Below are positions 1-42,960 of a stretch of DNA of 42,960 nucleotides, piece by piece. The notes under the pieces are model-generated. The model saw nothing but the letters and a program-made list of their open reading frames with translations, was not told the DNA's origin and ran no database searches. The stretch is from a virus. The stretch spans positions 1 through 42,960 of the IMG/VR virus record IMGVR_UViG_3300029449_000005. The stretch is one strand, 5' to 3'. Within the stretch, counting starts at the first letter, position 1. Each line of letters opens with the position of its first letter. The translations under genes were made by a program, and so were the position numbers.

Positions 1-127
1 ACTACCTGATGAATAACATTTATCAGAAAATGAAAGACAGCGAGTGCGAATTTTTGATTGAGCAGTTGGATGCCGATCCGGGGCCGGATGAAGAAACGCT
101 CGTTCAAATTCAGGCTTTTAAAGTGGA
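1..127. repeat. Terminal direct repeat, copy 1 (circular closure)
   Basis: These 127 bases are identical to the last 127 bases of the window. The reading frame of one tail gene continues through the repeat without interruption. 127 is a common largest k-mer in short-read assemblers, so the repeat most likely marks a circular (or circularly permuted) molecule joined to itself and is not a biological terminal repeat. The unique length is then 42,833 bp. Confidence 0.95.
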
Positions 128-1115
128 GGATAACTTTTGGGCATTTAATCCCGGTGTTGTGCCTGGCGGCGGCGACGGAACCGAACAAACCCTGGTGCCG
201 AAGTTTGTGGGCGTAAACCAATACGGAAAACCTTACCTGGTTGATGAGAATGGCGATTTTAAAACCACTTCGGTTTTTGGCGATATCTCAACAGCCGATT
301 TGGCCCATCATTGCTGCGTTGATTACGATCCAGATAACAAACAACTTTTTGTGGGTGGCAATTATGGCTATGTGCATATTTACGATCTCAGCTCCGGCAT
401 ACGAATGCAAAGTGTAAGGGTGCTCGATACATCCGAAAGCATTTCGGGAATTCGCGTTACCAACGGCAAAGTGTTGGCAGGCATAAACAACCAGCGAACC
501 TATAAGTGGTTTAACCAGGATGATTTTGATAACTATTCGGCGGCGGTAATAAGCGGAGTGGTGAATGGCAACAATGGGCAGGTGGGTTATACCATTCGCG
601 ATTTCGAATACTACAACGGTTATTATTACATGTGCTCGAAGCTGGGCGAAATTACCCGCTCGTCCGATTTGTTTCTAAATAATGCAGAGATCCTGGATAT
701 CGATGTGGACTTTACGCGCCTGGTACAAACCAACTCGCGCCTTTACGCTTTCGCTTTGGAAGACCGGCAGCTTACTGCGCTGAAAACCGACCCAACAAAT
801 TGGAGCGAATTCGATTACAGTAACGATGTAGGCAGTCGCCACCCTCAAACCCTGGAAGCCTTTGCAAACGGCGAAGATGTAATTTGTTTGCTCGATGGTT
901 TTAGTTACAGCGTGATGGTTTTAACAGGTGGCCCCGATAACCAAACGCGCATAGGCATTGGTGGCTATGCCGTTGGCGTTACCAAGGCCGGAGGCGAAGT
1001 GTTTGTTTCGCGCGGGTCGCTCGATTACAAGTCGGGTAACTTGTGGAAATTAACCGGAACCGAGAACGAATACCTGTTCCCATTGCCCGATTGCATTAGC
1101 ATTTATGGCTACTAA
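1..1115 (+). CDS. Tail-tip/baseplate protein, C-terminal part
   Basis: This is the 3' portion of a gene that starts at 41186 and crosses the circular join; the whole protein is 920 residues. The part here (about 370 residues) begins inside the 127-base terminal repeat. It has repeated blade-like strands of the kind LFVGGNYGYVHIYDL and ISGIRVTNGKVLAGI, which look like a beta-propeller. A propeller at the end of a tail protein suggests a receptor or polysaccharide contact role; that is inference. An ATG at 9 is internal, not a start, because the open frame continues upstream through TAC CTG into the far end of the window. The stop at 1113 is followed 2 nt later by a late-promoter-like motif and then the lysis genes. 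Confidence 0.8.
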   Translation, partial: YLMNNIYQKMKDSECEFLIEQLDADPGPDEETLVQIQAFKVEDNFWAFNPGVVPGGGDGTEQTLVPKFVGVNQYGKPYLVDENGDFKTTSVFGDISTADLAHHCCVDYDPDNKQLFVGGNYGYVHIYDLSSGIRMQSVRVLDTSESISGIRVTNGKVLAGINNQRTYKWFNQDDFDNYSAAVISGVVNGNNGQVGYTIRDFEYYNGYYYMCSKLGEITRSSDLFLNNAEILDIDVDFTRLVQTNSRLYAFALEDRQLTALKTDPTNWSEFDYSNDVGSRHPQTLEAFANGEDVICLLDGFSYSVMVLTGGPDNQTRIGIGGYAVGVTKAGGEVFVSRGSLDYKSGNLWKLTGTENEYLFPLPDCISIYGY

Positions 1116-1117
1116 TC

Positions 1118-1153
1118 TGTCCTTTCATAACCATCATCAGGGAGCCATATTTG
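1118..1153 (+). promoter_or_regulatory. Late-promoter-like element 1 (lysis genes)
   Basis: TGTCCTTT at 1118-1125, 2 nt after the tail-tip stop codon, is followed after 20 nt by CATATTTG (1146-1153), one base from the Bacteroidota -7 box TAnnTTTG. The ATG of the first lysis gene is at 1172. One of seven such elements in the genome with the same geometry. Confidence 0.6.
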
Positions 1154-1171
1154 AAATAAAAAGTTTTGAAG

Positions 1172-1408
1172 ATGCAAAACCAGGTACCACGATCTCTCAA
1201 CAAGCTCTATGAACCGGTTGCCGGAATATTGGGCGGAAGCTTTACTGCAGCAGAAGTTACAAAATCCGGTTTCGATTGGCACATGTTACTGTCTCCAGAA
1301 AATCTTAACTATCTAATTATCGGCTCCATTGGTGCCATACTCTTTGCGGTACTGGCTTACCTATCGCGTGTGGCCATGGATGCCATTTTTAAAAGAAAAA
1401 AGCCATGA
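1172..1408 (+). CDS. Small membrane protein, holin candidate
   Basis: 78 residues with one clear membrane helix near residues 45-65 (NYLIIGSIGAILFAVLAYLS) followed by a short basic tail ending KRKKP. A second, weaker apolar stretch near residues 15-25 contains the GILGG segment. Size, helix and basic C-terminus fit a phage holin, and its stop overlaps the start of a peptidoglycan peptidase by 4 bases (ATGA), so the two are translationally coupled as a holin-endolysin pair. No specific holin family is recognised. A TTG at 1166 is an alternative start adding two residues; ATG 1172 was preferred. It is the first gene after late element 1, so it should be expressed late. Confidence 0.6.
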   Translation: MQNQVPRSLNKLYEPVAGILGGSFTAAEVTKSGFDWHMLLSPENLNYLIIGSIGAILFAVLAYLSRVAMDAIFKRKKP

Positions 1409-1785
1409 ATAAACCAGCAAAAACAACAGCACGTTGGTTCAACGAAAGCGAATTTAAAAAGTGCAGTCCCGCCTGTTCATTACAGGATATGCGGCAAAGC
1501 ACAATGGATAAGCTTGATTCTGCCCGCGACATTGCCGGTATTCCTTTGGTGCTTAATTCGGCCTATCGAAGCCCTGCTTACGAAAAAGAAATGAACCGAA
1601 CCGGCACCGGAGCACACCCCGAACGTTGTGCCGTTGACATTAAATGCAACACATCGCGCAATCGGTTTTTGATTGTAGAAGCACTAGTAATGGCAGGTTT
1701 TAAGCGTATCGGCATCGCCAAAACCTTTATTCATGCCGACGATTCGGAAACTCACGACCAGCAGGTAATCTGGTTGTATAAATAA
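1405..1785 (+). CDS. M15-family peptidoglycan peptidase (endolysin)
   Basis: 126 residues matching the M15 (M15_3-like) metallopeptidase fold that cleaves peptide cross-links in peptidoglycan. The segment LNSAYRSPAYE (about 50-60) is the conserved substrate-binding Arg region. GAHPERCAVDI (69-79) supplies the zinc ligands His71 and Asp78, and TFIHADD (107-113) the third ligand His110. It has no signal peptide, so release to the cell wall would depend on the holin candidate whose stop codon it overlaps. Length is normal for single-domain phage endolysins of this family, and there is no separate wall-binding domain. Function as the lysis enzyme is inferred from family and position. Confidence 0.88.
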   Translation: MNKPAKTTARWFNESEFKKCSPACSLQDMRQSTMDKLDSARDIAGIPLVLNSAYRSPAYEKEMNRTGTGAHPERCAVDIKCNTSRNRFLIVEALVMAGFKRIGIAKTFIHADDSETHDQQVIWLYK

Positions 1786-1791
1786 ATTCTG

Positions 1792-1887
1792 ATGATCTAT
1801 TTCTGGACCTATTTAGGCGTCGTTGTTGTGGCTATTGTTGGCACATTGGCCTTGTCTTTCATCGAAATTAAACAACGAAAGAAATGA
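1792..1887 (+). CDS. 31-residue membrane protein in lysis cassette
   Basis: Very short open frame that is almost entirely one membrane helix (YLGVVVVAIVGTLALSFI) followed by a basic tail KQRKK. Its start lies 6 nt after the endolysin stop, and its stop overlaps the ATG of the next gene (ATGA at 1884-1887), which argues for a real translated gene. The arrangement, a tiny helix plus positive cytoplasmic end between endolysin and spanin-like protein, suggests a lysis accessory such as a second holin, antiholin or spanin partner. No family recognised. Confidence 0.6.
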   Translation: MIYFWTYLGVVVVAIVGTLALSFIEIKQRKK

Positions 1888-2138
1888 AAATTCCCTGGAA
1901 AAGCATCGCCATTTATCTGGCTGGTATTATAACCGGATTCCTGGTATTAATCCGTGTAAAGAAACCCGATAAAGTTGTTACTGCAGAAACCTATGTGGAA
2001 GACCAGGAGCAGAAGATTGGCAAGATAAAACAGAAGGGTGAGGGAAATGGGCAGCAAGTGCAACTGGAGCAGGAATTATCCCGGAAGGAGAAACGAGCAT
2101 CCCGGAAAGCTAAACGAAAATCCCGAAAATCGAAATAG
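1884..2138 (+). CDS. Rz/i-spanin-like membrane protein
   Basis: 84 residues: an N-terminal membrane anchor (IAIYLAGIITGFLVLIRV, about 8-25) followed by a long charged, coiled-coil-like tail rich in Lys, Glu and Gln that ends in a strongly basic stretch (KAKRKSRKSK). This is the architecture of inner-membrane spanins (Rz) of phages of Gram-negative hosts, which link to the outer membrane at the end of lysis. It overlaps the preceding 31-residue gene by 4 bases. A partner outer-membrane lipoprotein was not found: there is no lipobox in the neighbouring frames. Function inferred from architecture and position only. Confidence 0.5.
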   Translation: MKIPWKSIAIYLAGIITGFLVLIRVKKPDKVVTAETYVEDQEQKIGKIKQKGEGNGQQVQLEQELSRKEKRASRKAKRKSRKSK

Positions 2139-2142
2139 CCAG

Positions 2143-2177
2143 TGTCCTTTCCCTGCCGGAAAAATTTAAAGAAATTG
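2143..2177 (+). promoter_or_regulatory. Late-promoter-like element 2
   Basis: TGTCCTTT (2143-2150), 4 nt after the spanin-like stop, with ATTG at 2174-2177 in the same relative place as in the other elements. The -7 half (AGAAATTG) is the weakest of the set apart from element 4. The next start codon is at 2224. Confidence 0.45.
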
Positions 2178-2223
2178 AGTTTCAATATTTAACGAAATAG
2201 TTCGATCATTTAATTAAAATGCT

Positions 2224-2658
2224 ATGAGAAATTTATTTGCAAAACTTTTAGTTTTCACACTATTTGTTCTGGTTGCTGGCACGATGCAAGGCATTGCCCA
2301 ACCACAGGCGCTTGATGATCCGCCTCAGTGTTTCATCCAGGACGGCACCGGAGTTGCCGAAATAGTTTTTACAGTTGACGACCTGCAGGGCGAAGAGCAT
2401 TTATATGCATCGCTCAGTTCCGATCCGCAGTACGAATTAGAAGATCCTCCGGCAATTGAAGAAGGAGAATCGTTAGCAGATTACGCAAAGCGAAATTGGA
2501 AGTGGCTGGCAGCGGTGCTCATTTTGCTACTAGAATTTATAGTAAGGCTTACACCCACCGAAAAAGACAATGCCATTCTCTCCAGGTTCCTTGGCATTCT
2601 GGGAACCATCGTACCCAATTTAAAGAAAGGAGGCGGGACACATACCCCGTCCAATTGA
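2224..2658 (+). CDS. Exported membrane protein, unknown function
   Basis: 144 residues. Residues 1-25 are a signal peptide (basic start, FTLFVLVAG core, cleavage GIA|Q with Gln at +1, the Bacteroidetes Q-rule). A periplasmic acidic domain follows, then a membrane helix at about 93-109 (WLAAVLILLLEFIVRL) and a short amphipathic C-terminal segment ending in a Gly/Lys-rich tail. It is the last gene before a strong terminator, so it closes the late transcript. Candidates are a second lysis-related envelope protein, or a lysogenic conversion or superinfection-exclusion factor. No family recognised. The AQ cleavage signature supports genuine export by the host Sec and signal peptidase I route. Confidence 0.65.
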   Translation: MRNLFAKLLVFTLFVLVAGTMQGIAQPQALDDPPQCFIQDGTGVAEIVFTVDDLQGEEHLYASLSSDPQYELEDPPAIEEGESLADYAKRNWKWLAAVLILLLEFIVRLTPTEKDNAILSRFLGILGTIVPNLKKGGGTHTPSN

Positions 2659-2803
2659 CAATAGTTGCCCGGTTGTGGCAAAACCAGAGAGTTTATAATT
2701 GATGTATAACCGGGTTTGTAAATTCAACAAAGCCCTGACCGCAGCGTTGGGGCTTTAAAAGAAACTAGTTTTTTCATAAGTTTAGGTTTGATTAGTTAGG
2801 TTA

Positions 2804-2832
2804 GGCATCCGCTGGGGCGGGTGCCTTTTTTT
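2804..2832 (+). terminator. Intrinsic terminator ending the late operon
   Basis: Stem GGCATCCGC / GCGGGTGCC (one G-U pair) with a 4-nt loop, followed by seven Ts. Its T-tract overlaps the stop codon of the convergent integrase gene. Very similar in sequence to the terminator at 18311-18341. Confidence 0.9.
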
Positions 2833-3964
2833 ATGGCTCCGGAAAAGTCTCAATCAATTTTGAGTTTACAATCGTGCGGATCTTCTTTAAATAAGCATCA
2901 GTGGCTGCAATGGAAGAGTGCCCAAACAAATCGCGAATGTCTTTAACTGTAAACCCTTGCTCCAGTAGTCGATCGGCCGCCGTATCTTTTAGACTGTAAA
3001 ATTTCACTTCGCCCGGAATATTTAAATGAATGGCAATATCCCTGAAATGCTCAGCAATCCGGGTTGAGTATTCGAACAAAACACCAGGCACGAACTTTTT
3101 ACTGCATACATATAAACCTGCAGGTTTGTTTTTAAAATGCACCTTCAGCAATTCAAGAAATGGTTTGGCAATAGGTATAATTCGCTTCTTTTTGTTTTTC
3201 GATTTCCCGGCAGGAACTACCACAACTCCTTTGCTCAACCAAAAATCAGAAATCTTTAAGCGACAGATCTCTGCTGGTCGCAATGCCAGGTAGTATGTGT
3301 ACAGACTGATCACTAAAAAGTCAGGATCGTATTTTCTTAAATAATCAAAATATACAGTAGCTTCTTCCGGCAGGAATGGACGTTTATCAACATCCTGCTC
3401 AGGCATTTTGCTTACTGCATGGAATGGGTTGCTGGTGATGTACTTGTTTTTTATCAGCGTATTAAAGAAACTTCGGTAATCCAACAGGTAGTTATTAAAG
3501 GTTCTGCCTTTGATCTTCCGGTCCGGGATAAGGCTATTCATAAAATCCATGGCATGATCATCGGTAAACTCAAAAATGTATTTCTGCAGCAGCTTTCTTT
3601 TGGTTAACCATTCGCGGAAGATCTTCATCCGGGAATCAAATGAATGCTGAGTTCGTTGGCGGATGTAGAGGTTTTTAAAATCGATAACGAATGTCAGAGC
3701 CTTATCAATGGTTGTGTATTTTTTGTTGTTTTCCTGGTCAACGAAAGGATTTTTACCATTATCAAGCAAGCCATTAATATGGTCGATCAGCTTTTTAGCG
3801 TGCCGGTCGCGTGTGCGCTTATCCTTAATGTGATCGATGTAGATCCTTTTACGCTTTAACTTAAATTCGTCTGATGTTGGATCCTGGGCAGCGAAATATA
3901 CATAGTCGCGTGTAGATCCTGTTGATCGTTGAGCATAACGAAATGGTAAATTAAATCCCCTCAT
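2831..3964 (-). CDS. int: Tyrosine recombinase (integrase)
   Basis: 377 residues from the ATG at 3964; a TTG two codons upstream is also open. The architecture is that of phage tyrosine integrases: a basic N-terminal arm-binding region, an SAM-like core-binding domain near 85-185 and a catalytic domain from about 195. Visible catalytic positions: Arg near 229 (LALRPAEICRL), a Lys in the beta-hairpin (AGKSKNKK, about 252-260), GHSS with His near 349, and the nucleophile Tyr near 358 (TDAYLKK). The usual HxLRH motif reads YSLKDT, so His becomes Tyr and the second Arg becomes Lys. I have the impression such variants occur in Bacteroidetes elements, but it needs checking. It should integrate the phage at the attP lying just upstream (4005-4198). 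Confidence 0.93.
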   Translation of the reverse strand: MRGFNLPFRYAQRSTGSTRDYVYFAAQDPTSDEFKLKRKRIYIDHIKDKRTRDRHAKKLIDHINGLLDNGKNPFVDQENNKKYTTIDKALTFVIDFKNLYIRQRTQHSFDSRMKIFREWLTKRKLLQKYIFEFTDDHAMDFMNSLIPDRKIKGRTFNNYLLDYRSFFNTLIKNKYITSNPFHAVSKMPEQDVDKRPFLPEEATVYFDYLRKYDPDFLVISLYTYYLALRPAEICRLKISDFWLSKGVVVVPAGKSKNKKKRIIPIAKPFLELLKVHFKNKPAGLYVCSKKFVPGVLFEYSTRIAEHFRDIAIHLNIPGEVKFYSLKDTAADRLLEQGFTVKDIRDLFGHSSIAATDAYLKKIRTIVNSKLIETFPEP

Positions 3965-4026
3965 AACCAAGAATTTAACTTCAATGCTTCAACCTGTAAA
4001 ATCCGTGGCGCACTTGTGGCGCACCT

Positions 4027-4055
4027 AAAACAAGAAAACCAGTCTAATTGACTGG
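4027..4055 (-). terminator. Minus-strand terminator behind the tRNA-like core
   Basis: CCAGTC / GACTGG (4039-4044 / 4050-4055) with a 5-nt loop. Read on the minus strand it is followed by TTTTCTTGTTTT. It sits about 23 nt beyond the CCA end of the tRNA-like core, so after integration the restored host tRNA would be followed by this phage-borne terminator. Confidence 0.6.
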
Positions 4056-4078
4056 CTTCCTTTGAGTTCCGTAGAACT

Positions 4079-4098
4079 TGGTAGCGGGAGCAGGACTC
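4079..4098 (-). other. attP core: 3' end of a tRNA gene
   Basis: TGGTAGCGGGAGCAGGACTC reads on the minus strand as the end of a tRNA: second half of the T-loop, T-stem 3' strand CCTGC, acceptor strand TCCCGCT, discriminator A, then CCA. The tRNA-like pattern stops at 4098, where a host gene would continue into the rest of the T-arm. Phages that integrate into tRNA genes carry exactly this kind of 3' fragment. The tRNA identity cannot be fixed from 20 bases; the acceptor sequence is compatible with initiator tRNA-Met. Confidence 0.7.
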
Positions 4099-4323
4099 TC
4101 CATATATTTTTGCCATATCTCTAAATCAATTAGTTAACTACTCTGTAACGGGTGTATTTTGCCTGTTTGTGGCGCAGAACTGGCGCAGTTCCGGCGCAAT
4201 AAGATTTGGTCTACTAAGTGTTTATATATCTGCAACATGTTCATATTCATGGATTAATTCATACTATACGATTAAGCTTGCCGAAAAGGATTTTCCACTT
4301 TTCTAAAAGGATTCGTTTCCTTT

Positions 4324-4803
4324 TCAACTACCGGTTGCGGATTTTTCCACGCCACCCTCAGATGACTTTCCGTTGTCCAAGCCTCCCCTCGCTAACTGAG
4401 CTCTAAGCAAGTTATTGTAATCAATCAACAACTGTTTGTCTTGCTCTAGCTCTGATATGCGTTTGAGGCAGCTAGGGTTATCACAGTGTTCAACGGGTGA
4501 CATAGTTTCTGTGTAATCTCTATTGGGTTCATTGGCTGTGTCCTTAATTTTTTGTATGCCTGGGTATTTCTCTTTGAGAAATCGTTCGTCGCCGGTGAGG
4601 TAATAATTTGTGTTGAAATGAGGAAATTTTTTCACAACAGCCTCTAAAAGATCTATACCAGGCTTTCCGTTTTCTTCACGGTCCAGCCTTTTGATATTTT
4701 GCGATCTTGCATATCCAAGTGCATTTGCAAATTGATTAGCATTTTTGTAACCTTCTGATTCCCAAAATGCTTTTAGCCGGTCGTAATAAATATTAACTCC
4801 CAT
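4324..4803 (-). CDS. Helix-turn-helix lysogeny repressor
   Basis: 159 residues. The N-terminal 75 residues look like an XRE/CI-type DNA-binding domain (LKAFWESEGYKNANQFANAL, then ending NTNYYLTGDERFL, a common final-helix pattern in Bacteroidetes phage repressors). Residues 112-138 form a coiled coil (CLKRISELEQDKQLLIDYNN) suitable for oligomerisation. There is no S24 autoprotease domain, so induction cannot work by RecA-stimulated self-cleavage as in lambda CI. It is divergent from the early genes, and the two palindromes at 4818-4853 in the 88-bp divergent gap are the obvious operators. Role inferred from domain and position. Confidence 0.75.
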   Translation of the reverse strand: MGVNIYYDRLKAFWESEGYKNANQFANALGYARSQNIKRLDREENGKPGIDLLEAVVKKFPHFNTNYYLTGDERFLKEKYPGIQKIKDTANEPNRDYTETMSPVEHCDNPSCLKRISELEQDKQLLIDYNNLLRAQLARGGLDNGKSSEGGVEKSATGS

Positions 4804-4817
4804 AGAAAAAATCTATA

Positions 4818-4853
4818 GCACATATATGTGCATTTATTTGCATATATGAGTGC
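4818..4853. promoter_or_regulatory. Tandem repressor operators O1 and O2
   Basis: O1 GCACATATATGTGC (4818-4831) is a perfect 14-bp palindrome. O2 GCATATATGAGTGC (4840-4853) shares the GCA...TGC ends at the same length but is imperfect. They are 22 bp apart, two helical turns, so two dimers would sit on one DNA face. O2 lies inside the spacer of the rightward early promoter and O1 next to the repressor start codon, so binding could shut off early transcription and autoregulate. Confidence 0.65.
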
Positions 4854-4869
4854 AATTGTCTTACATTTG
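4837..4869 (+). promoter_or_regulatory. Early rightward promoter
   Basis: TTTG (4837-4840), 21 nt, TACATTTG (4862-4869), matching the Bacteroidota -33/-7 consensus. The spacer contains operator O2. Predicted start about 20 nt before the ATG at 4892. TTGTCTGACAA (4867-4877), a short palindrome over the -7/+1 region, may be a further site. Confidence 0.7.
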
Positions 4870-4891
4870 TCTGACAAGATAATAACAAACA

Positions 4892-5086
4892 ATGAACGTA
4901 ACAACAGCAAATAGGATGAAGTTTCTCGCCAAAGGAGGCAAAGCAAAATACGATGTAAGACTTCAGGAGTCGTTAAAAGAAGAGGCTATAAGAGTAGCCA
5001 CCGAACAAGGAATTGATTTATCGGATTTTACGCGCCATGCACTCGTTGAGAAAATTGAGCGAGATACAGCTGCTGTTCCTGCATAA
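4892..5086 (+). CDS. Small ribbon-helix-helix-like protein
   Basis: 64 residues, the first gene of the early operon. The segment KYDVRLQESLKEEAIRVATE followed by GIDLSDFTRHALVEKI resembles an Arc/CopG ribbon-helix-helix unit (one strand, two helices). By position opposite the repressor it is a candidate Cro-like or early regulator, possibly acting on the same control region. The N-terminus before the strand is short and basic. The family call is by pattern only. Confidence 0.6.
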   Translation: MNVTTANRMKFLAKGGKAKYDVRLQESLKEEAIRVATEQGIDLSDFTRHALVEKIERDTAAVPA

Positions 5087-5094
5087 AAAAACAA

Positions 5095-5133
5095 AAGCCC
5101 GGATCGATGGTGCTGTAACACCTCCCCGGGCTT
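5095..5133. other. Nested stem-loop after first early gene
   Basis: Outer stem AAGCCCGG / CCGGGCTT (5095-5102 / 5126-5133) with an inner stem GGTG / CACC (5109-5112 / 5119-5122). On the + strand no T-tract follows. On the minus strand it is followed by TTTTGTTTTTTT, a good terminator in that direction. It may block antisense transcription towards the switch, or act as an attenuator in the early leader. Confidence 0.5.
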
Positions 5134-5147
5134 AAATCATAAGATTT

Positions 5148-5714
5148 ATGGAAACAAAATTAGTTAAAAGAAACAAACTGGCCATTATCCCGGCCGGAAT
5201 TATTGAAGGGATAGAAGCGTTCTCTTACAACAATGAAAAGTGGGTAGCTGTAGATGGCGAAGTAACACCTTACCATGAAGCACCAGGGCGAATTCAGCGA
5301 ATGATTGCCACAGCTTTTTTAAACGACAAACGAAGCAGAAACTACCTGGAGAAAGAAATGGGTATAACCGGCTTTCGGGAAGGATTTGAGTGGTGGTACC
5401 ACTGCGTTGTAGGAGCGCTCGACAATGTTCCCGATTTTGTAAAAGGCAAATTTACTGCTGATGGTTATAACCATAACTGCACAAAAATGGATTGCATTCA
5501 CCGTGGGAAATTTTGCAGTAGAGCAACCGGATTAAAGTATTACGAAATAGCAACCATTAACGCGCTAAAACTGGGCTTATCGGTTGAAAAAACAGCACCA
5601 CTGTTAAACATTTCAGTGGCAGGTTTAAAAAGCCGAATACAGTTGCTAAAAGAAAAACTGGACGCAACCAACGAAAGAAGTTTAATGGCCAACGCGGCCG
5701 AATTGGGGATATAG
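5148..5714 (+). CDS. Early regulator: Cys cluster plus LuxR-type HTH
   Basis: 188 residues. The central Cys/His set (Cys111, Cys116, His118, Cys123 in NHNCTKMDCIHRGKFC) could bind zinc. The C-terminal part (about 130-170, YYEIATINALKLGLSVEKTA then LLNISVAGLKSRIQLL) reads as a LuxR/GerE-like helix-turn-helix, where SVAGLKSRI would be the recognition helix. It lies second in the early operon and is followed by a terminator-like hairpin, so it may control delayed-early or replication genes. I have a general impression of similar proteins in Bacteroidetes prophages but cannot name the family. Confidence 0.6.
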   Translation: METKLVKRNKLAIIPAGIIEGIEAFSYNNEKWVAVDGEVTPYHEAPGRIQRMIATAFLNDKRSRNYLEKEMGITGFREGFEWWYHCVVGALDNVPDFVKGKFTADGYNHNCTKMDCIHRGKFCSRATGLKYYEIATINALKLGLSVEKTAPLLNISVAGLKSRIQLLKEKLDATNERSLMANAAELGI

Positions 5715-5781
5715 CAGGAGAAGAGGGAGGCAACAAGAAGAAGGGTTAAAGTTGAAATTTAGTTGAATTGATAATCCAGAG

Positions 5782-5809
5782 AAAAGGGACCGGCCTCCCG
5801 CCCTTTTTT
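5782..5809 (+). terminator. Terminator-like hairpin after early regulator
   Basis: AAAGGG / CCCTTT (5783-5788 / 5801-5806) with a 12-nt loop and a continuing T-run, 68 nt after the regulator stop codon. The loop holds GGCC, so alternative pairing is possible. Confidence 0.6.
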
Positions 5810-5847
5810 AAACAACGTTCTAGCATATACTTCTAGTGCAAATATAT

Positions 5848-5887
5848 CCCGGGAGATGTAACTCCGGCCACAATACCGGCTCCCGGG
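5848..5887. other. GC-rich nested dyad in the early leader
   Basis: CCCGGGAG (5848-5855) pairs with CTCCCGGG (5880-5887), and inside it CCGG pairs with CCGG (5864-5867 / 5876-5879). It lies in a 308-bp gene-free stretch (5715-6022) between the early regulator and a tiny membrane-protein gene. The stretch also has weaker pairings (GTCTGC / GCGGAC and GCCGG / CCGGC) but no convincing reading frame. Could be a structured leader, a small RNA or a binding site. Confidence 0.45.
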
Positions 5888-6022
5888 TTTGCAAAAAATA
5901 TTACGTCTGCAGTGACGCGGACAGTGTGAAGGAGAGGAACAAAGCTGCCGGGGCCACAACAGTTAAACTGACGATACACATTCTCAGGCTCCGGCCGGCT
6001 TTAAATTCAAAAAACTACGAAC

Positions 6023-6133
6023 ATGGAACAAGGAAAAAGCAAAGCTCACTATAAAACAAGTGCCATTCTGTTTGCCGCTTCGTGCGTGGGAATCCTCATA
6101 ACACTGGTTGTAATCTTAATTCAGAATTTTTAG
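6023..6133 (+). CDS. 36-residue membrane protein
   Basis: Short frame with a hydrophilic basic start (MEQGKSKAHYKT) and one long membrane helix (AILFAASCVGILITLVVILI). It has a good A-rich leader (ACTACGAACATG) and is followed 31 nt later by a strong terminator. Tiny early membrane proteins in temperate phages often affect superinfection or host physiology; nothing more can be said here. Confidence 0.5.
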   Translation: MEQGKSKAHYKTSAILFAASCVGILITLVVILIQNF

Positions 6134-6164
6134 AGTAATTAATAAATACTTCAATGCTACAACT

Positions 6165-6191
6165 ACCCCGGCAGTTGGTCGGGGTTTTTTT
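6165..6191 (+). terminator. Intrinsic terminator
   Basis: ACCCCG / CGGGGT (6165-6170 / 6180-6185) with a 9-nt loop, then a run of Ts. It lies directly before the next operon (start 6206), so genes from 6206 on need read-through, antitermination or a promoter I cannot see. Confidence 0.85.
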
Positions 6192-6205
6192 AACTGACAA
6201 AACTT

Positions 6206-6547
6206 ATGAAAATCTATATCGCCGGAAAAATTACAGGAGAGCCACTTGAGGCATGCAAACAAAAATTTGACGTTGCCGAAAAGCTACTTCAGCAAACAGG
6301 AGCCAATCCTGTAAACCCATTCAAATTGGGAATTCCAAGCCACTTTACTTTCGAGCAAAGCAAACCGCACAACTTTAAGGCATTACGCCATTGCCAGGCA
6401 ATTTATATGCTGTCGTGCTGGAAAAACAGCCCCGGAGCAAAAGAAGAACTGGAAGAAGCCATGCGACTTAAAATGAACATCCTGTTTGAAGAAGCCGGCG
6501 ACCAGTACATCGTTGCCAACCTGGTTAGCGAACAAACACAAAACTAA
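6206..6547 (+). CDS. DUF4406-like (deoxyribosyltransferase-fold) protein
   Basis: 113 residues. The start MKIYIAGKITGEP, a helix with AEKLLQQTGANPVNPF, and later QAIYMLSCWKNSPGAKEELEEAM follow the pattern of DUF4406, a small Rossmann-like family related to nucleoside 2-deoxyribosyltransferases that is common in phages. The Ser/Gly-Ala-Glu stretch near 75-85 corresponds to the conserved glycosidase-like acidic region. Likely ligand is a nucleotide or nucleoside; the actual reaction is unknown. First gene of a tightly packed early block: its stop TAA overlaps the next ATG (TAATG). Confidence 0.75.
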   Translation: MKIYIAGKITGEPLEACKQKFDVAEKLLQQTGANPVNPFKLGIPSHFTFEQSKPHNFKALRHCQAIYMLSCWKNSPGAKEELEEAMRLKMNILFEEAGDQYIVANLVSEQTQN

Positions 6548-6981
6548 TGGATAAAGACATTGAAGAATGGAAAAACAAACCAAAGGCCGCAAACTACTGC
6601 AGCAGCTGCGGAGGTTCTGGAAGTCAGCGCTTGAACATAACCGGAAACCGGATCATCGATTTCAGCACCTGCCAATACTGCAAAGGCACTGGCCAGCCAG
6701 TTAACAACAAATTTAAAGCAGGGCCGCACACCCGCGCCCTGCAACCATGGATTGAAGAATTTGAAAGAATATTTAACTATGAAGAAAACATTCAACAACC
6801 GCAGGAAACCGGAAGCAGAAAGCCTGCACAACTCGACACGCTTCCAGGGGAGCTTTCAAAACCCCGACAAAGAGATACTGCAACGCAAAGGAATAAAAAG
6901 CCCACGACTGGAGGATATGCCATTCAGGGTAAAGGAGGGGAAAACCACCCGGTATTTTGCCACACAGGAGAAGTACGATAA
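6547..6981 (+). CDS. DnaJ-like zinc-motif protein (C-terminus doubtful)
   Basis: 144 residues as an open frame. The N-terminal half has two CxxCxGxG-type zinc knuckles (Cys18/Cys21 in YCSSCGGSGS and Cys42/Cys45 in CQYCKGTGQ), as in the DnaJ central domain, and natural-looking sequence to about residue 78. After that it becomes Gln, Thr, Pro and Lys-rich and looks like an out-of-frame reading of the overlapping gene that starts at 6779. Either the protein really ends with this tail, or a +1 frameshift joins it to the overlapping frame. The start shares bases with the previous stop (TAATG). Confidence 0.6.
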   Translation: MDKDIEEWKNKPKAANYCSSCGGSGSQRLNITGNRIIDFSTCQYCKGTGQPVNNKFKAGPHTRALQPWIEEFERIFNYEENIQQPQETGSRKPAQLDTLPGELSKPRQRDTATQRNKKPTTGGYAIQGKGGENHPVFCHTGEVR

Positions 6982-7006
6982 TTACATGAAACGACTTATT
7001 AGATAA
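6779..7006 (+). CDS. Small basic protein overlapping the zinc-motif gene
   Basis: 75 residues from the ATG at 6779, lying in the +1 frame relative to the zinc-motif gene and overlapping it by about 203 bp. The C-terminal half (PRLEDMPFRVKEGKTTRYFA then TQEKYDNYMKRLIR) looks like a natural folded sequence, more so than the competing frame. The N-terminus is basic and less convincing. Such a long out-of-frame overlap is unusual in this otherwise tidy genome. It could be an independent gene or the second half of a frameshifted product. Confidence 0.5.
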   Translation: MKKTFNNRRKPEAESLHNSTRFQGSFQNPDKEILQRKGIKSPRLEDMPFRVKEGKTTRYFATQEKYDNYMKRLIR

Positions 7007-7024
7007 CATTTAATTATAACAACT

Positions 7025-7243
7025 ATGAGACTCAAATTGCAATACACCCGCGATACCGGTAAAAAAACAACATCATTGGTTATCGACACAACCGATCACT
7101 CGAAAGTTCATGGTTTGATTGTTGCCGAAGAAGATGTGGAAGATTTCATTAATGAATACGGAGACATCCAGATCGCCCATCCCGATTACGTTAGCTGGTT
7201 AGAAGAAAAAGTGGAAGAGTTAACCGAAAAAGTGGAGGGCTAG
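7025..7243 (+). CDS. Hypothetical early protein, 72 aa
   Basis: Not recognised. It begins with a beta-rich segment (MRLKLQYTRDTGKKTTSLVI) and ends with an acidic amphipathic helix (YVSWLEEKVEELTEKVEG) that could be a short coiled coil. The start is preceded by an A/T-rich leader (TAATTATAACAACTATG) like that of several neighbours. The next gene starts 2 nt after its stop, so they are cotranscribed. Confidence 0.65.
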   Translation: MRLKLQYTRDTGKKTTSLVIDTTDHSKVHGLIVAEEDVEDFINEYGDIQIAHPDYVSWLEEKVEELTEKVEG

Positions 7244-7245
7244 TA

Positions 7246-7482
7246 ATGGAAAACTTTTTCGGAAAAATTGGAAACACCTACGTGGCTATTCACTACAACG
7301 AAGACAAAGTGTATTTGTGCCGCGACGATGAAAAATCGACCGATGTGCAAATTTGGAAACGCAAGGAAGACTGCCACCACATCGAAAGTCACAACCACCT
7401 AAAGCCAATCGACAAGGAGCTTTTTGTTGCCAAATTCTCGGCCTGTGTGGCCAAACTTCATTCGCAAACTCCTTACGTATAA
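7246..7482 (+). CDS. Hypothetical early protein, 78 aa
   Basis: Not recognised. Sequence is balanced and natural (MENFFGKIGNTYVAIHYNED, later WKRKEDCHHIESHNHLK with a Cys/His-rich patch that might bind metal). Tightly placed between the 72-residue and the 140-residue genes in the early block. Confidence 0.65.
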   Translation: MENFFGKIGNTYVAIHYNEDKVYLCRDDEKSTDVQIWKRKEDCHHIESHNHLKPIDKELFVAKFSACVAKLHSQTPYV

Positions 7483-7486
7483 CGTT

Positions 7487-7909
7487 ATGGCCGGTAAAGA
7501 TTTCCTATTCGAAAACATTGAAAAAGAATTTCCATTAACCTGGAAAGACTTTAAACAGTTCATGATCGACATCGACTCTGATCCCGACTGCATCGACAGT
7601 TTCGATGTGATCCAGTACCTGATCAGCAAGAAGCTTGACAAAGATGCCTGGCGCGAAGGTTTTGAAAAGCTGGAAGGCGATTTCCAGTTCGAAAAGGCCA
7701 ACCGTGAAGTGCAGCCCAACAAAGGCACTTACAAACGCAAATACTACCTGCACCGGCAAGTAAAAAAAGCCGGATTCTCTTTAAAGCTGGAGCTGAAACA
7801 CAAAACCATAAACGTGCCTTACGATGAAACCCACAAGGCCAAAGAAAACAAATATGTGCAGGAGCTGCAGCAGCAATATAACTACGGAGTTCAAACGGCA
7901 ATTGTATAA
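7487..7909 (+). CDS. Hypothetical early protein, 140 aa
   Basis: The ATG at 7487 was chosen because it follows the previous stop by 4 nt and gives a natural N-terminus (MAGKDFLFENIEKEFPLTWK). The open frame extends 21 codons upstream, but only over the coding region of the preceding gene. The first half is acidic and helical (DFKQFMIDIDSDPDCIDSFD), the second half strongly basic (GTYKRKYYLHRQVKKAGFSL). This polarity could reflect nucleic-acid binding. Interestingly, its last residues, QTAIV, resemble the QTSIV end of the next protein. No family recognised. Confidence 0.65.
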   Translation: MAGKDFLFENIEKEFPLTWKDFKQFMIDIDSDPDCIDSFDVIQYLISKKLDKDAWREGFEKLEGDFQFEKANREVQPNKGTYKRKYYLHRQVKKAGFSLKLELKHKTINVPYDETHKAKENKYVQELQQQYNYGVQTAIV

Positions 7910-7920
7910 ACAGCATTAAC

Positions 7921-8343
7921 ATGGAAAAAGCAACGGTATTAATCAGCTCAGGCTATAAAAAGCGAATTGAAAAAGCACACGAAATTGCATCCTTTAAATT
8001 CAAACCGAATGAAATCGAGGAGATCTCAGCTTTCGGGCTGCGCTTTATTCCGCGTTACTTTTTCCAAACGTGTAAGCCACACACAAAATGTGTGATTATC
8101 GACGATATCAGTTCGTTCAAACTGTTTCATTCGCTGGTTGTCGATTGCGTTTCGCGCACCCGGATCAGAGTAGAAAAGCAGGGGCAAAAACCTTTTTACA
8201 TTTCGCCGGAAGTTATCATTACCTGCGAAAACAAAATTGGCAGCATTATAAAACGAAACCTCGACGACGAGCTTCCGCGTTTATACGTGCCGGTTGATCT
8301 TTCGAAAGACATTCAATTAAATTTTCAAACTTCTATTGTGTAA
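7921..8343 (+). CDS. Hypothetical early protein, 140 aa
   Basis: Not recognised. Mixed alpha/beta composition with a hydrophobic centre (KCVIIDDISSFKLFHSLVVD) and an ending QTSIV. Starts 11 nt after the previous stop and is followed 2 nt later by a 43-residue gene. Presumably a DNA-metabolism accessory by neighbourhood only. Confidence 0.65.
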   Translation: MEKATVLISSGYKKRIEKAHEIASFKFKPNEIEEISAFGLRFIPRYFFQTCKPHTKCVIIDDISSFKLFHSLVVDCVSRTRIRVEKQGQKPFYISPEVIITCENKIGSIIKRNLDDELPRLYVPVDLSKDIQLNFQTSIV

Positions 8344-8345
8344 AT

Positions 8346-8477
8346 ATGGCTGACAAAAAGAAAAAAACAGTAACGGCTTATTTCCCTGTAGGAATCGGCA
8401 GAGTTGAGATTTCTAAAGAAAGAGCCGATCAGATAAAACGACTGCAGAAGATTATTCGTGAACGGAAAGAAAACTAA
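8346..8477 (+). CDS. 43-residue basic protein
   Basis: Short frame that fills the gap between two genes with 2- and 6-nt spacers. Lys-rich start (MADKKKKTVTAYFPVGIGRV) and a basic amphipathic helix (ADQIKRLQKIIRERKEN). The fit between neighbours and codon quality support it. No family recognised; a small nucleic-acid-binding protein is possible. Confidence 0.6.
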   Translation: MADKKKKTVTAYFPVGIGRVEISKERADQIKRLQKIIRERKEN

Positions 8478-8483
8478 ACCACC

Positions 8484-8954
8484 ATGCAAAAACAATTCAT
8501 CCGCGCCTTTGGGCAAATACAGGAGATCTTCCAACAGCTGAACAATGCCGGGCATGTTAGCCCCGAGCAGGCCGAGCTGTTCGACCAAAGCCAGAAAGTG
8601 GTGGTGAATTACCACAGCTGGGTAAAACAACAGCTCGAAGGGAATGTTAAAGTTGAATTGCCCTGGACCGAACCCGAATTTGAAGAAGCCTGGCGATTGT
8701 GGCGCGACTTCAAAAAGCAGCAATTCAACTTCACCTACAAGCCGATCGGCGAGCAGGGTGCACTGAAAGATCTGGCAGATCTCAGCAATGGGAACGTGCA
8801 AACTGCCATTGCTATAATTCACCAAAGCATAAAAAAAGGGTGGCGCGGATTGTTTACTCTGCGGGAAGATAAAGCCCTTAAAAAACAAATTTCCGACACC
8901 CGAAACACCGACTACAAACAACAATTATTAAACCGAATGGGGGTACAAAAATGA
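8484..8954 (+). CDS. Helicase-loader / replisome-organiser-like protein
   Basis: 156 residues. The C-terminal part (EEAWRLWRDFKKQQFNFTYK, then ALKDLADLSNGNVQTAIAII and SIKKGWRGLF) has the helical pattern seen at the end of phage replisome organisers and DnaT-like proteins (paired Trp, then a helix ending in KGWRGL). The N-terminal half is helical and Gln-rich. It overlaps the next gene by 4 bases (ATGA) and is part of a three-gene replication set ending with the primase-helicase. The exact role, loading or origin binding, is inference. Confidence 0.55.
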   Translation: MQKQFIRAFGQIQEIFQQLNNAGHVSPEQAELFDQSQKVVVNYHSWVKQQLEGNVKVELPWTEPEFEEAWRLWRDFKKQQFNFTYKPIGEQGALKDLADLSNGNVQTAIAIIHQSIKKGWRGLFTLREDKALKKQISDTRNTDYKQQLLNRMGVQK

Positions 8955-9517
8955 GCAATATCGAAAAAGCCAAACCACAAGGACTGGCCACAGCTGATCA
9001 GTTCCTGCAAAACTATTCGCCTGGCAAATGCCTCAGGTTGTTTAGCAAAACCACAACACCGGCAGCAGCACTTAAAAGCAATGCGCCAACACTGGCCAGC
9101 ATCCGAAAAAATTATTCCGAAGATTTCCTGATCGCCTACATAGCCGTGTGGATTGTAAACCTGAACGATTTTGTAAATGCCAACCGCAAAATGAGCCCCG
9201 AGCAAATGGAAGAAACGGCGTTTATGATTTACCAGGAATACTACTACATGAATCTGGCCGACATTAACCTGGTGTTCCGGAAAATTAAAAAAGGAGAATT
9301 CGGGCAGTTGTTTGCCGAGCTCGATGGCGTGAAGATCCTAGGTTGGTTTGAAAAATACAACCAGGAAAGAATGGCCACAGCTGCCGACAATGAAATTAAC
9401 GGTGCTGCCCGATACGCCGACAATTTTAAACGAACCAGCGACAACACCGACGATAAGAATAAGAACAAACAAGCCATTGGATTACTGATCCAGGAGAACT
9501 ACCAAAAGAAAGTATGA
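8951..9517 (+). CDS. Replication-associated protein (DUF6633-like)
   Basis: 188 residues. The central part (EETAFMIYQEYYYMNLADIN, then LVFRKIKKGEFGQLFAELDG and GWFEKYNQERM) resembles a small helical protein found beside primases in Bacteroidetes mobile elements, which I recall as DUF6633. The label is from memory. The helical core with KKGEFG is typical of that group. It overlaps its neighbours on both sides by 4 bases, so the three replication genes are translationally coupled. Confidence 0.55.
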   Translation: MSNIEKAKPQGLATADQFLQNYSPGKCLRLFSKTTTPAAALKSNAPTLASIRKNYSEDFLIAYIAVWIVNLNDFVNANRKMSPEQMEETAFMIYQEYYYMNLADINLVFRKIKKGEFGQLFAELDGVKILGWFEKYNQERMATAADNEINGAARYADNFKRTSDNTDDKNKNKQAIGLLIQENYQKKV

Positions 9518-11511
9518 GCACCGACACTTTAGAATACAAACCACTTACAAAACCTGCCGAGTCAACCGAGGAAACAAACGTGTATATTCCTGCTGCAGTA
9601 AAAAAACTCAGGAAGATTGAAACGCTGTACATTACCGATATGCCGTTTACTGCCGAAAGTGCCGTAAAGGCAAAGCTTCCGGTAATTGGTTATAAAGGAA
9701 TTGGCGATCAGTACAGCGACACCTTACACCAGCTGGAACCCGAATTAACGCAGTTACTCCAGCAAAAGAAAATACACACTGTGGTTTTGCTGTTTAACTC
9801 CGATGTTGTTGATCCGCGTTTTATTCCCGGAGAAGAAAAGGATCTGGCCAAACCGTTGTTCAATCTGTTTTATGCCGTTAAAACCTTCAAGGATCTTCTC
9901 TTCCAGTTCGACCAGGAGCTTACGCTTATTTACTCCAATATAAAACACCAGTATTTATTTGAGGGCTGCAAAACTGTTGACGAGCTGGTAGAAAAGCACG
10001 GCGACAAAGCAATTAAATCATTGTCGAATTACCGGGCCAATTCGAACCACTTTCTGAGCACGGTAAACCTTAGCGAAAACAGCACCAATAAACTGTATGT
10101 TTACCTCAAACTGAAAAACGTTCAGGACTTTTATAATTACCATTCCGATCGGTTGAAGTATTTCGAATTCACCTACAAATCGGTAAGCTACCATCACGAT
10201 GGCGATAAAATTGAAAAGCTGTCGTATGCCGATGTAAAGTTGTATCTCCGTTCGGGGCCTAATTACTACAAAAGAATACTGGTACTTAACCCACACGAAG
10301 AGTATGAGGAGGTTTTGGAGCCGTGGAAAATTGGCGAAATAGCACGCGATTATGGAAAAACATTTATTAGTGAAATAAAAAAGTACGATGGTTTTACCAA
10401 TCAGCCCAACAATACCGGCGAGTATCAGCGCACATTTACGCTTAACCATAACGGCATTACCAGCGAGCTTTACAATTTGTATAATCCTGTTGACTGGGAT
10501 CCGAAACAAGGCGAGTGGCCAACCATAGAAATGTTTCTGCGTCATATTTTTTCGTCGGATAATATTTACGGCGAAAACCTGTACGAGTGGGGATTGGATT
10601 ACATGCAGCTTTCGTACATAAAACCGCGCCAGCGTCTGCCCATTGTGGCATTGGTGAGCGAAAAGCGAAACACCGGTAAAACCACATTTCTCGATCTTCA
10701 TAAACTCATATACGGCTCGAACATTACCATTCTCGACATATCGCGTTTTCAGCCAAAGTTTACCAGTCATTTTGCCGGAAAATTATTTGTAACGCTCGAC
10801 GAGGGACACATTCCGGTAAACGATAAGGTGATGAAAGAAATGATTAAAAGCATGGCCACCGGTCGCGAGGTGTGGATGGAAGGGAAGGGCACAAATGCCA
10901 AACCGGTGGCCAACTTTGCACACCTTATTTTTGTAAGTAACGACGAACGCAACTTTATGCAGATAGATGCCGGAGAAAACCGCTTTGCCGTGTTAAAAGT
11001 TCCGAGCTTCCGCGAGCAGGGTAAAAAGGATATTCCCGATATACTGGACCGGATGAAAAAGGAGATCCCCGCCTTTCTGCATTTCCTGATTAACCGCAAA
11101 CTGCGCTACCCGAAAAACGAAACCCGCTTTTGGTTCCCGGATAAGAGTTACCTCACCGATGCGTTCCAGGCAGTGGTTGATAAAACAAAATCTACTTTAG
11201 AAAAAGAGCTAGAAGATTGGTTAAACGATTGTTTTCTTCAGTTTGAGGTGGCCGAGTTGAATTATACACTGTCAGAAATTACAGACGAGCTTTCGAGTGC
11301 GGCATCTATGCGTTTCCCGAAAGATAAAATACGCGAAACACTGGCTGAGGTTTATAATATATACCCAAAACTTCCGAAGTGGTACCAGTTTTACTCTCGA
11401 GACAAAAATGGCGAAACTGTAATTGAAAAACACAAGGGACGTTGTTGCACCTTTTTTAAAGAAGATTGGCTGTTGCAAGATCCTGAACTATCAGAAAGTG
11501 AGGAAAATTGA
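9514..11511 (+). CDS. Primase-helicase, SF3 (D5-like) family
   Basis: 665 residues. The C-terminal ATPase has superfamily-3 helicase motifs: Walker A SEKRNTGKTT (about 382-391), Walker B LFVTLDEGH (about 424-432) and motif C HLIFVSNDERNF (about 470-480). The N-terminal region (about 50-110) contains a strand-acid pattern, VVLLFNSDVVDPRF, like a Toprim or primase-related fold. The middle (FIRHIFSSDN-like and GLDYMQL) matches D5-type primase-helicase linkers. It should be the replicative helicase of the phage. It is directly followed by the iteron-like array at 11529-11747, the likely origin, so the enzyme may be loaded there by the two upstream accessory proteins. Confidence 0.88.
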   Translation: MSTDTLEYKPLTKPAESTEETNVYIPAAVKKLRKIETLYITDMPFTAESAVKAKLPVIGYKGIGDQYSDTLHQLEPELTQLLQQKKIHTVVLLFNSDVVDPRFIPGEEKDLAKPLFNLFYAVKTFKDLLFQFDQELTLIYSNIKHQYLFEGCKTVDELVEKHGDKAIKSLSNYRANSNHFLSTVNLSENSTNKLYVYLKLKNVQDFYNYHSDRLKYFEFTYKSVSYHHDGDKIEKLSYADVKLYLRSGPNYYKRILVLNPHEEYEEVLEPWKIGEIARDYGKTFISEIKKYDGFTNQPNNTGEYQRTFTLNHNGITSELYNLYNPVDWDPKQGEWPTIEMFLRHIFSSDNIYGENLYEWGLDYMQLSYIKPRQRLPIVALVSEKRNTGKTTFLDLHKLIYGSNITILDISRFQPKFTSHFAGKLFVTLDEGHIPVNDKVMKEMIKSMATGREVWMEGKGTNAKPVANFAHLIFVSNDERNFMQIDAGENRFAVLKVPSFREQGKKDIPDILDRMKKEIPAFLHFLINRKLRYPKNETRFWFPDKSYLTDAFQAVVDKTKSTLEKELEDWLNDCFLQFEVAELNYTLSEITDELSSAASMRFPKDKIRETLAEVYNIYPKLPKWYQFYSRDKNGETVIEKHKGRCCTFFKEDWLLQDPELSESEEN

Positions 11512-11528
11512 CAAATTTTAAAAAGTGC

Positions 11529-11747
11529 GTTCCAAAAGTTCCAAAAGTTCCAATATGCATAAATTATTGATTATTAAATTTTTAACAACAAAAAACAATG
11601 GAACACAAACCAACATTAAAAGTTCCAAAAGTTCCAAGTGGAACGAATGGAACGCAATGGAACAAAATCAGTTTTTAAAAGTTCCAGACGTAAAAAATTG
11701 ATAAACAGGCTAATTACACAAAAAAACAGCCTTGGAACTTTTGGAAC
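11529..11747. repeat. Iteron-like GTTCCA array, candidate origin
   Basis: GTTCCA occurs six times on the + strand (11529, 11538, 11547, 11622, 11631, 11681) and its complement TGGAAC six times (11599, 11639, 11648, 11658, 11733, 11742). Within clusters units are 8-10 bp apart, and the first three form exact 9-bp tandem repeats GTTCCAAAA, GTTCCAAAA, GTTCCAATA. AT-rich segments (11556-11598, 11664-11730) separate the clusters. It lies in the gap after the primase-helicase gene. A 26-residue frame (11598-11678, KVPKVPSGTNGTQ) runs through part of it and could also generate the pattern. Confidence 0.6.
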
Positions 11748-11788
11748 GCAAAATTTAGATAACACCGAAATATTAAAAATTGATAATT

Positions 11789-12085
11789 ATGAAAGCAACA
11801 AAGATTTATTACAAGAAACTAAGCAGCCTGGGCAATTACGAAAACGAAGAAATTGGTATCGAAATTCAGGTGGAAGAGAGCGAAAAGGCCAGCGATGTAC
11901 TAAAAAAAGCAAAACAGTTTGTGGAGGGTTTCTCCGGCAAGGATGAAAAAGAAGAAGAGTACAACCGCGCGCTTCGGGTTTTAAAACAAAAAGACAACTA
12001 CCCATACAAAACCGTTATGGATGCACAGGAGATTGTTGAAGAATACGAGAAGGAGGACAAAGGCCCCGAAGATCTTCCATTTTAA
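11789..12085 (+). CDS. Hypothetical early protein, 98 aa, acidic
   Basis: ATG 11789 was chosen over an upstream in-frame TTG because the N-terminus MKATKIYYKKLSSLGNYENE looks complete. An acidic beta segment, EEIGIEIQVEESEKASDVLK, is followed by a helix and an acidic C-terminus ending EDLPF. Short acidic tails ending in Phe are typical of ssDNA-binding and replisome adaptor proteins, so a role at the fork is possible. The family resemblance is only an impression. Confidence 0.65.
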   Translation: MKATKIYYKKLSSLGNYENEEIGIEIQVEESEKASDVLKKAKQFVEGFSGKDEKEEEYNRALRVLKQKDNYPYKTVMDAQEIVEEYEKEDKGPEDLPF

Positions 12086-12118
12086 AAAGGTGTTTAAAAT
12101 TTCGAAAAATTGATAGTT

Positions 12119-12514
12119 ATGAGAAAACAGATCAAACAACTTGAAGAATTTCATCGATCATTTAAGCTCCCGGTTAGAAAACAACCGACAATAATTCCTG
12201 AAAATGAATTTGTGCTTCGACATAAGTTGCTAAAAGAAGAGGTACAGGAGCTGAAAGATGCATATTTAGCCGGAGATTTGGTAGAGGTTGCTGATGCGAT
12301 AATCGATAGTGCTTATGTTTTGATTGGTACCGCAGTGCAAATGGGTTTTGGAGAGCTTCTGGAATCTTGCTTTGATGAAGTGCACAGAAGCAACATGAGT
12401 AAACTGGATGAACATGGTTGCGTCATTTTACGTGAAGATGGCAAAGTAATGAAGAGTGATTTATTTCAACCACCTCAGTTAAGCGAGATCCTGCACCCGA
12501 AAAAAACGCGGTAG
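12119..12514 (+). CDS. MazG-like NTP pyrophosphohydrolase
   Basis: 131 residues from the ATG at 12119. The all-alpha NTP-pyrophosphatase signature is visible: EEVQEL with ExxE at 41-44, and LVEVADAIID with ExxD at 56-59, the two acidic helices that bind Mg and triphosphate. Size and the conserved continuation (GTAVQMGFGELLESCFDEVH then RSNMSKLD) fit the phage PRA-PH/MazG-like group. Such enzymes hydrolyse NTPs or dNTPs, and in phages may adjust nucleotide pools or counter alarmone and starvation responses. It sits next to the adenine methylase. Confidence 0.82.
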   Translation: MRKQIKQLEEFHRSFKLPVRKQPTIIPENEFVLRHKLLKEEVQELKDAYLAGDLVEVADAIIDSAYVLIGTAVQMGFGELLESCFDEVHRSNMSKLDEHGCVILREDGKVMKSDLFQPPQLSEILHPKKTR

Positions 12515-12538
12515 GATCCTGCCCAAAATAAATTACGG

Positions 12539-12550
12539 TTCGGTACCGAA
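12539..12550. promoter_or_regulatory. 12-bp perfect palindrome before methylase
   Basis: TTCGGTACCGAA, 48 bp upstream of the methylase start. It may be a regulator site or chance. It contains GGTACC, a known restriction-site sequence. Confidence 0.25.
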
Positions 12551-12597
12551 AAAACTTTAGATAGACGATCGGAAATTTTTAAAGATACTTCCCGGAA

Positions 12598-13314
12598 ATG
12601 AATAAACCTTTTGAGTCATACAATGGAGGAAAAGAAAGCGACGGCACTTTTCAGAAAATAATCAACGTAGTTCCGCCACACGACATTTACGGAGAATTGT
12701 TTTTGGGAAATGGAGCTGTTCTCCGGAAAAAGAAACTGGCCCAGTACTCCATCTGCATCGATGCCGATGCTGCAGTGATTGAAGCCTGGCAAATGAAAAA
12801 TGAAATACCTGGTGCCCACTTCATAAATACCGATGCGATATCGTGGCTCGAACATTTTCGGGTACCAGCTGCAATTTTAAAAAGCCTGGGAATACGGATC
12901 TTCATTTACCTCGATCCTCCATACCCAAAGTTTTGCCGGAAGAACCCAAAAAACCTGTACAAAAAAGAATTGCAGGAACGAGAGGACCACACCAAACTTT
13001 TAAACGTGATCAGCAGCTACCCGGTACCGGTGGCAATAAGCAGTTACCCTAATGATTTGTACGATGAAATTTTAGCCGGTTGGAATTCGATCACCTTTCA
13101 GAACCAAACACGCCAGGGAACAGCTATTGAAAAACTGTGGTTTAATTACGAAAAACCCGAAGAATTGCACGACTATCAATTTTTGGGCAACGATTACAGA
13201 GAGAGAGAGCGGATTAAAGGCATAATTAACCGGAATACAGCCAAGTTTTTACGGATGGATCCTGCCGAAAAAAATGCGTTACTCGAGAACTTCCGGAAGG
13301 AAGGAATTATATAA
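12598..13314 (+). CDS. DNA adenine-N6 methyltransferase (D12/Dam-like)
   Basis: 238 residues. The SAM-binding motif appears as YGELFLGNGAVL (about 31-42, the F-x-G-x-G type) and the catalytic motif as LDPPYP (105-110). The N-terminal SYNGGK is the usual start of D12-class enzymes. It lacks a nearby restriction endonuclease, so it is a solitary methylase that could protect phage DNA from host restriction or mark it for regulation. Recognition sequence cannot be predicted. Length is slightly below typical Dam, with the target-recognition insertion small. Confidence 0.85.
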   Translation: MNKPFESYNGGKESDGTFQKIINVVPPHDIYGELFLGNGAVLRKKKLAQYSICIDADAAVIEAWQMKNEIPGAHFINTDAISWLEHFRVPAAILKSLGIRIFIYLDPPYPKFCRKNPKNLYKKELQEREDHTKLLNVISSYPVPVAISSYPNDLYDEILAGWNSITFQNQTRQGTAIEKLWFNYEKPEELHDYQFLGNDYRERERIKGIINRNTAKFLRMDPAEKNALLENFRKEGII

Positions 13315-13320
13315 CAACCA

Positions 13321-13380
13321 GGAGCCGTGGAGATAAGTTTTAATTAATCGTTTTTATTTGAGATCTCTGCCGGCTCCTTT
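13321..13380 (+). terminator. Long-loop terminator-like hairpin
   Basis: GGAGCCG / CGGCTCC (13321-13327 / 13371-13377), extended by GAGAT / ATCTC, with an AT-rich loop of about 28 nt. It starts 6 nt after the methylase stop and is followed by TTT. It probably ends or attenuates the early transcript before the cassette-like genes. Confidence 0.55.
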
Positions 13381-13382
13381 AA

Positions 13383-13398
13383 AATGAACGCTAACGGT
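13383..13398. repeat. 16-bp direct repeat, left copy
   Basis: AATGAACGCTAACGGT, identical to 13876-13891. The pair flanks the 137-residue gene. The inner 9-mer AACGCTAAC also occurs inverted at 13726-13734 and 14414-14422. Confidence 0.75.
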
Positions 13399-13473
13399 TG
13401 ATGTTTGTGTTGGCTGTTGCTACAATAACCGATAAATTATAAGCGAATAAATAACTTAACAAAACAAAGTGTG

Positions 13474-13887
13474 ATGTACTTAAAAATTACAAAACAAGTT
13501 GAGGAATTAGAAAAATACGCATCTGAAAATGCGGAACATATAGGCGCAATGAAAGCGTTTATGAAATTGAATTTTGGAGGCGAACACACAGACAGGCTTC
13601 CTAAATTACTTGATGGCAGCGAAAAAACACCGCTTGAAATGTTGCATAAAATTGGATTGCATTTAGCAAAAATGTGTGGAGGCATGGCGCAACCTACGTG
13701 CGAAAACAGCTTACATAAACATATTGTTAGCGTTTCGTTGCCAACAAAGGACGAAGCAGTTAACAAAGGCTACCAAATAGCATCGGACGGTGGATACAAT
13801 TACAGGCGTGTGTTAAAAGATGGGAAGGATGACATTTACTTTTCCGGGTGGATGGATTGCTTTGATTGGGTTAGCAATGAACGCTAA
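13474..13887 (+). CDS. Hypothetical cassette-borne protein, 137 aa
   Basis: Not recognised. ATG 13474 was preferred over the in-frame GTG at 13471. Two parts: a helical N-terminal half (about 1-70) and a C-terminal half with SLPTKDEAVNKGYQIASDGG, then YFSGWMDCFDWVSNER. The stop codon lies inside the right copy of the 16-bp direct repeat, and the left copy is 76 bp upstream of the start, so the gene looks like a discrete inserted unit. It contains MCGGMAQPTCENS with two Cys. Base composition is similar to its neighbours. Confidence 0.6.
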   Translation: MYLKITKQVEELEKYASENAEHIGAMKAFMKLNFGGEHTDRLPKLLDGSEKTPLEMLHKIGLHLAKMCGGMAQPTCENSLHKHIVSVSLPTKDEAVNKGYQIASDGGYNYRRVLKDGKDDIYFSGWMDCFDWVSNER

Positions 13888-13891
13888 CGGT
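13876..13891. repeat. 16-bp direct repeat, right copy
   Basis: Second copy of AATGAACGCTAACGGT; it includes the stop codon of the 137-residue gene. Confidence 0.75.
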
Positions 13892-13938
13892 GGTAATATG
13901 TTATCGGTTTTGAGGTACGAAAAACTGGAATATATTAC

Positions 13939-14364
13939 GTGTTACCACCAGTACGGTTTGATTATTAACAACTTAAATAAATTGAAATGATAAAAATTAA
14001 CGAAGCAAAAGAGATACGAGAAAAGTTTGATTATACCCACGTAGTAATATTGGGTATTGACAGCGAGGGTGGGCAGCATGTTGCAACCCACGGACTAAGT
14101 AAACAAAACGCTAAACAAGCTGCTGATATGGGAAACCACCTAAAGAAGGAACTGCAATGGCCTGTAAATAATTGTAATGCTAAGCCGCTTGAAAGGATTT
14201 GCGCCCATTGTGATTACTGGCAGCGTGGGTATCACAGACCAGGTGATGTGATTAAAGAAAACCAGAACGGCAAATGTATGTACAACCCAGACCCAATATT
14301 ACGGTTTGAAAAAGATACTGCTTGCGGTCAATTTATACCGATAATGTAGTATTGGTGGTAACAC
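13939..14364. repeat. 12-bp inverted repeats flanking a small gene
   Basis: GTGTTACCACCA (13939-13950) and its exact complement TGGTGGTAACAC (14353-14364) bracket the 120-residue gene with 36 bp before its start and 3 bp after its stop. A related GGTGGTAA lies at 13889. The pairing suggests a mobile or recombining cassette, or a stem closing the transcript. Confidence 0.55.
13987..14349 (+). CDS. Small phage protein with C-terminal Cys motif
   Basis: 120 residues. The N-terminal part (THVVILGIDSEGGQHVATHG and the following AADMGNHLKKELQWP) and the C-terminal Cys set (Cys72, Cys75, Cys97, Cys113: ICAHCDYWQ, NGKCMYNP, TACGQFIP) form a combination I associate with small conserved phage proteins of unknown function. 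Four Cys suggest one zinc site. It is bracketed by 12-bp inverted repeats. Function unknown. Confidence 0.65.
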   Translation: MIKINEAKEIREKFDYTHVVILGIDSEGGQHVATHGLSKQNAKQAADMGNHLKKELQWPVNNCNAKPLERICAHCDYWQRGYHRPGDVIKENQNGKCMYNPDPILRFEKDTACGQFIPIM

Positions 14365-14403
14365 TAAAGCAAGTGACCGGCGCGACCAAAGGGAGTGATG
14401 GCA

Positions 14404-14436
14404 TTTGCTGGCTGTTAGCGTTTGTTTTTATCTTTG
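14404..14436 (+). promoter_or_regulatory. Promoter for the last early genes
   Basis: TTTG (14404-14407), 21 nt, TATCTTTG (14429-14436): a full Bacteroidota consensus with the same spacing as the early promoter at 4837. The predicted start is at or within a few bases of the ATG at 14441, so the mRNA may be nearly leaderless. The spacer contains the inverted cassette motif GTTAGCGTT. Confidence 0.7.
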
Positions 14437-14440
14437 CATC

Positions 14441-14701
14441 ATGAGCAAGCAATTAGAAGAACTACAAAAGAAAATTGATTCAAAGATTGAAGCCTTTAAA
14501 AAGAAACATCCGGGAATAAAACCAAATGTTATTCTTTTACCCCATGTGCACTACGTTGCCATTGCCGGAAAGTTGGCCAGTATCGATGGTAAAACAAAGC
14601 GCAGTGTGAGATATGTGTACAAGGATCTGAAGCTGGTTAGCGATGGATCGCTTTCTCCTGGTGAAATGGAAGTGGGTTTCGTTGCCAGTTATGCTACATA
14701 A
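14441..14701 (+). CDS. Hypothetical protein, 86 aa
   Basis: Starts at ATG 14441 right behind a strong promoter. An in-frame upstream extension would run into promoter sequence and was rejected. Basic helical N-terminus (MSKQLEELQKKIDSKIEAFK) followed by a beta-rich part (NVILLPHVHYVAIAGKLASI). Followed 48 nt later by a 169-residue gene, probably on the same transcript. No family recognised. Confidence 0.65.
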   Translation: MSKQLEELQKKIDSKIEAFKKKHPGIKPNVILLPHVHYVAIAGKLASIDGKTKRSVRYVYKDLKLVSDGSLSPGEMEVGFVASYAT

Positions 14702-14749
14702 TGTTATCTTAGCAAAGTAGCATTGAAGTAGGTAAACCATAGCCTACAC

Positions 14750-15259
14750 ATGAGCATTGATTTCAGCACAAAACCAAAAGTTACCGTTCACCTCGATCCG
14801 GTTCACGAAGCTTACTGCCGGTACATTTTTTCAACTCCGCCAAAACAAAAGGAAATTGTTGTTTCCAGGCTTCACGATATTGGCAAGCTTATCCATTCTA
14901 ATGTTTTGGCCAGAGACCTTCCCATACATCGGCCTTTTATTGATAATGCAGTTACCTTTATTTTGCCAGTGAACCCAAAGAACCAACATGCAATATTGAG
15001 GCATTTTCTTCATTGCAGTAAGTGGGGCGAACAGAAAATAGCTGATGGAATTGAATTTGAATTTAAAAGTTGGGTTCGCCGCAGGTTTGAGTTGGGGTAT
15101 GAGCAGAAATTGGATCAGAAAGAAATTGTGGAAGCAATTTTGAGAGGTTTAAACCTAAGGACCAATGCAGCAAATTTCGACACAATTAAAAAAATTGACT
15201 ACCGAAACCGCCGAAGAGTTGAAGAAAAACGGTTTAAATCATTGCTTAGTGATGTGTAA
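14750..15259 (+). CDS. Hypothetical protein, candidate late regulator
   Basis: 169 residues, last gene before the virion genes, a position where phages often place their late activator. Not recognised as a family. The C-terminal half is basic and helical (EFKSWVRRRFELGYEQKLDQ, KEIVEAILRGLNLRTNAANF, then KKIDYRNRRRVEEKRFKSLL), plausibly DNA-binding. The N-terminal half is mixed alpha/beta. If the TGTCCTTT elements are activator-dependent late promoters, this is one of two reasonable activator candidates; the other is the gene at 5148. Confidence 0.55.
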   Translation: MSIDFSTKPKVTVHLDPVHEAYCRYIFSTPPKQKEIVVSRLHDIGKLIHSNVLARDLPIHRPFIDNAVTFILPVNPKNQHAILRHFLHCSKWGEQKIADGIEFEFKSWVRRRFELGYEQKLDQKEIVEAILRGLNLRTNAANFDTIKKIDYRNRRRVEEKRFKSLLSDV

Positions 15260-15350
15260 CAGTCATGTAGTTAACGAGTTATATTGAGCTAAAAATATTA
15301 CTATATACATTTTGTCGATTTAAAGAGCATTTACTATAAAATCATGTATA

Positions 15351-15734
15351 ATGAACAGCGCCGTAATTACCAAAATTGAACACCGTATTTTTCCTGAAGC
15401 TGAATTTACTCCATTGGAAATTATTCCACATTCCGGGAAATTATCATCGCCATTTAAAAAGAGTTCGGCAGGTAATAGCTACTATGATACAGCCGTGCAA
15501 TTTAATATAGCAAAATCGGAACTGGCAAAAGATGTCATTCTTAAAAGCATTGTAAATAGAAAAGCCCAGTACCGTGTTACTGATGCTAATGGTGTGGTTT
15601 ATCTTGTAGGGAGCGGTACTTACCCTGCACGATTAACCTATACGCGAGCAATCGATGGATCACCGGGCTCGTTTAACGGTTACCGTTGTGTAATTACCTG
15701 TCAAAGTGTAGATGGTTGCGAGGTTTCGTCGTAA
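15351..15734 (+). CDS. Hypothetical protein at head-module border, 127 aa
   Basis: Not recognised. Beta-rich composition (TAVQFNIAKSELAKDVILKS, AQYRVTDANGVVYLVGSGTY, later YRCVITCQSVDGCEVSS with three Cys) suggests a small structural or decoration protein. The 91 bp upstream are AT-rich with no consensus promoter. Its stop is followed 6 nt later by late element 3. Confidence 0.6.
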   Translation: MNSAVITKIEHRIFPEAEFTPLEIIPHSGKLSSPFKKSSAGNSYYDTAVQFNIAKSELAKDVILKSIVNRKAQYRVTDANGVVYLVGSGTYPARLTYTRAIDGSPGSFNGYRCVITCQSVDGCEVSS

Positions 15735-15740
15735 TTACAT

Positions 15741-15776
15741 AGTCCTTTATTTAGCCCCATTCGCGCCTTAACATTG
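15741..15776 (+). promoter_or_regulatory. Late-promoter-like element 3 (capsid genes)
   Basis: AGTCCTTT (15741-15748, one mismatch), 20 nt, TAACATTG (15769-15776). Gene start at 15802. The -7 box overlaps the left arm of a palindrome whose right arm contains the start codon. Confidence 0.6.
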
Positions 15777-15804
15777 TATAGTACATTAATGTATTTATAC
15801 AATG
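15772..15804. promoter_or_regulatory. 33-bp near-palindrome containing a start codon
   Basis: CATTGTATA (15772-15780) pairs with TATACAATG (15796-15804), whose last three bases are the ATG of the prohead protease gene. The centre TACATTAATGTA is itself a perfect palindrome. A shorter parallel occurs at the tape-measure start (31441-31476). Confidence 0.55.
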
Positions 15805-16725
15805 GCAAAAACCTTTATACTTTCCGACGAATCGATTAACGACCGCGGTTACCGAATTTTAACCAGCGGAATTAACCTTGAGCGATTCAAAAAAAACCCG
15901 GTAATGCTATGGATGCACCGCCGCGATGATGGATGGGATCTCACGCAGGTTCTGCCCATTGGTATTTGGGAAAACATACGCAAAGAGGATGGTAAACTGC
16001 TTGCCGAGGCAAAGTTCGACGAGAACGACAAATTTGCCCAGCTAATTAAATCGAAAGTTGAGAACGACCTGATACGTGGTTGCTCTGCCGGTATTAATCC
16101 CGTTGAATTTTCGTCAGACCCCAAAGACCTGGAGAAAGGACAAACCCGGGCCACAATTACAAAATGTGAGATTTACGAGGCAAGTATTGTTGACATGCCT
16201 GCCAACAAAAACACCGTGCGCCTGTTTTCGGGTGCCGAATCTGCTGAAGTTCCATTAATTAAAAATAATACTGAAATGGCTGAAAAGAAAGACGAAGCGA
16301 AATTGACTTTCAAATCGGAAGCTGACATGCTAACGTTTATGAAAGAAAAATTCGGTCTTGAGCCTAAAGTTGAAACTCCGGAAGCAAAGCCAGAGGAAAC
16401 AGAACAGGAATTCAAATTCAAAAGTGAAGATGATGCCCGTAACTGGATCCAAAAACTTTTCGGACTTCAGCCAAAAGCTAAAGAAACCGAAAAGAAAGAA
16501 GATCTGAAAACCGAAAAGGTTGACACTGACAAAGACTCCGAAAAAGATCAGGAGATTGCACAATTGAAAGCTACCATCGAGAATTTGAAAAAAGGACCGG
16601 GTGCTGAAGATTTGAAAACAAATCAGGAAACAGACAAAGAAACAAAAGCAGAAAAAGACGATTCTTTTGAAACTTATGCTTCGGCGAAAACTACCTGGGA
16701 TGCTGTTAACCAATTGATTGATTAA
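15802..16725 (+). CDS. Prohead protease fused to scaffold-like domain
   Basis: 307 residues. The first 140 match the HK97-type prohead serine protease (S78-like): NPVMLWMHRRDD with His39, GCSAGINP with Ser95, and KCEIYEASIVDMPANKNT (121-138), the conserved end of the fold. The rest is a charged, coiled-coil-like region with two repeats of about 45 residues (LTFKSEADMLTFMKEKFGLE near 168-187 and KFKSEDDARNWIQKLFGLQP near 209-228), as expected for an internal scaffold that is degraded during head maturation. An ATG at codon 159 (16276, MAEKKDEAK) could start a scaffold-only protein, as in lambda C/Nu3. Lies directly before the capsid gene. Confidence 0.8.
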   Translation: MAKTFILSDESINDRGYRILTSGINLERFKKNPVMLWMHRRDDGWDLTQVLPIGIWENIRKEDGKLLAEAKFDENDKFAQLIKSKVENDLIRGCSAGINPVEFSSDPKDLEKGQTRATITKCEIYEASIVDMPANKNTVRLFSGAESAEVPLIKNNTEMAEKKDEAKLTFKSEADMLTFMKEKFGLEPKVETPEAKPEETEQEFKFKSEDDARNWIQKLFGLQPKAKETEKKEDLKTEKVDTDKDSEKDQEIAQLKATIENLKKGPGAEDLKTNQETDKETKAEKDDSFETYASAKTTWDAVNQLID

Positions 16726-16743
16726 TCATTAAAAAATTAAAAT

Positions 16744-17715
16744 ATGCCACAAATAACGCATACTGATTTAAATACCGCTGCACAAAAGTACCGCAAGGAA
16801 CTTTTAATTATGGCGGTTTTGGGCTTGCAGTCTACACTGCAACACATGACCCTTCGCACCGGCATCCGCTACAAAGAAACTGTAGGAGAATTGGATGGCC
16901 CGGTTGAGTTAATGCCTTACACCGGTTTGTTGGAAAACGACGGTTATGAGGAAGACGGATTGGGTATTAATGGCCGCGATCTGGAAACATTTCTCGGGCA
17001 GGCTGTTAAGTATTTTGATCCGAATACCTTGGTTTCATCGTTGTATGGATCGGCAGTAACTAAAGGAGAGGCGTTGAAAAATGTACCAATCGTCAAGGCG
17101 GTTCTTACATTGATGATGCGCAAGATTTCCGGAGGTTTAAACAAGTCGATTTTCAATGCTGTACGTAACGCCGGAGGCAAAACAACTACAACGTTGTACA
17201 ATGGGTTTGATAAAATTACCGCTGACGAAATTACCGCTGCAAAAATTACAACTGCCTTGGGTAACTTGTATGAGTTTGCAGCTGCAATTGATGCTAATAA
17301 CGCAGTAGATACGTTAAAAGCATTCTATCGCAATGCATCGGACGAGCTGAAGGAAGAAAATACGAAGCTGGTAATGCCATGGTCAATTTACAACGCGTAT
17401 AACGATGACTACCAGCAAACCGTTGGTGCTGCTCCATATAATAAGGAGTTTAAAAAGACCTTCCTGGAAGGTTCGGACAATCGTTGTGAGCTGGTTCCGC
17501 TAATCGGTAAAAAAGATGCTCCTTATCTGCAGTTAACTACCAAAGGCAATATGCTGGTTGGTGTTAACCAAAGAGGTGAAGAAGAAAAAATCGAAGTTCG
17601 TCGCGGTGATAACCCATTCAAGCTTCAGTTTGTAACTACCATGTTCTTCGGAACTCAGTTTGAAACCATTTCTCCTGAGAGACTTCAGGTGGGTAAATTC
17701 TACGTTGCACCGTAG
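16744..17715 (+). CDS. Major capsid protein
   Basis: 323 residues, placed directly after the protease-scaffold gene. It begins with a helical N-arm and continues with a mixed alpha/beta domain (PWSIYNAYNDDYQQTVGAAP, TTKGNMLVGVNQRGEEEKIE and FGTQFETISPERLQVGKF), resembling HK97-fold capsid proteins of Bacteroidetes phages, with the closing segment typical of the A-domain and P-domain. Gene position, size and absence of other candidates make this the capsid protein. Expected to be among the most highly expressed late proteins. It has a clean A-rich leader (TTAAAATATG). Confidence 0.82.
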   Translation: MPQITHTDLNTAAQKYRKELLIMAVLGLQSTLQHMTLRTGIRYKETVGELDGPVELMPYTGLLENDGYEEDGLGINGRDLETFLGQAVKYFDPNTLVSSLYGSAVTKGEALKNVPIVKAVLTLMMRKISGGLNKSIFNAVRNAGGKTTTTLYNGFDKITADEITAAKITTALGNLYEFAAAIDANNAVDTLKAFYRNASDELKEENTKLVMPWSIYNAYNDDYQQTVGAAPYNKEFKKTFLEGSDNRCELVPLIGKKDAPYLQLTTKGNMLVGVNQRGEEEKIEVRRGDNPFKLQFVTTMFFGTQFETISPERLQVGKFYVAP

Positions 17716-17729
17716 ATAGGAGGTAATAT

Positions 17730-18287
17730 ATGAGTAATTTAGGAAATATGGACTGGGTAGACGGGCAAGTGTCTGTTCCCGGTATTTATCCGGTAATTTA
17801 TTACGCAACCAAAAATGAAATTACGGCATGGCCACAATTTGCTGCTGATCCAGCTGATGCAGCAGCTGAAGTTTTGCTTGCCGGAGACTTCACGTTGGAA
17901 GCTCTTGCTACTTGGAAGCGTATTAATTGTATCGATGTGAAATCGGAACCAACCAGCGAACAACAGGGAGAGATTAGGTGTAAAACCTACTCGAACAAAA
18001 TGACTGTTGTTACTTCGTTGAACAACGAGGAAGCTACAGCTTTTGCAAAGTTGGCTGCCAATACCGATATCGTGTATATCTTCCAGGAGCGCGAAAGTGG
18101 TAAATTTCGTGTGTGTGGTTCAGAGAAATTCTTAACCGACACAAAAGTTACGCACCGTACAGGTGGAGCTCCAACTTCGGAAAAAGGAACTACGCTTGAA
18201 ATTGAAGCAGTTGACGTTTGTCCGTTTCCATTTTACAATGGACTGATAACTGATGATGCAGGAGAAGTGAACCCTGCTTACGTATAG
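17730..18287 (+). CDS. Virion protein, tail-tube or decoration candidate
   Basis: 185 residues, 14 nt after the capsid gene with the only clear Shine-Dalgarno-like leader in the head module (GATAGGAGGTAATATATG). Beta-rich: RCKTYSNKMTVVTSLNNEEA, TDIVYIFQERESGKFRVCGS, then KGTTLEIEAVDVCPFPFYNG. The late segment with GSEKF and TLEIEA resembles major tail-tube proteins, but its position next to the capsid gene would also fit a head decoration protein. Terminated by the strong hairpin at 18311-18341, so capsid and this gene form one strong late unit. Confidence 0.5.
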   Translation: MSNLGNMDWVDGQVSVPGIYPVIYYATKNEITAWPQFAADPADAAAEVLLAGDFTLEALATWKRINCIDVKSEPTSEQQGEIRCKTYSNKMTVVTSLNNEEATAFAKLAANTDIVYIFQERESGKFRVCGSEKFLTDTKVTHRTGGAPTSEKGTTLEIEAVDVCPFPFYNGLITDDAGEVNPAYV

Positions 18288-18310
18288 ATTTTGTTTTTCA
18301 TGAAAATTTA

Positions 18311-18341
18311 AAGCATCCGTTACTCGGCGGGTGCTTTTTTT
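18311..18341 (+). terminator. Intrinsic terminator
   Basis: AAGCATCCG / CGGGTGCTT (18311-18319 / 18328-18336) with an 8-nt loop and a seven-T tail. Nearly the same stem sequence as the terminator at 2804-2832. Late element 4 starts two bases after the T-tract. Confidence 0.9.
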
Positions 18342-18342
18342 A

Positions 18343-18377
18343 TGTCCTTCATTGGTAATTACCGGGGCGTTAACTTC
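18343..18377 (+). promoter_or_regulatory. Late-promoter-like element 4 (packaging genes)
   Basis: TGTCCTTC (18343-18350, one mismatch) with TTAACTTC ending at 18377 in the same relative place as ATTG in other elements. It follows a terminator directly, so a new start here is needed. Next gene starts at 18404. Confidence 0.5.
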
Positions 18378-18403
18378 AAATCAAGAATTTTAAAACAAAT
18401 ATT

Positions 18404-19150
18404 ATGACTTTACAGGAATGGTTTGATAGCAAAGAACGCGACTATGGTTTAGGTGTGGCCCTGCTGGGTAAATACAGCAAAAACCGCATGTTGCTGCAGA
18501 ATTTGGCAAGAAAACAAAATCCCGGGAAACTGGCGCACGAACTTAAAAAGGCACTTGACCGATTAGCCGCTTTGGAAGCAGCGGAGAAGGCAGCAGTTAA
18601 AAACAAAAAGCCGGAGCCACAGAAAATTGAAGGCACCAGCCGCGACATTAAAAACGCGGACATGGACAAACTTATAATTGTTCGCGAAAATAAAGAAGTG
18701 AAATTTGAGGATCTACCGAAAGTTCTCCAGGAGAAATGGGAAGCTAACCGCGATGCCTACAAAGAAATTCGTGCCACGCACGAAAAACTAAAGCTGATGG
18801 GCGAGCATGCACCGGCCACCGATCGCGCTCCATTGATACGCAGAATTGCAGAACTTGACACATTGATTCGTTCCAATTGGGACATTATTGACGCATGGAA
18901 GCCTGGTCAGAAGGTGGAGGATCCACAGAAAAAAGATGCAGTCACTACTGGCATCGATCACAAGCGCATTCAGGCAAATAGAAAATACATTTCTACTAAC
19001 ATGAAAAAACTGGCAGCCGAAGCGGATAAAAAGAAAGCTGATAAACTTCGGGCTAAAATACAGGAACGGGTTACCGAGCTAAAAACAGCCAATGAGGAAA
19101 TGAAACCGGAAACGATTTCGGAATTGAAAAAACTGGGAATTGAATGTTAG
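18404..19150 (+). CDS. Coiled-coil protein of packaging/head module, 248 aa
   Basis: Not recognised as a family. Long charged helical segments (HELKKALDRLAALEAAEKAA, then NKEVKFEDLPKVLQEKWEAN, and a C-terminal coiled coil KLRAKIQERVTELKTANEEM) with a Pro-rich joint near residues 165-175. Such proteins upstream of terminase genes in Bacteroidetes phages could be head-assembly or packaging accessories. First gene of the transcript expected from late element 4. It overlaps the PLD-like gene by 7 bases. Confidence 0.6.
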   Translation: MTLQEWFDSKERDYGLGVALLGKYSKNRMLLQNLARKQNPGKLAHELKKALDRLAALEAAEKAAVKNKKPEPQKIEGTSRDIKNADMDKLIIVRENKEVKFEDLPKVLQEKWEANRDAYKEIRATHEKLKLMGEHAPATDRAPLIRRIAELDTLIRSNWDIIDAWKPGQKVEDPQKKDAVTTGIDHKRIQANRKYISTNMKKLAAEADKKKADKLRAKIQERVTELKTANEEMKPETISELKKLGIEC

Positions 19151-19653
19151 ATCGAGTCCGGGAATACATTAAACCTTTGGCCTGTACACCTGTGCAGGCC
19201 TATTTTTCATCTGATTTTCAATTATATCATCTGGTTGAATTCATACTGCAGGAAACCGGTCCGTGTGACTTATTAATCACAACATTTTCGGTATCAGAAG
19301 AATTTATCCGAAAACTTCTGCAGATGAAAAACAACGGCTTAATACATTCCCTGGCAATCGTTGCCGATCACCGAACAGCGGTAAAAGCACTCCGATTAAG
19401 TTTGTTTACCAACAACATATCTGAAGAGCTTCTATTGGGTAACAATCATGCTAAAGTGATTTTGTTCAAAAATAAAAACATGAAAGTTTCGGTGGTAGCC
19501 AGTCAGAACCTTACCAGGGGAAACAGAATTGAATCAGGAATGATCTGCACCCAGCCGGAAATATATGATAGCCTCCTGCAATCGATCTGTAGGGAGCAAA
19601 AGAAAATGATTAATGCCAATGAAATATTCGGAGGAGCAACTGGAGAAGATTAA
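19144..19653 (+). CDS. PLD-like (phospholipase D superfamily) protein
   Basis: 169 residues with one HKD-type half site: NHAKVILFKNKN (His102, Lys104) followed by SQNLTRGNRIESG (Asn122, Glu130), the pattern HxK...N...E of PLD nuclease-like proteins. The N-terminal part (CDLLITTFSVSEEFIRKLLQ) is the companion strand region. One half site implies a homodimer active site as in Nuc/BfiI-type nucleases. The classical Asp is not at its usual place, so activity is uncertain. Location between a head-assembly gene and the terminase genes suggests a DNA-processing or packaging role. Overlaps neighbours at both ends. Confidence 0.72.
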   Translation: MLDRVREYIKPLACTPVQAYFSSDFQLYHLVEFILQETGPCDLLITTFSVSEEFIRKLLQMKNNGLIHSLAIVADHRTAVKALRLSLFTNNISEELLLGNNHAKVILFKNKNMKVSVVASQNLTRGNRIESGMICTQPEIYDSLLQSICREQKKMINANEIFGGATGED

Positions 19654-19894
19654 AGAACTGGCCGGGCAATTTATGAGACCTGATCATATTGCGCTGTTAG
19701 TTGGAGTGGATCCGGAAACATTTAAACGAAACATTAAACACCAGGGGAACGATGCTTACATAGCCTATGAAACAGGAAAAGCTGAAACATTGCTCGAACT
19801 ACGAAAACAGGAGCTGAAACTTGCCAAACTGGGAAGCCCGCTGGCAGTTGAAATGATTAATAACTTTAGGATAGACCAGGAACAAAACGAATAA
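19613..19894 (+). CDS. Small HTH protein, terminase-associated
   Basis: 93 residues starting inside the end of the PLD-like gene (41-bp overlap); an alternative start is ATG 19619. LEKIKELAGQFMRPDHIALL followed by GVDPETFKRNIKHQGNDAYI reads as a helix-turn-helix of the kind found at the N-terminus of small terminase subunits, with the helix TLLELRKQELKLAKLGSPLA behind it. It may be the DNA-recognition part of packaging, working with the next gene. Family assignment is by pattern. Confidence 0.55.
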   Translation: MPMKYSEEQLEKIKELAGQFMRPDHIALLVGVDPETFKRNIKHQGNDAYIAYETGKAETLLELRKQELKLAKLGSPLAVEMINNFRIDQEQNE

Positions 19895-19895
19895 T

Positions 19896-20483
19896 ATGCC
19901 ACGCCCAACAACATTAGAAATATGCCGGCAACATCTTTACCACGACGAGGATCTGATACCGGTTGCTTACCAGGAACGTGTTAAACGTATAAGGGTAGGA
20001 TATACTTTTTGGTACGAATTCCCGACAAAAAAGGAGTCTGATGTTCGTGATCATTTGATGAATGAGTTTGGAGTGGTTAAAAGTACGGCATACGAGGATA
20101 TCTCTATCATAAAAATATTGCTTGGCGACATAAAGAACCCTGGAAAAGAATGGGTGCGCTATCGTATTAACCGCATGTTGGAAGATGCATTTGCAATGGC
20201 AGAAAAGCGAAAAGACGCCAAAGGAATGGCGATTGCTGCCGATAAAATGGGTAAATACAATATGCTTGATAAACCCGATGCTGAGCCTCTTCCTTTTGAT
20301 GAAATTGTTCCACAACCATTTGAGCCAACTGATGATCCTACTCCGCTTGGATTGAAGAAGGACCCTAAAATCCGTGAAAAGAAAAATAGGATGCTTGAAA
20401 AGTATCATGCTGAAATTGAAATTACTGATGTGTCTTACGAAGAGATTATAAAGCCCGATGACGAGGAAGAAGATATATTATAA
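19896..20483 (+). CDS. Terminase small-subunit-like protein
   Basis: 195 residues, directly upstream of and overlapping the large terminase gene by 26 bases. The N-terminal part (HLMNEFGVVKSTAYEDISII) is a helix-turn-helix and is followed by a helical region (INRMLEDAFAMAEKRKDAKG, then AIAADKMGKYNMLDKPD) with a very acidic C-terminus (PDDEEEDIL) that could contact the large subunit. Position and architecture fit a small terminase that recognises phage DNA. Two small HTH proteins in a row here make it unclear which is the true subunit. Confidence 0.6.
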   Translation: MPRPTTLEICRQHLYHDEDLIPVAYQERVKRIRVGYTFWYEFPTKKESDVRDHLMNEFGVVKSTAYEDISIIKILLGDIKNPGKEWVRYRINRMLEDAFAMAEKRKDAKGMAIAADKMGKYNMLDKPDAEPLPFDEIVPQPFEPTDDPTPLGLKKDPKIREKKNRMLEKYHAEIEITDVSYEEIIKPDDEEEDIL

Positions 20484-22083
20484 CGATCCGCAGCTGGAGT
20501 TTATGTACACCGGCGCACATACCTCTGTTATTGCCGGTGGTAGACGATTGGGGAAATCGCATGGTTTTGCTGCTCCGTTTGGTTTGAGAAACACCCAGGC
20601 AATGCCGCGATCCACGGGTGGCATTGTTGGAAACACATTTCAACAGTTGCTGGCCAGAACGCTTCCGGGAACACTTCAAGCCCTGGAACAAATGGGCTAC
20701 AAACGTGATTTGCATTTTTACATTGGCCACCGGCCTCCAAAGAACAGCAACTTTGCAAAACCAATTATAGATCCTCCAAGCTATGAACATGCAATTATCT
20801 GGTATAACGGAACTATATGGCGCCTGATCAGTCAAGACCGTGCAGGAACTTCCAATTCATTAACGCTGGACTGGTTAATGCTGGATGAAGCAAAGTTCCT
20901 GAAGTTTCAAAAGCTTAAAGAGGAAACATTCCCTGCCAATGGAGGCTTTAAAGGACACTTCGGAAATAATCCCTGGCATCATGGAATGCTAATTATTTCC
21001 GACATGCCCACTACAAAGGATGGATCCTGGTTTCTCACATACAAAGAGAAACAAGATCCGGAGTTGATTGAAACTATCCACAGCCTGATCTATGAGCGAT
21101 GGGAAGTTAAGCAGCGCATGAAGCTGGATCCAAAACCATATCATGCAACCTATTTGCGCGAACTCGATATTGCCCTGGCTAAATTACGATCGATAGCCGT
21201 TTATTATCGTGAATGGTCAAGCATTGAAAACCTTTTATTACTTAGCGAACGATACATTAAACAGATGAAGCGAGATCTTCCGCCACTGGTATTTCAAACC
21301 TCCATACTCTGCAAGAAGTTGAAAAACCAACGAGACAACTTCTATTCTGCACTGCAGGAAGGAATTCACTACTATGATGCGTATGATAACAGCTATTTAG
21401 ATAGTCTGGACTACAACTACCAGGATAAGGATAACAATTGCTTACAAGATGGTGATGTGGACAGAGATCGCCCTATCTGCATAGCATTCGACTACAACGC
21501 AAACATTAACTGGCTGGTTGCCGGTCAGCGAAGTGGAATAAAAATGCTCACACTAAAAAGCTTTTATGTGAAGTATGAGCGCAAGATAAGGGAACTGGTA
21601 CAAGACTTCTGCACTTATTACAAACACCACAACAATAGAACTGTTATCTATTACTACGACAATACAGCCCTCGGTACCAACTACGCTGTTGGCGATGATG
21701 ACTTTGCTGCAGTGATCTGTGCAGAGTTTGAACGCCTGGGCTGGTCCGTTGATCGGGTTCACCTCGGAAACCCTGTTCCCCATCGCGACAAACACCGCAT
21801 GATACACCAGGCTCTTAAAGGCCAGAAGTATCTTATGCCGATGTTTAATAAATCCAATAACGAAGCACTTCTTTTGGCTCTTGAAAATACCGGAGTCCGC
21901 ATATCTACAAGAGGTTTGCAAAAGGATAAATCCGGGGAGAAACTTGGAGAGTCCGAAGAAGATCTTCTCGAACATCGTACAGATGGAACTGATGCCTGGG
22001 ACACGCTGTTCATTGGCATGAATAAGTTCCCAATCAACGACGAACACGACGACAGTATCATTAGTATCTTTCAGAACGGGTAA
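20458..22083 (+). CDS. terL: Terminase large subunit
   Basis: 541 residues. ATPase: Walker A GGRRLGKS (27-34) and Walker B LDWLMLDEA with Asp143/Glu144. Nuclease (RNase H fold): first Asp in CIAFDYNANINWLV (about 345), second in YYYDNTALG (about 401), third in DGTDAWDTL (about 512-515). Domain order and length are typical for tailed-phage packaging motors that pump DNA into proheads through the portal. Unusually, it follows the capsid genes, and the portal gene lies about 3.9 kb further on beyond an accessory island. A strong hairpin follows at 22224. Confidence 0.92.
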   Translation: MTRKKIYYNDPQLEFMYTGAHTSVIAGGRRLGKSHGFAAPFGLRNTQAMPRSTGGIVGNTFQQLLARTLPGTLQALEQMGYKRDLHFYIGHRPPKNSNFAKPIIDPPSYEHAIIWYNGTIWRLISQDRAGTSNSLTLDWLMLDEAKFLKFQKLKEETFPANGGFKGHFGNNPWHHGMLIISDMPTTKDGSWFLTYKEKQDPELIETIHSLIYERWEVKQRMKLDPKPYHATYLRELDIALAKLRSIAVYYREWSSIENLLLLSERYIKQMKRDLPPLVFQTSILCKKLKNQRDNFYSALQEGIHYYDAYDNSYLDSLDYNYQDKDNNCLQDGDVDRDRPICIAFDYNANINWLVAGQRSGIKMLTLKSFYVKYERKIRELVQDFCTYYKHHNNRTVIYYYDNTALGTNYAVGDDDFAAVICAEFERLGWSVDRVHLGNPVPHRDKHRMIHQALKGQKYLMPMFNKSNNEALLLALENTGVRISTRGLQKDKSGEKLGESEEDLLEHRTDGTDAWDTLFIGMNKFPINDEHDDSIISIFQNG

Positions 22084-22223
22084 TTACCTATACCCACGCA
22101 CTATCCGACACACCGCCGCCGCTGTTTAGAATTATTCTAAAACAGCAGGCATATAACACGAAATTCGGGGCGAGGTAATTACTTTTTCGCTCAGGGCGGT
22201 GCGGGGTCAACTCCTTGACAGAG

Positions 22224-22255
22224 CAAACTTTTAAAAAGTTTGTTCAAATTTTTTT
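22224..22255 (+). terminator. Terminator of the packaging operon
   Basis: CAAACTTTT / AAAAGTTTG, a perfect 9-bp stem around a single base, followed after a few bases by a seven-T run. AT-rich stem, so strength is uncertain. Confidence 0.65.
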
Positions 22256-22383
22256 GTTGATGCTCAGTTGTATAGAATTTTAAAGCCCGGATTCTTGTTA
22301 ACTCTGTATCAATTACCATTTTTCACCAAAAATATTTTTTAGAATGATGGCTTTTCCCTTTGGTGGGTTTATGGTTGTGATTT

Positions 22384-22418
22384 ATTGTAAGTGTCTGCTA
22401 TGCAGGTTTTTACATTTG
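22384..22418 (+). promoter_or_regulatory. Promoter of the accessory island
   Basis: TACATTTG (22411-22418) is identical to the -7 box of the early promoter at 4862. The -33 half is weak (ATTG at 22384-22387, spacing 23). Predicted leader of about 70 nt before the ATG at 22495. Confidence 0.5.
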
Positions 22419-22494
22419 TTTAATGTATTGATTTTTAGTATATTAGCATAACGAAATGAGGGAAACCTCACATGTTTAATTTAACATTTTTACT

Positions 22495-22971
22495 ATGACA
22501 ACTAAGAAAGCACAAAGTGTTAATGGACAAAATGTGTCCAAAATGGAGGTGAAGAAACCAAACACCACCGAAGCAGCCAAAACAACTACAAAGGCAGCGG
22601 AGAAAAAACCCACAGTAGAAGAACTTGAAAAGCAGGTGCAGCAGCTTAAAGCAAAACTGCAAGCAGTACCGCAAGACCTGACCGCCCGAATTGATTATTT
22701 CAACAGTAAAAAAGAGCTTATTCGAAAACTTGGCAAACTGGAAGCAAGCCACGAGAACCTGCAAACTCATTTAGATGACATTGCGGAGGCTTCAGCGGCG
22801 AACGACTTCGAAACAGATGATTTTATTTTGAGCATCGAGGCAGGGAACAAATACAATAAAAAGCAAGTGTTTGCGCTGCAAAACCCTGTTTTAATTGGCG
22901 ATGTATTAACGTTTTTAATGGGGAAAATGGAGGCAAAAATTGAGGGGCTAAAAAAGGAGATTGAAGCGTAA
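22495..22971 (+). CDS. Mobile-element protein paired with ArdC-like gene
   Basis: 158 residues. Lys/Thr/Ala-rich disordered N-terminus (about 1-40), a coiled coil (EELEKQVQQLKAKLQAVPQD) and a helical domain (LIRKLGKLEASHENLQTHLD), then a charged C-terminal helix. I have an impression that similar pairs with the next gene occur on Bacteroidetes plasmids and conjugative elements, which would make it a transferred module. Function unknown; a partner of the ssDNA-binding-like protein downstream is likely. A perfect 12-bp-stem hairpin separates the two genes. Confidence 0.6.
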   Translation: MTTKKAQSVNGQNVSKMEVKKPNTTEAAKTTTKAAEKKPTVEELEKQVQQLKAKLQAVPQDLTARIDYFNSKKELIRKLGKLEASHENLQTHLDDIAEASAANDFETDDFILSIEAGNKYNKKQVFALQNPVLIGDVLTFLMGKMEAKIEGLKKEIEA

Positions 22972-22974
22972 ATG

Positions 22975-23002
22975 ATAAGAGGGGAACTCTTTCCCCTCTT
23001 AT
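22975..23002 (+). terminator. Perfect hairpin between island genes
   Basis: ATAAGAGGGGAA and its exact complement TTCCCCTCTTAT around a CTCT loop, starting 3 nt after the stop codon. No good T-tract follows, so it may be a weak terminator or an mRNA-stabilising/processing element. Confidence 0.6.
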
Positions 23003-23040
23003 TTATAATCAAAAGTTTAACACTTTTAACTATAACAACT

Positions 23041-23469
23041 ATGAGCAAAGATAAGAAAACAGCACGGAGAGAGCAATTTTTACAAAAAAGAAAACAGCTT
23101 ATTGCCTTGAGCCAACAAATGAGGGCATTAATTGAGGCAGGCGAGTATGAAACCGTAAACGAGGGATTAATAGAAACCTACAAAGAGGAACACCCCGGAG
23201 CTGACGAATTCAACACCTTTAACCAATGGAAGGAAAAAGGCTACACCATTGTAAAAGGAAGTACTGCTTTTGTAGTATGGGGACAGCCACGCAAAGCGCA
23301 ACAAGTACCAGAGGGAGCAGACGAACCCGAAGAATACAAATACTGGCCATTGTGTTACCTTTTTAGCAACGAGCAGGTATTTAAGAAAGGCGAAACACCC
23401 GAAGCACAGCAAGAACCAAAGCAACGCCAGGCGCAGCCAGTTGCAGACTTTGACGAGCTTTTGAACTAA
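23041..23469 (+). CDS. ArdC N-domain-like ssDNA-binding protein
   Basis: 142 residues from the ATG at 23041; an in-frame upstream extension runs through the hairpin and was rejected. The segment FNTFNQWKEKGYTIVKGSTA (58-77) followed by FVVWGQP and later YWPLCYLFSNEQVF (101-114) matches the N-terminal domain of ArdC antirestriction proteins, where this part binds single-stranded DNA (TWkqwkelGyxVkKGekg, then VFNxeQ). The ArdC metallopeptidase half is absent. The basic N-terminus (KKTARREQFLQKRKQL) may help DNA binding. A protective role for entering phage DNA is inference. Confidence 0.72.
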   Translation: MSKDKKTARREQFLQKRKQLIALSQQMRALIEAGEYETVNEGLIETYKEEHPGADEFNTFNQWKEKGYTIVKGSTAFVVWGQPRKAQQVPEGADEPEEYKYWPLCYLFSNEQVFKKGETPEAQQEPKQRQAQPVADFDELLN

Positions 23470-23669
23470 AATATTAAGTACATGTACAATAGGCGACTAT
23501 TTTTTAACGTAGTTTTTTGAGGTGACCGCCTTTATAATGACCTGAAAAAACAAAGGGTTTAGAGATTGCACCGCAGCAACCGCAGCAGGATAGCTATATG
23601 CTATTTTGCGCGCGCCGATAAGGTGTTCCGTGCCAGGATCCCTTGCAGGTATCTTTTTTCTCCCGAAAA

Positions 23670-23694
23670 GTTATCCGACCAATTGGCGGATAAC
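23670..23694. promoter_or_regulatory. 25-bp palindrome, operator-like
   Basis: GTTATCCG (23670-23677) and CGGATAAC (23687-23694) around a CCAATTGG core palindrome; only the bases at the joints break the symmetry. About 140 bp upstream of the next promoter. Could bind a dimeric or tetrameric regulator. Confidence 0.4.
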
Positions 23695-23812
23695 CGGCAC
23701 TCTACCGCATTTAGTTTATAATTTTTGCCAATTCTTTTACCACCCGAAAAGCCTGCCACTAAAGCCTTTTACAAAAAATGTTATTTAACATGTAAATTTA
23801 TTGCTCCGAAAG

Positions 23813-23843
23813 TTGGAGCGCATTGTTTTAAACACTATCTTTG
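23813..23843 (+). promoter_or_regulatory. Promoter for the acidic-protein gene
   Basis: TTG (23813-23815), 20 nt, TATCTTTG (23836-23843); same -7 box as the promoter at 14404. The -33 half lies in a small hairpin GCTCC / GGAGC. Predicted leader about 65 nt. Confidence 0.65.
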
Positions 23844-23914
23844 AAGTGTTCATTTAAATCATTAACAATCTAAAGCGGAACCGCAACCGAGTTAAAAAAT
23901 AGCGACGAAACATC

Positions 23915-24280
23915 ATGACAAATTTTAATGAAACTTTCGCAATTATCGTAAAAGGAGATTCTTACTACTCAAACAGAATTAAAAGACAATCTTACAGAAT
24001 TTTAAAAGACGAAATGCACAACGTAGTTGGCTTGTTCGGAAACTGGGACGGAGACAATGTTGGAACAGAGGACGAAATTGATAACAAAATGGAAGCACTG
24101 TATGAGGAATTAGGTGGCAGTGAATTTTGTTGCAGTGAGTACGAAAAAGGAGATGTGCAGATCGAAGATGATCTTGTTTATTATGAAAAAGTAAGTGTAC
24201 AGGATTTGATCGACGATTATTGTGATGGAGATGATGACGACTACAAAGATACTCTTTTAGAAATGCTTAATTTAAAATAA
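23915..24280 (+). CDS. Highly acidic protein, DNA-mimic candidate
   Basis: 121 residues with about 31 Asp/Glu against 11 Lys/Arg, concentrated in the second half (YCDGDDDDYKDT near the end). N-terminal third is more neutral (MTNFNETFAIIVKGDSYYSN). No family recognised. Net charge near -20 at this size is in the range of DNA-mimic antirestriction and anti-nuclease proteins, and it sits in the same island as an ArdC-like protein. It has its own consensus promoter and its own terminator, that is, an autonomous unit. The mimic role is inference from charge and neighbourhood. Confidence 0.65.
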   Translation: MTNFNETFAIIVKGDSYYSNRIKRQSYRILKDEMHNVVGLFGNWDGDNVGTEDEIDNKMEALYEELGGSEFCCSEYEKGDVQIEDDLVYYEKVSVQDLIDDYCDGDDDDYKDTLLEMLNLK

Positions 24281-24288
24281 CAACAACC

Positions 24289-24317
24289 AAGGCAGGCCAA
24301 GCACCTGCCTTTTTTTA
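24289..24317 (+). terminator. Intrinsic terminator
   Basis: AAGGCAGG / CCTGCCTT (24289-24296 / 24304-24311) with a 7-nt loop and a long T-run. Closes the acidic-protein unit. Confidence 0.9.
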
Positions 24318-24328
24318 ACTCAAAATTT

Positions 24329-24652
24329 ATGGACAGATTTCTAATAGCCGAAAACCCGATGAAAACCGACGGGCAGCAATACATTATTCATACCATTAAG
24401 CCAAAGTGCATAATTGAGGCCGCCGAGCCAAATAACGATCCGGTATCGTCGGGCTATCCACACAAGGTGTTCGAGTTTATTAACTCCGATGGGGTGCCTG
24501 AAACATGGGCCTTAATAATCCGCGATGTTTATGACGGTAGCTCAAACGAAGAACTGGGCAAATTGCTCGACCGCGCCTGGCGATGGTTCCGCAGCTACAT
24601 GGAGTGGGAAGATGCTAATATTGACGAAAAAGACGATGCACAATGGAACTAA
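24329..24652 (+). CDS. Hypothetical protein, 107 aa
   Basis: Not recognised. Alpha/beta composition with a Trp-rich helix near the end (LDRAWRWFRSYMEWEDAN). Starts 12 nt after a terminator and overlaps the next gene by 10 bases, so the two form a small operon. How it is transcribed is unclear: no promoter consensus is visible between the terminator and its start. Confidence 0.6.
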   Translation: MDRFLIAENPMKTDGQQYIIHTIKPKCIIEAAEPNNDPVSSGYPHKVFEFINSDGVPETWALIIRDVYDGSSNEELGKLLDRAWRWFRSYMEWEDANIDEKDDAQWN

Positions 24653-24837
24653 CAAAACAAACACTGCATAGCTTTTTACAGCAACGTCCGGCCATTTCTC
24701 CGCGAGGCCTGGCACTACATGCCGGGCTAAACGAAAACTACATAAACCAGATGTACAACCGCAGCAACCGGGGGTTTACGCCCGAAGGAAAAGAAAAGAT
24801 CTTAAAAATACTTCCGCTATATGGTTGGAAAGATTAA
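24643..24837 (+). CDS. Small helix-turn-helix protein, 64 aa
   Basis: The segment ISPRGLALHAGLNENYINQM reads as a helix-turn-helix of XRE-like type, followed by YNRSNRGFTPEGKEKILKIL. Complete in 64 residues, so DNA-binding only. Overlaps the 107-residue gene. It could be an adaptor or regulator of the island; the 25-bp palindrome at 23670 is a possible target. Followed by a terminator. Confidence 0.6.
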   Translation: MELTKQTLHSFLQQRPAISPRGLALHAGLNENYINQMYNRSNRGFTPEGKEKILKILPLYGWKD

Positions 24838-24841
24838 ACAT

Positions 24842-24868
24842 AAGCCTTGCAATTTGCAGGGCTTTTTT
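24842..24868 (+). terminator. Intrinsic terminator
   Basis: AAGCC-TTGCAA pairs with TTGCAGGGCTT, with one T-G pair, followed by six Ts. It starts a few bases after the HTH stop codon. Confidence 0.85.
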
Positions 24869-24917
24869 GTTACTTCATACTCTCAACTAAAATTCAAAAC
24901 CTTTAAAATTCAACATT

Positions 24918-25328
24918 ATGAGAAATCTTTTGTTAGTCCTGTTCCTGCTTTCTGCTATTGGCTCAGGAGCACAATCGCTCGACACCCACGCAGAGTATAT
25001 TAAAACCAAGTTTCCAACTGACTACACCAACACCATTCGTAAACATGCTGTTGAAGAATGGGGGACAGATCACCGGATGATCGTTTACACCATTAATCAA
25101 CAAGCAGATGCTTTGTTTGATATCGTGAATACTTTTAGGACCGAAAACACGCAGATTCTTTACGACGCTGCAATTGAGTGGAGTCACGATGGTTACAAAT
25201 CGTCAAACATCACTAAATTTAACGATCTGAAAACAGTAAATGTAGAAAGTATGATTAAACTACATTGCGACTGGAGAATGGTAAAATACACTTATGAAAA
25301 GCAGGTTACGTCCAAAGCTGCGTATTGA
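24918..25328 (+). CDS. Exported protein of unknown function, 136 aa
   Basis: Signal peptide at residues 1-18 (MRNLLLVLFLLSAIGSGA, then Gln at +1, Q-rule). The mature part is helical and polar, with several Trp and Tyr residues (HAVEEWGTDHRMIVYTINQQ, later CDWRMVKYTYEKQ). Single-gene unit between two terminators; an own promoter is expected but no clear TAnnTTTG is present upstream. It may act in the periplasm or at the surface of a lysogen, for example superinfection exclusion. Family not recognised. Confidence 0.65.
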   Translation: MRNLLLVLFLLSAIGSGAQSLDTHAEYIKTKFPTDYTNTIRKHAVEEWGTDHRMIVYTINQQADALFDIVNTFRTENTQILYDAAIEWSHDGYKSSNITKFNDLKTVNVESMIKLHCDWRMVKYTYEKQVTSKAAY

Positions 25329-25354
25329 TTTGCTTAAAATATCAACGATATATT

Positions 25355-25385
25355 AAAAGCTCTGCCGTTACGGTAGAGCTTTTTT
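25355..25385 (+). terminator. Intrinsic terminator
   Basis: AAAAGCTCTGCCG / CGGTAGAGCTTTT with a 3-nt loop (one G-U pair) and a six-T tail. Very strong. Ends the accessory island. Confidence 0.92.
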
Positions 25386-25400
25386 CTTACCTTTACACCC

Positions 25401-25507
25401 GACACAACCATTATATCAATTTGCCACAATAGGGCAGATTGGGCTAAAGAAAAGGCCCTTTCTGTCTTATATACTTATATCTCTATTGTGGCGGTATTGG
25501 TTGTGTC
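25401..25507. other. 107-nt nested inverted-repeat element
   Basis: Outer arms GACACAACCA / TGGTTGTGTC (25401-25410 / 25498-25507) and inner arms CCACAATAG / CTATTGTGG (25424-25432 / 25483-25491), with a smaller GGGC...GCCC hairpin inside. Unequal spacing between outer and inner arms (13 and 6 nt). It lies between the island terminator and the portal operon. No reading frame. Possibly a structured RNA, a recombination site or a regulatory structure. Confidence 0.5.
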
Positions 25508-25530
25508 AAATAAGATGGGAGGGGCTCTTT

Positions 25531-25662
25531 ATGAAAATACAACAATTAAAAAGCCGGCTTAACAACCTGCTCGAAAAACTAAAAACCGATTTGTCACCAG
25601 CTGAAAGAATCTCCACTGTAACCGAAATACAGGAGATTCTTGATGCTTTAATTCCCGGATAA
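25531..25662 (+). CDS. 43-residue helical protein
   Basis: Short frame with a strong G-rich leader (GGGAGGGG) and an amphipathic, leucine-rich sequence (MKIQQLKSRLNNLLEKLKTD, then SPAERISTVTEIQEILDALI) suggesting a coiled coil. Stop at 25660. Late element 5 starts 3 nt after it, so it may be the tail of an upstream unit. No family recognised. Confidence 0.6.
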   Translation: MKIQQLKSRLNNLLEKLKTDLSPAERISTVTEIQEILDALIPG

Positions 25663-25665
25663 CTT

Positions 25666-25700
25666 TGTCCTTTCTCCTCCACGCTGTCCACTCTATATTG
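25666..25700 (+). promoter_or_regulatory. Late-promoter-like element 5 (portal operon)
   Basis: TGTCCTTT (25666-25673), 20 nt, TATATTG (25694-25700). Next gene start at 25754. Between lie two direct copies of AGCTCGCGGCT (about 25713-25738) and an AAAAGCTTTTTT stretch. Confidence 0.65.
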
Positions 25701-25753
25701 CTGGCATATTAACAAGCTCGCGGCTCGTAGCTCGCGGCTAAAAGCTTTTTTAT

Positions 25754-25978
25754 ATGCTACACATAGCACAAGCCCGAAAGATTATTGAAAGCGGAGAACC
25801 GTTTGATGTTTCATTCTGGAAACTGAACGGCGACATTGTACATGCCCAAAACGTGGTGTGTACCAGCTCGTATTTCCATGGCAATACCTTCAATTTTAAA
25901 TGGCTCGATTCGGAAGAGTTCCGGAAAGTGAGAGCGAACCTAATTTTCAATGTTAACGGAGAGGAGATCTACTTATGA
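25754..25978 (+). CDS. Small protein upstream of portal, 74 aa
   Basis: Begins MLHIAQARKIIESGEPFDVS and ends NLIFNVNGEEIYL; mixed alpha/beta with a Trp-rich centre. I recall similar short proteins immediately before portal genes in Bacteroidetes phages, without known function. Its stop overlaps the portal start (ATGA), so translation is coupled. First gene on the transcript expected from late element 5. Confidence 0.65.
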   Translation: MLHIAQARKIIESGEPFDVSFWKLNGDIVHAQNVVCTSSYFHGNTFNFKWLDSEEFRKVRANLIFNVNGEEIYL

Positions 25979-27342
25979 GCAATACTGAAGATTTTGCCAG
26001 TTACGGCATTCACACCATCGAGAGCGTTAACGATAAATACGCTGCAGTATTTGCCGAAGATACCCGGAAGATTTTCGACTACGAAGATGTAAAACCGGCA
26101 GACGTAAAGAAAAGTTACCGGGGCATGGTCCCATGGGGAGAAGATAACGATCAACCTTACCAAATGTTGGAAAAGATTCGTGCCGACGAGGTAATGAGCT
26201 CCAATATGTGGTTTAACGTTTGCACAGCCTACGGCAAAGGCTTCGTTGTTACCGAAAATGGCGAGAAAATAACCGACAAGGATAAAAAGAAATTCTTCCG
26301 CCGTAACAACATGGTTAAATATTGGGCTGAACAGTTTACTGATGTAAAGCATTTCTTTTTCACTGTCCTGGTACTCATTCTTGATGGAGAAGGTAATAAG
26401 ATTGTTCAGATCCGCCACAAGGAAGCCATTAATTGCCGTTTTGAAACATGCAACCCCAAAACAGGCAGGATTGAGCACATATTTTTTGCCAACTGGAAAG
26501 ACAATCCGAACGATGATGATATTGAAGCCATACCAATGCTCGATGAAGATGATCCGATAGGAGATCTGCTGGTACGCCTTGGCCGGGAACCAAACCCGAA
26601 AACCGGTAATAAGGATGAAAAAACAAAGGATCGGAAGTTTGCCATGGTTAACCGCATACCAACACCCGGGCTAAAGTATTATCCGTTTCCGTATTACGCC
26701 GCTACTTTTAATAGCGGATGGGCAACACTAAAAGCCATGATACCAATGGCCAAGATTGCTAAAATGACCAACGGAATGGTAATTAAGTACCTGGTGGAAT
26801 TACACAAAGATTATTTCGACAAACTTTACAGGGTAGAGAACATTACCGATCCGGTTAAGAAAAAAGCCCGTAAGAAAACCGAAATCGAAAACATTAAGAA
26901 CTTCCTTTCCGGACTGGAGAACCAAAATAAAAGTTGGTTCAGTACTTACTACATTGATCCCAACGGAAAAGAACAAAAAATGGTACGTATTGAGCGTATT
27001 GGCGGCGAAAAAGAAGGGGGCGATTATATTGAAGACAGCGAAGAGGCTGCCAATATTGTTTGTTATGCCCAGGGCGTGCATCCCAGCCTTATTGGTGCAA
27101 CGCCCGGAAAAACAAAAGGATCATTCTCCGGATCAGACAAACGCGAGCTTTTCACCATGAAACAAGCCATGGAACGGCTGCCGCGCGACATAATGATGGT
27201 TCCATTTTATGTGCTTAACGAGGTGAACGGCTGGGATTTGGACTACGACATTCCGGATCTGATGTTAACCACACTCGATCAGAAAACCGACGCAAAAGAC
27301 GCAACTTCAAAACCTACAGGCGATGATACTAACAACAATTGA
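25975..27342 (+). CDS. Portal protein
   Basis: 455 residues. Features of Bacteroidetes phage portals: an N-terminal region with VPWGEDNDQPYQMLEKI, a long central helix region (KKARKKTEIENIKNFLSGLE) and the conserved segment GVHPSLIGATPGKTKGSFSG followed by SDKRELFTMKQAMERLP, then an Asp/Thr-rich tail. Portal rings form the channel for DNA packaging and the head-tail junction. Its position, with connector-like genes after it, fits. It overlaps the next gene by 20 bases. The distance from the terminase gene (about 3.9 kb) is unusual. Confidence 0.82.
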   Translation: MSNTEDFASYGIHTIESVNDKYAAVFAEDTRKIFDYEDVKPADVKKSYRGMVPWGEDNDQPYQMLEKIRADEVMSSNMWFNVCTAYGKGFVVTENGEKITDKDKKKFFRRNNMVKYWAEQFTDVKHFFFTVLVLILDGEGNKIVQIRHKEAINCRFETCNPKTGRIEHIFFANWKDNPNDDDIEAIPMLDEDDPIGDLLVRLGREPNPKTGNKDEKTKDRKFAMVNRIPTPGLKYYPFPYYAATFNSGWATLKAMIPMAKIAKMTNGMVIKYLVELHKDYFDKLYRVENITDPVKKKARKKTEIENIKNFLSGLENQNKSWFSTYYIDPNGKEQKMVRIERIGGEKEGGDYIEDSEEAANIVCYAQGVHPSLIGATPGKTKGSFSGSDKRELFTMKQAMERLPRDIMMVPFYVLNEVNGWDLDYDIPDLMLTTLDQKTDAKDATSKPTGDDTNNN

Positions 27343-28174
27343 ACAGTTTAGAGCTGTGGTGCCAACCGTAGCAAAAGAAACCGAATTTTCGGAACTAAAG
27401 CCCTATTCAAATTCGGCTGAACTGTGGCTTAAAAACAACATACTGGGTGCAACGCTGTATGCCTATGTTGATGGCTTGGGCGACACACCTGCCGGTACCG
27501 ATATCGACCTGCAGCAGTTGTGTTTTAATATTATCGGCAACCATGCTTTTTGGGATGCTGCTCCATTCCTCGATGTGGTGCTTACCAATGCCGGCTTCGG
27601 AGTTGTAAACAGTAACAACAAAGCTCCGGCCAGTAAAGAGCGGATTGAACGTTTGCGCGAACAATGTTTGGTTCGGCGCGATAACGAAGTGGAAAACCTG
27701 ATCCTGTTCCTGGAACAAAACGCCACTTACCACGACGATTGGAAAGGATCGCCTGTTTATTCGGTATTAACCGACTGCCTGGTTCGCACAGCCGATGAAA
27801 TGAAAAACTATAGCAGCTGGACCGGCACCCGAAAAGATTTTCTATTGCTGAAACCGCGACTCATTCATATTACCAAATCGAAGTTGGAGCCGGTATTTAG
27901 TAAAGACCTAATTGAAGAGCTTATTGAATCGCAACGCGATGGAGATCTTACAGCTGATGAAATGACCTTGGTTGACATGCTTAAACATGCCATTGGTTGT
28001 ACTATCGACGAAAACAAAAACATTGCAGCTGCGTTGGCTGCCGATGCACTTCGGTTTATCGACGAAAACATTGCCAGTTTTCCAATTTACACCGCCAGTA
28101 AAGAATACCTGGCCCGAACTTCCGAAGATTATATTAACGAAGAGGACTCACCCATATTTTCAAGCTTAATGTAA
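27323..28174 (+). CDS. Head-tail connector-like protein (DUF6712-like)
   Basis: 283 residues following the portal gene with a 20-bp overlap. Begins MILTTIEQFRAVVPTVAKET. Helical repeats around SAELWLKNNILGATLYAYVD and a long C-terminal helical part. In Bacteroidetes phages a protein of this size and start pattern follows the portal; I recall it as DUF6712. By position it should be an adaptor between portal and tail. Its stop TAA overlaps the next ATG. Confidence 0.6.
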   Translation: MILTTIEQFRAVVPTVAKETEFSELKPYSNSAELWLKNNILGATLYAYVDGLGDTPAGTDIDLQQLCFNIIGNHAFWDAAPFLDVVLTNAGFGVVNSNNKAPASKERIERLREQCLVRRDNEVENLILFLEQNATYHDDWKGSPVYSVLTDCLVRTADEMKNYSSWTGTRKDFLLLKPRLIHITKSKLEPVFSKDLIEELIESQRDGDLTADEMTLVDMLKHAIGCTIDENKNIAAALAADALRFIDENIASFPIYTASKEYLARTSEDYINEEDSPIFSSLM

Positions 28175-28947
28175 TGGAGCTGCATTTAAACATACCAACA
28201 GCAACCGTACAATTAAAACCGAAACAGCTTCGGGCAATATCGTTGCTGCTATTAATGGGGTATTCCGAGACTGAGTTCCGGGTGAAAGCATTAATGCTGT
28301 TAGCCGGGTTAAAACTGGTGGTGGACATGCCCATGCAGCCCGATGGAGCACGTTGGTACAAACACCGCAGCTTGAAAAATCCGTTTCTTATGGATGCCGG
28401 TCAGCTGTCGGAAATGGCCGGTAAATGTGCATATCTGCTGGAAGGTGGAGAGATAAAACCTTTGCGCTGGATCCGTTGGGCACGCGCCAGGCACTACCGT
28501 TTATACAATGCCTGTTTCGAAGAGTACCTGATGGCCGAAAACTACTACTTTGCTTTTATGCAAACCAACGATCCTGTCCATCTCGACAACCTGATGGCGG
28601 TACTTTACCGCCGGCCATGGCACCGTTGGAATGCCGAAAAAATTCAGGTACGTGCCGGAATGTTTAATAATGTAGAGCCCGAAGTCAAAAACACGGTATT
28701 TATGTGGTATGTTGGTTTTCGCCAGCTGGTAGAAAAACAATGCCCTAACCTGTACAGCAAGAAAGGCAGCGGGAAGGTAAATGCCCGCGAGTATATTAAC
28801 GGAATGATACATGCCCTAAACAACCAGGATATTACTCTAAACAAAAAGTTGATGAAACAACCGGCATGGGATGCCTTAAACGAACTGGAGCAACGTGCCA
28901 TTGAAGCCGTAAAACAAGAAGAAGCGATGAATAAACACAAACGATAA
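28174..28947 (+). CDS. Hypothetical connector-region protein, 257 aa
   Basis: Not recognised. Predominantly helical and basic with many Trp and Arg (WIRWARARHYRLYNACFEEY, YRRPWHRWNAEKIQ). Overlaps the previous gene (TAATG) and lies in the head-tail joining block. The stretch near residues 175-195 (NTVFMWYVGFRQLVEKQCP) is hydrophobic. May be a virion or assembly protein; no evidence beyond position. Confidence 0.6.
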   Translation: MELHLNIPTATVQLKPKQLRAISLLLLMGYSETEFRVKALMLLAGLKLVVDMPMQPDGARWYKHRSLKNPFLMDAGQLSEMAGKCAYLLEGGEIKPLRWIRWARARHYRLYNACFEEYLMAENYYFAFMQTNDPVHLDNLMAVLYRRPWHRWNAEKIQVRAGMFNNVEPEVKNTVFMWYVGFRQLVEKQCPNLYSKKGSGKVNAREYINGMIHALNNQDITLNKKLMKQPAWDALNELEQRAIEAVKQEEAMNKHKR

Positions 28948-28978
28948 CTTTTGCCTTATGATTTTAAACTTTTGCCTT
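28947..28978. repeat. 12-bp direct repeats in gene spacer
   Basis: AACTTTTGCCTT at 28947-28958 and 28967-28978, 20 bp apart, in a T-rich spacer that continues with further CTTT-rich sequence up to the next start at 29007. Role unknown; the TGCCTTT core is reminiscent of the late motif TGTCCTTT but lacks its context. Confidence 0.5.
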
Positions 28979-29006
28979 TGTACTTTTTACTTTAAACTTT
29001 AAATCT

Positions 29007-29480
29007 ATGTTTGATCCTGTTACTTATATGCAACAATTGCATGGACAGCTGAACCTAACCAAAGATAAATACAAATTTGAACGGGTAAGCGGACTGGCAG
29101 CCCTTGAAGGAATTCTCGAGAACAGTAAGCACTATTCCGATTTTTTTGCTGTTGATGATAGCCAGGATGGAACAACTGTTCGTCGTGGTGGCGGATATTT
29201 CGAGCGCCGGCCATACACGGTATTTATTCTGGGGCAGACCGAATATGGCGACATGGATAAACGAGCCGCAGTATTAGCCGAGGCAAAAACAATATACCGC
29301 CACTTATTAAGCAAACTCATTAAAGACAAAATGAACATTCCGTTGCTCGATATGGAAAGCATTCGCTTTTACGAAGTGCCACCGGCTTTTGCTACCGGCT
29401 GCAGCGGTTTGTATTTTATGTTTTGGGTGGAAAATCCTGTTAACCTGGTTTACGATGCAACAGCCTGGACAGAAAATTAA
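29007..29480 (+). CDS. Tail-terminator / head-tail joining candidate
   Basis: 157 residues. VRRGGGYFERRPYTVFILGQ, a central helix (KRAAVLAEAKTIYRHLLSKL) and a C-terminal beta part (CSGLYFMFWVENPVNLVYDA) resemble the small alpha/beta proteins that cap siphovirus tails. Followed by a gp10-like gene, the usual companion. The gene is flanked by a repeat-rich spacer on one side and REP-like copy A on the other. Family assignment by position and fold impression. Confidence 0.5.
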   Translation: MFDPVTYMQQLHGQLNLTKDKYKFERVSGLAALEGILENSKHYSDFFAVDDSQDGTTVRRGGGYFERRPYTVFILGQTEYGDMDKRAAVLAEAKTIYRHLLSKLIKDKMNIPLLDMESIRFYEVPPAFATGCSGLYFMFWVENPVNLVYDATAWTEN

Positions 29481-29487
29481 ACATTCC

Positions 29488-29552
29488 GCTCTTTCTCCCC
29501 ACTTGGGGGGAGATGCCGGCGTAAGGAACGTGGGCAGGCTGGTAGAGGGGGT
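29488..29552. repeat. REP-like palindromic element, copy A
   Basis: CTTTCTCCCC...GGGGGGAGA hairpin, a second dyad TGCCGGCG...CGTGGGCA, and an ending GAGGGGGT. Most diverged of the three copies (see 34623 and 36232). It lies between two genes. Elements of this design are common in intergenic regions of Bacteroidetes chromosomes. Confidence 0.6.
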
Positions 29553-29564
29553 AATTCTTTGAGT

Positions 29565-29996
29565 ATGCAAAAAGAATGGAATAAACGCGAAACAATTGCT
29601 GCCTGGGCGGATATTACCCTTAAAATTTGGCAGGAAAAAATAACCGAGCTCAAAGTTTGGGAAACAGGAGCACTGTACGAAAGCCTTAAAAATACCCTGC
29701 TGGGTATGGCCGGTAACGATGTAGATAAAATCGAGTTCTCGTTTAAGCTGTATGGAATTTTTGTTGATATGGGGGTGGGTAAAGAGATCTTCCGCGGTAA
29801 CGATGGCGACCTGGGCGAAACTCCGATTCGGAAACGAAAAGAATGGTACAGCCGTATTTTCTACCGCGAAGTAATGCGCCTGCGCGAAATACTTATGGAG
29901 AAATTTGGAGAAGAAGTGGCGCGCCAGGTCGTGTTTGCCATGAAACCGGTAAAGGATTTTAAGTTGGAACACGCGCGAGGACAGTTAAATATTTAA
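29565..29996 (+). CDS. gp10-like head-tail / tail completion protein
   Basis: 143 residues from the ATG at 29565; an in-frame TTG at 29559 would add two residues. VWETGALYESLKNTL, then FSFKLYGIFVDMGVGKEIFR and RKRKEWYSRIFYREVMRLRE match the pattern I know from HK97-gp10-like proteins of Bacteroidetes phages (alpha/beta with an FVDMG turn). These join the tail to the head. The REP-like copy A occupies the space just upstream of its start and may influence translation. Confidence 0.6.
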   Translation: MQKEWNKRETIAAWADITLKIWQEKITELKVWETGALYESLKNTLLGMAGNDVDKIEFSFKLYGIFVDMGVGKEIFRGNDGDLGETPIRKRKEWYSRIFYREVMRLREILMEKFGEEVARQVVFAMKPVKDFKLEHARGQLNI

Positions 29997-30070
29997 GAAC
30001 AAGTTTGTACTTTAAATGTTAAAAAAGGTAATAGAATCTTAATAACATATTACTAATAAATAATTTTTCA

Positions 30071-30078
30071 TAGATTTG
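30071..30078 (+). promoter_or_regulatory. Possible promoter -7 box of the moron
   Basis: TAGATTTG matches TAnnTTTG, 54 nt before the start at 30132. No TTTG/TTG is at the expected -33 distance, so only half a promoter is seen. An independent promoter would fit the moron nature of the next two genes. Confidence 0.35.
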
Positions 30079-30131
30079 TCAGACAACATTGCTTTAACAA
30101 ATAAACCATTCATTATTAAATAGAACCCAAA

Positions 30132-30308
30132 ATGTCAAATCACGAAAAAAATCAACAAAAAGAATTTTTTGCAATTTTAGAGGAAGCTCAAAAAGAGTAC
30201 GAAGACTTGCATCAAATTAACTGTTTAAGTGACATTGTTACTGAAACAGAAGTTGAAGATTATTCTCAAAGAAATTTCTCTCACCCTGTTGATCTTGTTA
30301 TCATGTAA
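30132..30308 (+). CDS. 58-residue acidic protein of moron
   Basis: Starts MSNHEKNQQKEFFAILEEAQ and ends with FSHPVDLVIM. Acidic, Gln/Glu-rich, probably helical. AT-rich codons like the protease gene that follows 40 nt later, and both are flanked by spacer and terminator, so they form a two-gene insert. Could be an immunity, partner or regulator protein for the protease. No family recognised. Confidence 0.6.
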   Translation: MSNHEKNQQKEFFAILEEAQKEYEDLHQINCLSDIVTETEVEDYSQRNFSHPVDLVIM

Positions 30309-30348
30309 GATTAATAAATACTTTATTTTCCCACTAAACTCAAAACTT

Positions 30349-31371
30349 ATGCCTTCCTGGAATCAAATTTTAGACAAACTAAACTCGTTACATGACCCAT
30401 TAAAACAAGACATATGGGTTAAAAAAACAATCAAAGAGACTTTTTCTGCAATTAGCAAATTACGATCAGATCGTAATGTTATATTTTATAGCTCTGCATA
30501 TATGCAGAAGCCGGGAATCAATCCATACGTAGTTCAAATAAATCCGGAAGATATGAATGGATTTATGACGAATATTCATGGTTTGACATGTGAAAAAGGA
30601 CTTACTTTAATACTCCACACTCCTGGAGGTATAACAAATGCAGCAGAAACAATTATTGATTATTTGCATAGGAAATTTGATTATATAGAGGTAATTATTC
30701 CAACATTCGCAATGTCTGCAGGAACAATGATTAGCTTGTGCTCTCATAAGATAATCATGGGTAGACAAAGCCAAATGGGGCCTATCGACCCACAATTACC
30801 TGTAAATGGAAATAGGTATGCGTCTGCATTGTCAATTAGAAACCAATTCCTGAGGGCACAGAATGAAATCTTGGAGAATAAGGATAATGCTCATGTATGG
30901 GCCCCTATTCTTCCTTCTCTCGGACCGGCATTATTACAGGAAGCCGAAAATGCTATTTCTTATGGAGAGGATTTGGTTAAACAACGTTTAATGACGACGA
31001 TGTTTAAAGGTAATCCAGATGCTGAAAAGATCGCAAGTACAGCTGCTAATTACTTTAGCCAGTGTGAGAAAAACACAAGTCATGGAAGACGGATCAACCG
31101 AGATGAAGCAAGGAGTCAAGGGATTATAATAGAGGATCTGGAAGATGATCAGAACCTTCAGGAATCGGTTATGACTCTCTATCATTTAATTACTGTTCTA
31201 TTTGAAAAAACACCTGCGGCAAAAATCATAGCAAACAGTAATGGTAATAATTGGGTAAAGAATGTTTCTATGCCAAATCAGATGCAACAAATTATTCCTC
31301 AGAATATTCGAAAACCAGGAGATAATCAATTTCGAAAACCTGGATTCAATCAACAACATCGAAGGAGATAA
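30349..31371 (+). CDS. ClpP/SDH-class serine protease (moron)
   Basis: 340 residues from ATG 30349; the frame is open 40 codons upstream but overlaps the 58-residue gene and was rejected. TLILHTPGGITNAAETIIDY (86-105) with the oxyanion TPGG, then FAMSAGTMISL with nucleophile Ser123, and SQMGPIDPQL (141-150) are hallmarks of the ClpP/crotonase fold, SDH_sah/SppA-like group (PF01972). The C-terminus is basic and Asn/Gln-rich. No signal peptide or membrane helix is seen. A soluble protease inserted between tail genes is not needed for virion assembly, so it is probably a lysogenic-conversion, defence or host-takeover gene. Confidence 0.78.
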   Translation: MPSWNQILDKLNSLHDPLKQDIWVKKTIKETFSAISKLRSDRNVIFYSSAYMQKPGINPYVVQINPEDMNGFMTNIHGLTCEKGLTLILHTPGGITNAAETIIDYLHRKFDYIEVIIPTFAMSAGTMISLCSHKIIMGRQSQMGPIDPQLPVNGNRYASALSIRNQFLRAQNEILENKDNAHVWAPILPSLGPALLQEAENAISYGEDLVKQRLMTTMFKGNPDAEKIASTAANYFSQCEKNTSHGRRINRDEARSQGIIIEDLEDDQNLQESVMTLYHLITVLFEKTPAAKIIANSNGNNWVKNVSMPNQMQQIIPQNIRKPGDNQFRKPGFNQQHRRR

Positions 31372-31375
31372 TATC

Positions 31376-31407
31376 AAATGGCTCGTAGTTTACTACGGGC
31401 CATTTTT
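31376..31407 (+). terminator. Intrinsic terminator of the moron
   Basis: AAATGGCTCGTAG / CTACGGGCCATTT, a 13-bp stem with a 4-nt loop (one G-U pair), followed by Ts. Separates the moron from the tape-measure transcript; late element 6 starts 11 nt later. Confidence 0.92.
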
Positions 31408-31417
31408 ACTCTAATCT

Positions 31418-31452
31418 TGTCCTTTTAAACCCACACCCCACATTGTACATTG
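31418..31452 (+). promoter_or_regulatory. Late-promoter-like element 6 (tape measure)
   Basis: TGTCCTTT (31418-31425), 20 nt, TACATTG (31446-31452). Start codon at 31474. It follows a strong terminator, so a fresh start is required. Confidence 0.65.
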
Positions 31453-31476
31453 CTTCAGTTAAGCATAAGTACAATG
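31441..31476. promoter_or_regulatory. Dyad containing the tape-measure start codon
   Basis: CATTGTAC (31441-31448) and GTACAATG (31469-31476), with inner GCTT / AAGC. The last three bases are the start ATG. Same outer sequence as the dyad at the prohead-protease start (15772-15804). Confidence 0.5.
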
Positions 31477-34400
31477 GCAAACATTAACGAAGAAGCAAGA
31501 ATCCCGGTTTACCTGAACGACGAGCAGGCAGTTGCCGCTATGAAAAATCTGCAAAACGAAGCAGATAAGTGGCGCAAAAAAATGCACGAAGCAATGGCCG
31601 GTGGCGACATGAAAGGCATGAAAACTGCCGAGCGCGAAATGAAGAAGGCAAACAAAGAAGCTTCGAAACTCCGGAAAGCTGCTTTCGATACCAATAAGGT
31701 ACTTAATAACCTTTCATCGGCATCATATAAAGATCTTCGCCAAACCTTGCGTACACTCACCCGCGAGCAGGAACAATTCAACCGCAAAAGCAAACAGTGG
31801 AAAACACACCAGAAAAACATTCGCCTGGTACGTGCCGAAATGAAAAAGGTTAATGGTGAGCTTCAGGCGCATGGTTCGTGGTGGGGAAGAGCAGCCAATG
31901 GCTTCAATAAGTATTTTGGTATCGCTACAGCCGGAATCGCCGCACTTACCGGAATTGCATTTTCAGCAAAAGAATGGACCAAAGGACTGGTTGGCCTCGA
32001 TGATCAGCTGGCCGATGTAATGAAAACAACCGGCTTAACCCGGAAAGAAGTTCGCGGACTTTACGACGATTTTAAATACCTGAATACCCGCACACCACGC
32101 AAAGAATTATTGTTACTGGCTGAAGAAGCCGGGCGATTGGGTATTAAAGGAACAAAGGATATTGCCAGCTTTGTTGAAGTGGCCAACAAAATAAAAGTTG
32201 CCCTGGGCGATGATCTTGGAGGTGAAAGCGAAAAGGCCATTCGCGAAGTTGGTAAACTGGTAGAGGTTTACAAAGTGGGCAACCAATACGGAACCGAGTT
32301 TGAAGTTAGCCTCGAAAAAGTTGGATCGGCCATTAACGAAGTTTCTGCAAACAGTAATTCGCAAGCTGAATTCCAGATCGGATTTATGAAGCGAATGGGT
32401 GGAGTAAGTCAGCAGGCAAGAATATCTGCAGCCGATATTTTAGGTTATGCCAGTACGCTCGACCAGTTGGGGCAATCTCAGGAAATGTCGGCAACAGCTA
32501 TGGGTAAAACCATTATCAGCATGTTTAAGGATACAGGCGAGTATGCTGCTATTGCCAAAATGGAAGTGGGCGATTTTACCGATCTGTTAAACACCGATGC
32601 CAATGCCGCATTTTTAGCTGTACTTGATGGATTAAACGGAAACAACGAAGGACTTTCTGTTATGGCAGGCAAGCTCGACCAGCTGGGCATTGATGGATCG
32701 AGAGCTGTTCAGGTGCTGGCCGCATTATCTTCCAACACCCAAATGGTGTACGAACAGCAGGGACTTGCCAACAGAGCAATGGAAAAGGGAACATCGCTGG
32801 CTAACGAGTACAACGTAAAAAATAACAATCTGGCAGGTAGTATGGATAAAATTGGTCGTGCCATACGTGCCAAGTTTATCAACTCAGGGTTTCTTGGATG
32901 GATGGAGAAAGTTGTGGCAAAAGCATCGGAGTGGGTAGAAGTGCCAATCCAGGAAAAAATTAAAAAGGAATCGCTGGAAGTGAACCAGCTGGTGATTGAA
33001 ATGACCAATGCCAACACAACCGCCGAGCGCCGGAATGAGATCTACACACAACTAAATCAAATTGCTCCTGATGTAGTAAAAAATATCGATCTTGAAAATA
33101 TCAGCGTTTCCAACTTGCGCGAGAACCTGGAGAAATACAACGAGGCCATGATTAAAAAGCTGGCTTTGCAAGATACAGAAGACAATCTGCAGGATAAACG
33201 TGAAGCAGCGGGGAAAGCCACCGGAACCAGGATTGAAAAAGAAAGCCAGTTGATAACCGAGTTTATTTCGATAAAGCAACAGGCCGACAAAATGAATAAA
33301 GATTATGCCGACACCCTTCAGGAAGTAATATTGTCTGATGACGATGTGATTACTAAAACAGAGCGTATTAATGAGTTACTGGAAGGACAGCGTCATTTTT
33401 ACCGCACCAACATGGAGGTGGTGACCAATGAGGTAGTTTCTGCTCGCGAGAAAGAAAAAGCAGCGCTGGATGAAGTTAACCAGGCATTGGATGAATACTC
33501 GCAGAGATACGAAAGGCTATTTGGAGCAGGGAAAAGCGGTTCGGGTACCGGAGGAAATGCCGGTGGCGGATCCGGAACTGGAGGAAATACCGGTGGAGGA
33601 AGTGGTTTTAGCAGTCCAGGTTCTGGCAGCCAGGGAGGGTTTAATTTCGAAGAGGCCACAGAAGATCCCCTTGCAGTAGAGGGCTGGATGACCAACGACA
33701 AATGGGACACCTATGGCGCCGAAGAATTAGCAGCAAGGCAAGCCAGCGAGGAAGAATGGACGCAATTTTTAACCAGCGAAATACAGAAAAGGATTGATGC
33801 CGAGGCAAAGGCCTTGGGAGTTGAACAGGAAATTGCCGAGGCGCGCAGGGAGATCAACAACACGTTAATTGAATCGACCGGACAAGTAGCCAGTTCGCTC
33901 GCAGGAATGTTTGAGCAGGGATCGACCTGGCAAATTGCGTTTATTGCGATGGAAAAAGCAGCCGGTATTGCCAAAATCTGGATTAATTACGCCAAAGAGG
34001 CATCAGCTATTAATCTTGCTGCAGCAGAAATTAATGCCGTTACTTTTGGTGTTGGAGGAACGGTGTGGGGCGCGGCACAGCTAGCCAAAGCAAAAACTTC
34101 AGCAATTGCCAACACTGCAATAATTGGTGCGCAAACCGTTGCATCGATAGCCAGCTCGGGTAAACGCAAAAAAACACAAGCCTATGCCGAAGGTAAATAT
34201 CCCGGAGTACAAACCGGCACCTACGGCGACCGCCCACATTATGCCTTGTTTAACGAGGTTCCCGGATACCCCGAAATGGTTGTTGATGGCCGCACATTCA
34301 AAACCATGCAAATGAATTACCCCGAGCTGATAAATGCTATTTACCGGATTCGCGATGGTAAACAGCCCGGTGGTTATGCTGATGGTAAATATGAGGATGG

Positions 34401-34560
34401 AGGTGTAAACCTTACACAACCTTACACACAAACCATCGACGTTGACAAATTCGACAAAGCAGTTACCCGTCTAGAGAATATGAAGCTGTCATTCTCATAC
34501 GACAAATTCGAAAAACTAGAAAAAGAATACAAACGCCAGCAGCAAGGATCGGGCATGTAG
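31474..34560 (+). CDS. Tail tape-measure protein
   Basis: 1028 residues from the ATG at 31474; an in-frame TTG at 31450 is less likely. Domain order: coiled coil (about 1-130), a hydrophobic segment (about 148-165), the TIGR01760-like tape-measure core (VGLDDQLADVMKTTGLTRKE, then LLLLAEEAGRLGIKGTKDIA), long helices, a glycine-rich linker near 688-722, and a C-terminal hydrophobic stretch (about 840-892). It sets tail length and is ejected at infection; its length implies a long non-contractile tail. No tail assembly chaperone frameshift pair was recognised upstream. Confidence 0.9.
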   Translation: MANINEEARIPVYLNDEQAVAAMKNLQNEADKWRKKMHEAMAGGDMKGMKTAEREMKKANKEASKLRKAAFDTNKVLNNLSSASYKDLRQTLRTLTREQEQFNRKSKQWKTHQKNIRLVRAEMKKVNGELQAHGSWWGRAANGFNKYFGIATAGIAALTGIAFSAKEWTKGLVGLDDQLADVMKTTGLTRKEVRGLYDDFKYLNTRTPRKELLLLAEEAGRLGIKGTKDIASFVEVANKIKVALGDDLGGESEKAIREVGKLVEVYKVGNQYGTEFEVSLEKVGSAINEVSANSNSQAEFQIGFMKRMGGVSQQARISAADILGYASTLDQLGQSQEMSATAMGKTIISMFKDTGEYAAIAKMEVGDFTDLLNTDANAAFLAVLDGLNGNNEGLSVMAGKLDQLGIDGSRAVQVLAALSSNTQMVYEQQGLANRAMEKGTSLANEYNVKNNNLAGSMDKIGRAIRAKFINSGFLGWMEKVVAKASEWVEVPIQEKIKKESLEVNQLVIEMTNANTTAERRNEIYTQLNQIAPDVVKNIDLENISVSNLRENLEKYNEAMIKKLALQDTEDNLQDKREAAGKATGTRIEKESQLITEFISIKQQADKMNKDYADTLQEVILSDDDVITKTERINELLEGQRHFYRTNMEVVTNEVVSAREKEKAALDEVNQALDEYSQRYERLFGAGKSGSGTGGNAGGGSGTGGNTGGGSGFSSPGSGSQGGFNFEEATEDPLAVEGWMTNDKWDTYGAEELAARQASEEEWTQFLTSEIQKRIDAEAKALGVEQEIAEARREINNTLIESTGQVASSLAGMFEQGSTWQIAFIAMEKAAGIAKIWINYAKEASAINLAAAEINAVTFGVGGTVWGAAQLAKAKTSAIANTAIIGAQTVASIASSGKRKKTQAYAEGKYPGVQTGTYGDRPHYALFNEVPGYPEMVVDGRTFKTMQMNYPELINAIYRIRDGKQPGGYADGKYEDGGVNLTQPYTQTIDVDKFDKAVTRLENMKLSFSYDKFEKLEKEYKRQQQGSGM

Positions 34561-34595
34561 TGTCCTTTCTGCCATGGCCACGAAATATAATATTG
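34561..34595 (+). promoter_or_regulatory. Late-promoter-like element 7 (distal tail)
   Basis: TGTCCTTT (34561-34568) directly after the tape-measure stop, 19 nt, TAATATTG (34588-34595). The next start is at 34691, with REP-like copy B (34623-34674) in the leader; without it the spacing would resemble the other elements. Confidence 0.6.
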
Positions 34596-34688
34596 CATTA
34601 ACAAAATTTTGAATTGAAAAACAGAGGCTGCTCTTTCCCCCTCCAGGGGGAAATGTCCGAAGGACAAAGGGGGTCAAACAATATTGCA
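34589..34688. repeat. 9-bp direct repeats flanking REP-like copy B
   Basis: AATATTGCA at 34589-34597 and at 34680-34688 on either side of an 82-bp segment that contains the REP-like element. Could be a target-site duplication, but the left copy overlaps the -7 box of late element 7, so chance or duplication of a regulatory site is also possible. Confidence 0.35.
34623..34674. repeat. REP-like palindromic element, copy B
   Basis: AGAGGCTG start, hairpin TTTCCCCCT...AGGGGGAAA, second dyad GTCC-GAA-GGAC, end AGGGGGT. 52 bp, the same length as copy C. It is in the leader of the distal tail gene. Confidence 0.75.
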
Positions 34689-34690
34689 GT

Positions 34691-35866
34691 ATGGCTTTAG
34701 AAATTACAATACCAGGTGGAGCGGTGCAATTGCAAGGCACCGAAATACGGGTAAAAATAAATACCGATATCGTACAGGGCGATCTTTACCGGGTGCTGCT
34801 AAAAATTACCAGCGAAGATGCCAAGCTTGATGGTATGCCGCAGATCCTCGAAAACATACCCGATGCCAACGGCGATGCCTGGTTCGATATCTCAGGTTTT
34901 CTTTACCGCTATTTTGTGCCATCGTTTTCGTCAACCGGTGGAGTACTGGCAACCGAACGAGCCGATATCCCTGCACTTATTTCATTAGATATTGGCGAAA
35001 GTTATGTCGATGCCAATTCCGTGCGTCAGGAAAACTGGGCAGAGCTCGCCGGTCCACAATACCAGGTAAGCGTATTGCAGGGTGGTTTGTCTGAGTTTGA
35101 GAAAAACCTTTATACCGAGCAGGCCACCAATTGGTACAACCAGTTTATTGTTGGAGGCAAATGGCTAACCGCTTTGCCAAGTGGTGTAAAAATTGCGCCA
35201 ACAGCTGCTGCAAAGCTTTGGTGTATTTCGGCTGAAACAGAAGCTCAGAACCTTACTTTTAAAGCCGATTACACCCTTCAGGATGGCACAACCGGAACCA
35301 TTTCGCAAGCTGTTACCGTTAATCCCGGAAGCCTCTGCGAGTTTAATGTCGATCCGGCAACGCTGGGCCTCGATGTGGCCAGTGCAAACCCGGTAGTAAG
35401 TTACGAGTGTTATTTGGAAGACACCGGTGTACGGGTAATTGAAAAGTTCACGTTTAATATTGATTATTGGTATTACGAATTTAATACACAGGTATTCGCC
35501 TTTAACCGATACAGCGCTGTGGATTGTTACTGGTTTTCGGGCAAAGTAAAAACCAACTTTCCGGCTGAGCACAACACTGCACAGCGCACCGCACAAAACA
35601 CCGACACAACACGCCAGCGCACACAGGTAATTTCTGCCAAGTCCGGACGGCGGAAATGGATCGTTAACACCGGCCACAAATCGTGGGAAGAAATACAGGA
35701 ATTACGCCACCTGATTATGAGCCGCCAGCTGTGGATCCACGATTCGGCCACCGGCTATGTTGTGCCGGTAAATATCGAAAACAGTGCCGAAGCCCTTGGC
35801 GCCATCGACGAAAACCTGCACGATTTTGAGTTGGAATTAATTGAAGCACACAACAACCGGTATTGA
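34691..35866 (+). CDS. Distal tail protein candidate, 391 aa
   Basis: Directly after the tape measure, where siphoviruses encode the distal tail protein. Beta-rich (MALEITIPGGAVQLQGTEIR, YVDANSVRQENWAEL, YWYYEFNTQVFAFNRYSAVD) and ending FELELIEAHNNRY. It would connect tube and tip. No family could be named with certainty. Short overlap with the next gene region; its leader contains the REP-like copy B. Confidence 0.55.
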   Translation: MALEITIPGGAVQLQGTEIRVKINTDIVQGDLYRVLLKITSEDAKLDGMPQILENIPDANGDAWFDISGFLYRYFVPSFSSTGGVLATERADIPALISLDIGESYVDANSVRQENWAELAGPQYQVSVLQGGLSEFEKNLYTEQATNWYNQFIVGGKWLTALPSGVKIAPTAAAKLWCISAETEAQNLTFKADYTLQDGTTGTISQAVTVNPGSLCEFNVDPATLGLDVASANPVVSYECYLEDTGVRVIEKFTFNIDYWYYEFNTQVFAFNRYSAVDCYWFSGKVKTNFPAEHNTAQRTAQNTDTTRQRTQVISAKSGRRKWIVNTGHKSWEEIQELRHLIMSRQLWIHDSATGYVVPVNIENSAEALGAIDENLHDFELELIEAHNNRY

Positions 35867-35868
35867 TT

Positions 35869-36198
35869 ATGAGTGTTACCAAGCGAAATCTGAAACGGAT
35901 GTTTAACGGCGATCACCGGATGTCGTTGCTTATTGATATGCTGGAACCGCAACAGCGCGGAGAAATTACCTGGGCCATTGGCGAAATACCCACCGGCGTT
36001 ATCGATGGAGCAAACAAAACCTTCCATCTGGCCAACGAGCCTATTGGCGGCGTAATGCTTTTTGTGTATCCGTTTTCAATTTTGCACCCCAACGATTTTA
36101 CGCTTAATGGCACTACCATAACACTGGCAGCCAATGCCGTTGCCCCGGCTGACGATGAACAGCTTTTAGCAAGCTATCCATATTTAAAACTGGAATAA
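35869..36198 (+). CDS. Small tail protein, 109 aa
   Basis: ATG 35869 was chosen, 2 nt after the previous stop; an in-frame TTG at 35863 is less likely. The second half (GVIDGANKTFHLANEPIGGV then LFVYPFSILHPNDFTLNG) has the pattern of a small beta-sandwich common in phage baseplate and fibre-base proteins (a G-x-x-D-G-x-N-x-x-F turn followed by a strand with N-D/G-x-T-L). Probably connects the distal tail to fibres. Ends one base before the next start. Confidence 0.6.
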   Translation: MSVTKRNLKRMFNGDHRMSLLIDMLEPQQRGEITWAIGEIPTGVIDGANKTFHLANEPIGGVMLFVYPFSILHPNDFTLNGTTITLAANAVAPADDEQLLASYPYLKLE

Positions 36199-36199
36199 A

Positions 36200-39100
36200 A
36201 TGAAACAAATGCAAAACAACATTCTGAAAAAAGAGGCTGTTTCCTCCACCTTTAGGGGGAGGTGGTCGAAGACCGGAGGGGGTCTGTTAGCCTTATTGCT
36301 AATTTTTCTTTTAACCCTACAAACCGCCGCACAAACCATGCGATGGGAGCGTATTAAGCCAATAAGCGAACAGGCCGAGCTACTCACACCCGACACCGCC
36401 GATTTTCTCCTGGTAGAAGACGCTACCGACGGCCTGCGTAAATCGCTAAAAATTATTAACCTGCCACTATCGCAGGCGGCACAAGATAGCATTGAGGCGT
36501 TGTGGAATGACATCTCCATCAACCAACAAGCAATAATAGACAGTTCAGCTAGTTTGCAAGGGCAGATAGATTTGCTAGAAAGTAGCTCACACCCACTTTT
36601 AACCAAAACCGGAACAGGCACTTATGTAAGCGTTAATGAAGCCAACCAAGTACTAACGGTAGATCAGATTGATTTAACCGCAGATGTTACAGGACTTTTA
36701 CCTGATGGAAATATTGCTAGTGCTTCGGCTTGGAACGCTAAGCAAGCTGCAATTACAGCAGGTAATCAACTATCATTTAGCGGAAATACTTTGAACGTAT
36801 TGGACGGTTCTGGAAGTGGCTTAGATGCTGATCTGATAGATGGGCAGGAAGGTATATATTACGACAATAAGGCGTTTGGTTTTGGCGTGACAATTCCTGC
36901 TTACATTTCTGATGCTAATTCAGAAATATATTCCTCACTTCGAAAATATACATCCAGTGCAGTTAATACGCCACTTGGTAATTATGGCGTGTTATTGACC
37001 CTGCCTTTTTCCTTAACTTATAATTTTCAAATAGGAGGAAGTATCAACACAGAGGATTTATATTTGCGAAATTACCGAAATGGTGTGCACCGACCATGGC
37101 GAAAGATTTGGCACTCAGGAAACTTAAACCTATGGGACGGTTCAGAAGATTTAGATGTAAATTCAATAGAGACGACATTAGATGGAAACTCAACCCAATG
37201 GAATGATGCTTACAACCACAGACTTATCGACAATGATATTGACAATACGGACGAATTACAAGATACCACCAACATTCCATTTTTATTGGAATTTGTTCAG
37301 AATAATTCTATTGATAGTTATACCGAAACAGATCAAGTTTACGCAGCAGATAGTAATTACTTAAAGTCACACGTAAGAGACGAAACTATCCATTTTACAC
37401 AAGGTGAAATTTCAATACCAGCAAATCAAATAACAGACTTTGATACAGAAGTAGCTAATAATAGCGCAGTAGTAGCTAATTCAGGAAAAGATACAACAGG
37501 CATATATCATGCAAACAGGCAACTGCTTGATGATATTGACGTATCTGATACTACTCGCTGGGGAACGAATTACAATACAGATAATCAGCAACTATCAATT
37601 GATTCTACAGGTAGAGTATTTACCATTAATTTAGAAGATGGTGGGAGTATTCAATTTGAAGACCAAAATACAACTTATGATTTATCACCTTTCGCAACAA
37701 TTAGTCAATTAGGTGATAGCACCGCATTACTTAGAAGTGAAATCCCAACACTATTAAATGATTTAGATAGTGCAGGATTTAATATTTCTGAAAGCCAGAT
37801 TTATGATTTAGTTCATTTTACAAATACAGACGAAACAGATCAGGTTTTTGCTGATGATTCCGCAAACATAGTTCATTTTGATGAATTGGATTACTTTACA
37901 AATGCAGATGAATTAGATCCTATTGCTTTGGACTCGATTACTGCACATCGCTTGGATATCAATCAGAATGTCTCCGACATTGCGACTTTAGAAAGTAGCT
38001 CACACCCCCTTTTAACCAAGACCGGAACAGGAACTTACGTAAGCCTGAATGAAGCCAACCAAGTATTAACAGTAGATCAGATTGATTTAACCACAGATGT
38101 TACAGGCCTTTTGCCTGATGGTAATATCGCTAGTGCTTCGGATTGGAATGCTAAACAAGACGCAATAACAGCAGATAATCAATTATCTTTTAGTGGAAAT
38201 ACTTTGAACGTATTAGATGGTTCAGGCAGTGGTTTAGATGCTGATTTATTTGACGGGAAACAATCCGATTTTTTTGTACATGGTACAAATGCTAACGCAA
38301 CAACAGCTGAGGATTCAGATTTAAATAGTATTACTAAATCAGGTTTTTATGCTTCGAGTATCGGAACATTAAACACCCCAACGAATGACGCTTATATGAC
38401 TCTTCATTCTAATTGGGATGGGCAAAACACCGCTTTGGAGTTGACGGGACATGTATATAGTGATGAATGGTATTTGCGAAGGGAGCTTTCTGGAACTTGG
38501 TATGATTGGCGAAAAATTTGGCATGATGGCAATTTGTCTAATTTATCAGATTTGGTTAACGATTTAGCTCTTTCTGATTTTTCAAATGATGTGGGGTATA
38601 TCACCCAATATACAGAAACTGATCCAACTGTTAAAAATTCAACCATTACATTACAGCGAAACGGGTCAAGTATTGGCATCTTTACATTGAACCAAGACAA
38701 TAACGAAACGTTTAATTTTATTGATGAAAATACCCAACTATCAGATGCTGAGATTGGAGCTTTTGGTTACATAAAAGATGGAAATACTAATTGGGATAAT
38801 ACCTATGGATTTACGACTCTTCAACTTGGAGAAACAAGCACAACGGCTTATCAGGGAGACAGGGGTAAGATAGCTTACGACCATATATCTTCAACTGGTT
38901 CTTCTCACTCATACATAAACCAATCTCTAACCACGGCAGATGAACCAACTTTTGCTGGATTGCAAATTGGTGGTACGCTGGGCACAAATAAAATTACAGG
39001 GGGAACAGGAGACGGTGCCAATTATACTACATATAACTTTGCTATAAGCGGTTGGCGTGGAATGGCTATGGACAACCCTGTAGCAGCTGGAGCTTTCCCA

Positions 39101-39946
39101 TCACAAACAACTGCTGTTTACGATTTCAGGAATGGCACTTGGGACACTAAGGGTGGCTATAAGATTAATGGAGTGCTAAAAAGCACCAACTGGAACGATG
39201 CCTATACTCACAGTCAAACCACAACAGGAAATCCCCATGACATTGACAAAGGAGATATTGGCTTAGGTAATGTTGAAAATGCAGCGGCTTCTACATTATA
39301 CGTGCCGCTATCCACATACACGGCATCTGACGTTTTGACAAAAATAAAAACAGTAGATGGTTCTGGTAGCGGCTTAGATGCTGATTTGTTAGATGGACGC
39401 AACGTTTCAGTATTCTGGGATATTGTGAGTCCGACGAAATACCAGCAACTAACAGATTTAAACGATGCATTGGGGGGAACTTGGGAATTAAATTCTACAG
39501 CTACTAACAGACCTCCAGGAATTGATGGATTTTCATCTGTAGTGGTAATGAATCAGTATGGTACAAATGTGAATGATCTAATACAATGGAATTATCCATT
39601 TCGCGGAAATGGTGAATATTGGTTTCGTAATAAAGACGGTTCTGGAAACTGGACGACTTGGCGAGAAGTATATCATTCAGGAAATCTAAACCTATGGAAT
39701 GGTTCAGAAGATTTAGATGTAAATAGTATTGAAACCACATTAGATGGAAATTCAACACAATGGAACGATGCTTACAGCAACAAGATAACATCAGCATCAG
39801 TGACCGGAACAACAACAAAAAGCATTACTCTTACGCAAGAGGATAGCGGAACTATATCAGCTGAACTATTCTGGACGGGAACGCAAGCCGAATACGATGC
39901 TTTGGGAAGTTATGATAGTAATAAGATTTATTTTATCGAAGACTAA
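36200..39946 (+). CDS. Long modular tail fibre with signal peptide
   Basis: 1248 residues. The N-terminus has a signal peptide (LLALLLIFLLTLQTAA|Q, cleavage near 44/45, Q-rule), preceded by residues encoded by REP-like copy C. The body has duplicated modules: HPLLTKTGTGTYVS...DADL twice (about residues 127-215 and 598-687), and three pyocin-knob-like units ending in WRKIWHSGNLNLWDGSEDLD, WRKIWHDGNL and WREVYHSGNLNLWNGSEDLD. It ends in TGTQAEYDALGSYDSNKIYF, a usual fibre C-terminus. The region is AT-richer than its neighbours, suggesting transfer. Role is receptor binding; the signal peptide is unexpected for a cytoplasmically assembled tail. Confidence 0.78.
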   Translation: MKQMQNNILKKEAVSSTFRGRWSKTGGGLLALLLIFLLTLQTAAQTMRWERIKPISEQAELLTPDTADFLLVEDATDGLRKSLKIINLPLSQAAQDSIEALWNDISINQQAIIDSSASLQGQIDLLESSSHPLLTKTGTGTYVSVNEANQVLTVDQIDLTADVTGLLPDGNIASASAWNAKQAAITAGNQLSFSGNTLNVLDGSGSGLDADLIDGQEGIYYDNKAFGFGVTIPAYISDANSEIYSSLRKYTSSAVNTPLGNYGVLLTLPFSLTYNFQIGGSINTEDLYLRNYRNGVHRPWRKIWHSGNLNLWDGSEDLDVNSIETTLDGNSTQWNDAYNHRLIDNDIDNTDELQDTTNIPFLLEFVQNNSIDSYTETDQVYAADSNYLKSHVRDETIHFTQGEISIPANQITDFDTEVANNSAVVANSGKDTTGIYHANRQLLDDIDVSDTTRWGTNYNTDNQQLSIDSTGRVFTINLEDGGSIQFEDQNTTYDLSPFATISQLGDSTALLRSEIPTLLNDLDSAGFNISESQIYDLVHFTNTDETDQVFADDSANIVHFDELDYFTNADELDPIALDSITAHRLDINQNVSDIATLESSSHPLLTKTGTGTYVSLNEANQVLTVDQIDLTTDVTGLLPDGNIASASDWNAKQDAITADNQLSFSGNTLNVLDGSGSGLDADLFDGKQSDFFVHGTNANATTAEDSDLNSITKSGFYASSIGTLNTPTNDAYMTLHSNWDGQNTALELTGHVYSDEWYLRRELSGTWYDWRKIWHDGNLSNLSDLVNDLALSDFSNDVGYITQYTETDPTVKNSTITLQRNGSSIGIFTLNQDNNETFNFIDENTQLSDAEIGAFGYIKDGNTNWDNTYGFTTLQLGETSTTAYQGDRGKIAYDHISSTGSSHSYINQSLTTADEPTFAGLQIGGTLGTNKITGGTGDGANYTTYNFAISGWRGMAMDNPVAAGAFPSQTTAVYDFRNGTWDTKGGYKINGVLKSTNWNDAYTHSQTTTGNPHDIDKGDIGLGNVENAAASTLYVPLSTYTASDVLTKIKTVDGSGSGLDADLLDGRNVSVFWDIVSPTKYQQLTDLNDALGGTWELNSTATNRPPGIDGFSSVVVMNQYGTNVNDLIQWNYPFRGNGEYWFRNKDGSGNWTTWREVYHSGNLNLWNGSEDLDVNSIETTLDGNSTQWNDAYSNKITSASVTGTTTKSITLTQEDSGTISAELFWTGTQAEYDALGSYDSNKIYFIED
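36232..36283. repeat. REP-like palindromic element, copy C (in coding region)
   Basis: Same design as copy B: AGAGGCTG start, CCTCCACCTTTAGGGGGAGG hairpin, second dyad GGTC-GAA-GACC, end GAGGGGGT, 52 bp. It lies inside the first 30 codons of the tail fibre, where it encodes EAVSSTFRGRWSKTGGG just before the signal-peptide core. Confidence 0.75.
36578..36844 (+). repeat. Tail-fibre module repeat, copy 1
   Basis: 267 bp, aligned without gaps to 37991-38257, differing mainly at third codon positions. Both start GAAAGTAGCTCACACCC. A further related end (GGTTCTGGTAGCGGCTTAGA) occurs near 39359. The module encodes HPLLTKTGTGTYVS...SGSGLDADL. Confidence 0.85.
37121..37215 (+). repeat. Second fibre repeat, copy 1
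   Basis: 95 bp encoding NLNLWDGSEDLDVNSIETTL and following residues, repeated at 39683-39777 with mostly synonymous changes. Confidence 0.8.
37991..38257 (+). repeat. Tail-fibre module repeat, copy 2
   Basis: Second copy of the 267-bp module of 36578-36844. Most differences are silent, so the protein sequence is conserved in both copies. Confidence 0.85.
39683..39777 (+). repeat. Second fibre repeat, copy 2
   Basis: Matches 37121-37215, ending in the segment for QWNDAYSN close to the fibre C-terminus. Confidence 0.8.
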
Positions 39947-39947
39947 A

Positions 39948-40721
39948 ATGAAAAACTTAATAGTAATACTTATTTTCTTACCATTTGTAGCATTTTCGCA
40001 AATTAACGACACATGGGATGCAGTAAAAGTTGGTACCACAGACATGAGTAAGATTTATGTTGGGAGTGATTTGGTTTGGGAGAAAGCATCTGAGACATTT
40101 GAATATCTAGATAATGGTGGAATTGCATATAATGATGCGACACCATATATAGATGTCCCATTTCCAGCTACTGTAAATAGCGGTGATCTACTAATATTGA
40201 TTTTACATATAAAACAGGACGATCTGTATGGGACTATAACTGGACAGGATGGCTTTACACTGATATCATACAGAGATAATAATGACGGGACTGTTGTGGC
40301 ATGGTTTTATAAGATAGCCGCAGGATCGGAATCTGGGACTGTTCAAATAAATCATAATTTTTACCCAACAAACGGTCAAGCAGCAGCAATGTTTAGGTAT
40401 GCATCACCCGCATCTGTTGATGTGTCAAATACATACACTGATTATTATAGCAATTCTAATGGTCAGGGATCAGGAACTGTCTCTTTATCAAGTGGACAGG
40501 CCTCAATCATATTCATTTCTTGCGAAACTGATTATACAGTTACTATATCTGGCGGAAGTAATACATATACATTGGATGCTGTTTTATATACGTCAAGCGG
40601 TGGTGGCTTTGCAATAGGAGCAGCTTCGTCAGATGTTGTAGAAACTACCCAAAGTACAAGTTGGGATTGGGCTACATTTCAAACAAACGTAGGTTATGAA
40701 GGGTTAATTTTAAATTATTAA
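39948..40721 (+). CDS. Exported beta-rich tail-region protein, 257 aa
   Basis: ATG 39948 chosen because it begins the signal peptide MKNLIVILIFLPFVAFS|Q (Gln at +1, Q-rule). The start overlaps nothing and follows the fibre stop by 1 nt. The mature part begins with DTWDAVKVGTTDMSKIYVGS, a motif I know from tail-fibre tips, followed by a beta-sandwich-like domain (NSGDLLILILHIKQDDLYGT, YASPASVDVSNTYTDYYSNS, SLSSGQASIIFISCETDYTV). AT-rich like the fibre. Possibly a surface-binding accessory of the fibre. Confidence 0.65.
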   Translation: MKNLIVILIFLPFVAFSQINDTWDAVKVGTTDMSKIYVGSDLVWEKASETFEYLDNGGIAYNDATPYIDVPFPATVNSGDLLILILHIKQDDLYGTITGQDGFTLISYRDNNDGTVVAWFYKIAAGSESGTVQINHNFYPTNGQAAAMFRYASPASVDVSNTYTDYYSNSNGQGSGTVSLSSGQASIIFISCETDYTVTISGGSNTYTLDAVLYTSSGGGFAIGAASSDVVETTQSTSWDWATFQTNVGYEGLILNY

Positions 40722-40724
40722 AAT

Positions 40725-41168
40725 ATGAAAAAATACATCTTATTAGCGGTATTCGCCTTTGTAGCATTGGCAGCCGCACACGCACAAACAACAATTAATT
40801 CAGACTATCAGTATGAACAACAAATTATTGATTCAGAAGCTCAGGCAGAAGCCGAACAGCAAGCCTTCAACGATTCAGTAATGGCAGCCCTGGATTATCA
40901 GTATGCAACGCAGAAGATTACACTAATGGCTGACGGTGTGGCATTGCTGGACACCTTGAAGTGTAGGCCAGTGTTAGTAATTGATTCTGATAACAACTTC
41001 TACGCAACCTTGGGTAAATACGCCGTGATGTTTGAAAGATTACAAGGGAGAATGTGGAACCGCCAAAATGAGGAAGTACGGATGAACTTAATAAAGGGGA
41101 AAGCTCCTGAAATTTCCTTCCGCAACGTTAAAACCGATGTGGCTGTTGACCCAGCTACGATTAAGTAA
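40725..41168 (+). CDS. Exported protein with coiled-coil start, 147 aa
   Basis: Signal peptide MKKYILLAVFAFVALAAAHA|Q (Gln at +1). Then an acidic Gln/Glu/Ala-rich helix (YEQQIIDSEAQAEAEQQAFN) and a more globular part (LKCRPVLVIDSDNNFYATLG, then KYAVMFERLQGRMWNRQNEE). No family recognised. Starts 3 nt after the previous stop and precedes the tail-tip gene by 17 nt, so it belongs to the tail transcript. Confidence 0.65.
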   Translation: MKKYILLAVFAFVALAAAHAQTTINSDYQYEQQIIDSEAQAEAEQQAFNDSVMAALDYQYATQKITLMADGVALLDTLKCRPVLVIDSDNNFYATLGKYAVMFERLQGRMWNRQNEEVRMNLIKGKAPEISFRNVKTDVAVDPATIK

Positions 41169-41185
41169 AACCTAAAAAAACGCTC

Positions 41186-42960
41186 ATGCTTAGCATCACC
41201 ATTGGCAATAAGCCACTACTTACCGACAAAAATTTCAGTTGCCGCATTTCGGTTAAAAATCCGTTTTTTATGTTCGACGAAATTCGGGGGCCACTGGCAG
41301 CTGATATCAGTCTGCCGGTTGAAGGCAATCGGCAGCAACTGAAAAACCCCAACCAGGTAACCAAACGTGCATCGCAAAACGACCGCCATTTTGCGGGTGC
41401 AAAACTGTTGCACTTTGGTCTGCCATTGGTTGTGGGCGATTTTGTTGTTACCGGTGCAAAAGGTTCTATCGATGGCTGGATTCAGAACCAGGTGGGAAAA
41501 ATGGGAGAGGAGCTTCGCGAAAAGAACCTCACCGAGCTCGACTTTGGTGATGACAAAAACTTTGAAAACAAACCCATATTCGATCCCGACAGCGACGAAT
41601 GGTGCACCATCCGCCTAATGAACCGAGGCTTTTGGAAAGACAAGGGCCGGATGGTTGAGGGGGCCGACGGAAGCGATGTGGAAGAGCTCACCAATAAATT
41701 CGAATCGGTAGCCGGTTTCTTCGTCAACAAAACAATTACAGGTGGTGTGCTATCGGCTGCCGGAATCGATGGTGTGGCCGTGGTATCGCCATTCCCTTTT
41801 CTGCACCGCTTGATCGATACGCTGCTCCGGAAGAATGGTTTTTACATTTCCGACAATTTTCTAAAGCTCGATGCCGACCTGAAAACCTTGTGCTTGTATC
41901 ACAATTACAACATTCTAAAAGATACTTCTACACTGGAGGACAAGTCGTTTGGCTTGTTTAATTTCTTCACCGGCACCGAGCAGCAATTGAATCTCACTGC
42001 CATATCGGCCTCAACCTGGGATTTGGCTGCCTTTAACATTCACGATCTGCTGCCCGATATTGATGTAAAATCCCTCTTGCTTTCGGTGCAGAACACCTTC
42101 AATAATTTCTTTTGGTTTAATAATAACCGCACCGTTCAGATTATCGACCGGGAAGCGGTATTGAAAGGCGAACCCTTTGATCTGTCGAAATACCGGGTTA
42201 GCGAATGGCGTGTTGGCGAACGAAAAGATGTAACCCTGAAATTTAGTTGGGAACACGATGGCAACGATTCGGCTTTCAACGAACTTTGGGAGGAGCTGGA
42301 CGATAAGCGCGACAAGATCCTCGACTCGGTTAACTCATACGAAGATTTGAAAAGTGTATTGTTGCCCAAAAACGAGGGCGACATTCGTCTGGTGATTAAC
42401 GAAAATACCTATTACGAATACGGCTGGTTTACCGTTAGCGAGCTAACCAACGGAGCAGTTGACAGCGAAACGGTGATAAAATCGTGGAAACCGGTGTCAG
42501 TCGGTCTTCAGAACTACTTTTTTAACGATGGCGATAAAGATCAGGAAGAAATAAAGAGCGACTTCTCAACGCTTCGTATGGCAGCTGATGGTTACCCGGT
42601 GGCTTACCAGAATGGCAATTCAAAAACATTCTCCAGCATCCGCGAAGCTTTTTCGCCCCGGCTACTCTTTTACCAGGGCAATAACACCGGTGGCGACGAA
42701 AGTGCTTCCGGTAAAAAGTTCGACTGGAAAGGCGATGCCGGGTTTGTGTATAATCGTTATCGGTTAACAGCTCCTTTTTTGGCCGGCCGTTTGCCCATCG
42801 AGGCCGATTTCCGATTGCCTTCGCGAATTCTGTACTACCTGATGAATAACATTTATCAGAAAATGAAAGACAGCGAGTGCGAATTTTTGATTGAGCAGTT
42901 GGATGCCGATCCGGGGCCGGATGAAGAAACGCTCGTTCAAATTCAGGCTTTTAAAGTGGA
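41186..42960 (+). CDS. Tail-tip/baseplate protein, N-terminal part
   Basis: Start ATG 41186; open to the end of the window and continuing in frame at position 1 after circular closure (stop 1113-1115), total 920 residues. The N-terminal part (SITIGNKPLLTDKNFSCRIS, SSADISLPVEG-like turn, FVVTGAKGSIDGWIQN) and the middle (FPFLHRLIDTLLRKNGFYIS, FWFNNNRTVQIIDREAVLKG) look like a tail-associated baseplate protein. The C-terminal part is the beta-propeller-like region described at 1-1115. No signal peptide, unlike the two preceding genes. Probable role is tail tip and host contact. Confidence 0.82.
   Translation, partial: MLSITIGNKPLLTDKNFSCRISVKNPFFMFDEIRGPLAADISLPVEGNRQQLKNPNQVTKRASQNDRHFAGAKLLHFGLPLVVGDFVVTGAKGSIDGWIQNQVGKMGEELREKNLTELDFGDDKNFENKPIFDPDSDEWCTIRLMNRGFWKDKGRMVEGADGSDVEELTNKFESVAGFFVNKTITGGVLSAAGIDGVAVVSPFPFLHRLIDTLLRKNGFYISDNFLKLDADLKTLCLYHNYNILKDTSTLEDKSFGLFNFFTGTEQQLNLTAISASTWDLAAFNIHDLLPDIDVKSLLLSVQNTFNNFFWFNNNRTVQIIDREAVLKGEPFDLSKYRVSEWRVGERKDVTLKFSWEHDGNDSAFNELWEELDDKRDKILDSVNSYEDLKSVLLPKNEGDIRLVINENTYYEYGWFTVSELTNGAVDSETVIKSWKPVSVGLQNYFFNDGDKDQEEIKSDFSTLRMAADGYPVAYQNGNSKTFSSIREAFSPRLLFYQGNNTGGDESASGKKFDWKGDAGFVYNRYRLTAPFLAGRLPIEADFRLPSRILYYLMNNIYQKMKDSECEFLIEQLDADPGPDEETLVQIQAFKV
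42834..42960. repeat. Terminal direct repeat, copy 2 (circular closure)
   Basis: Identical to 1-127. The open reading frame at 41186 enters the repeat and continues in the same frame from position 1, which confirms the circular join. Confidence 0.95.

Follow-up and report, generated by a model that had tools for sequence, protein, structure and literature searches.

Bacteroidota are the dominant phylum in the human gut, and their RNA polymerase uses unusual promoters. How a phage of such hosts could switch on its late genes together is a question raised by a viral genome of 42,960 nucleotides (IMG/VR record IMGVR_UViG_3300029449_000005; the window, or W, is this entire stretch), in which seven copies of a two-part element precede late genes. 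We consider it likely that these elements act as late promoters in a temperate phage of Bacteroidota, being read by the host sigma factor together with an activator encoded at 14750, and that those of the head and tape-measure genes are associated with a hairpin at the start codon. What the sequences show directly is that the element is conserved with exact geometry, that it co-occurs and co-varies with the protein, and that hairpins are predicted to fold; that the element works as a promoter, that the protein contacts DNA and what the hairpin does are inferences.

Geometry of the element

All seven copies were found where the initial annotation had placed them, TGTCCTTT at 1118, 2143, 25666, 31418 and 34561, AGTCCTTT at 15741 and TGTCCTTC at 18343, and, as it had also stated, just past a stop codon (0-6 nt) or after a terminator. 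Its fixed geometry holds as well, but not the two values (35 or 36 nt) given for the end of the second box, for a single register with 20 intervening bases (N20) fits all seven. Re-registered, the element reads (A/T)GTCCTTY-N20-TAnn(n)TT(G/C); the second box, best read as TAnnTT(G/C) or TAnnnTTG, begins exactly 20 bases past the first 8-mer in 7/7 copies. This exact 20-base spacer is new here. The -7 box is weak at 2143 (GAAATTG) and at 1118. Features of the locus are listed in Table 1.

Table 1. Predicted late promoters, candidate activator and inverted repeats in the window
Feature	Position	Strand	Evidence
Lysis-cassette late promoter (predicted), TGTCCTTT-N20-CATATTTG	1118..1153	+	17.0 bits, independent matrix
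Late promoter (predicted) before exported-protein gene (2224), TGTCCTTT-N20-GAAATTGA	2143..2178	+	17.0 bits, independent matrix
Canonical host-type promoter before activator operon, TTTG-N21-TATCTTTG	14404..14436	+	strict consensus match
Candidate late transcription activator, 169 aa, new protein family	14750..15259	+	homologues in element-bearing phages
Head-operon late promoter (predicted), AGTCCTTT-N20-TAACATTG	15741..15776	+	N20 in 43/44 non-redundant homologous loci; W, R1, R2, L035 sequences
Inverted repeat, -7 box region with head protease start codon (ATG 15802-15804)	15772..15804	+	folding z -2.5
Packaging-operon late promoter (predicted), TGTCCTTC-N20-TAACTTC; spacer palindrome GGTAATTACC	18343..18378	+	conservation in relatives
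Late promoter (predicted) upstream of portal operon, TGTCCTTT-N20-TATATTGC	25666..25701	+	orthologous copies
Tape-measure late promoter (predicted), TGTCCTTT-N20-TACATTGC	31418..31453	+	orthologous copies
Inverted repeat, -7 region with tape-measure start codon (ATG 31474-31476)	31441..31476	+	fold -13.3 kcal/mol; arms CATTGTAC / GTACAATG
Distal-tail-operon late promoter (predicted), TGTCCTTT-N20-AATATTGC	34561..34596	+	16.6 bits, independent matrix

Counting against shuffled sequence, which had been proposed as a check, gave 7 exact copies of TGTCCTTT on both strands where 2.1 were expected, a number reached in 0/100 shuffles. Two of these seven lie on the minus strand, are intragenic (16135 and 20950) and lack a proper second box. 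With one mismatch allowed, the first box is not enriched in the window (46 versus 52.6 expected), so the signal resides in the exact box and its partner at a fixed distance. Plus-strand N20 pairs indeed number 5, the shuffle mean being 0.47 and the maximum 2. Scored with a matrix trained on 29 elements from other phages only, six window copies reach 16.6-22.4 bits and the remaining sites on both strands at most 11.6. The seventh copy, at 18343, reaches a mere 11.1 bits; its support comes from the orthologous site in R1, R2, L043, L047 and L054, where both the variant box and the palindrome are kept. Palindromes related to GGTAATTACC are present in L008, L012, L015, L035, L057, L061 and phage BT-TP2.

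Late promoters with a dedicated activator are expected to share an element on several late operons that early operons lack, and this is what we found. No plus-strand site between 4.8 and 14.7 kb is among the top matrix hits, in agreement with the claimed absence from the early region. A strict plus-strand scan for TTTG-N17..23-TAnnTTTG returned only 4837, before the early operon, and 14404, before the operon that contains the candidate activator gene; the early operon uses TTTG, as the initial annotation had stated. The lysis cassette after the 1118 element comprises a holin-like gene (1166) and an endolysin (1405; PHROG 894 / Peptidase_M15_3).

Conservation in related phages

Relatives that shared the gene order but not the motif would have refuted the proposal. 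Instead, phages with this gene order keep the motif in the same places with the same spacing: in R1, R2 and further relatives, divergent spacer sequences of exactly 20 bases occupy orthologous places. The portal element (25666) has orthologues in R1 (21938) and R2 (20951), both with TATCTTC, and, upstream of portal, in Porphyromonas gingivalis phages; the tape-measure element (31418) has orthologues before the tape-measure gene in R2 (26482), P. gingivalis phages and the Bacteroides thetaiotaomicron phage BT-TP2 (25811). The element also occurs in phages with dissimilar capsids, and in the P. gingivalis and BT-TP2 phages it precedes prohead protease, portal or tape-measure genes; the BT-TP2 elements lie near 6521, 10591, 17977 and 25811. 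A tblastn search of named phages with the capsid gave no match, and named phages were reached via divergent activator homologues.

For the head element, the one homologous locus without N20 has N23, and two loci carry the element on the reverse strand. Since 18 of the 44 loci were selected by motif, elements there are not independent evidence. Among homologous loci not chosen in this way, 25/26 have the element with exact N20, 0.4-0.6 kb downstream of the activator homologue; the exception has the box and N20 but TATCTCTG.

Both boxes vary between clades. The first is AGTCTTTT (a one-base change) in one clade of capsid relatives and AGTGTTTT in another; the -7 box takes the canonical form TAnnTTTG in phages of the gut clade and in the 25811 element of BT-TP2, and is TAnnATTG or TAnnTTG/C in the clade of the window. 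The element resembles the sigma-ABfr promoter (-7 TAnnTTTG / -33 TTTG) in the TA..TTG core of its second box and in the distance to -33, and satisfies the -7 criterion. It does not satisfy the other one, TTTG at -33 with a variable spacer, having GTCCTTY and exactly 20 bases instead.

An RNA signal (antitermination of the put/nut type) or a processing site, rather than a promoter, might also be imagined, as copies directly follow stop codons and terminators and hairpins lie near several of them. We regard this as very improbable: gut phages have canonical TAnnTTTG boxes, N20 is exact without conserved spacer structure, several loci have no hairpin, and in L035, L045, L056 and L061 the start codon comes 3-5 nt past the second box, which fits leaderless starts.

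The spacing also distinguishes matches across IMG/VR. In the first scan, 22 of 29 N20 matches were accompanied by a homologue of the 14750 protein, whereas none of the 91 matches with another spacing was. In the second (AGTCTTTT..TAAAGTTG) the protein was present at 3 loci, all N20, and elsewhere at 0/101. The third (TGTCCTTT..TACCTTTG) gave 42 N20 matches versus 3-21 at other spacings; within the fetched stretch the protein was found in none of these N20 loci. An N17 cluster, AGTCCTTT..TAATATTG (36 matches in IMG/VR), was rejected as a promoter, being mostly one coding sequence. Of 396 Bacteroidota genomes sampled only 4 have the protein, one being the already known centre genome; of the three new loci, one has a candidate element and another ended at the contig end.

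Could the host sigma factor suffice? Ordinary host promoters, or a host alternative-sigma class (SM5, TAnnTTGY), would need no phage activator, GTCCTTY being simply a favoured -33 sequence. Bacteroidota -33 elements are weakly conserved, and a TAnnTTGY motif is described at -12 to -5 in Flavobacterium psychrophilum (PMC9723704). We nevertheless find this explanation unlikely, because host promoters have spacers of variable length (PMC7366714) and the phage ones exactly 20 bases, the phage itself has TTTG at its early operon, the box core tracks the phylogeny of a phage protein, and collection-wide N20 matches so often carry that protein.

Candidate activator

The gene at 14750-15259 lies just upstream of the head genes. 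Its homologues in phages sharing the element are 54-73% identical, and distant ones (8-25%) occupy the same position in other Bacteroidota phages. The protein belongs to no Pfam, NCBIfam or PHROG family and has no DNA-binding domain recognised by sequence or fold search; its 43 homologues match none of the Ogr/Delta, Mor/C and ArpU/RinA families in Pfam and NCBIfam. Its AlphaFold model has a pLDDT of 93.6 with a 43-row alignment (55 from the single sequence) and no fold match in the PDB; the sole return of PDB and viral fold searches was a protein of Polaribacter phage Leef. A homologue in the same gene order, BT-TP2 gp8 (XPO95538), is deposited as 'transcriptional regulator'; this is annotation only, and we found no assigned target or function for it. 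Apparent lack of the protein in capsid relatives L008-L031 by pairwise search proved to be a sensitivity artefact, an iterated profile detecting it in nearly all of them.

Placed on the protein tree, the box core (GTCC/GTCT/GTGT) requires 2 changes, the minimum, and 0/200 shuffles were as low. W and L008 have capsids 61% identical and boxes GTCC and GTCT, respectively; the candidate activators of W and L035 are 73% identical, their capsids do not match directly, and both phages have GTCC. The box therefore follows the protein and not the capsid. Together with conservation in relatives, this co-variation fits the altered -33 element and probable activator dependence inferred in the initial annotation, in the absence of transcript or binding data. 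The 169-aa protein is most likely the late activator, with the host sigma factor as its partner, a reading which rests on co-occurrence and co-variation only, without DNA-binding data. The candidate activator gene is new here. As protein and head promoter are adjacent, their co-occurrence might in part be due to inheritance as one block; spacing specificity and box co-variation speak against this.

Two fixed boxes at rigid spacing are also typical of sigma recognition, and ORF 5148-5714 weakly matches a sigma-factor PHROG (E 0.047), so that a phage-encoded alternative sigma factor might read the late promoters. This seems quite improbable. A homologue of that ORF is recognisable in only 1/20 related records (24% identity) and not in G002, where the elements are kept; the ORF was rejected as regulator for want of conservation. 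Nor were sigma-70 region 2/4 domains found in the 14750 protein (Pfam, NCBIfam, fold search), and in the gut clade the -7 box is identical to the consensus for host sigma.

Proposed mechanism and known systems

We propose that host housekeeping sigma (sigma-ABfr type) recognises the second box as its -7 element, in the form TAnnTTTG or the one-base-shorter TAnnTTGY, and that the phage-specific GTCCTTY, exactly 20 bases upstream at -33, replaces host TTTG. The 14750-15259 protein, expressed from the canonical host promoter at 14404, would most likely bind GTCCTTY or remodel sigma so that this box is recognised, and in this way turn on jointly the operons for lysis, head, packaging, portal and tail.

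Middle or late promoters requiring a phage activator are known from T4 (MotA/AsiA), P2 (Ogr/Delta), Mu (C) and phi29 (p4). Common to these systems and ours are a host-like downstream box, a phage-specific upstream box at fixed distance, an earlier-transcribed activator gene and one box for several late operons. Ours differs in its Bacteroidota-type host RNA polymerase and in an activator without Pfam/NCBIfam/PHROG family, whose model has no PDB counterpart. A literature search found no late promoter or late activator described for temperate Bacteroidota phages. A phage family on gut, oral and environmental Bacteroidota appears to share a two-part switch for head, tail and lysis genes, directly testable in the cultured B. 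thetaiotaomicron and P. gingivalis phages that carry it. A family of hypothetical proteins gains a proposed function and target site, late operons of metagenomic phages a sequence signature by which they can be marked, and Bacteroides genetics possibly an inducible, orthogonal promoter.

Predicted hairpin at the start codon

Folding predictions usually place the head promoter within a hairpin in which the -7 box pairs with the start-codon region, and such a nested hairpin recurs in most relatives. The mean folding z of 48 head promoters is -2.8, compared with -0.9 at 162 control starts (p 2e-8), and at least 6 pairs span the predicted start in 44 of 48 loci. Among the folded loci, the hairpin is weak or missing in clade C and several others; in clade B a T-run follows it. 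Some control starts fold too. The nested hairpin is new here.

In T4 genes e, soc and I-TevI, early read-through RNA is silenced by a hairpin and an internal late promoter is used. Likewise, a hairpin here hides the translation start, with the late promoter inside or ahead of its 5´ arm; by prediction only, the hairpin forms in read-through RNA, is broken in late RNA and has the start codon in or beside its 3´ arm. Unlike in T4, the -7 box itself is in the 5´ arm, no Shine-Dalgarno sequence is involved, and the structure is terminator-like, through the T-run, in some phages. At the head promoter, and in the window at the tape-measure promoter, the -7 box would form the 5´ arm and the 3´ arm would cover or abut the start codon. 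Transcripts reading through from the early operon upstream would then be silenced, or would be cut short by termination where the repeat is followed by a T-run; RNA from the late promoter, starting inside the repeat and lacking the 5´ arm, would remain translatable. The hairpin should therefore silence read-through mRNA only, an effect inferred from predicted folding.

There is perhaps an even chance that the full proposal is right: that a new-fold activator family across Bacteroidota phages overrides the -33 specificity of the housekeeping RNA polymerase at rigid 20-base spacing, and that the main promoter sits in a start-codon hairpin (a terminator in some phages), one 60-base sequence being both late promoter and a lock that keeps head genes from being expressed too early by read-through. 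Concerning the hairpin part alone, it is possible, if doubtful, that the inverted repeat of the head promoter acts as DNA, as an operator bound by a repressor or by the activator. Operators commonly lie where this repeat does, around the predicted start site, and GGTAATTACC-type palindromes are present in the spacer of the second promoter. An RNA hairpin accounts better for arms that are wholly different between phages (ATTGTATCC, GTTGCAGTGT, GCTTGTTATG, ACGACAGATTCTT) while pairing persists, for a 3´ arm that tracks the start codon, and for the T-run after the repeat in clade B.

Two-box elements in the window

The initial annotation had claimed seven copies of a two-box late promoter, and all seven were found (1118, 2143, 15741, 18343, 25666, 31418 and 34561). 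We write the element as (A/T)GTCCTTY-N20-TAnn(n)TT(G/C), where N20 denotes 20 bases between the boxes. Every copy precedes a late operon or, at 2143, an exported-protein gene, as the annotation had proposed. Against shuffled sequence only the exact 8-mer proved enriched in the window (7 on both strands versus 2.1 expected, no shuffle of 100 reaching 7), but not the one-mismatch form (46 versus 52.6 expected). Plus-strand box pairs at the 20-base gap number five, versus 0.47 in shuffles with a maximum of 2; the signal resides in the box pair. The fixed place of the second box was borne out as well, although its form is better given as TAnnTT(G/C) or TAnnnTTG, starting always 20 bases past the first 8-mer. 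A scoring matrix trained solely on elements of other phages gives 16.6-22.4 bits to six of the window copies, and no other site on either strand scores above 11.6. Copy 18343 is a variant, TGTCCTTC (11.1 bits), kept at the orthologous site in the related phages R1 (G001) and R2 (G002) and in the homologous loci L043, L047 and L054. The plus strand of the window has strict matches to the canonical host promoter at 4837 and 14404 only.

The window is a temperate phage, and an early replication region is present besides the genes listed in the table. Beside the integrase gene, 4050-4105 resembles, in complement, the 3' portion of a tRNA (TGGTAGCGGGAGCAGGACTC) and is likely the attP core. An early protein of 188 aa (5148-5714) is poorly conserved; its C-terminal helix-turn-helix resembles that of sigma factors only weakly (phrog_3282, E 0.047). 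Between the neck genes and tape measure lies a gene for a ClpP-like SDH-type serine protease (30229-31371), followed by a terminator; it has no match in R1 or R2 and is probably an inserted cargo gene. A dyad-rich intergenic repeat (cccctccagggggaaatgtccgaaggacaaagggg, 34640-34665) separates promoter 34561 from its gene.

Genes of the window and putative late promoter elements of two named phages
Genome	Feature	Position	Strand	Basis or remark
Window	lysis	1166-1785		endolysin PHROG 894, Peptidase_M15_3
Window	integrase	2831-3970	minus	
Window	cI-like gene	4324-4803	minus	
Window	head protease	15802		PHROG
Window	capsid	16744		homology and position
Window	terminase	20458		PHROG 2
Window	portal	25975		position and weak match to P. 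gingivalis phage portal, E 1e-4
Window	tape measure	31450-34560		PHROG and PhageMin_Tail
Window	distal tail	34691 on		
Phage029a	elements	11715, 20583, 28072		before prohead protease, portal region, tape measure; all N20
BT-TP2	elements (four)	~6521, 10591, 17977, 25811		

Conservation in related phages

Related phages were searched for the supposed late promoter, and R1 and R2, whose portal proteins are 66-70% identical to that of the window, keep it at orthologous places. All three genomes have AGTCCTTT before the head protease and TGTCCTTC, with GGTAATTACC in its spacer, before the packaging operon; the element is also kept upstream of portal in R1 and R2 and before tape measure in R2. At all these R1 and R2 copies the box gap is 20 bases despite spacer divergence. 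The last 4 kb of R2 hold three further TGTCCTTT-N20 elements, and locus L035 has two elements, AGTCCTTT-N20-TAATATTG in front of the protease gene and TGTCCTTT-N20-GACATTC following a tail-tube-like gene.

Of the late promoters, only the second has a palindrome (GGTAATTACC, TGTAATTACA, TTGCAATTGCAA, GGTAATTGCC) in its spacer, at a comparable position in each genome (window 18354-18363, R1, R2, L043, L047, L008, L012, L035 and L193:10591). GGTAATTACC recurs at the terminase gene end in the window (22079-22088) and R2, and just past that gene in R1. The palindrome is possibly the operator of a further regulator.

A candidate activator

Pairwise search of 20 records found homologues of the 169-aa protein encoded at 14750-15259 (+), our candidate activator, in exactly R1 and R2 (56-60% identity). 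Alignment-based search gave 20 viral loci and three Bacteroidota MAG loci (Prolixibacteraceae, Salinivirgaceae, unplaced Bacteroidetes), and the gene order in loci inspected was activator, one small gene, element, protease. An iterated profile recovered homologues in nearly all capsid relatives earlier thought to lack the activator. Among named phages, homologues are encoded by BT-TP2 (L193), which infects B. thetaiotaomicron, and in eighteen records of P. gingivalis phages, the order being unchanged where inspected. Phages phage032a and phage019b (ATCC 49417) resemble Phage029a in their elements. The deposited record of the BT-TP2 homologue, gp8, labels it 'transcriptional regulator', and our literature search found no paper on it. 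Past the tail-fibre region, BT-TP2 carries a reverse transcriptase gene (40959-42254), likely of a diversity-generating retroelement.

Searches of Pfam, NCBIfam and PHROG gave no family match for the candidate activator group. The AlphaFold model, built on a 43-row alignment, is confident (pLDDT 93.6, pTM 0.85): a small N-terminal part is alpha/beta, and three helices follow at the C terminus, the last of them basic and best conserved (KKIDYRNRRR, Arg152 invariant). We infer that helices 123-133 and 140-167 may form a helix-turn-helix. A PDB fold search gave no match (best E 1.3); a protein of the isolate Polaribacter phage Leef has a similar predicted fold (E 4e-4).

Spacing and the candidate activator

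Among 44 non-redundant homologous loci, the box NGT[CG][CT]TT[TC] and, downstream of it, the -7 pattern lie 20 bases apart in 43 occurrences and 23 apart in one; on their reverse strand these regions contain two occurrences at any spacing. Eighteen of these loci are not independent evidence because they were fetched with the motif; 25 of the 26 others match, the exception (L001) having box and spacing but TATCTCTG.

Three IMG/VR scans, whose counts are samples of matches, were also made. AGTCCTTT-N{16,24}-TAATATTG gave at least 120 matches; the activator is encoded in 22 of 29 listed at N20 and in none of 91 listed at other spacings. Of the seven N20 matches without it, four lie no more than ~430 bases from where the locus ends. 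In the clade B form, the matches listed include three loci with the protein, all N20, and none among 101 at other spacings. The third scan, TGTCCTTT-N{16,24}-TACCTTTG, listed 42 matches at N20 versus 3-21 at each other spacing; for these N20 loci the activator gene was absent within the fetched DNA.

Box sequence also varies between groups of activator homologues. Clade A has GTCC and clade B (L008-L018) GTCT; in the gut clade either GTCT or GTGT is combined with TAnnTTTG, the canonical -7 box of the host. When the box labels are placed on a maximum-likelihood tree of 47 proteins, they require two changes, the minimum, and none of 200 shuffles is as low. Window and L008 have capsids 61% identical and different boxes (GTCC versus GTCT); window and L035 have activators 73% identical and the same GTCC, with no direct match between their capsids. 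In these comparisons, box type tracks the relatedness of the activators and not that of the capsids.

Host sigma-ABfr promoters combine -7 TAnnTTTG and -33 TTTG across a variable-length spacer (PMC7366714). Our elements retain the -7 box, but the -33 box is replaced and the distance fixed. Our inference, made without transcription or binding data, is that recognition at -33 comes from the 14750 protein. In the putative cascade, canonical promoter 14404 would express the activator, which would act on the seven late promoters.

A predicted hairpin nested in the putative head promoter

In head promoters an inverted repeat opens at TTG of the -7 box, with its 3' arm at the start codon or immediately upstream of it. 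The mean stem length is 10.1 pairs versus 6.9 in shuffles, and arm sequences vary among phages with pairing kept. Predicted folding of read-through RNA is stronger (mean z -2.8, 48 loci) than at 162 other gene starts (-0.93; Mann-Whitney p 2e-8), and at least 6 pairs cross the predicted start site in 44/48 loci versus 88/162 controls; the predicted late RNA folds into almost no structure. The start was set from the -7 box, which spans -12 to -5 (PMC9723704). In head promoters of L035 (L035:1614-1653), L045, L056, L057 and L061, ATG stands at the predicted start itself; the protease mRNA would therefore be leaderless, as this suggests for these loci. Leaderless mRNA is rare in Bacteroidota. The hairpins of clade B and L042 are succeeded by a T-run, as a terminator would be. 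The window tape-measure promoter has the same nested design.

Among the IMG/VR matches listed, L389, L390 and L336 show that other phages carry elements of the type TGTCCTTT-N20-TACCTTTG or TGTCCTTT-N20-GTACCTTTG; pairing of their -7 box with AAAGGTATTTTT, directly before ATG, would form the same nested, terminator-like hairpin.
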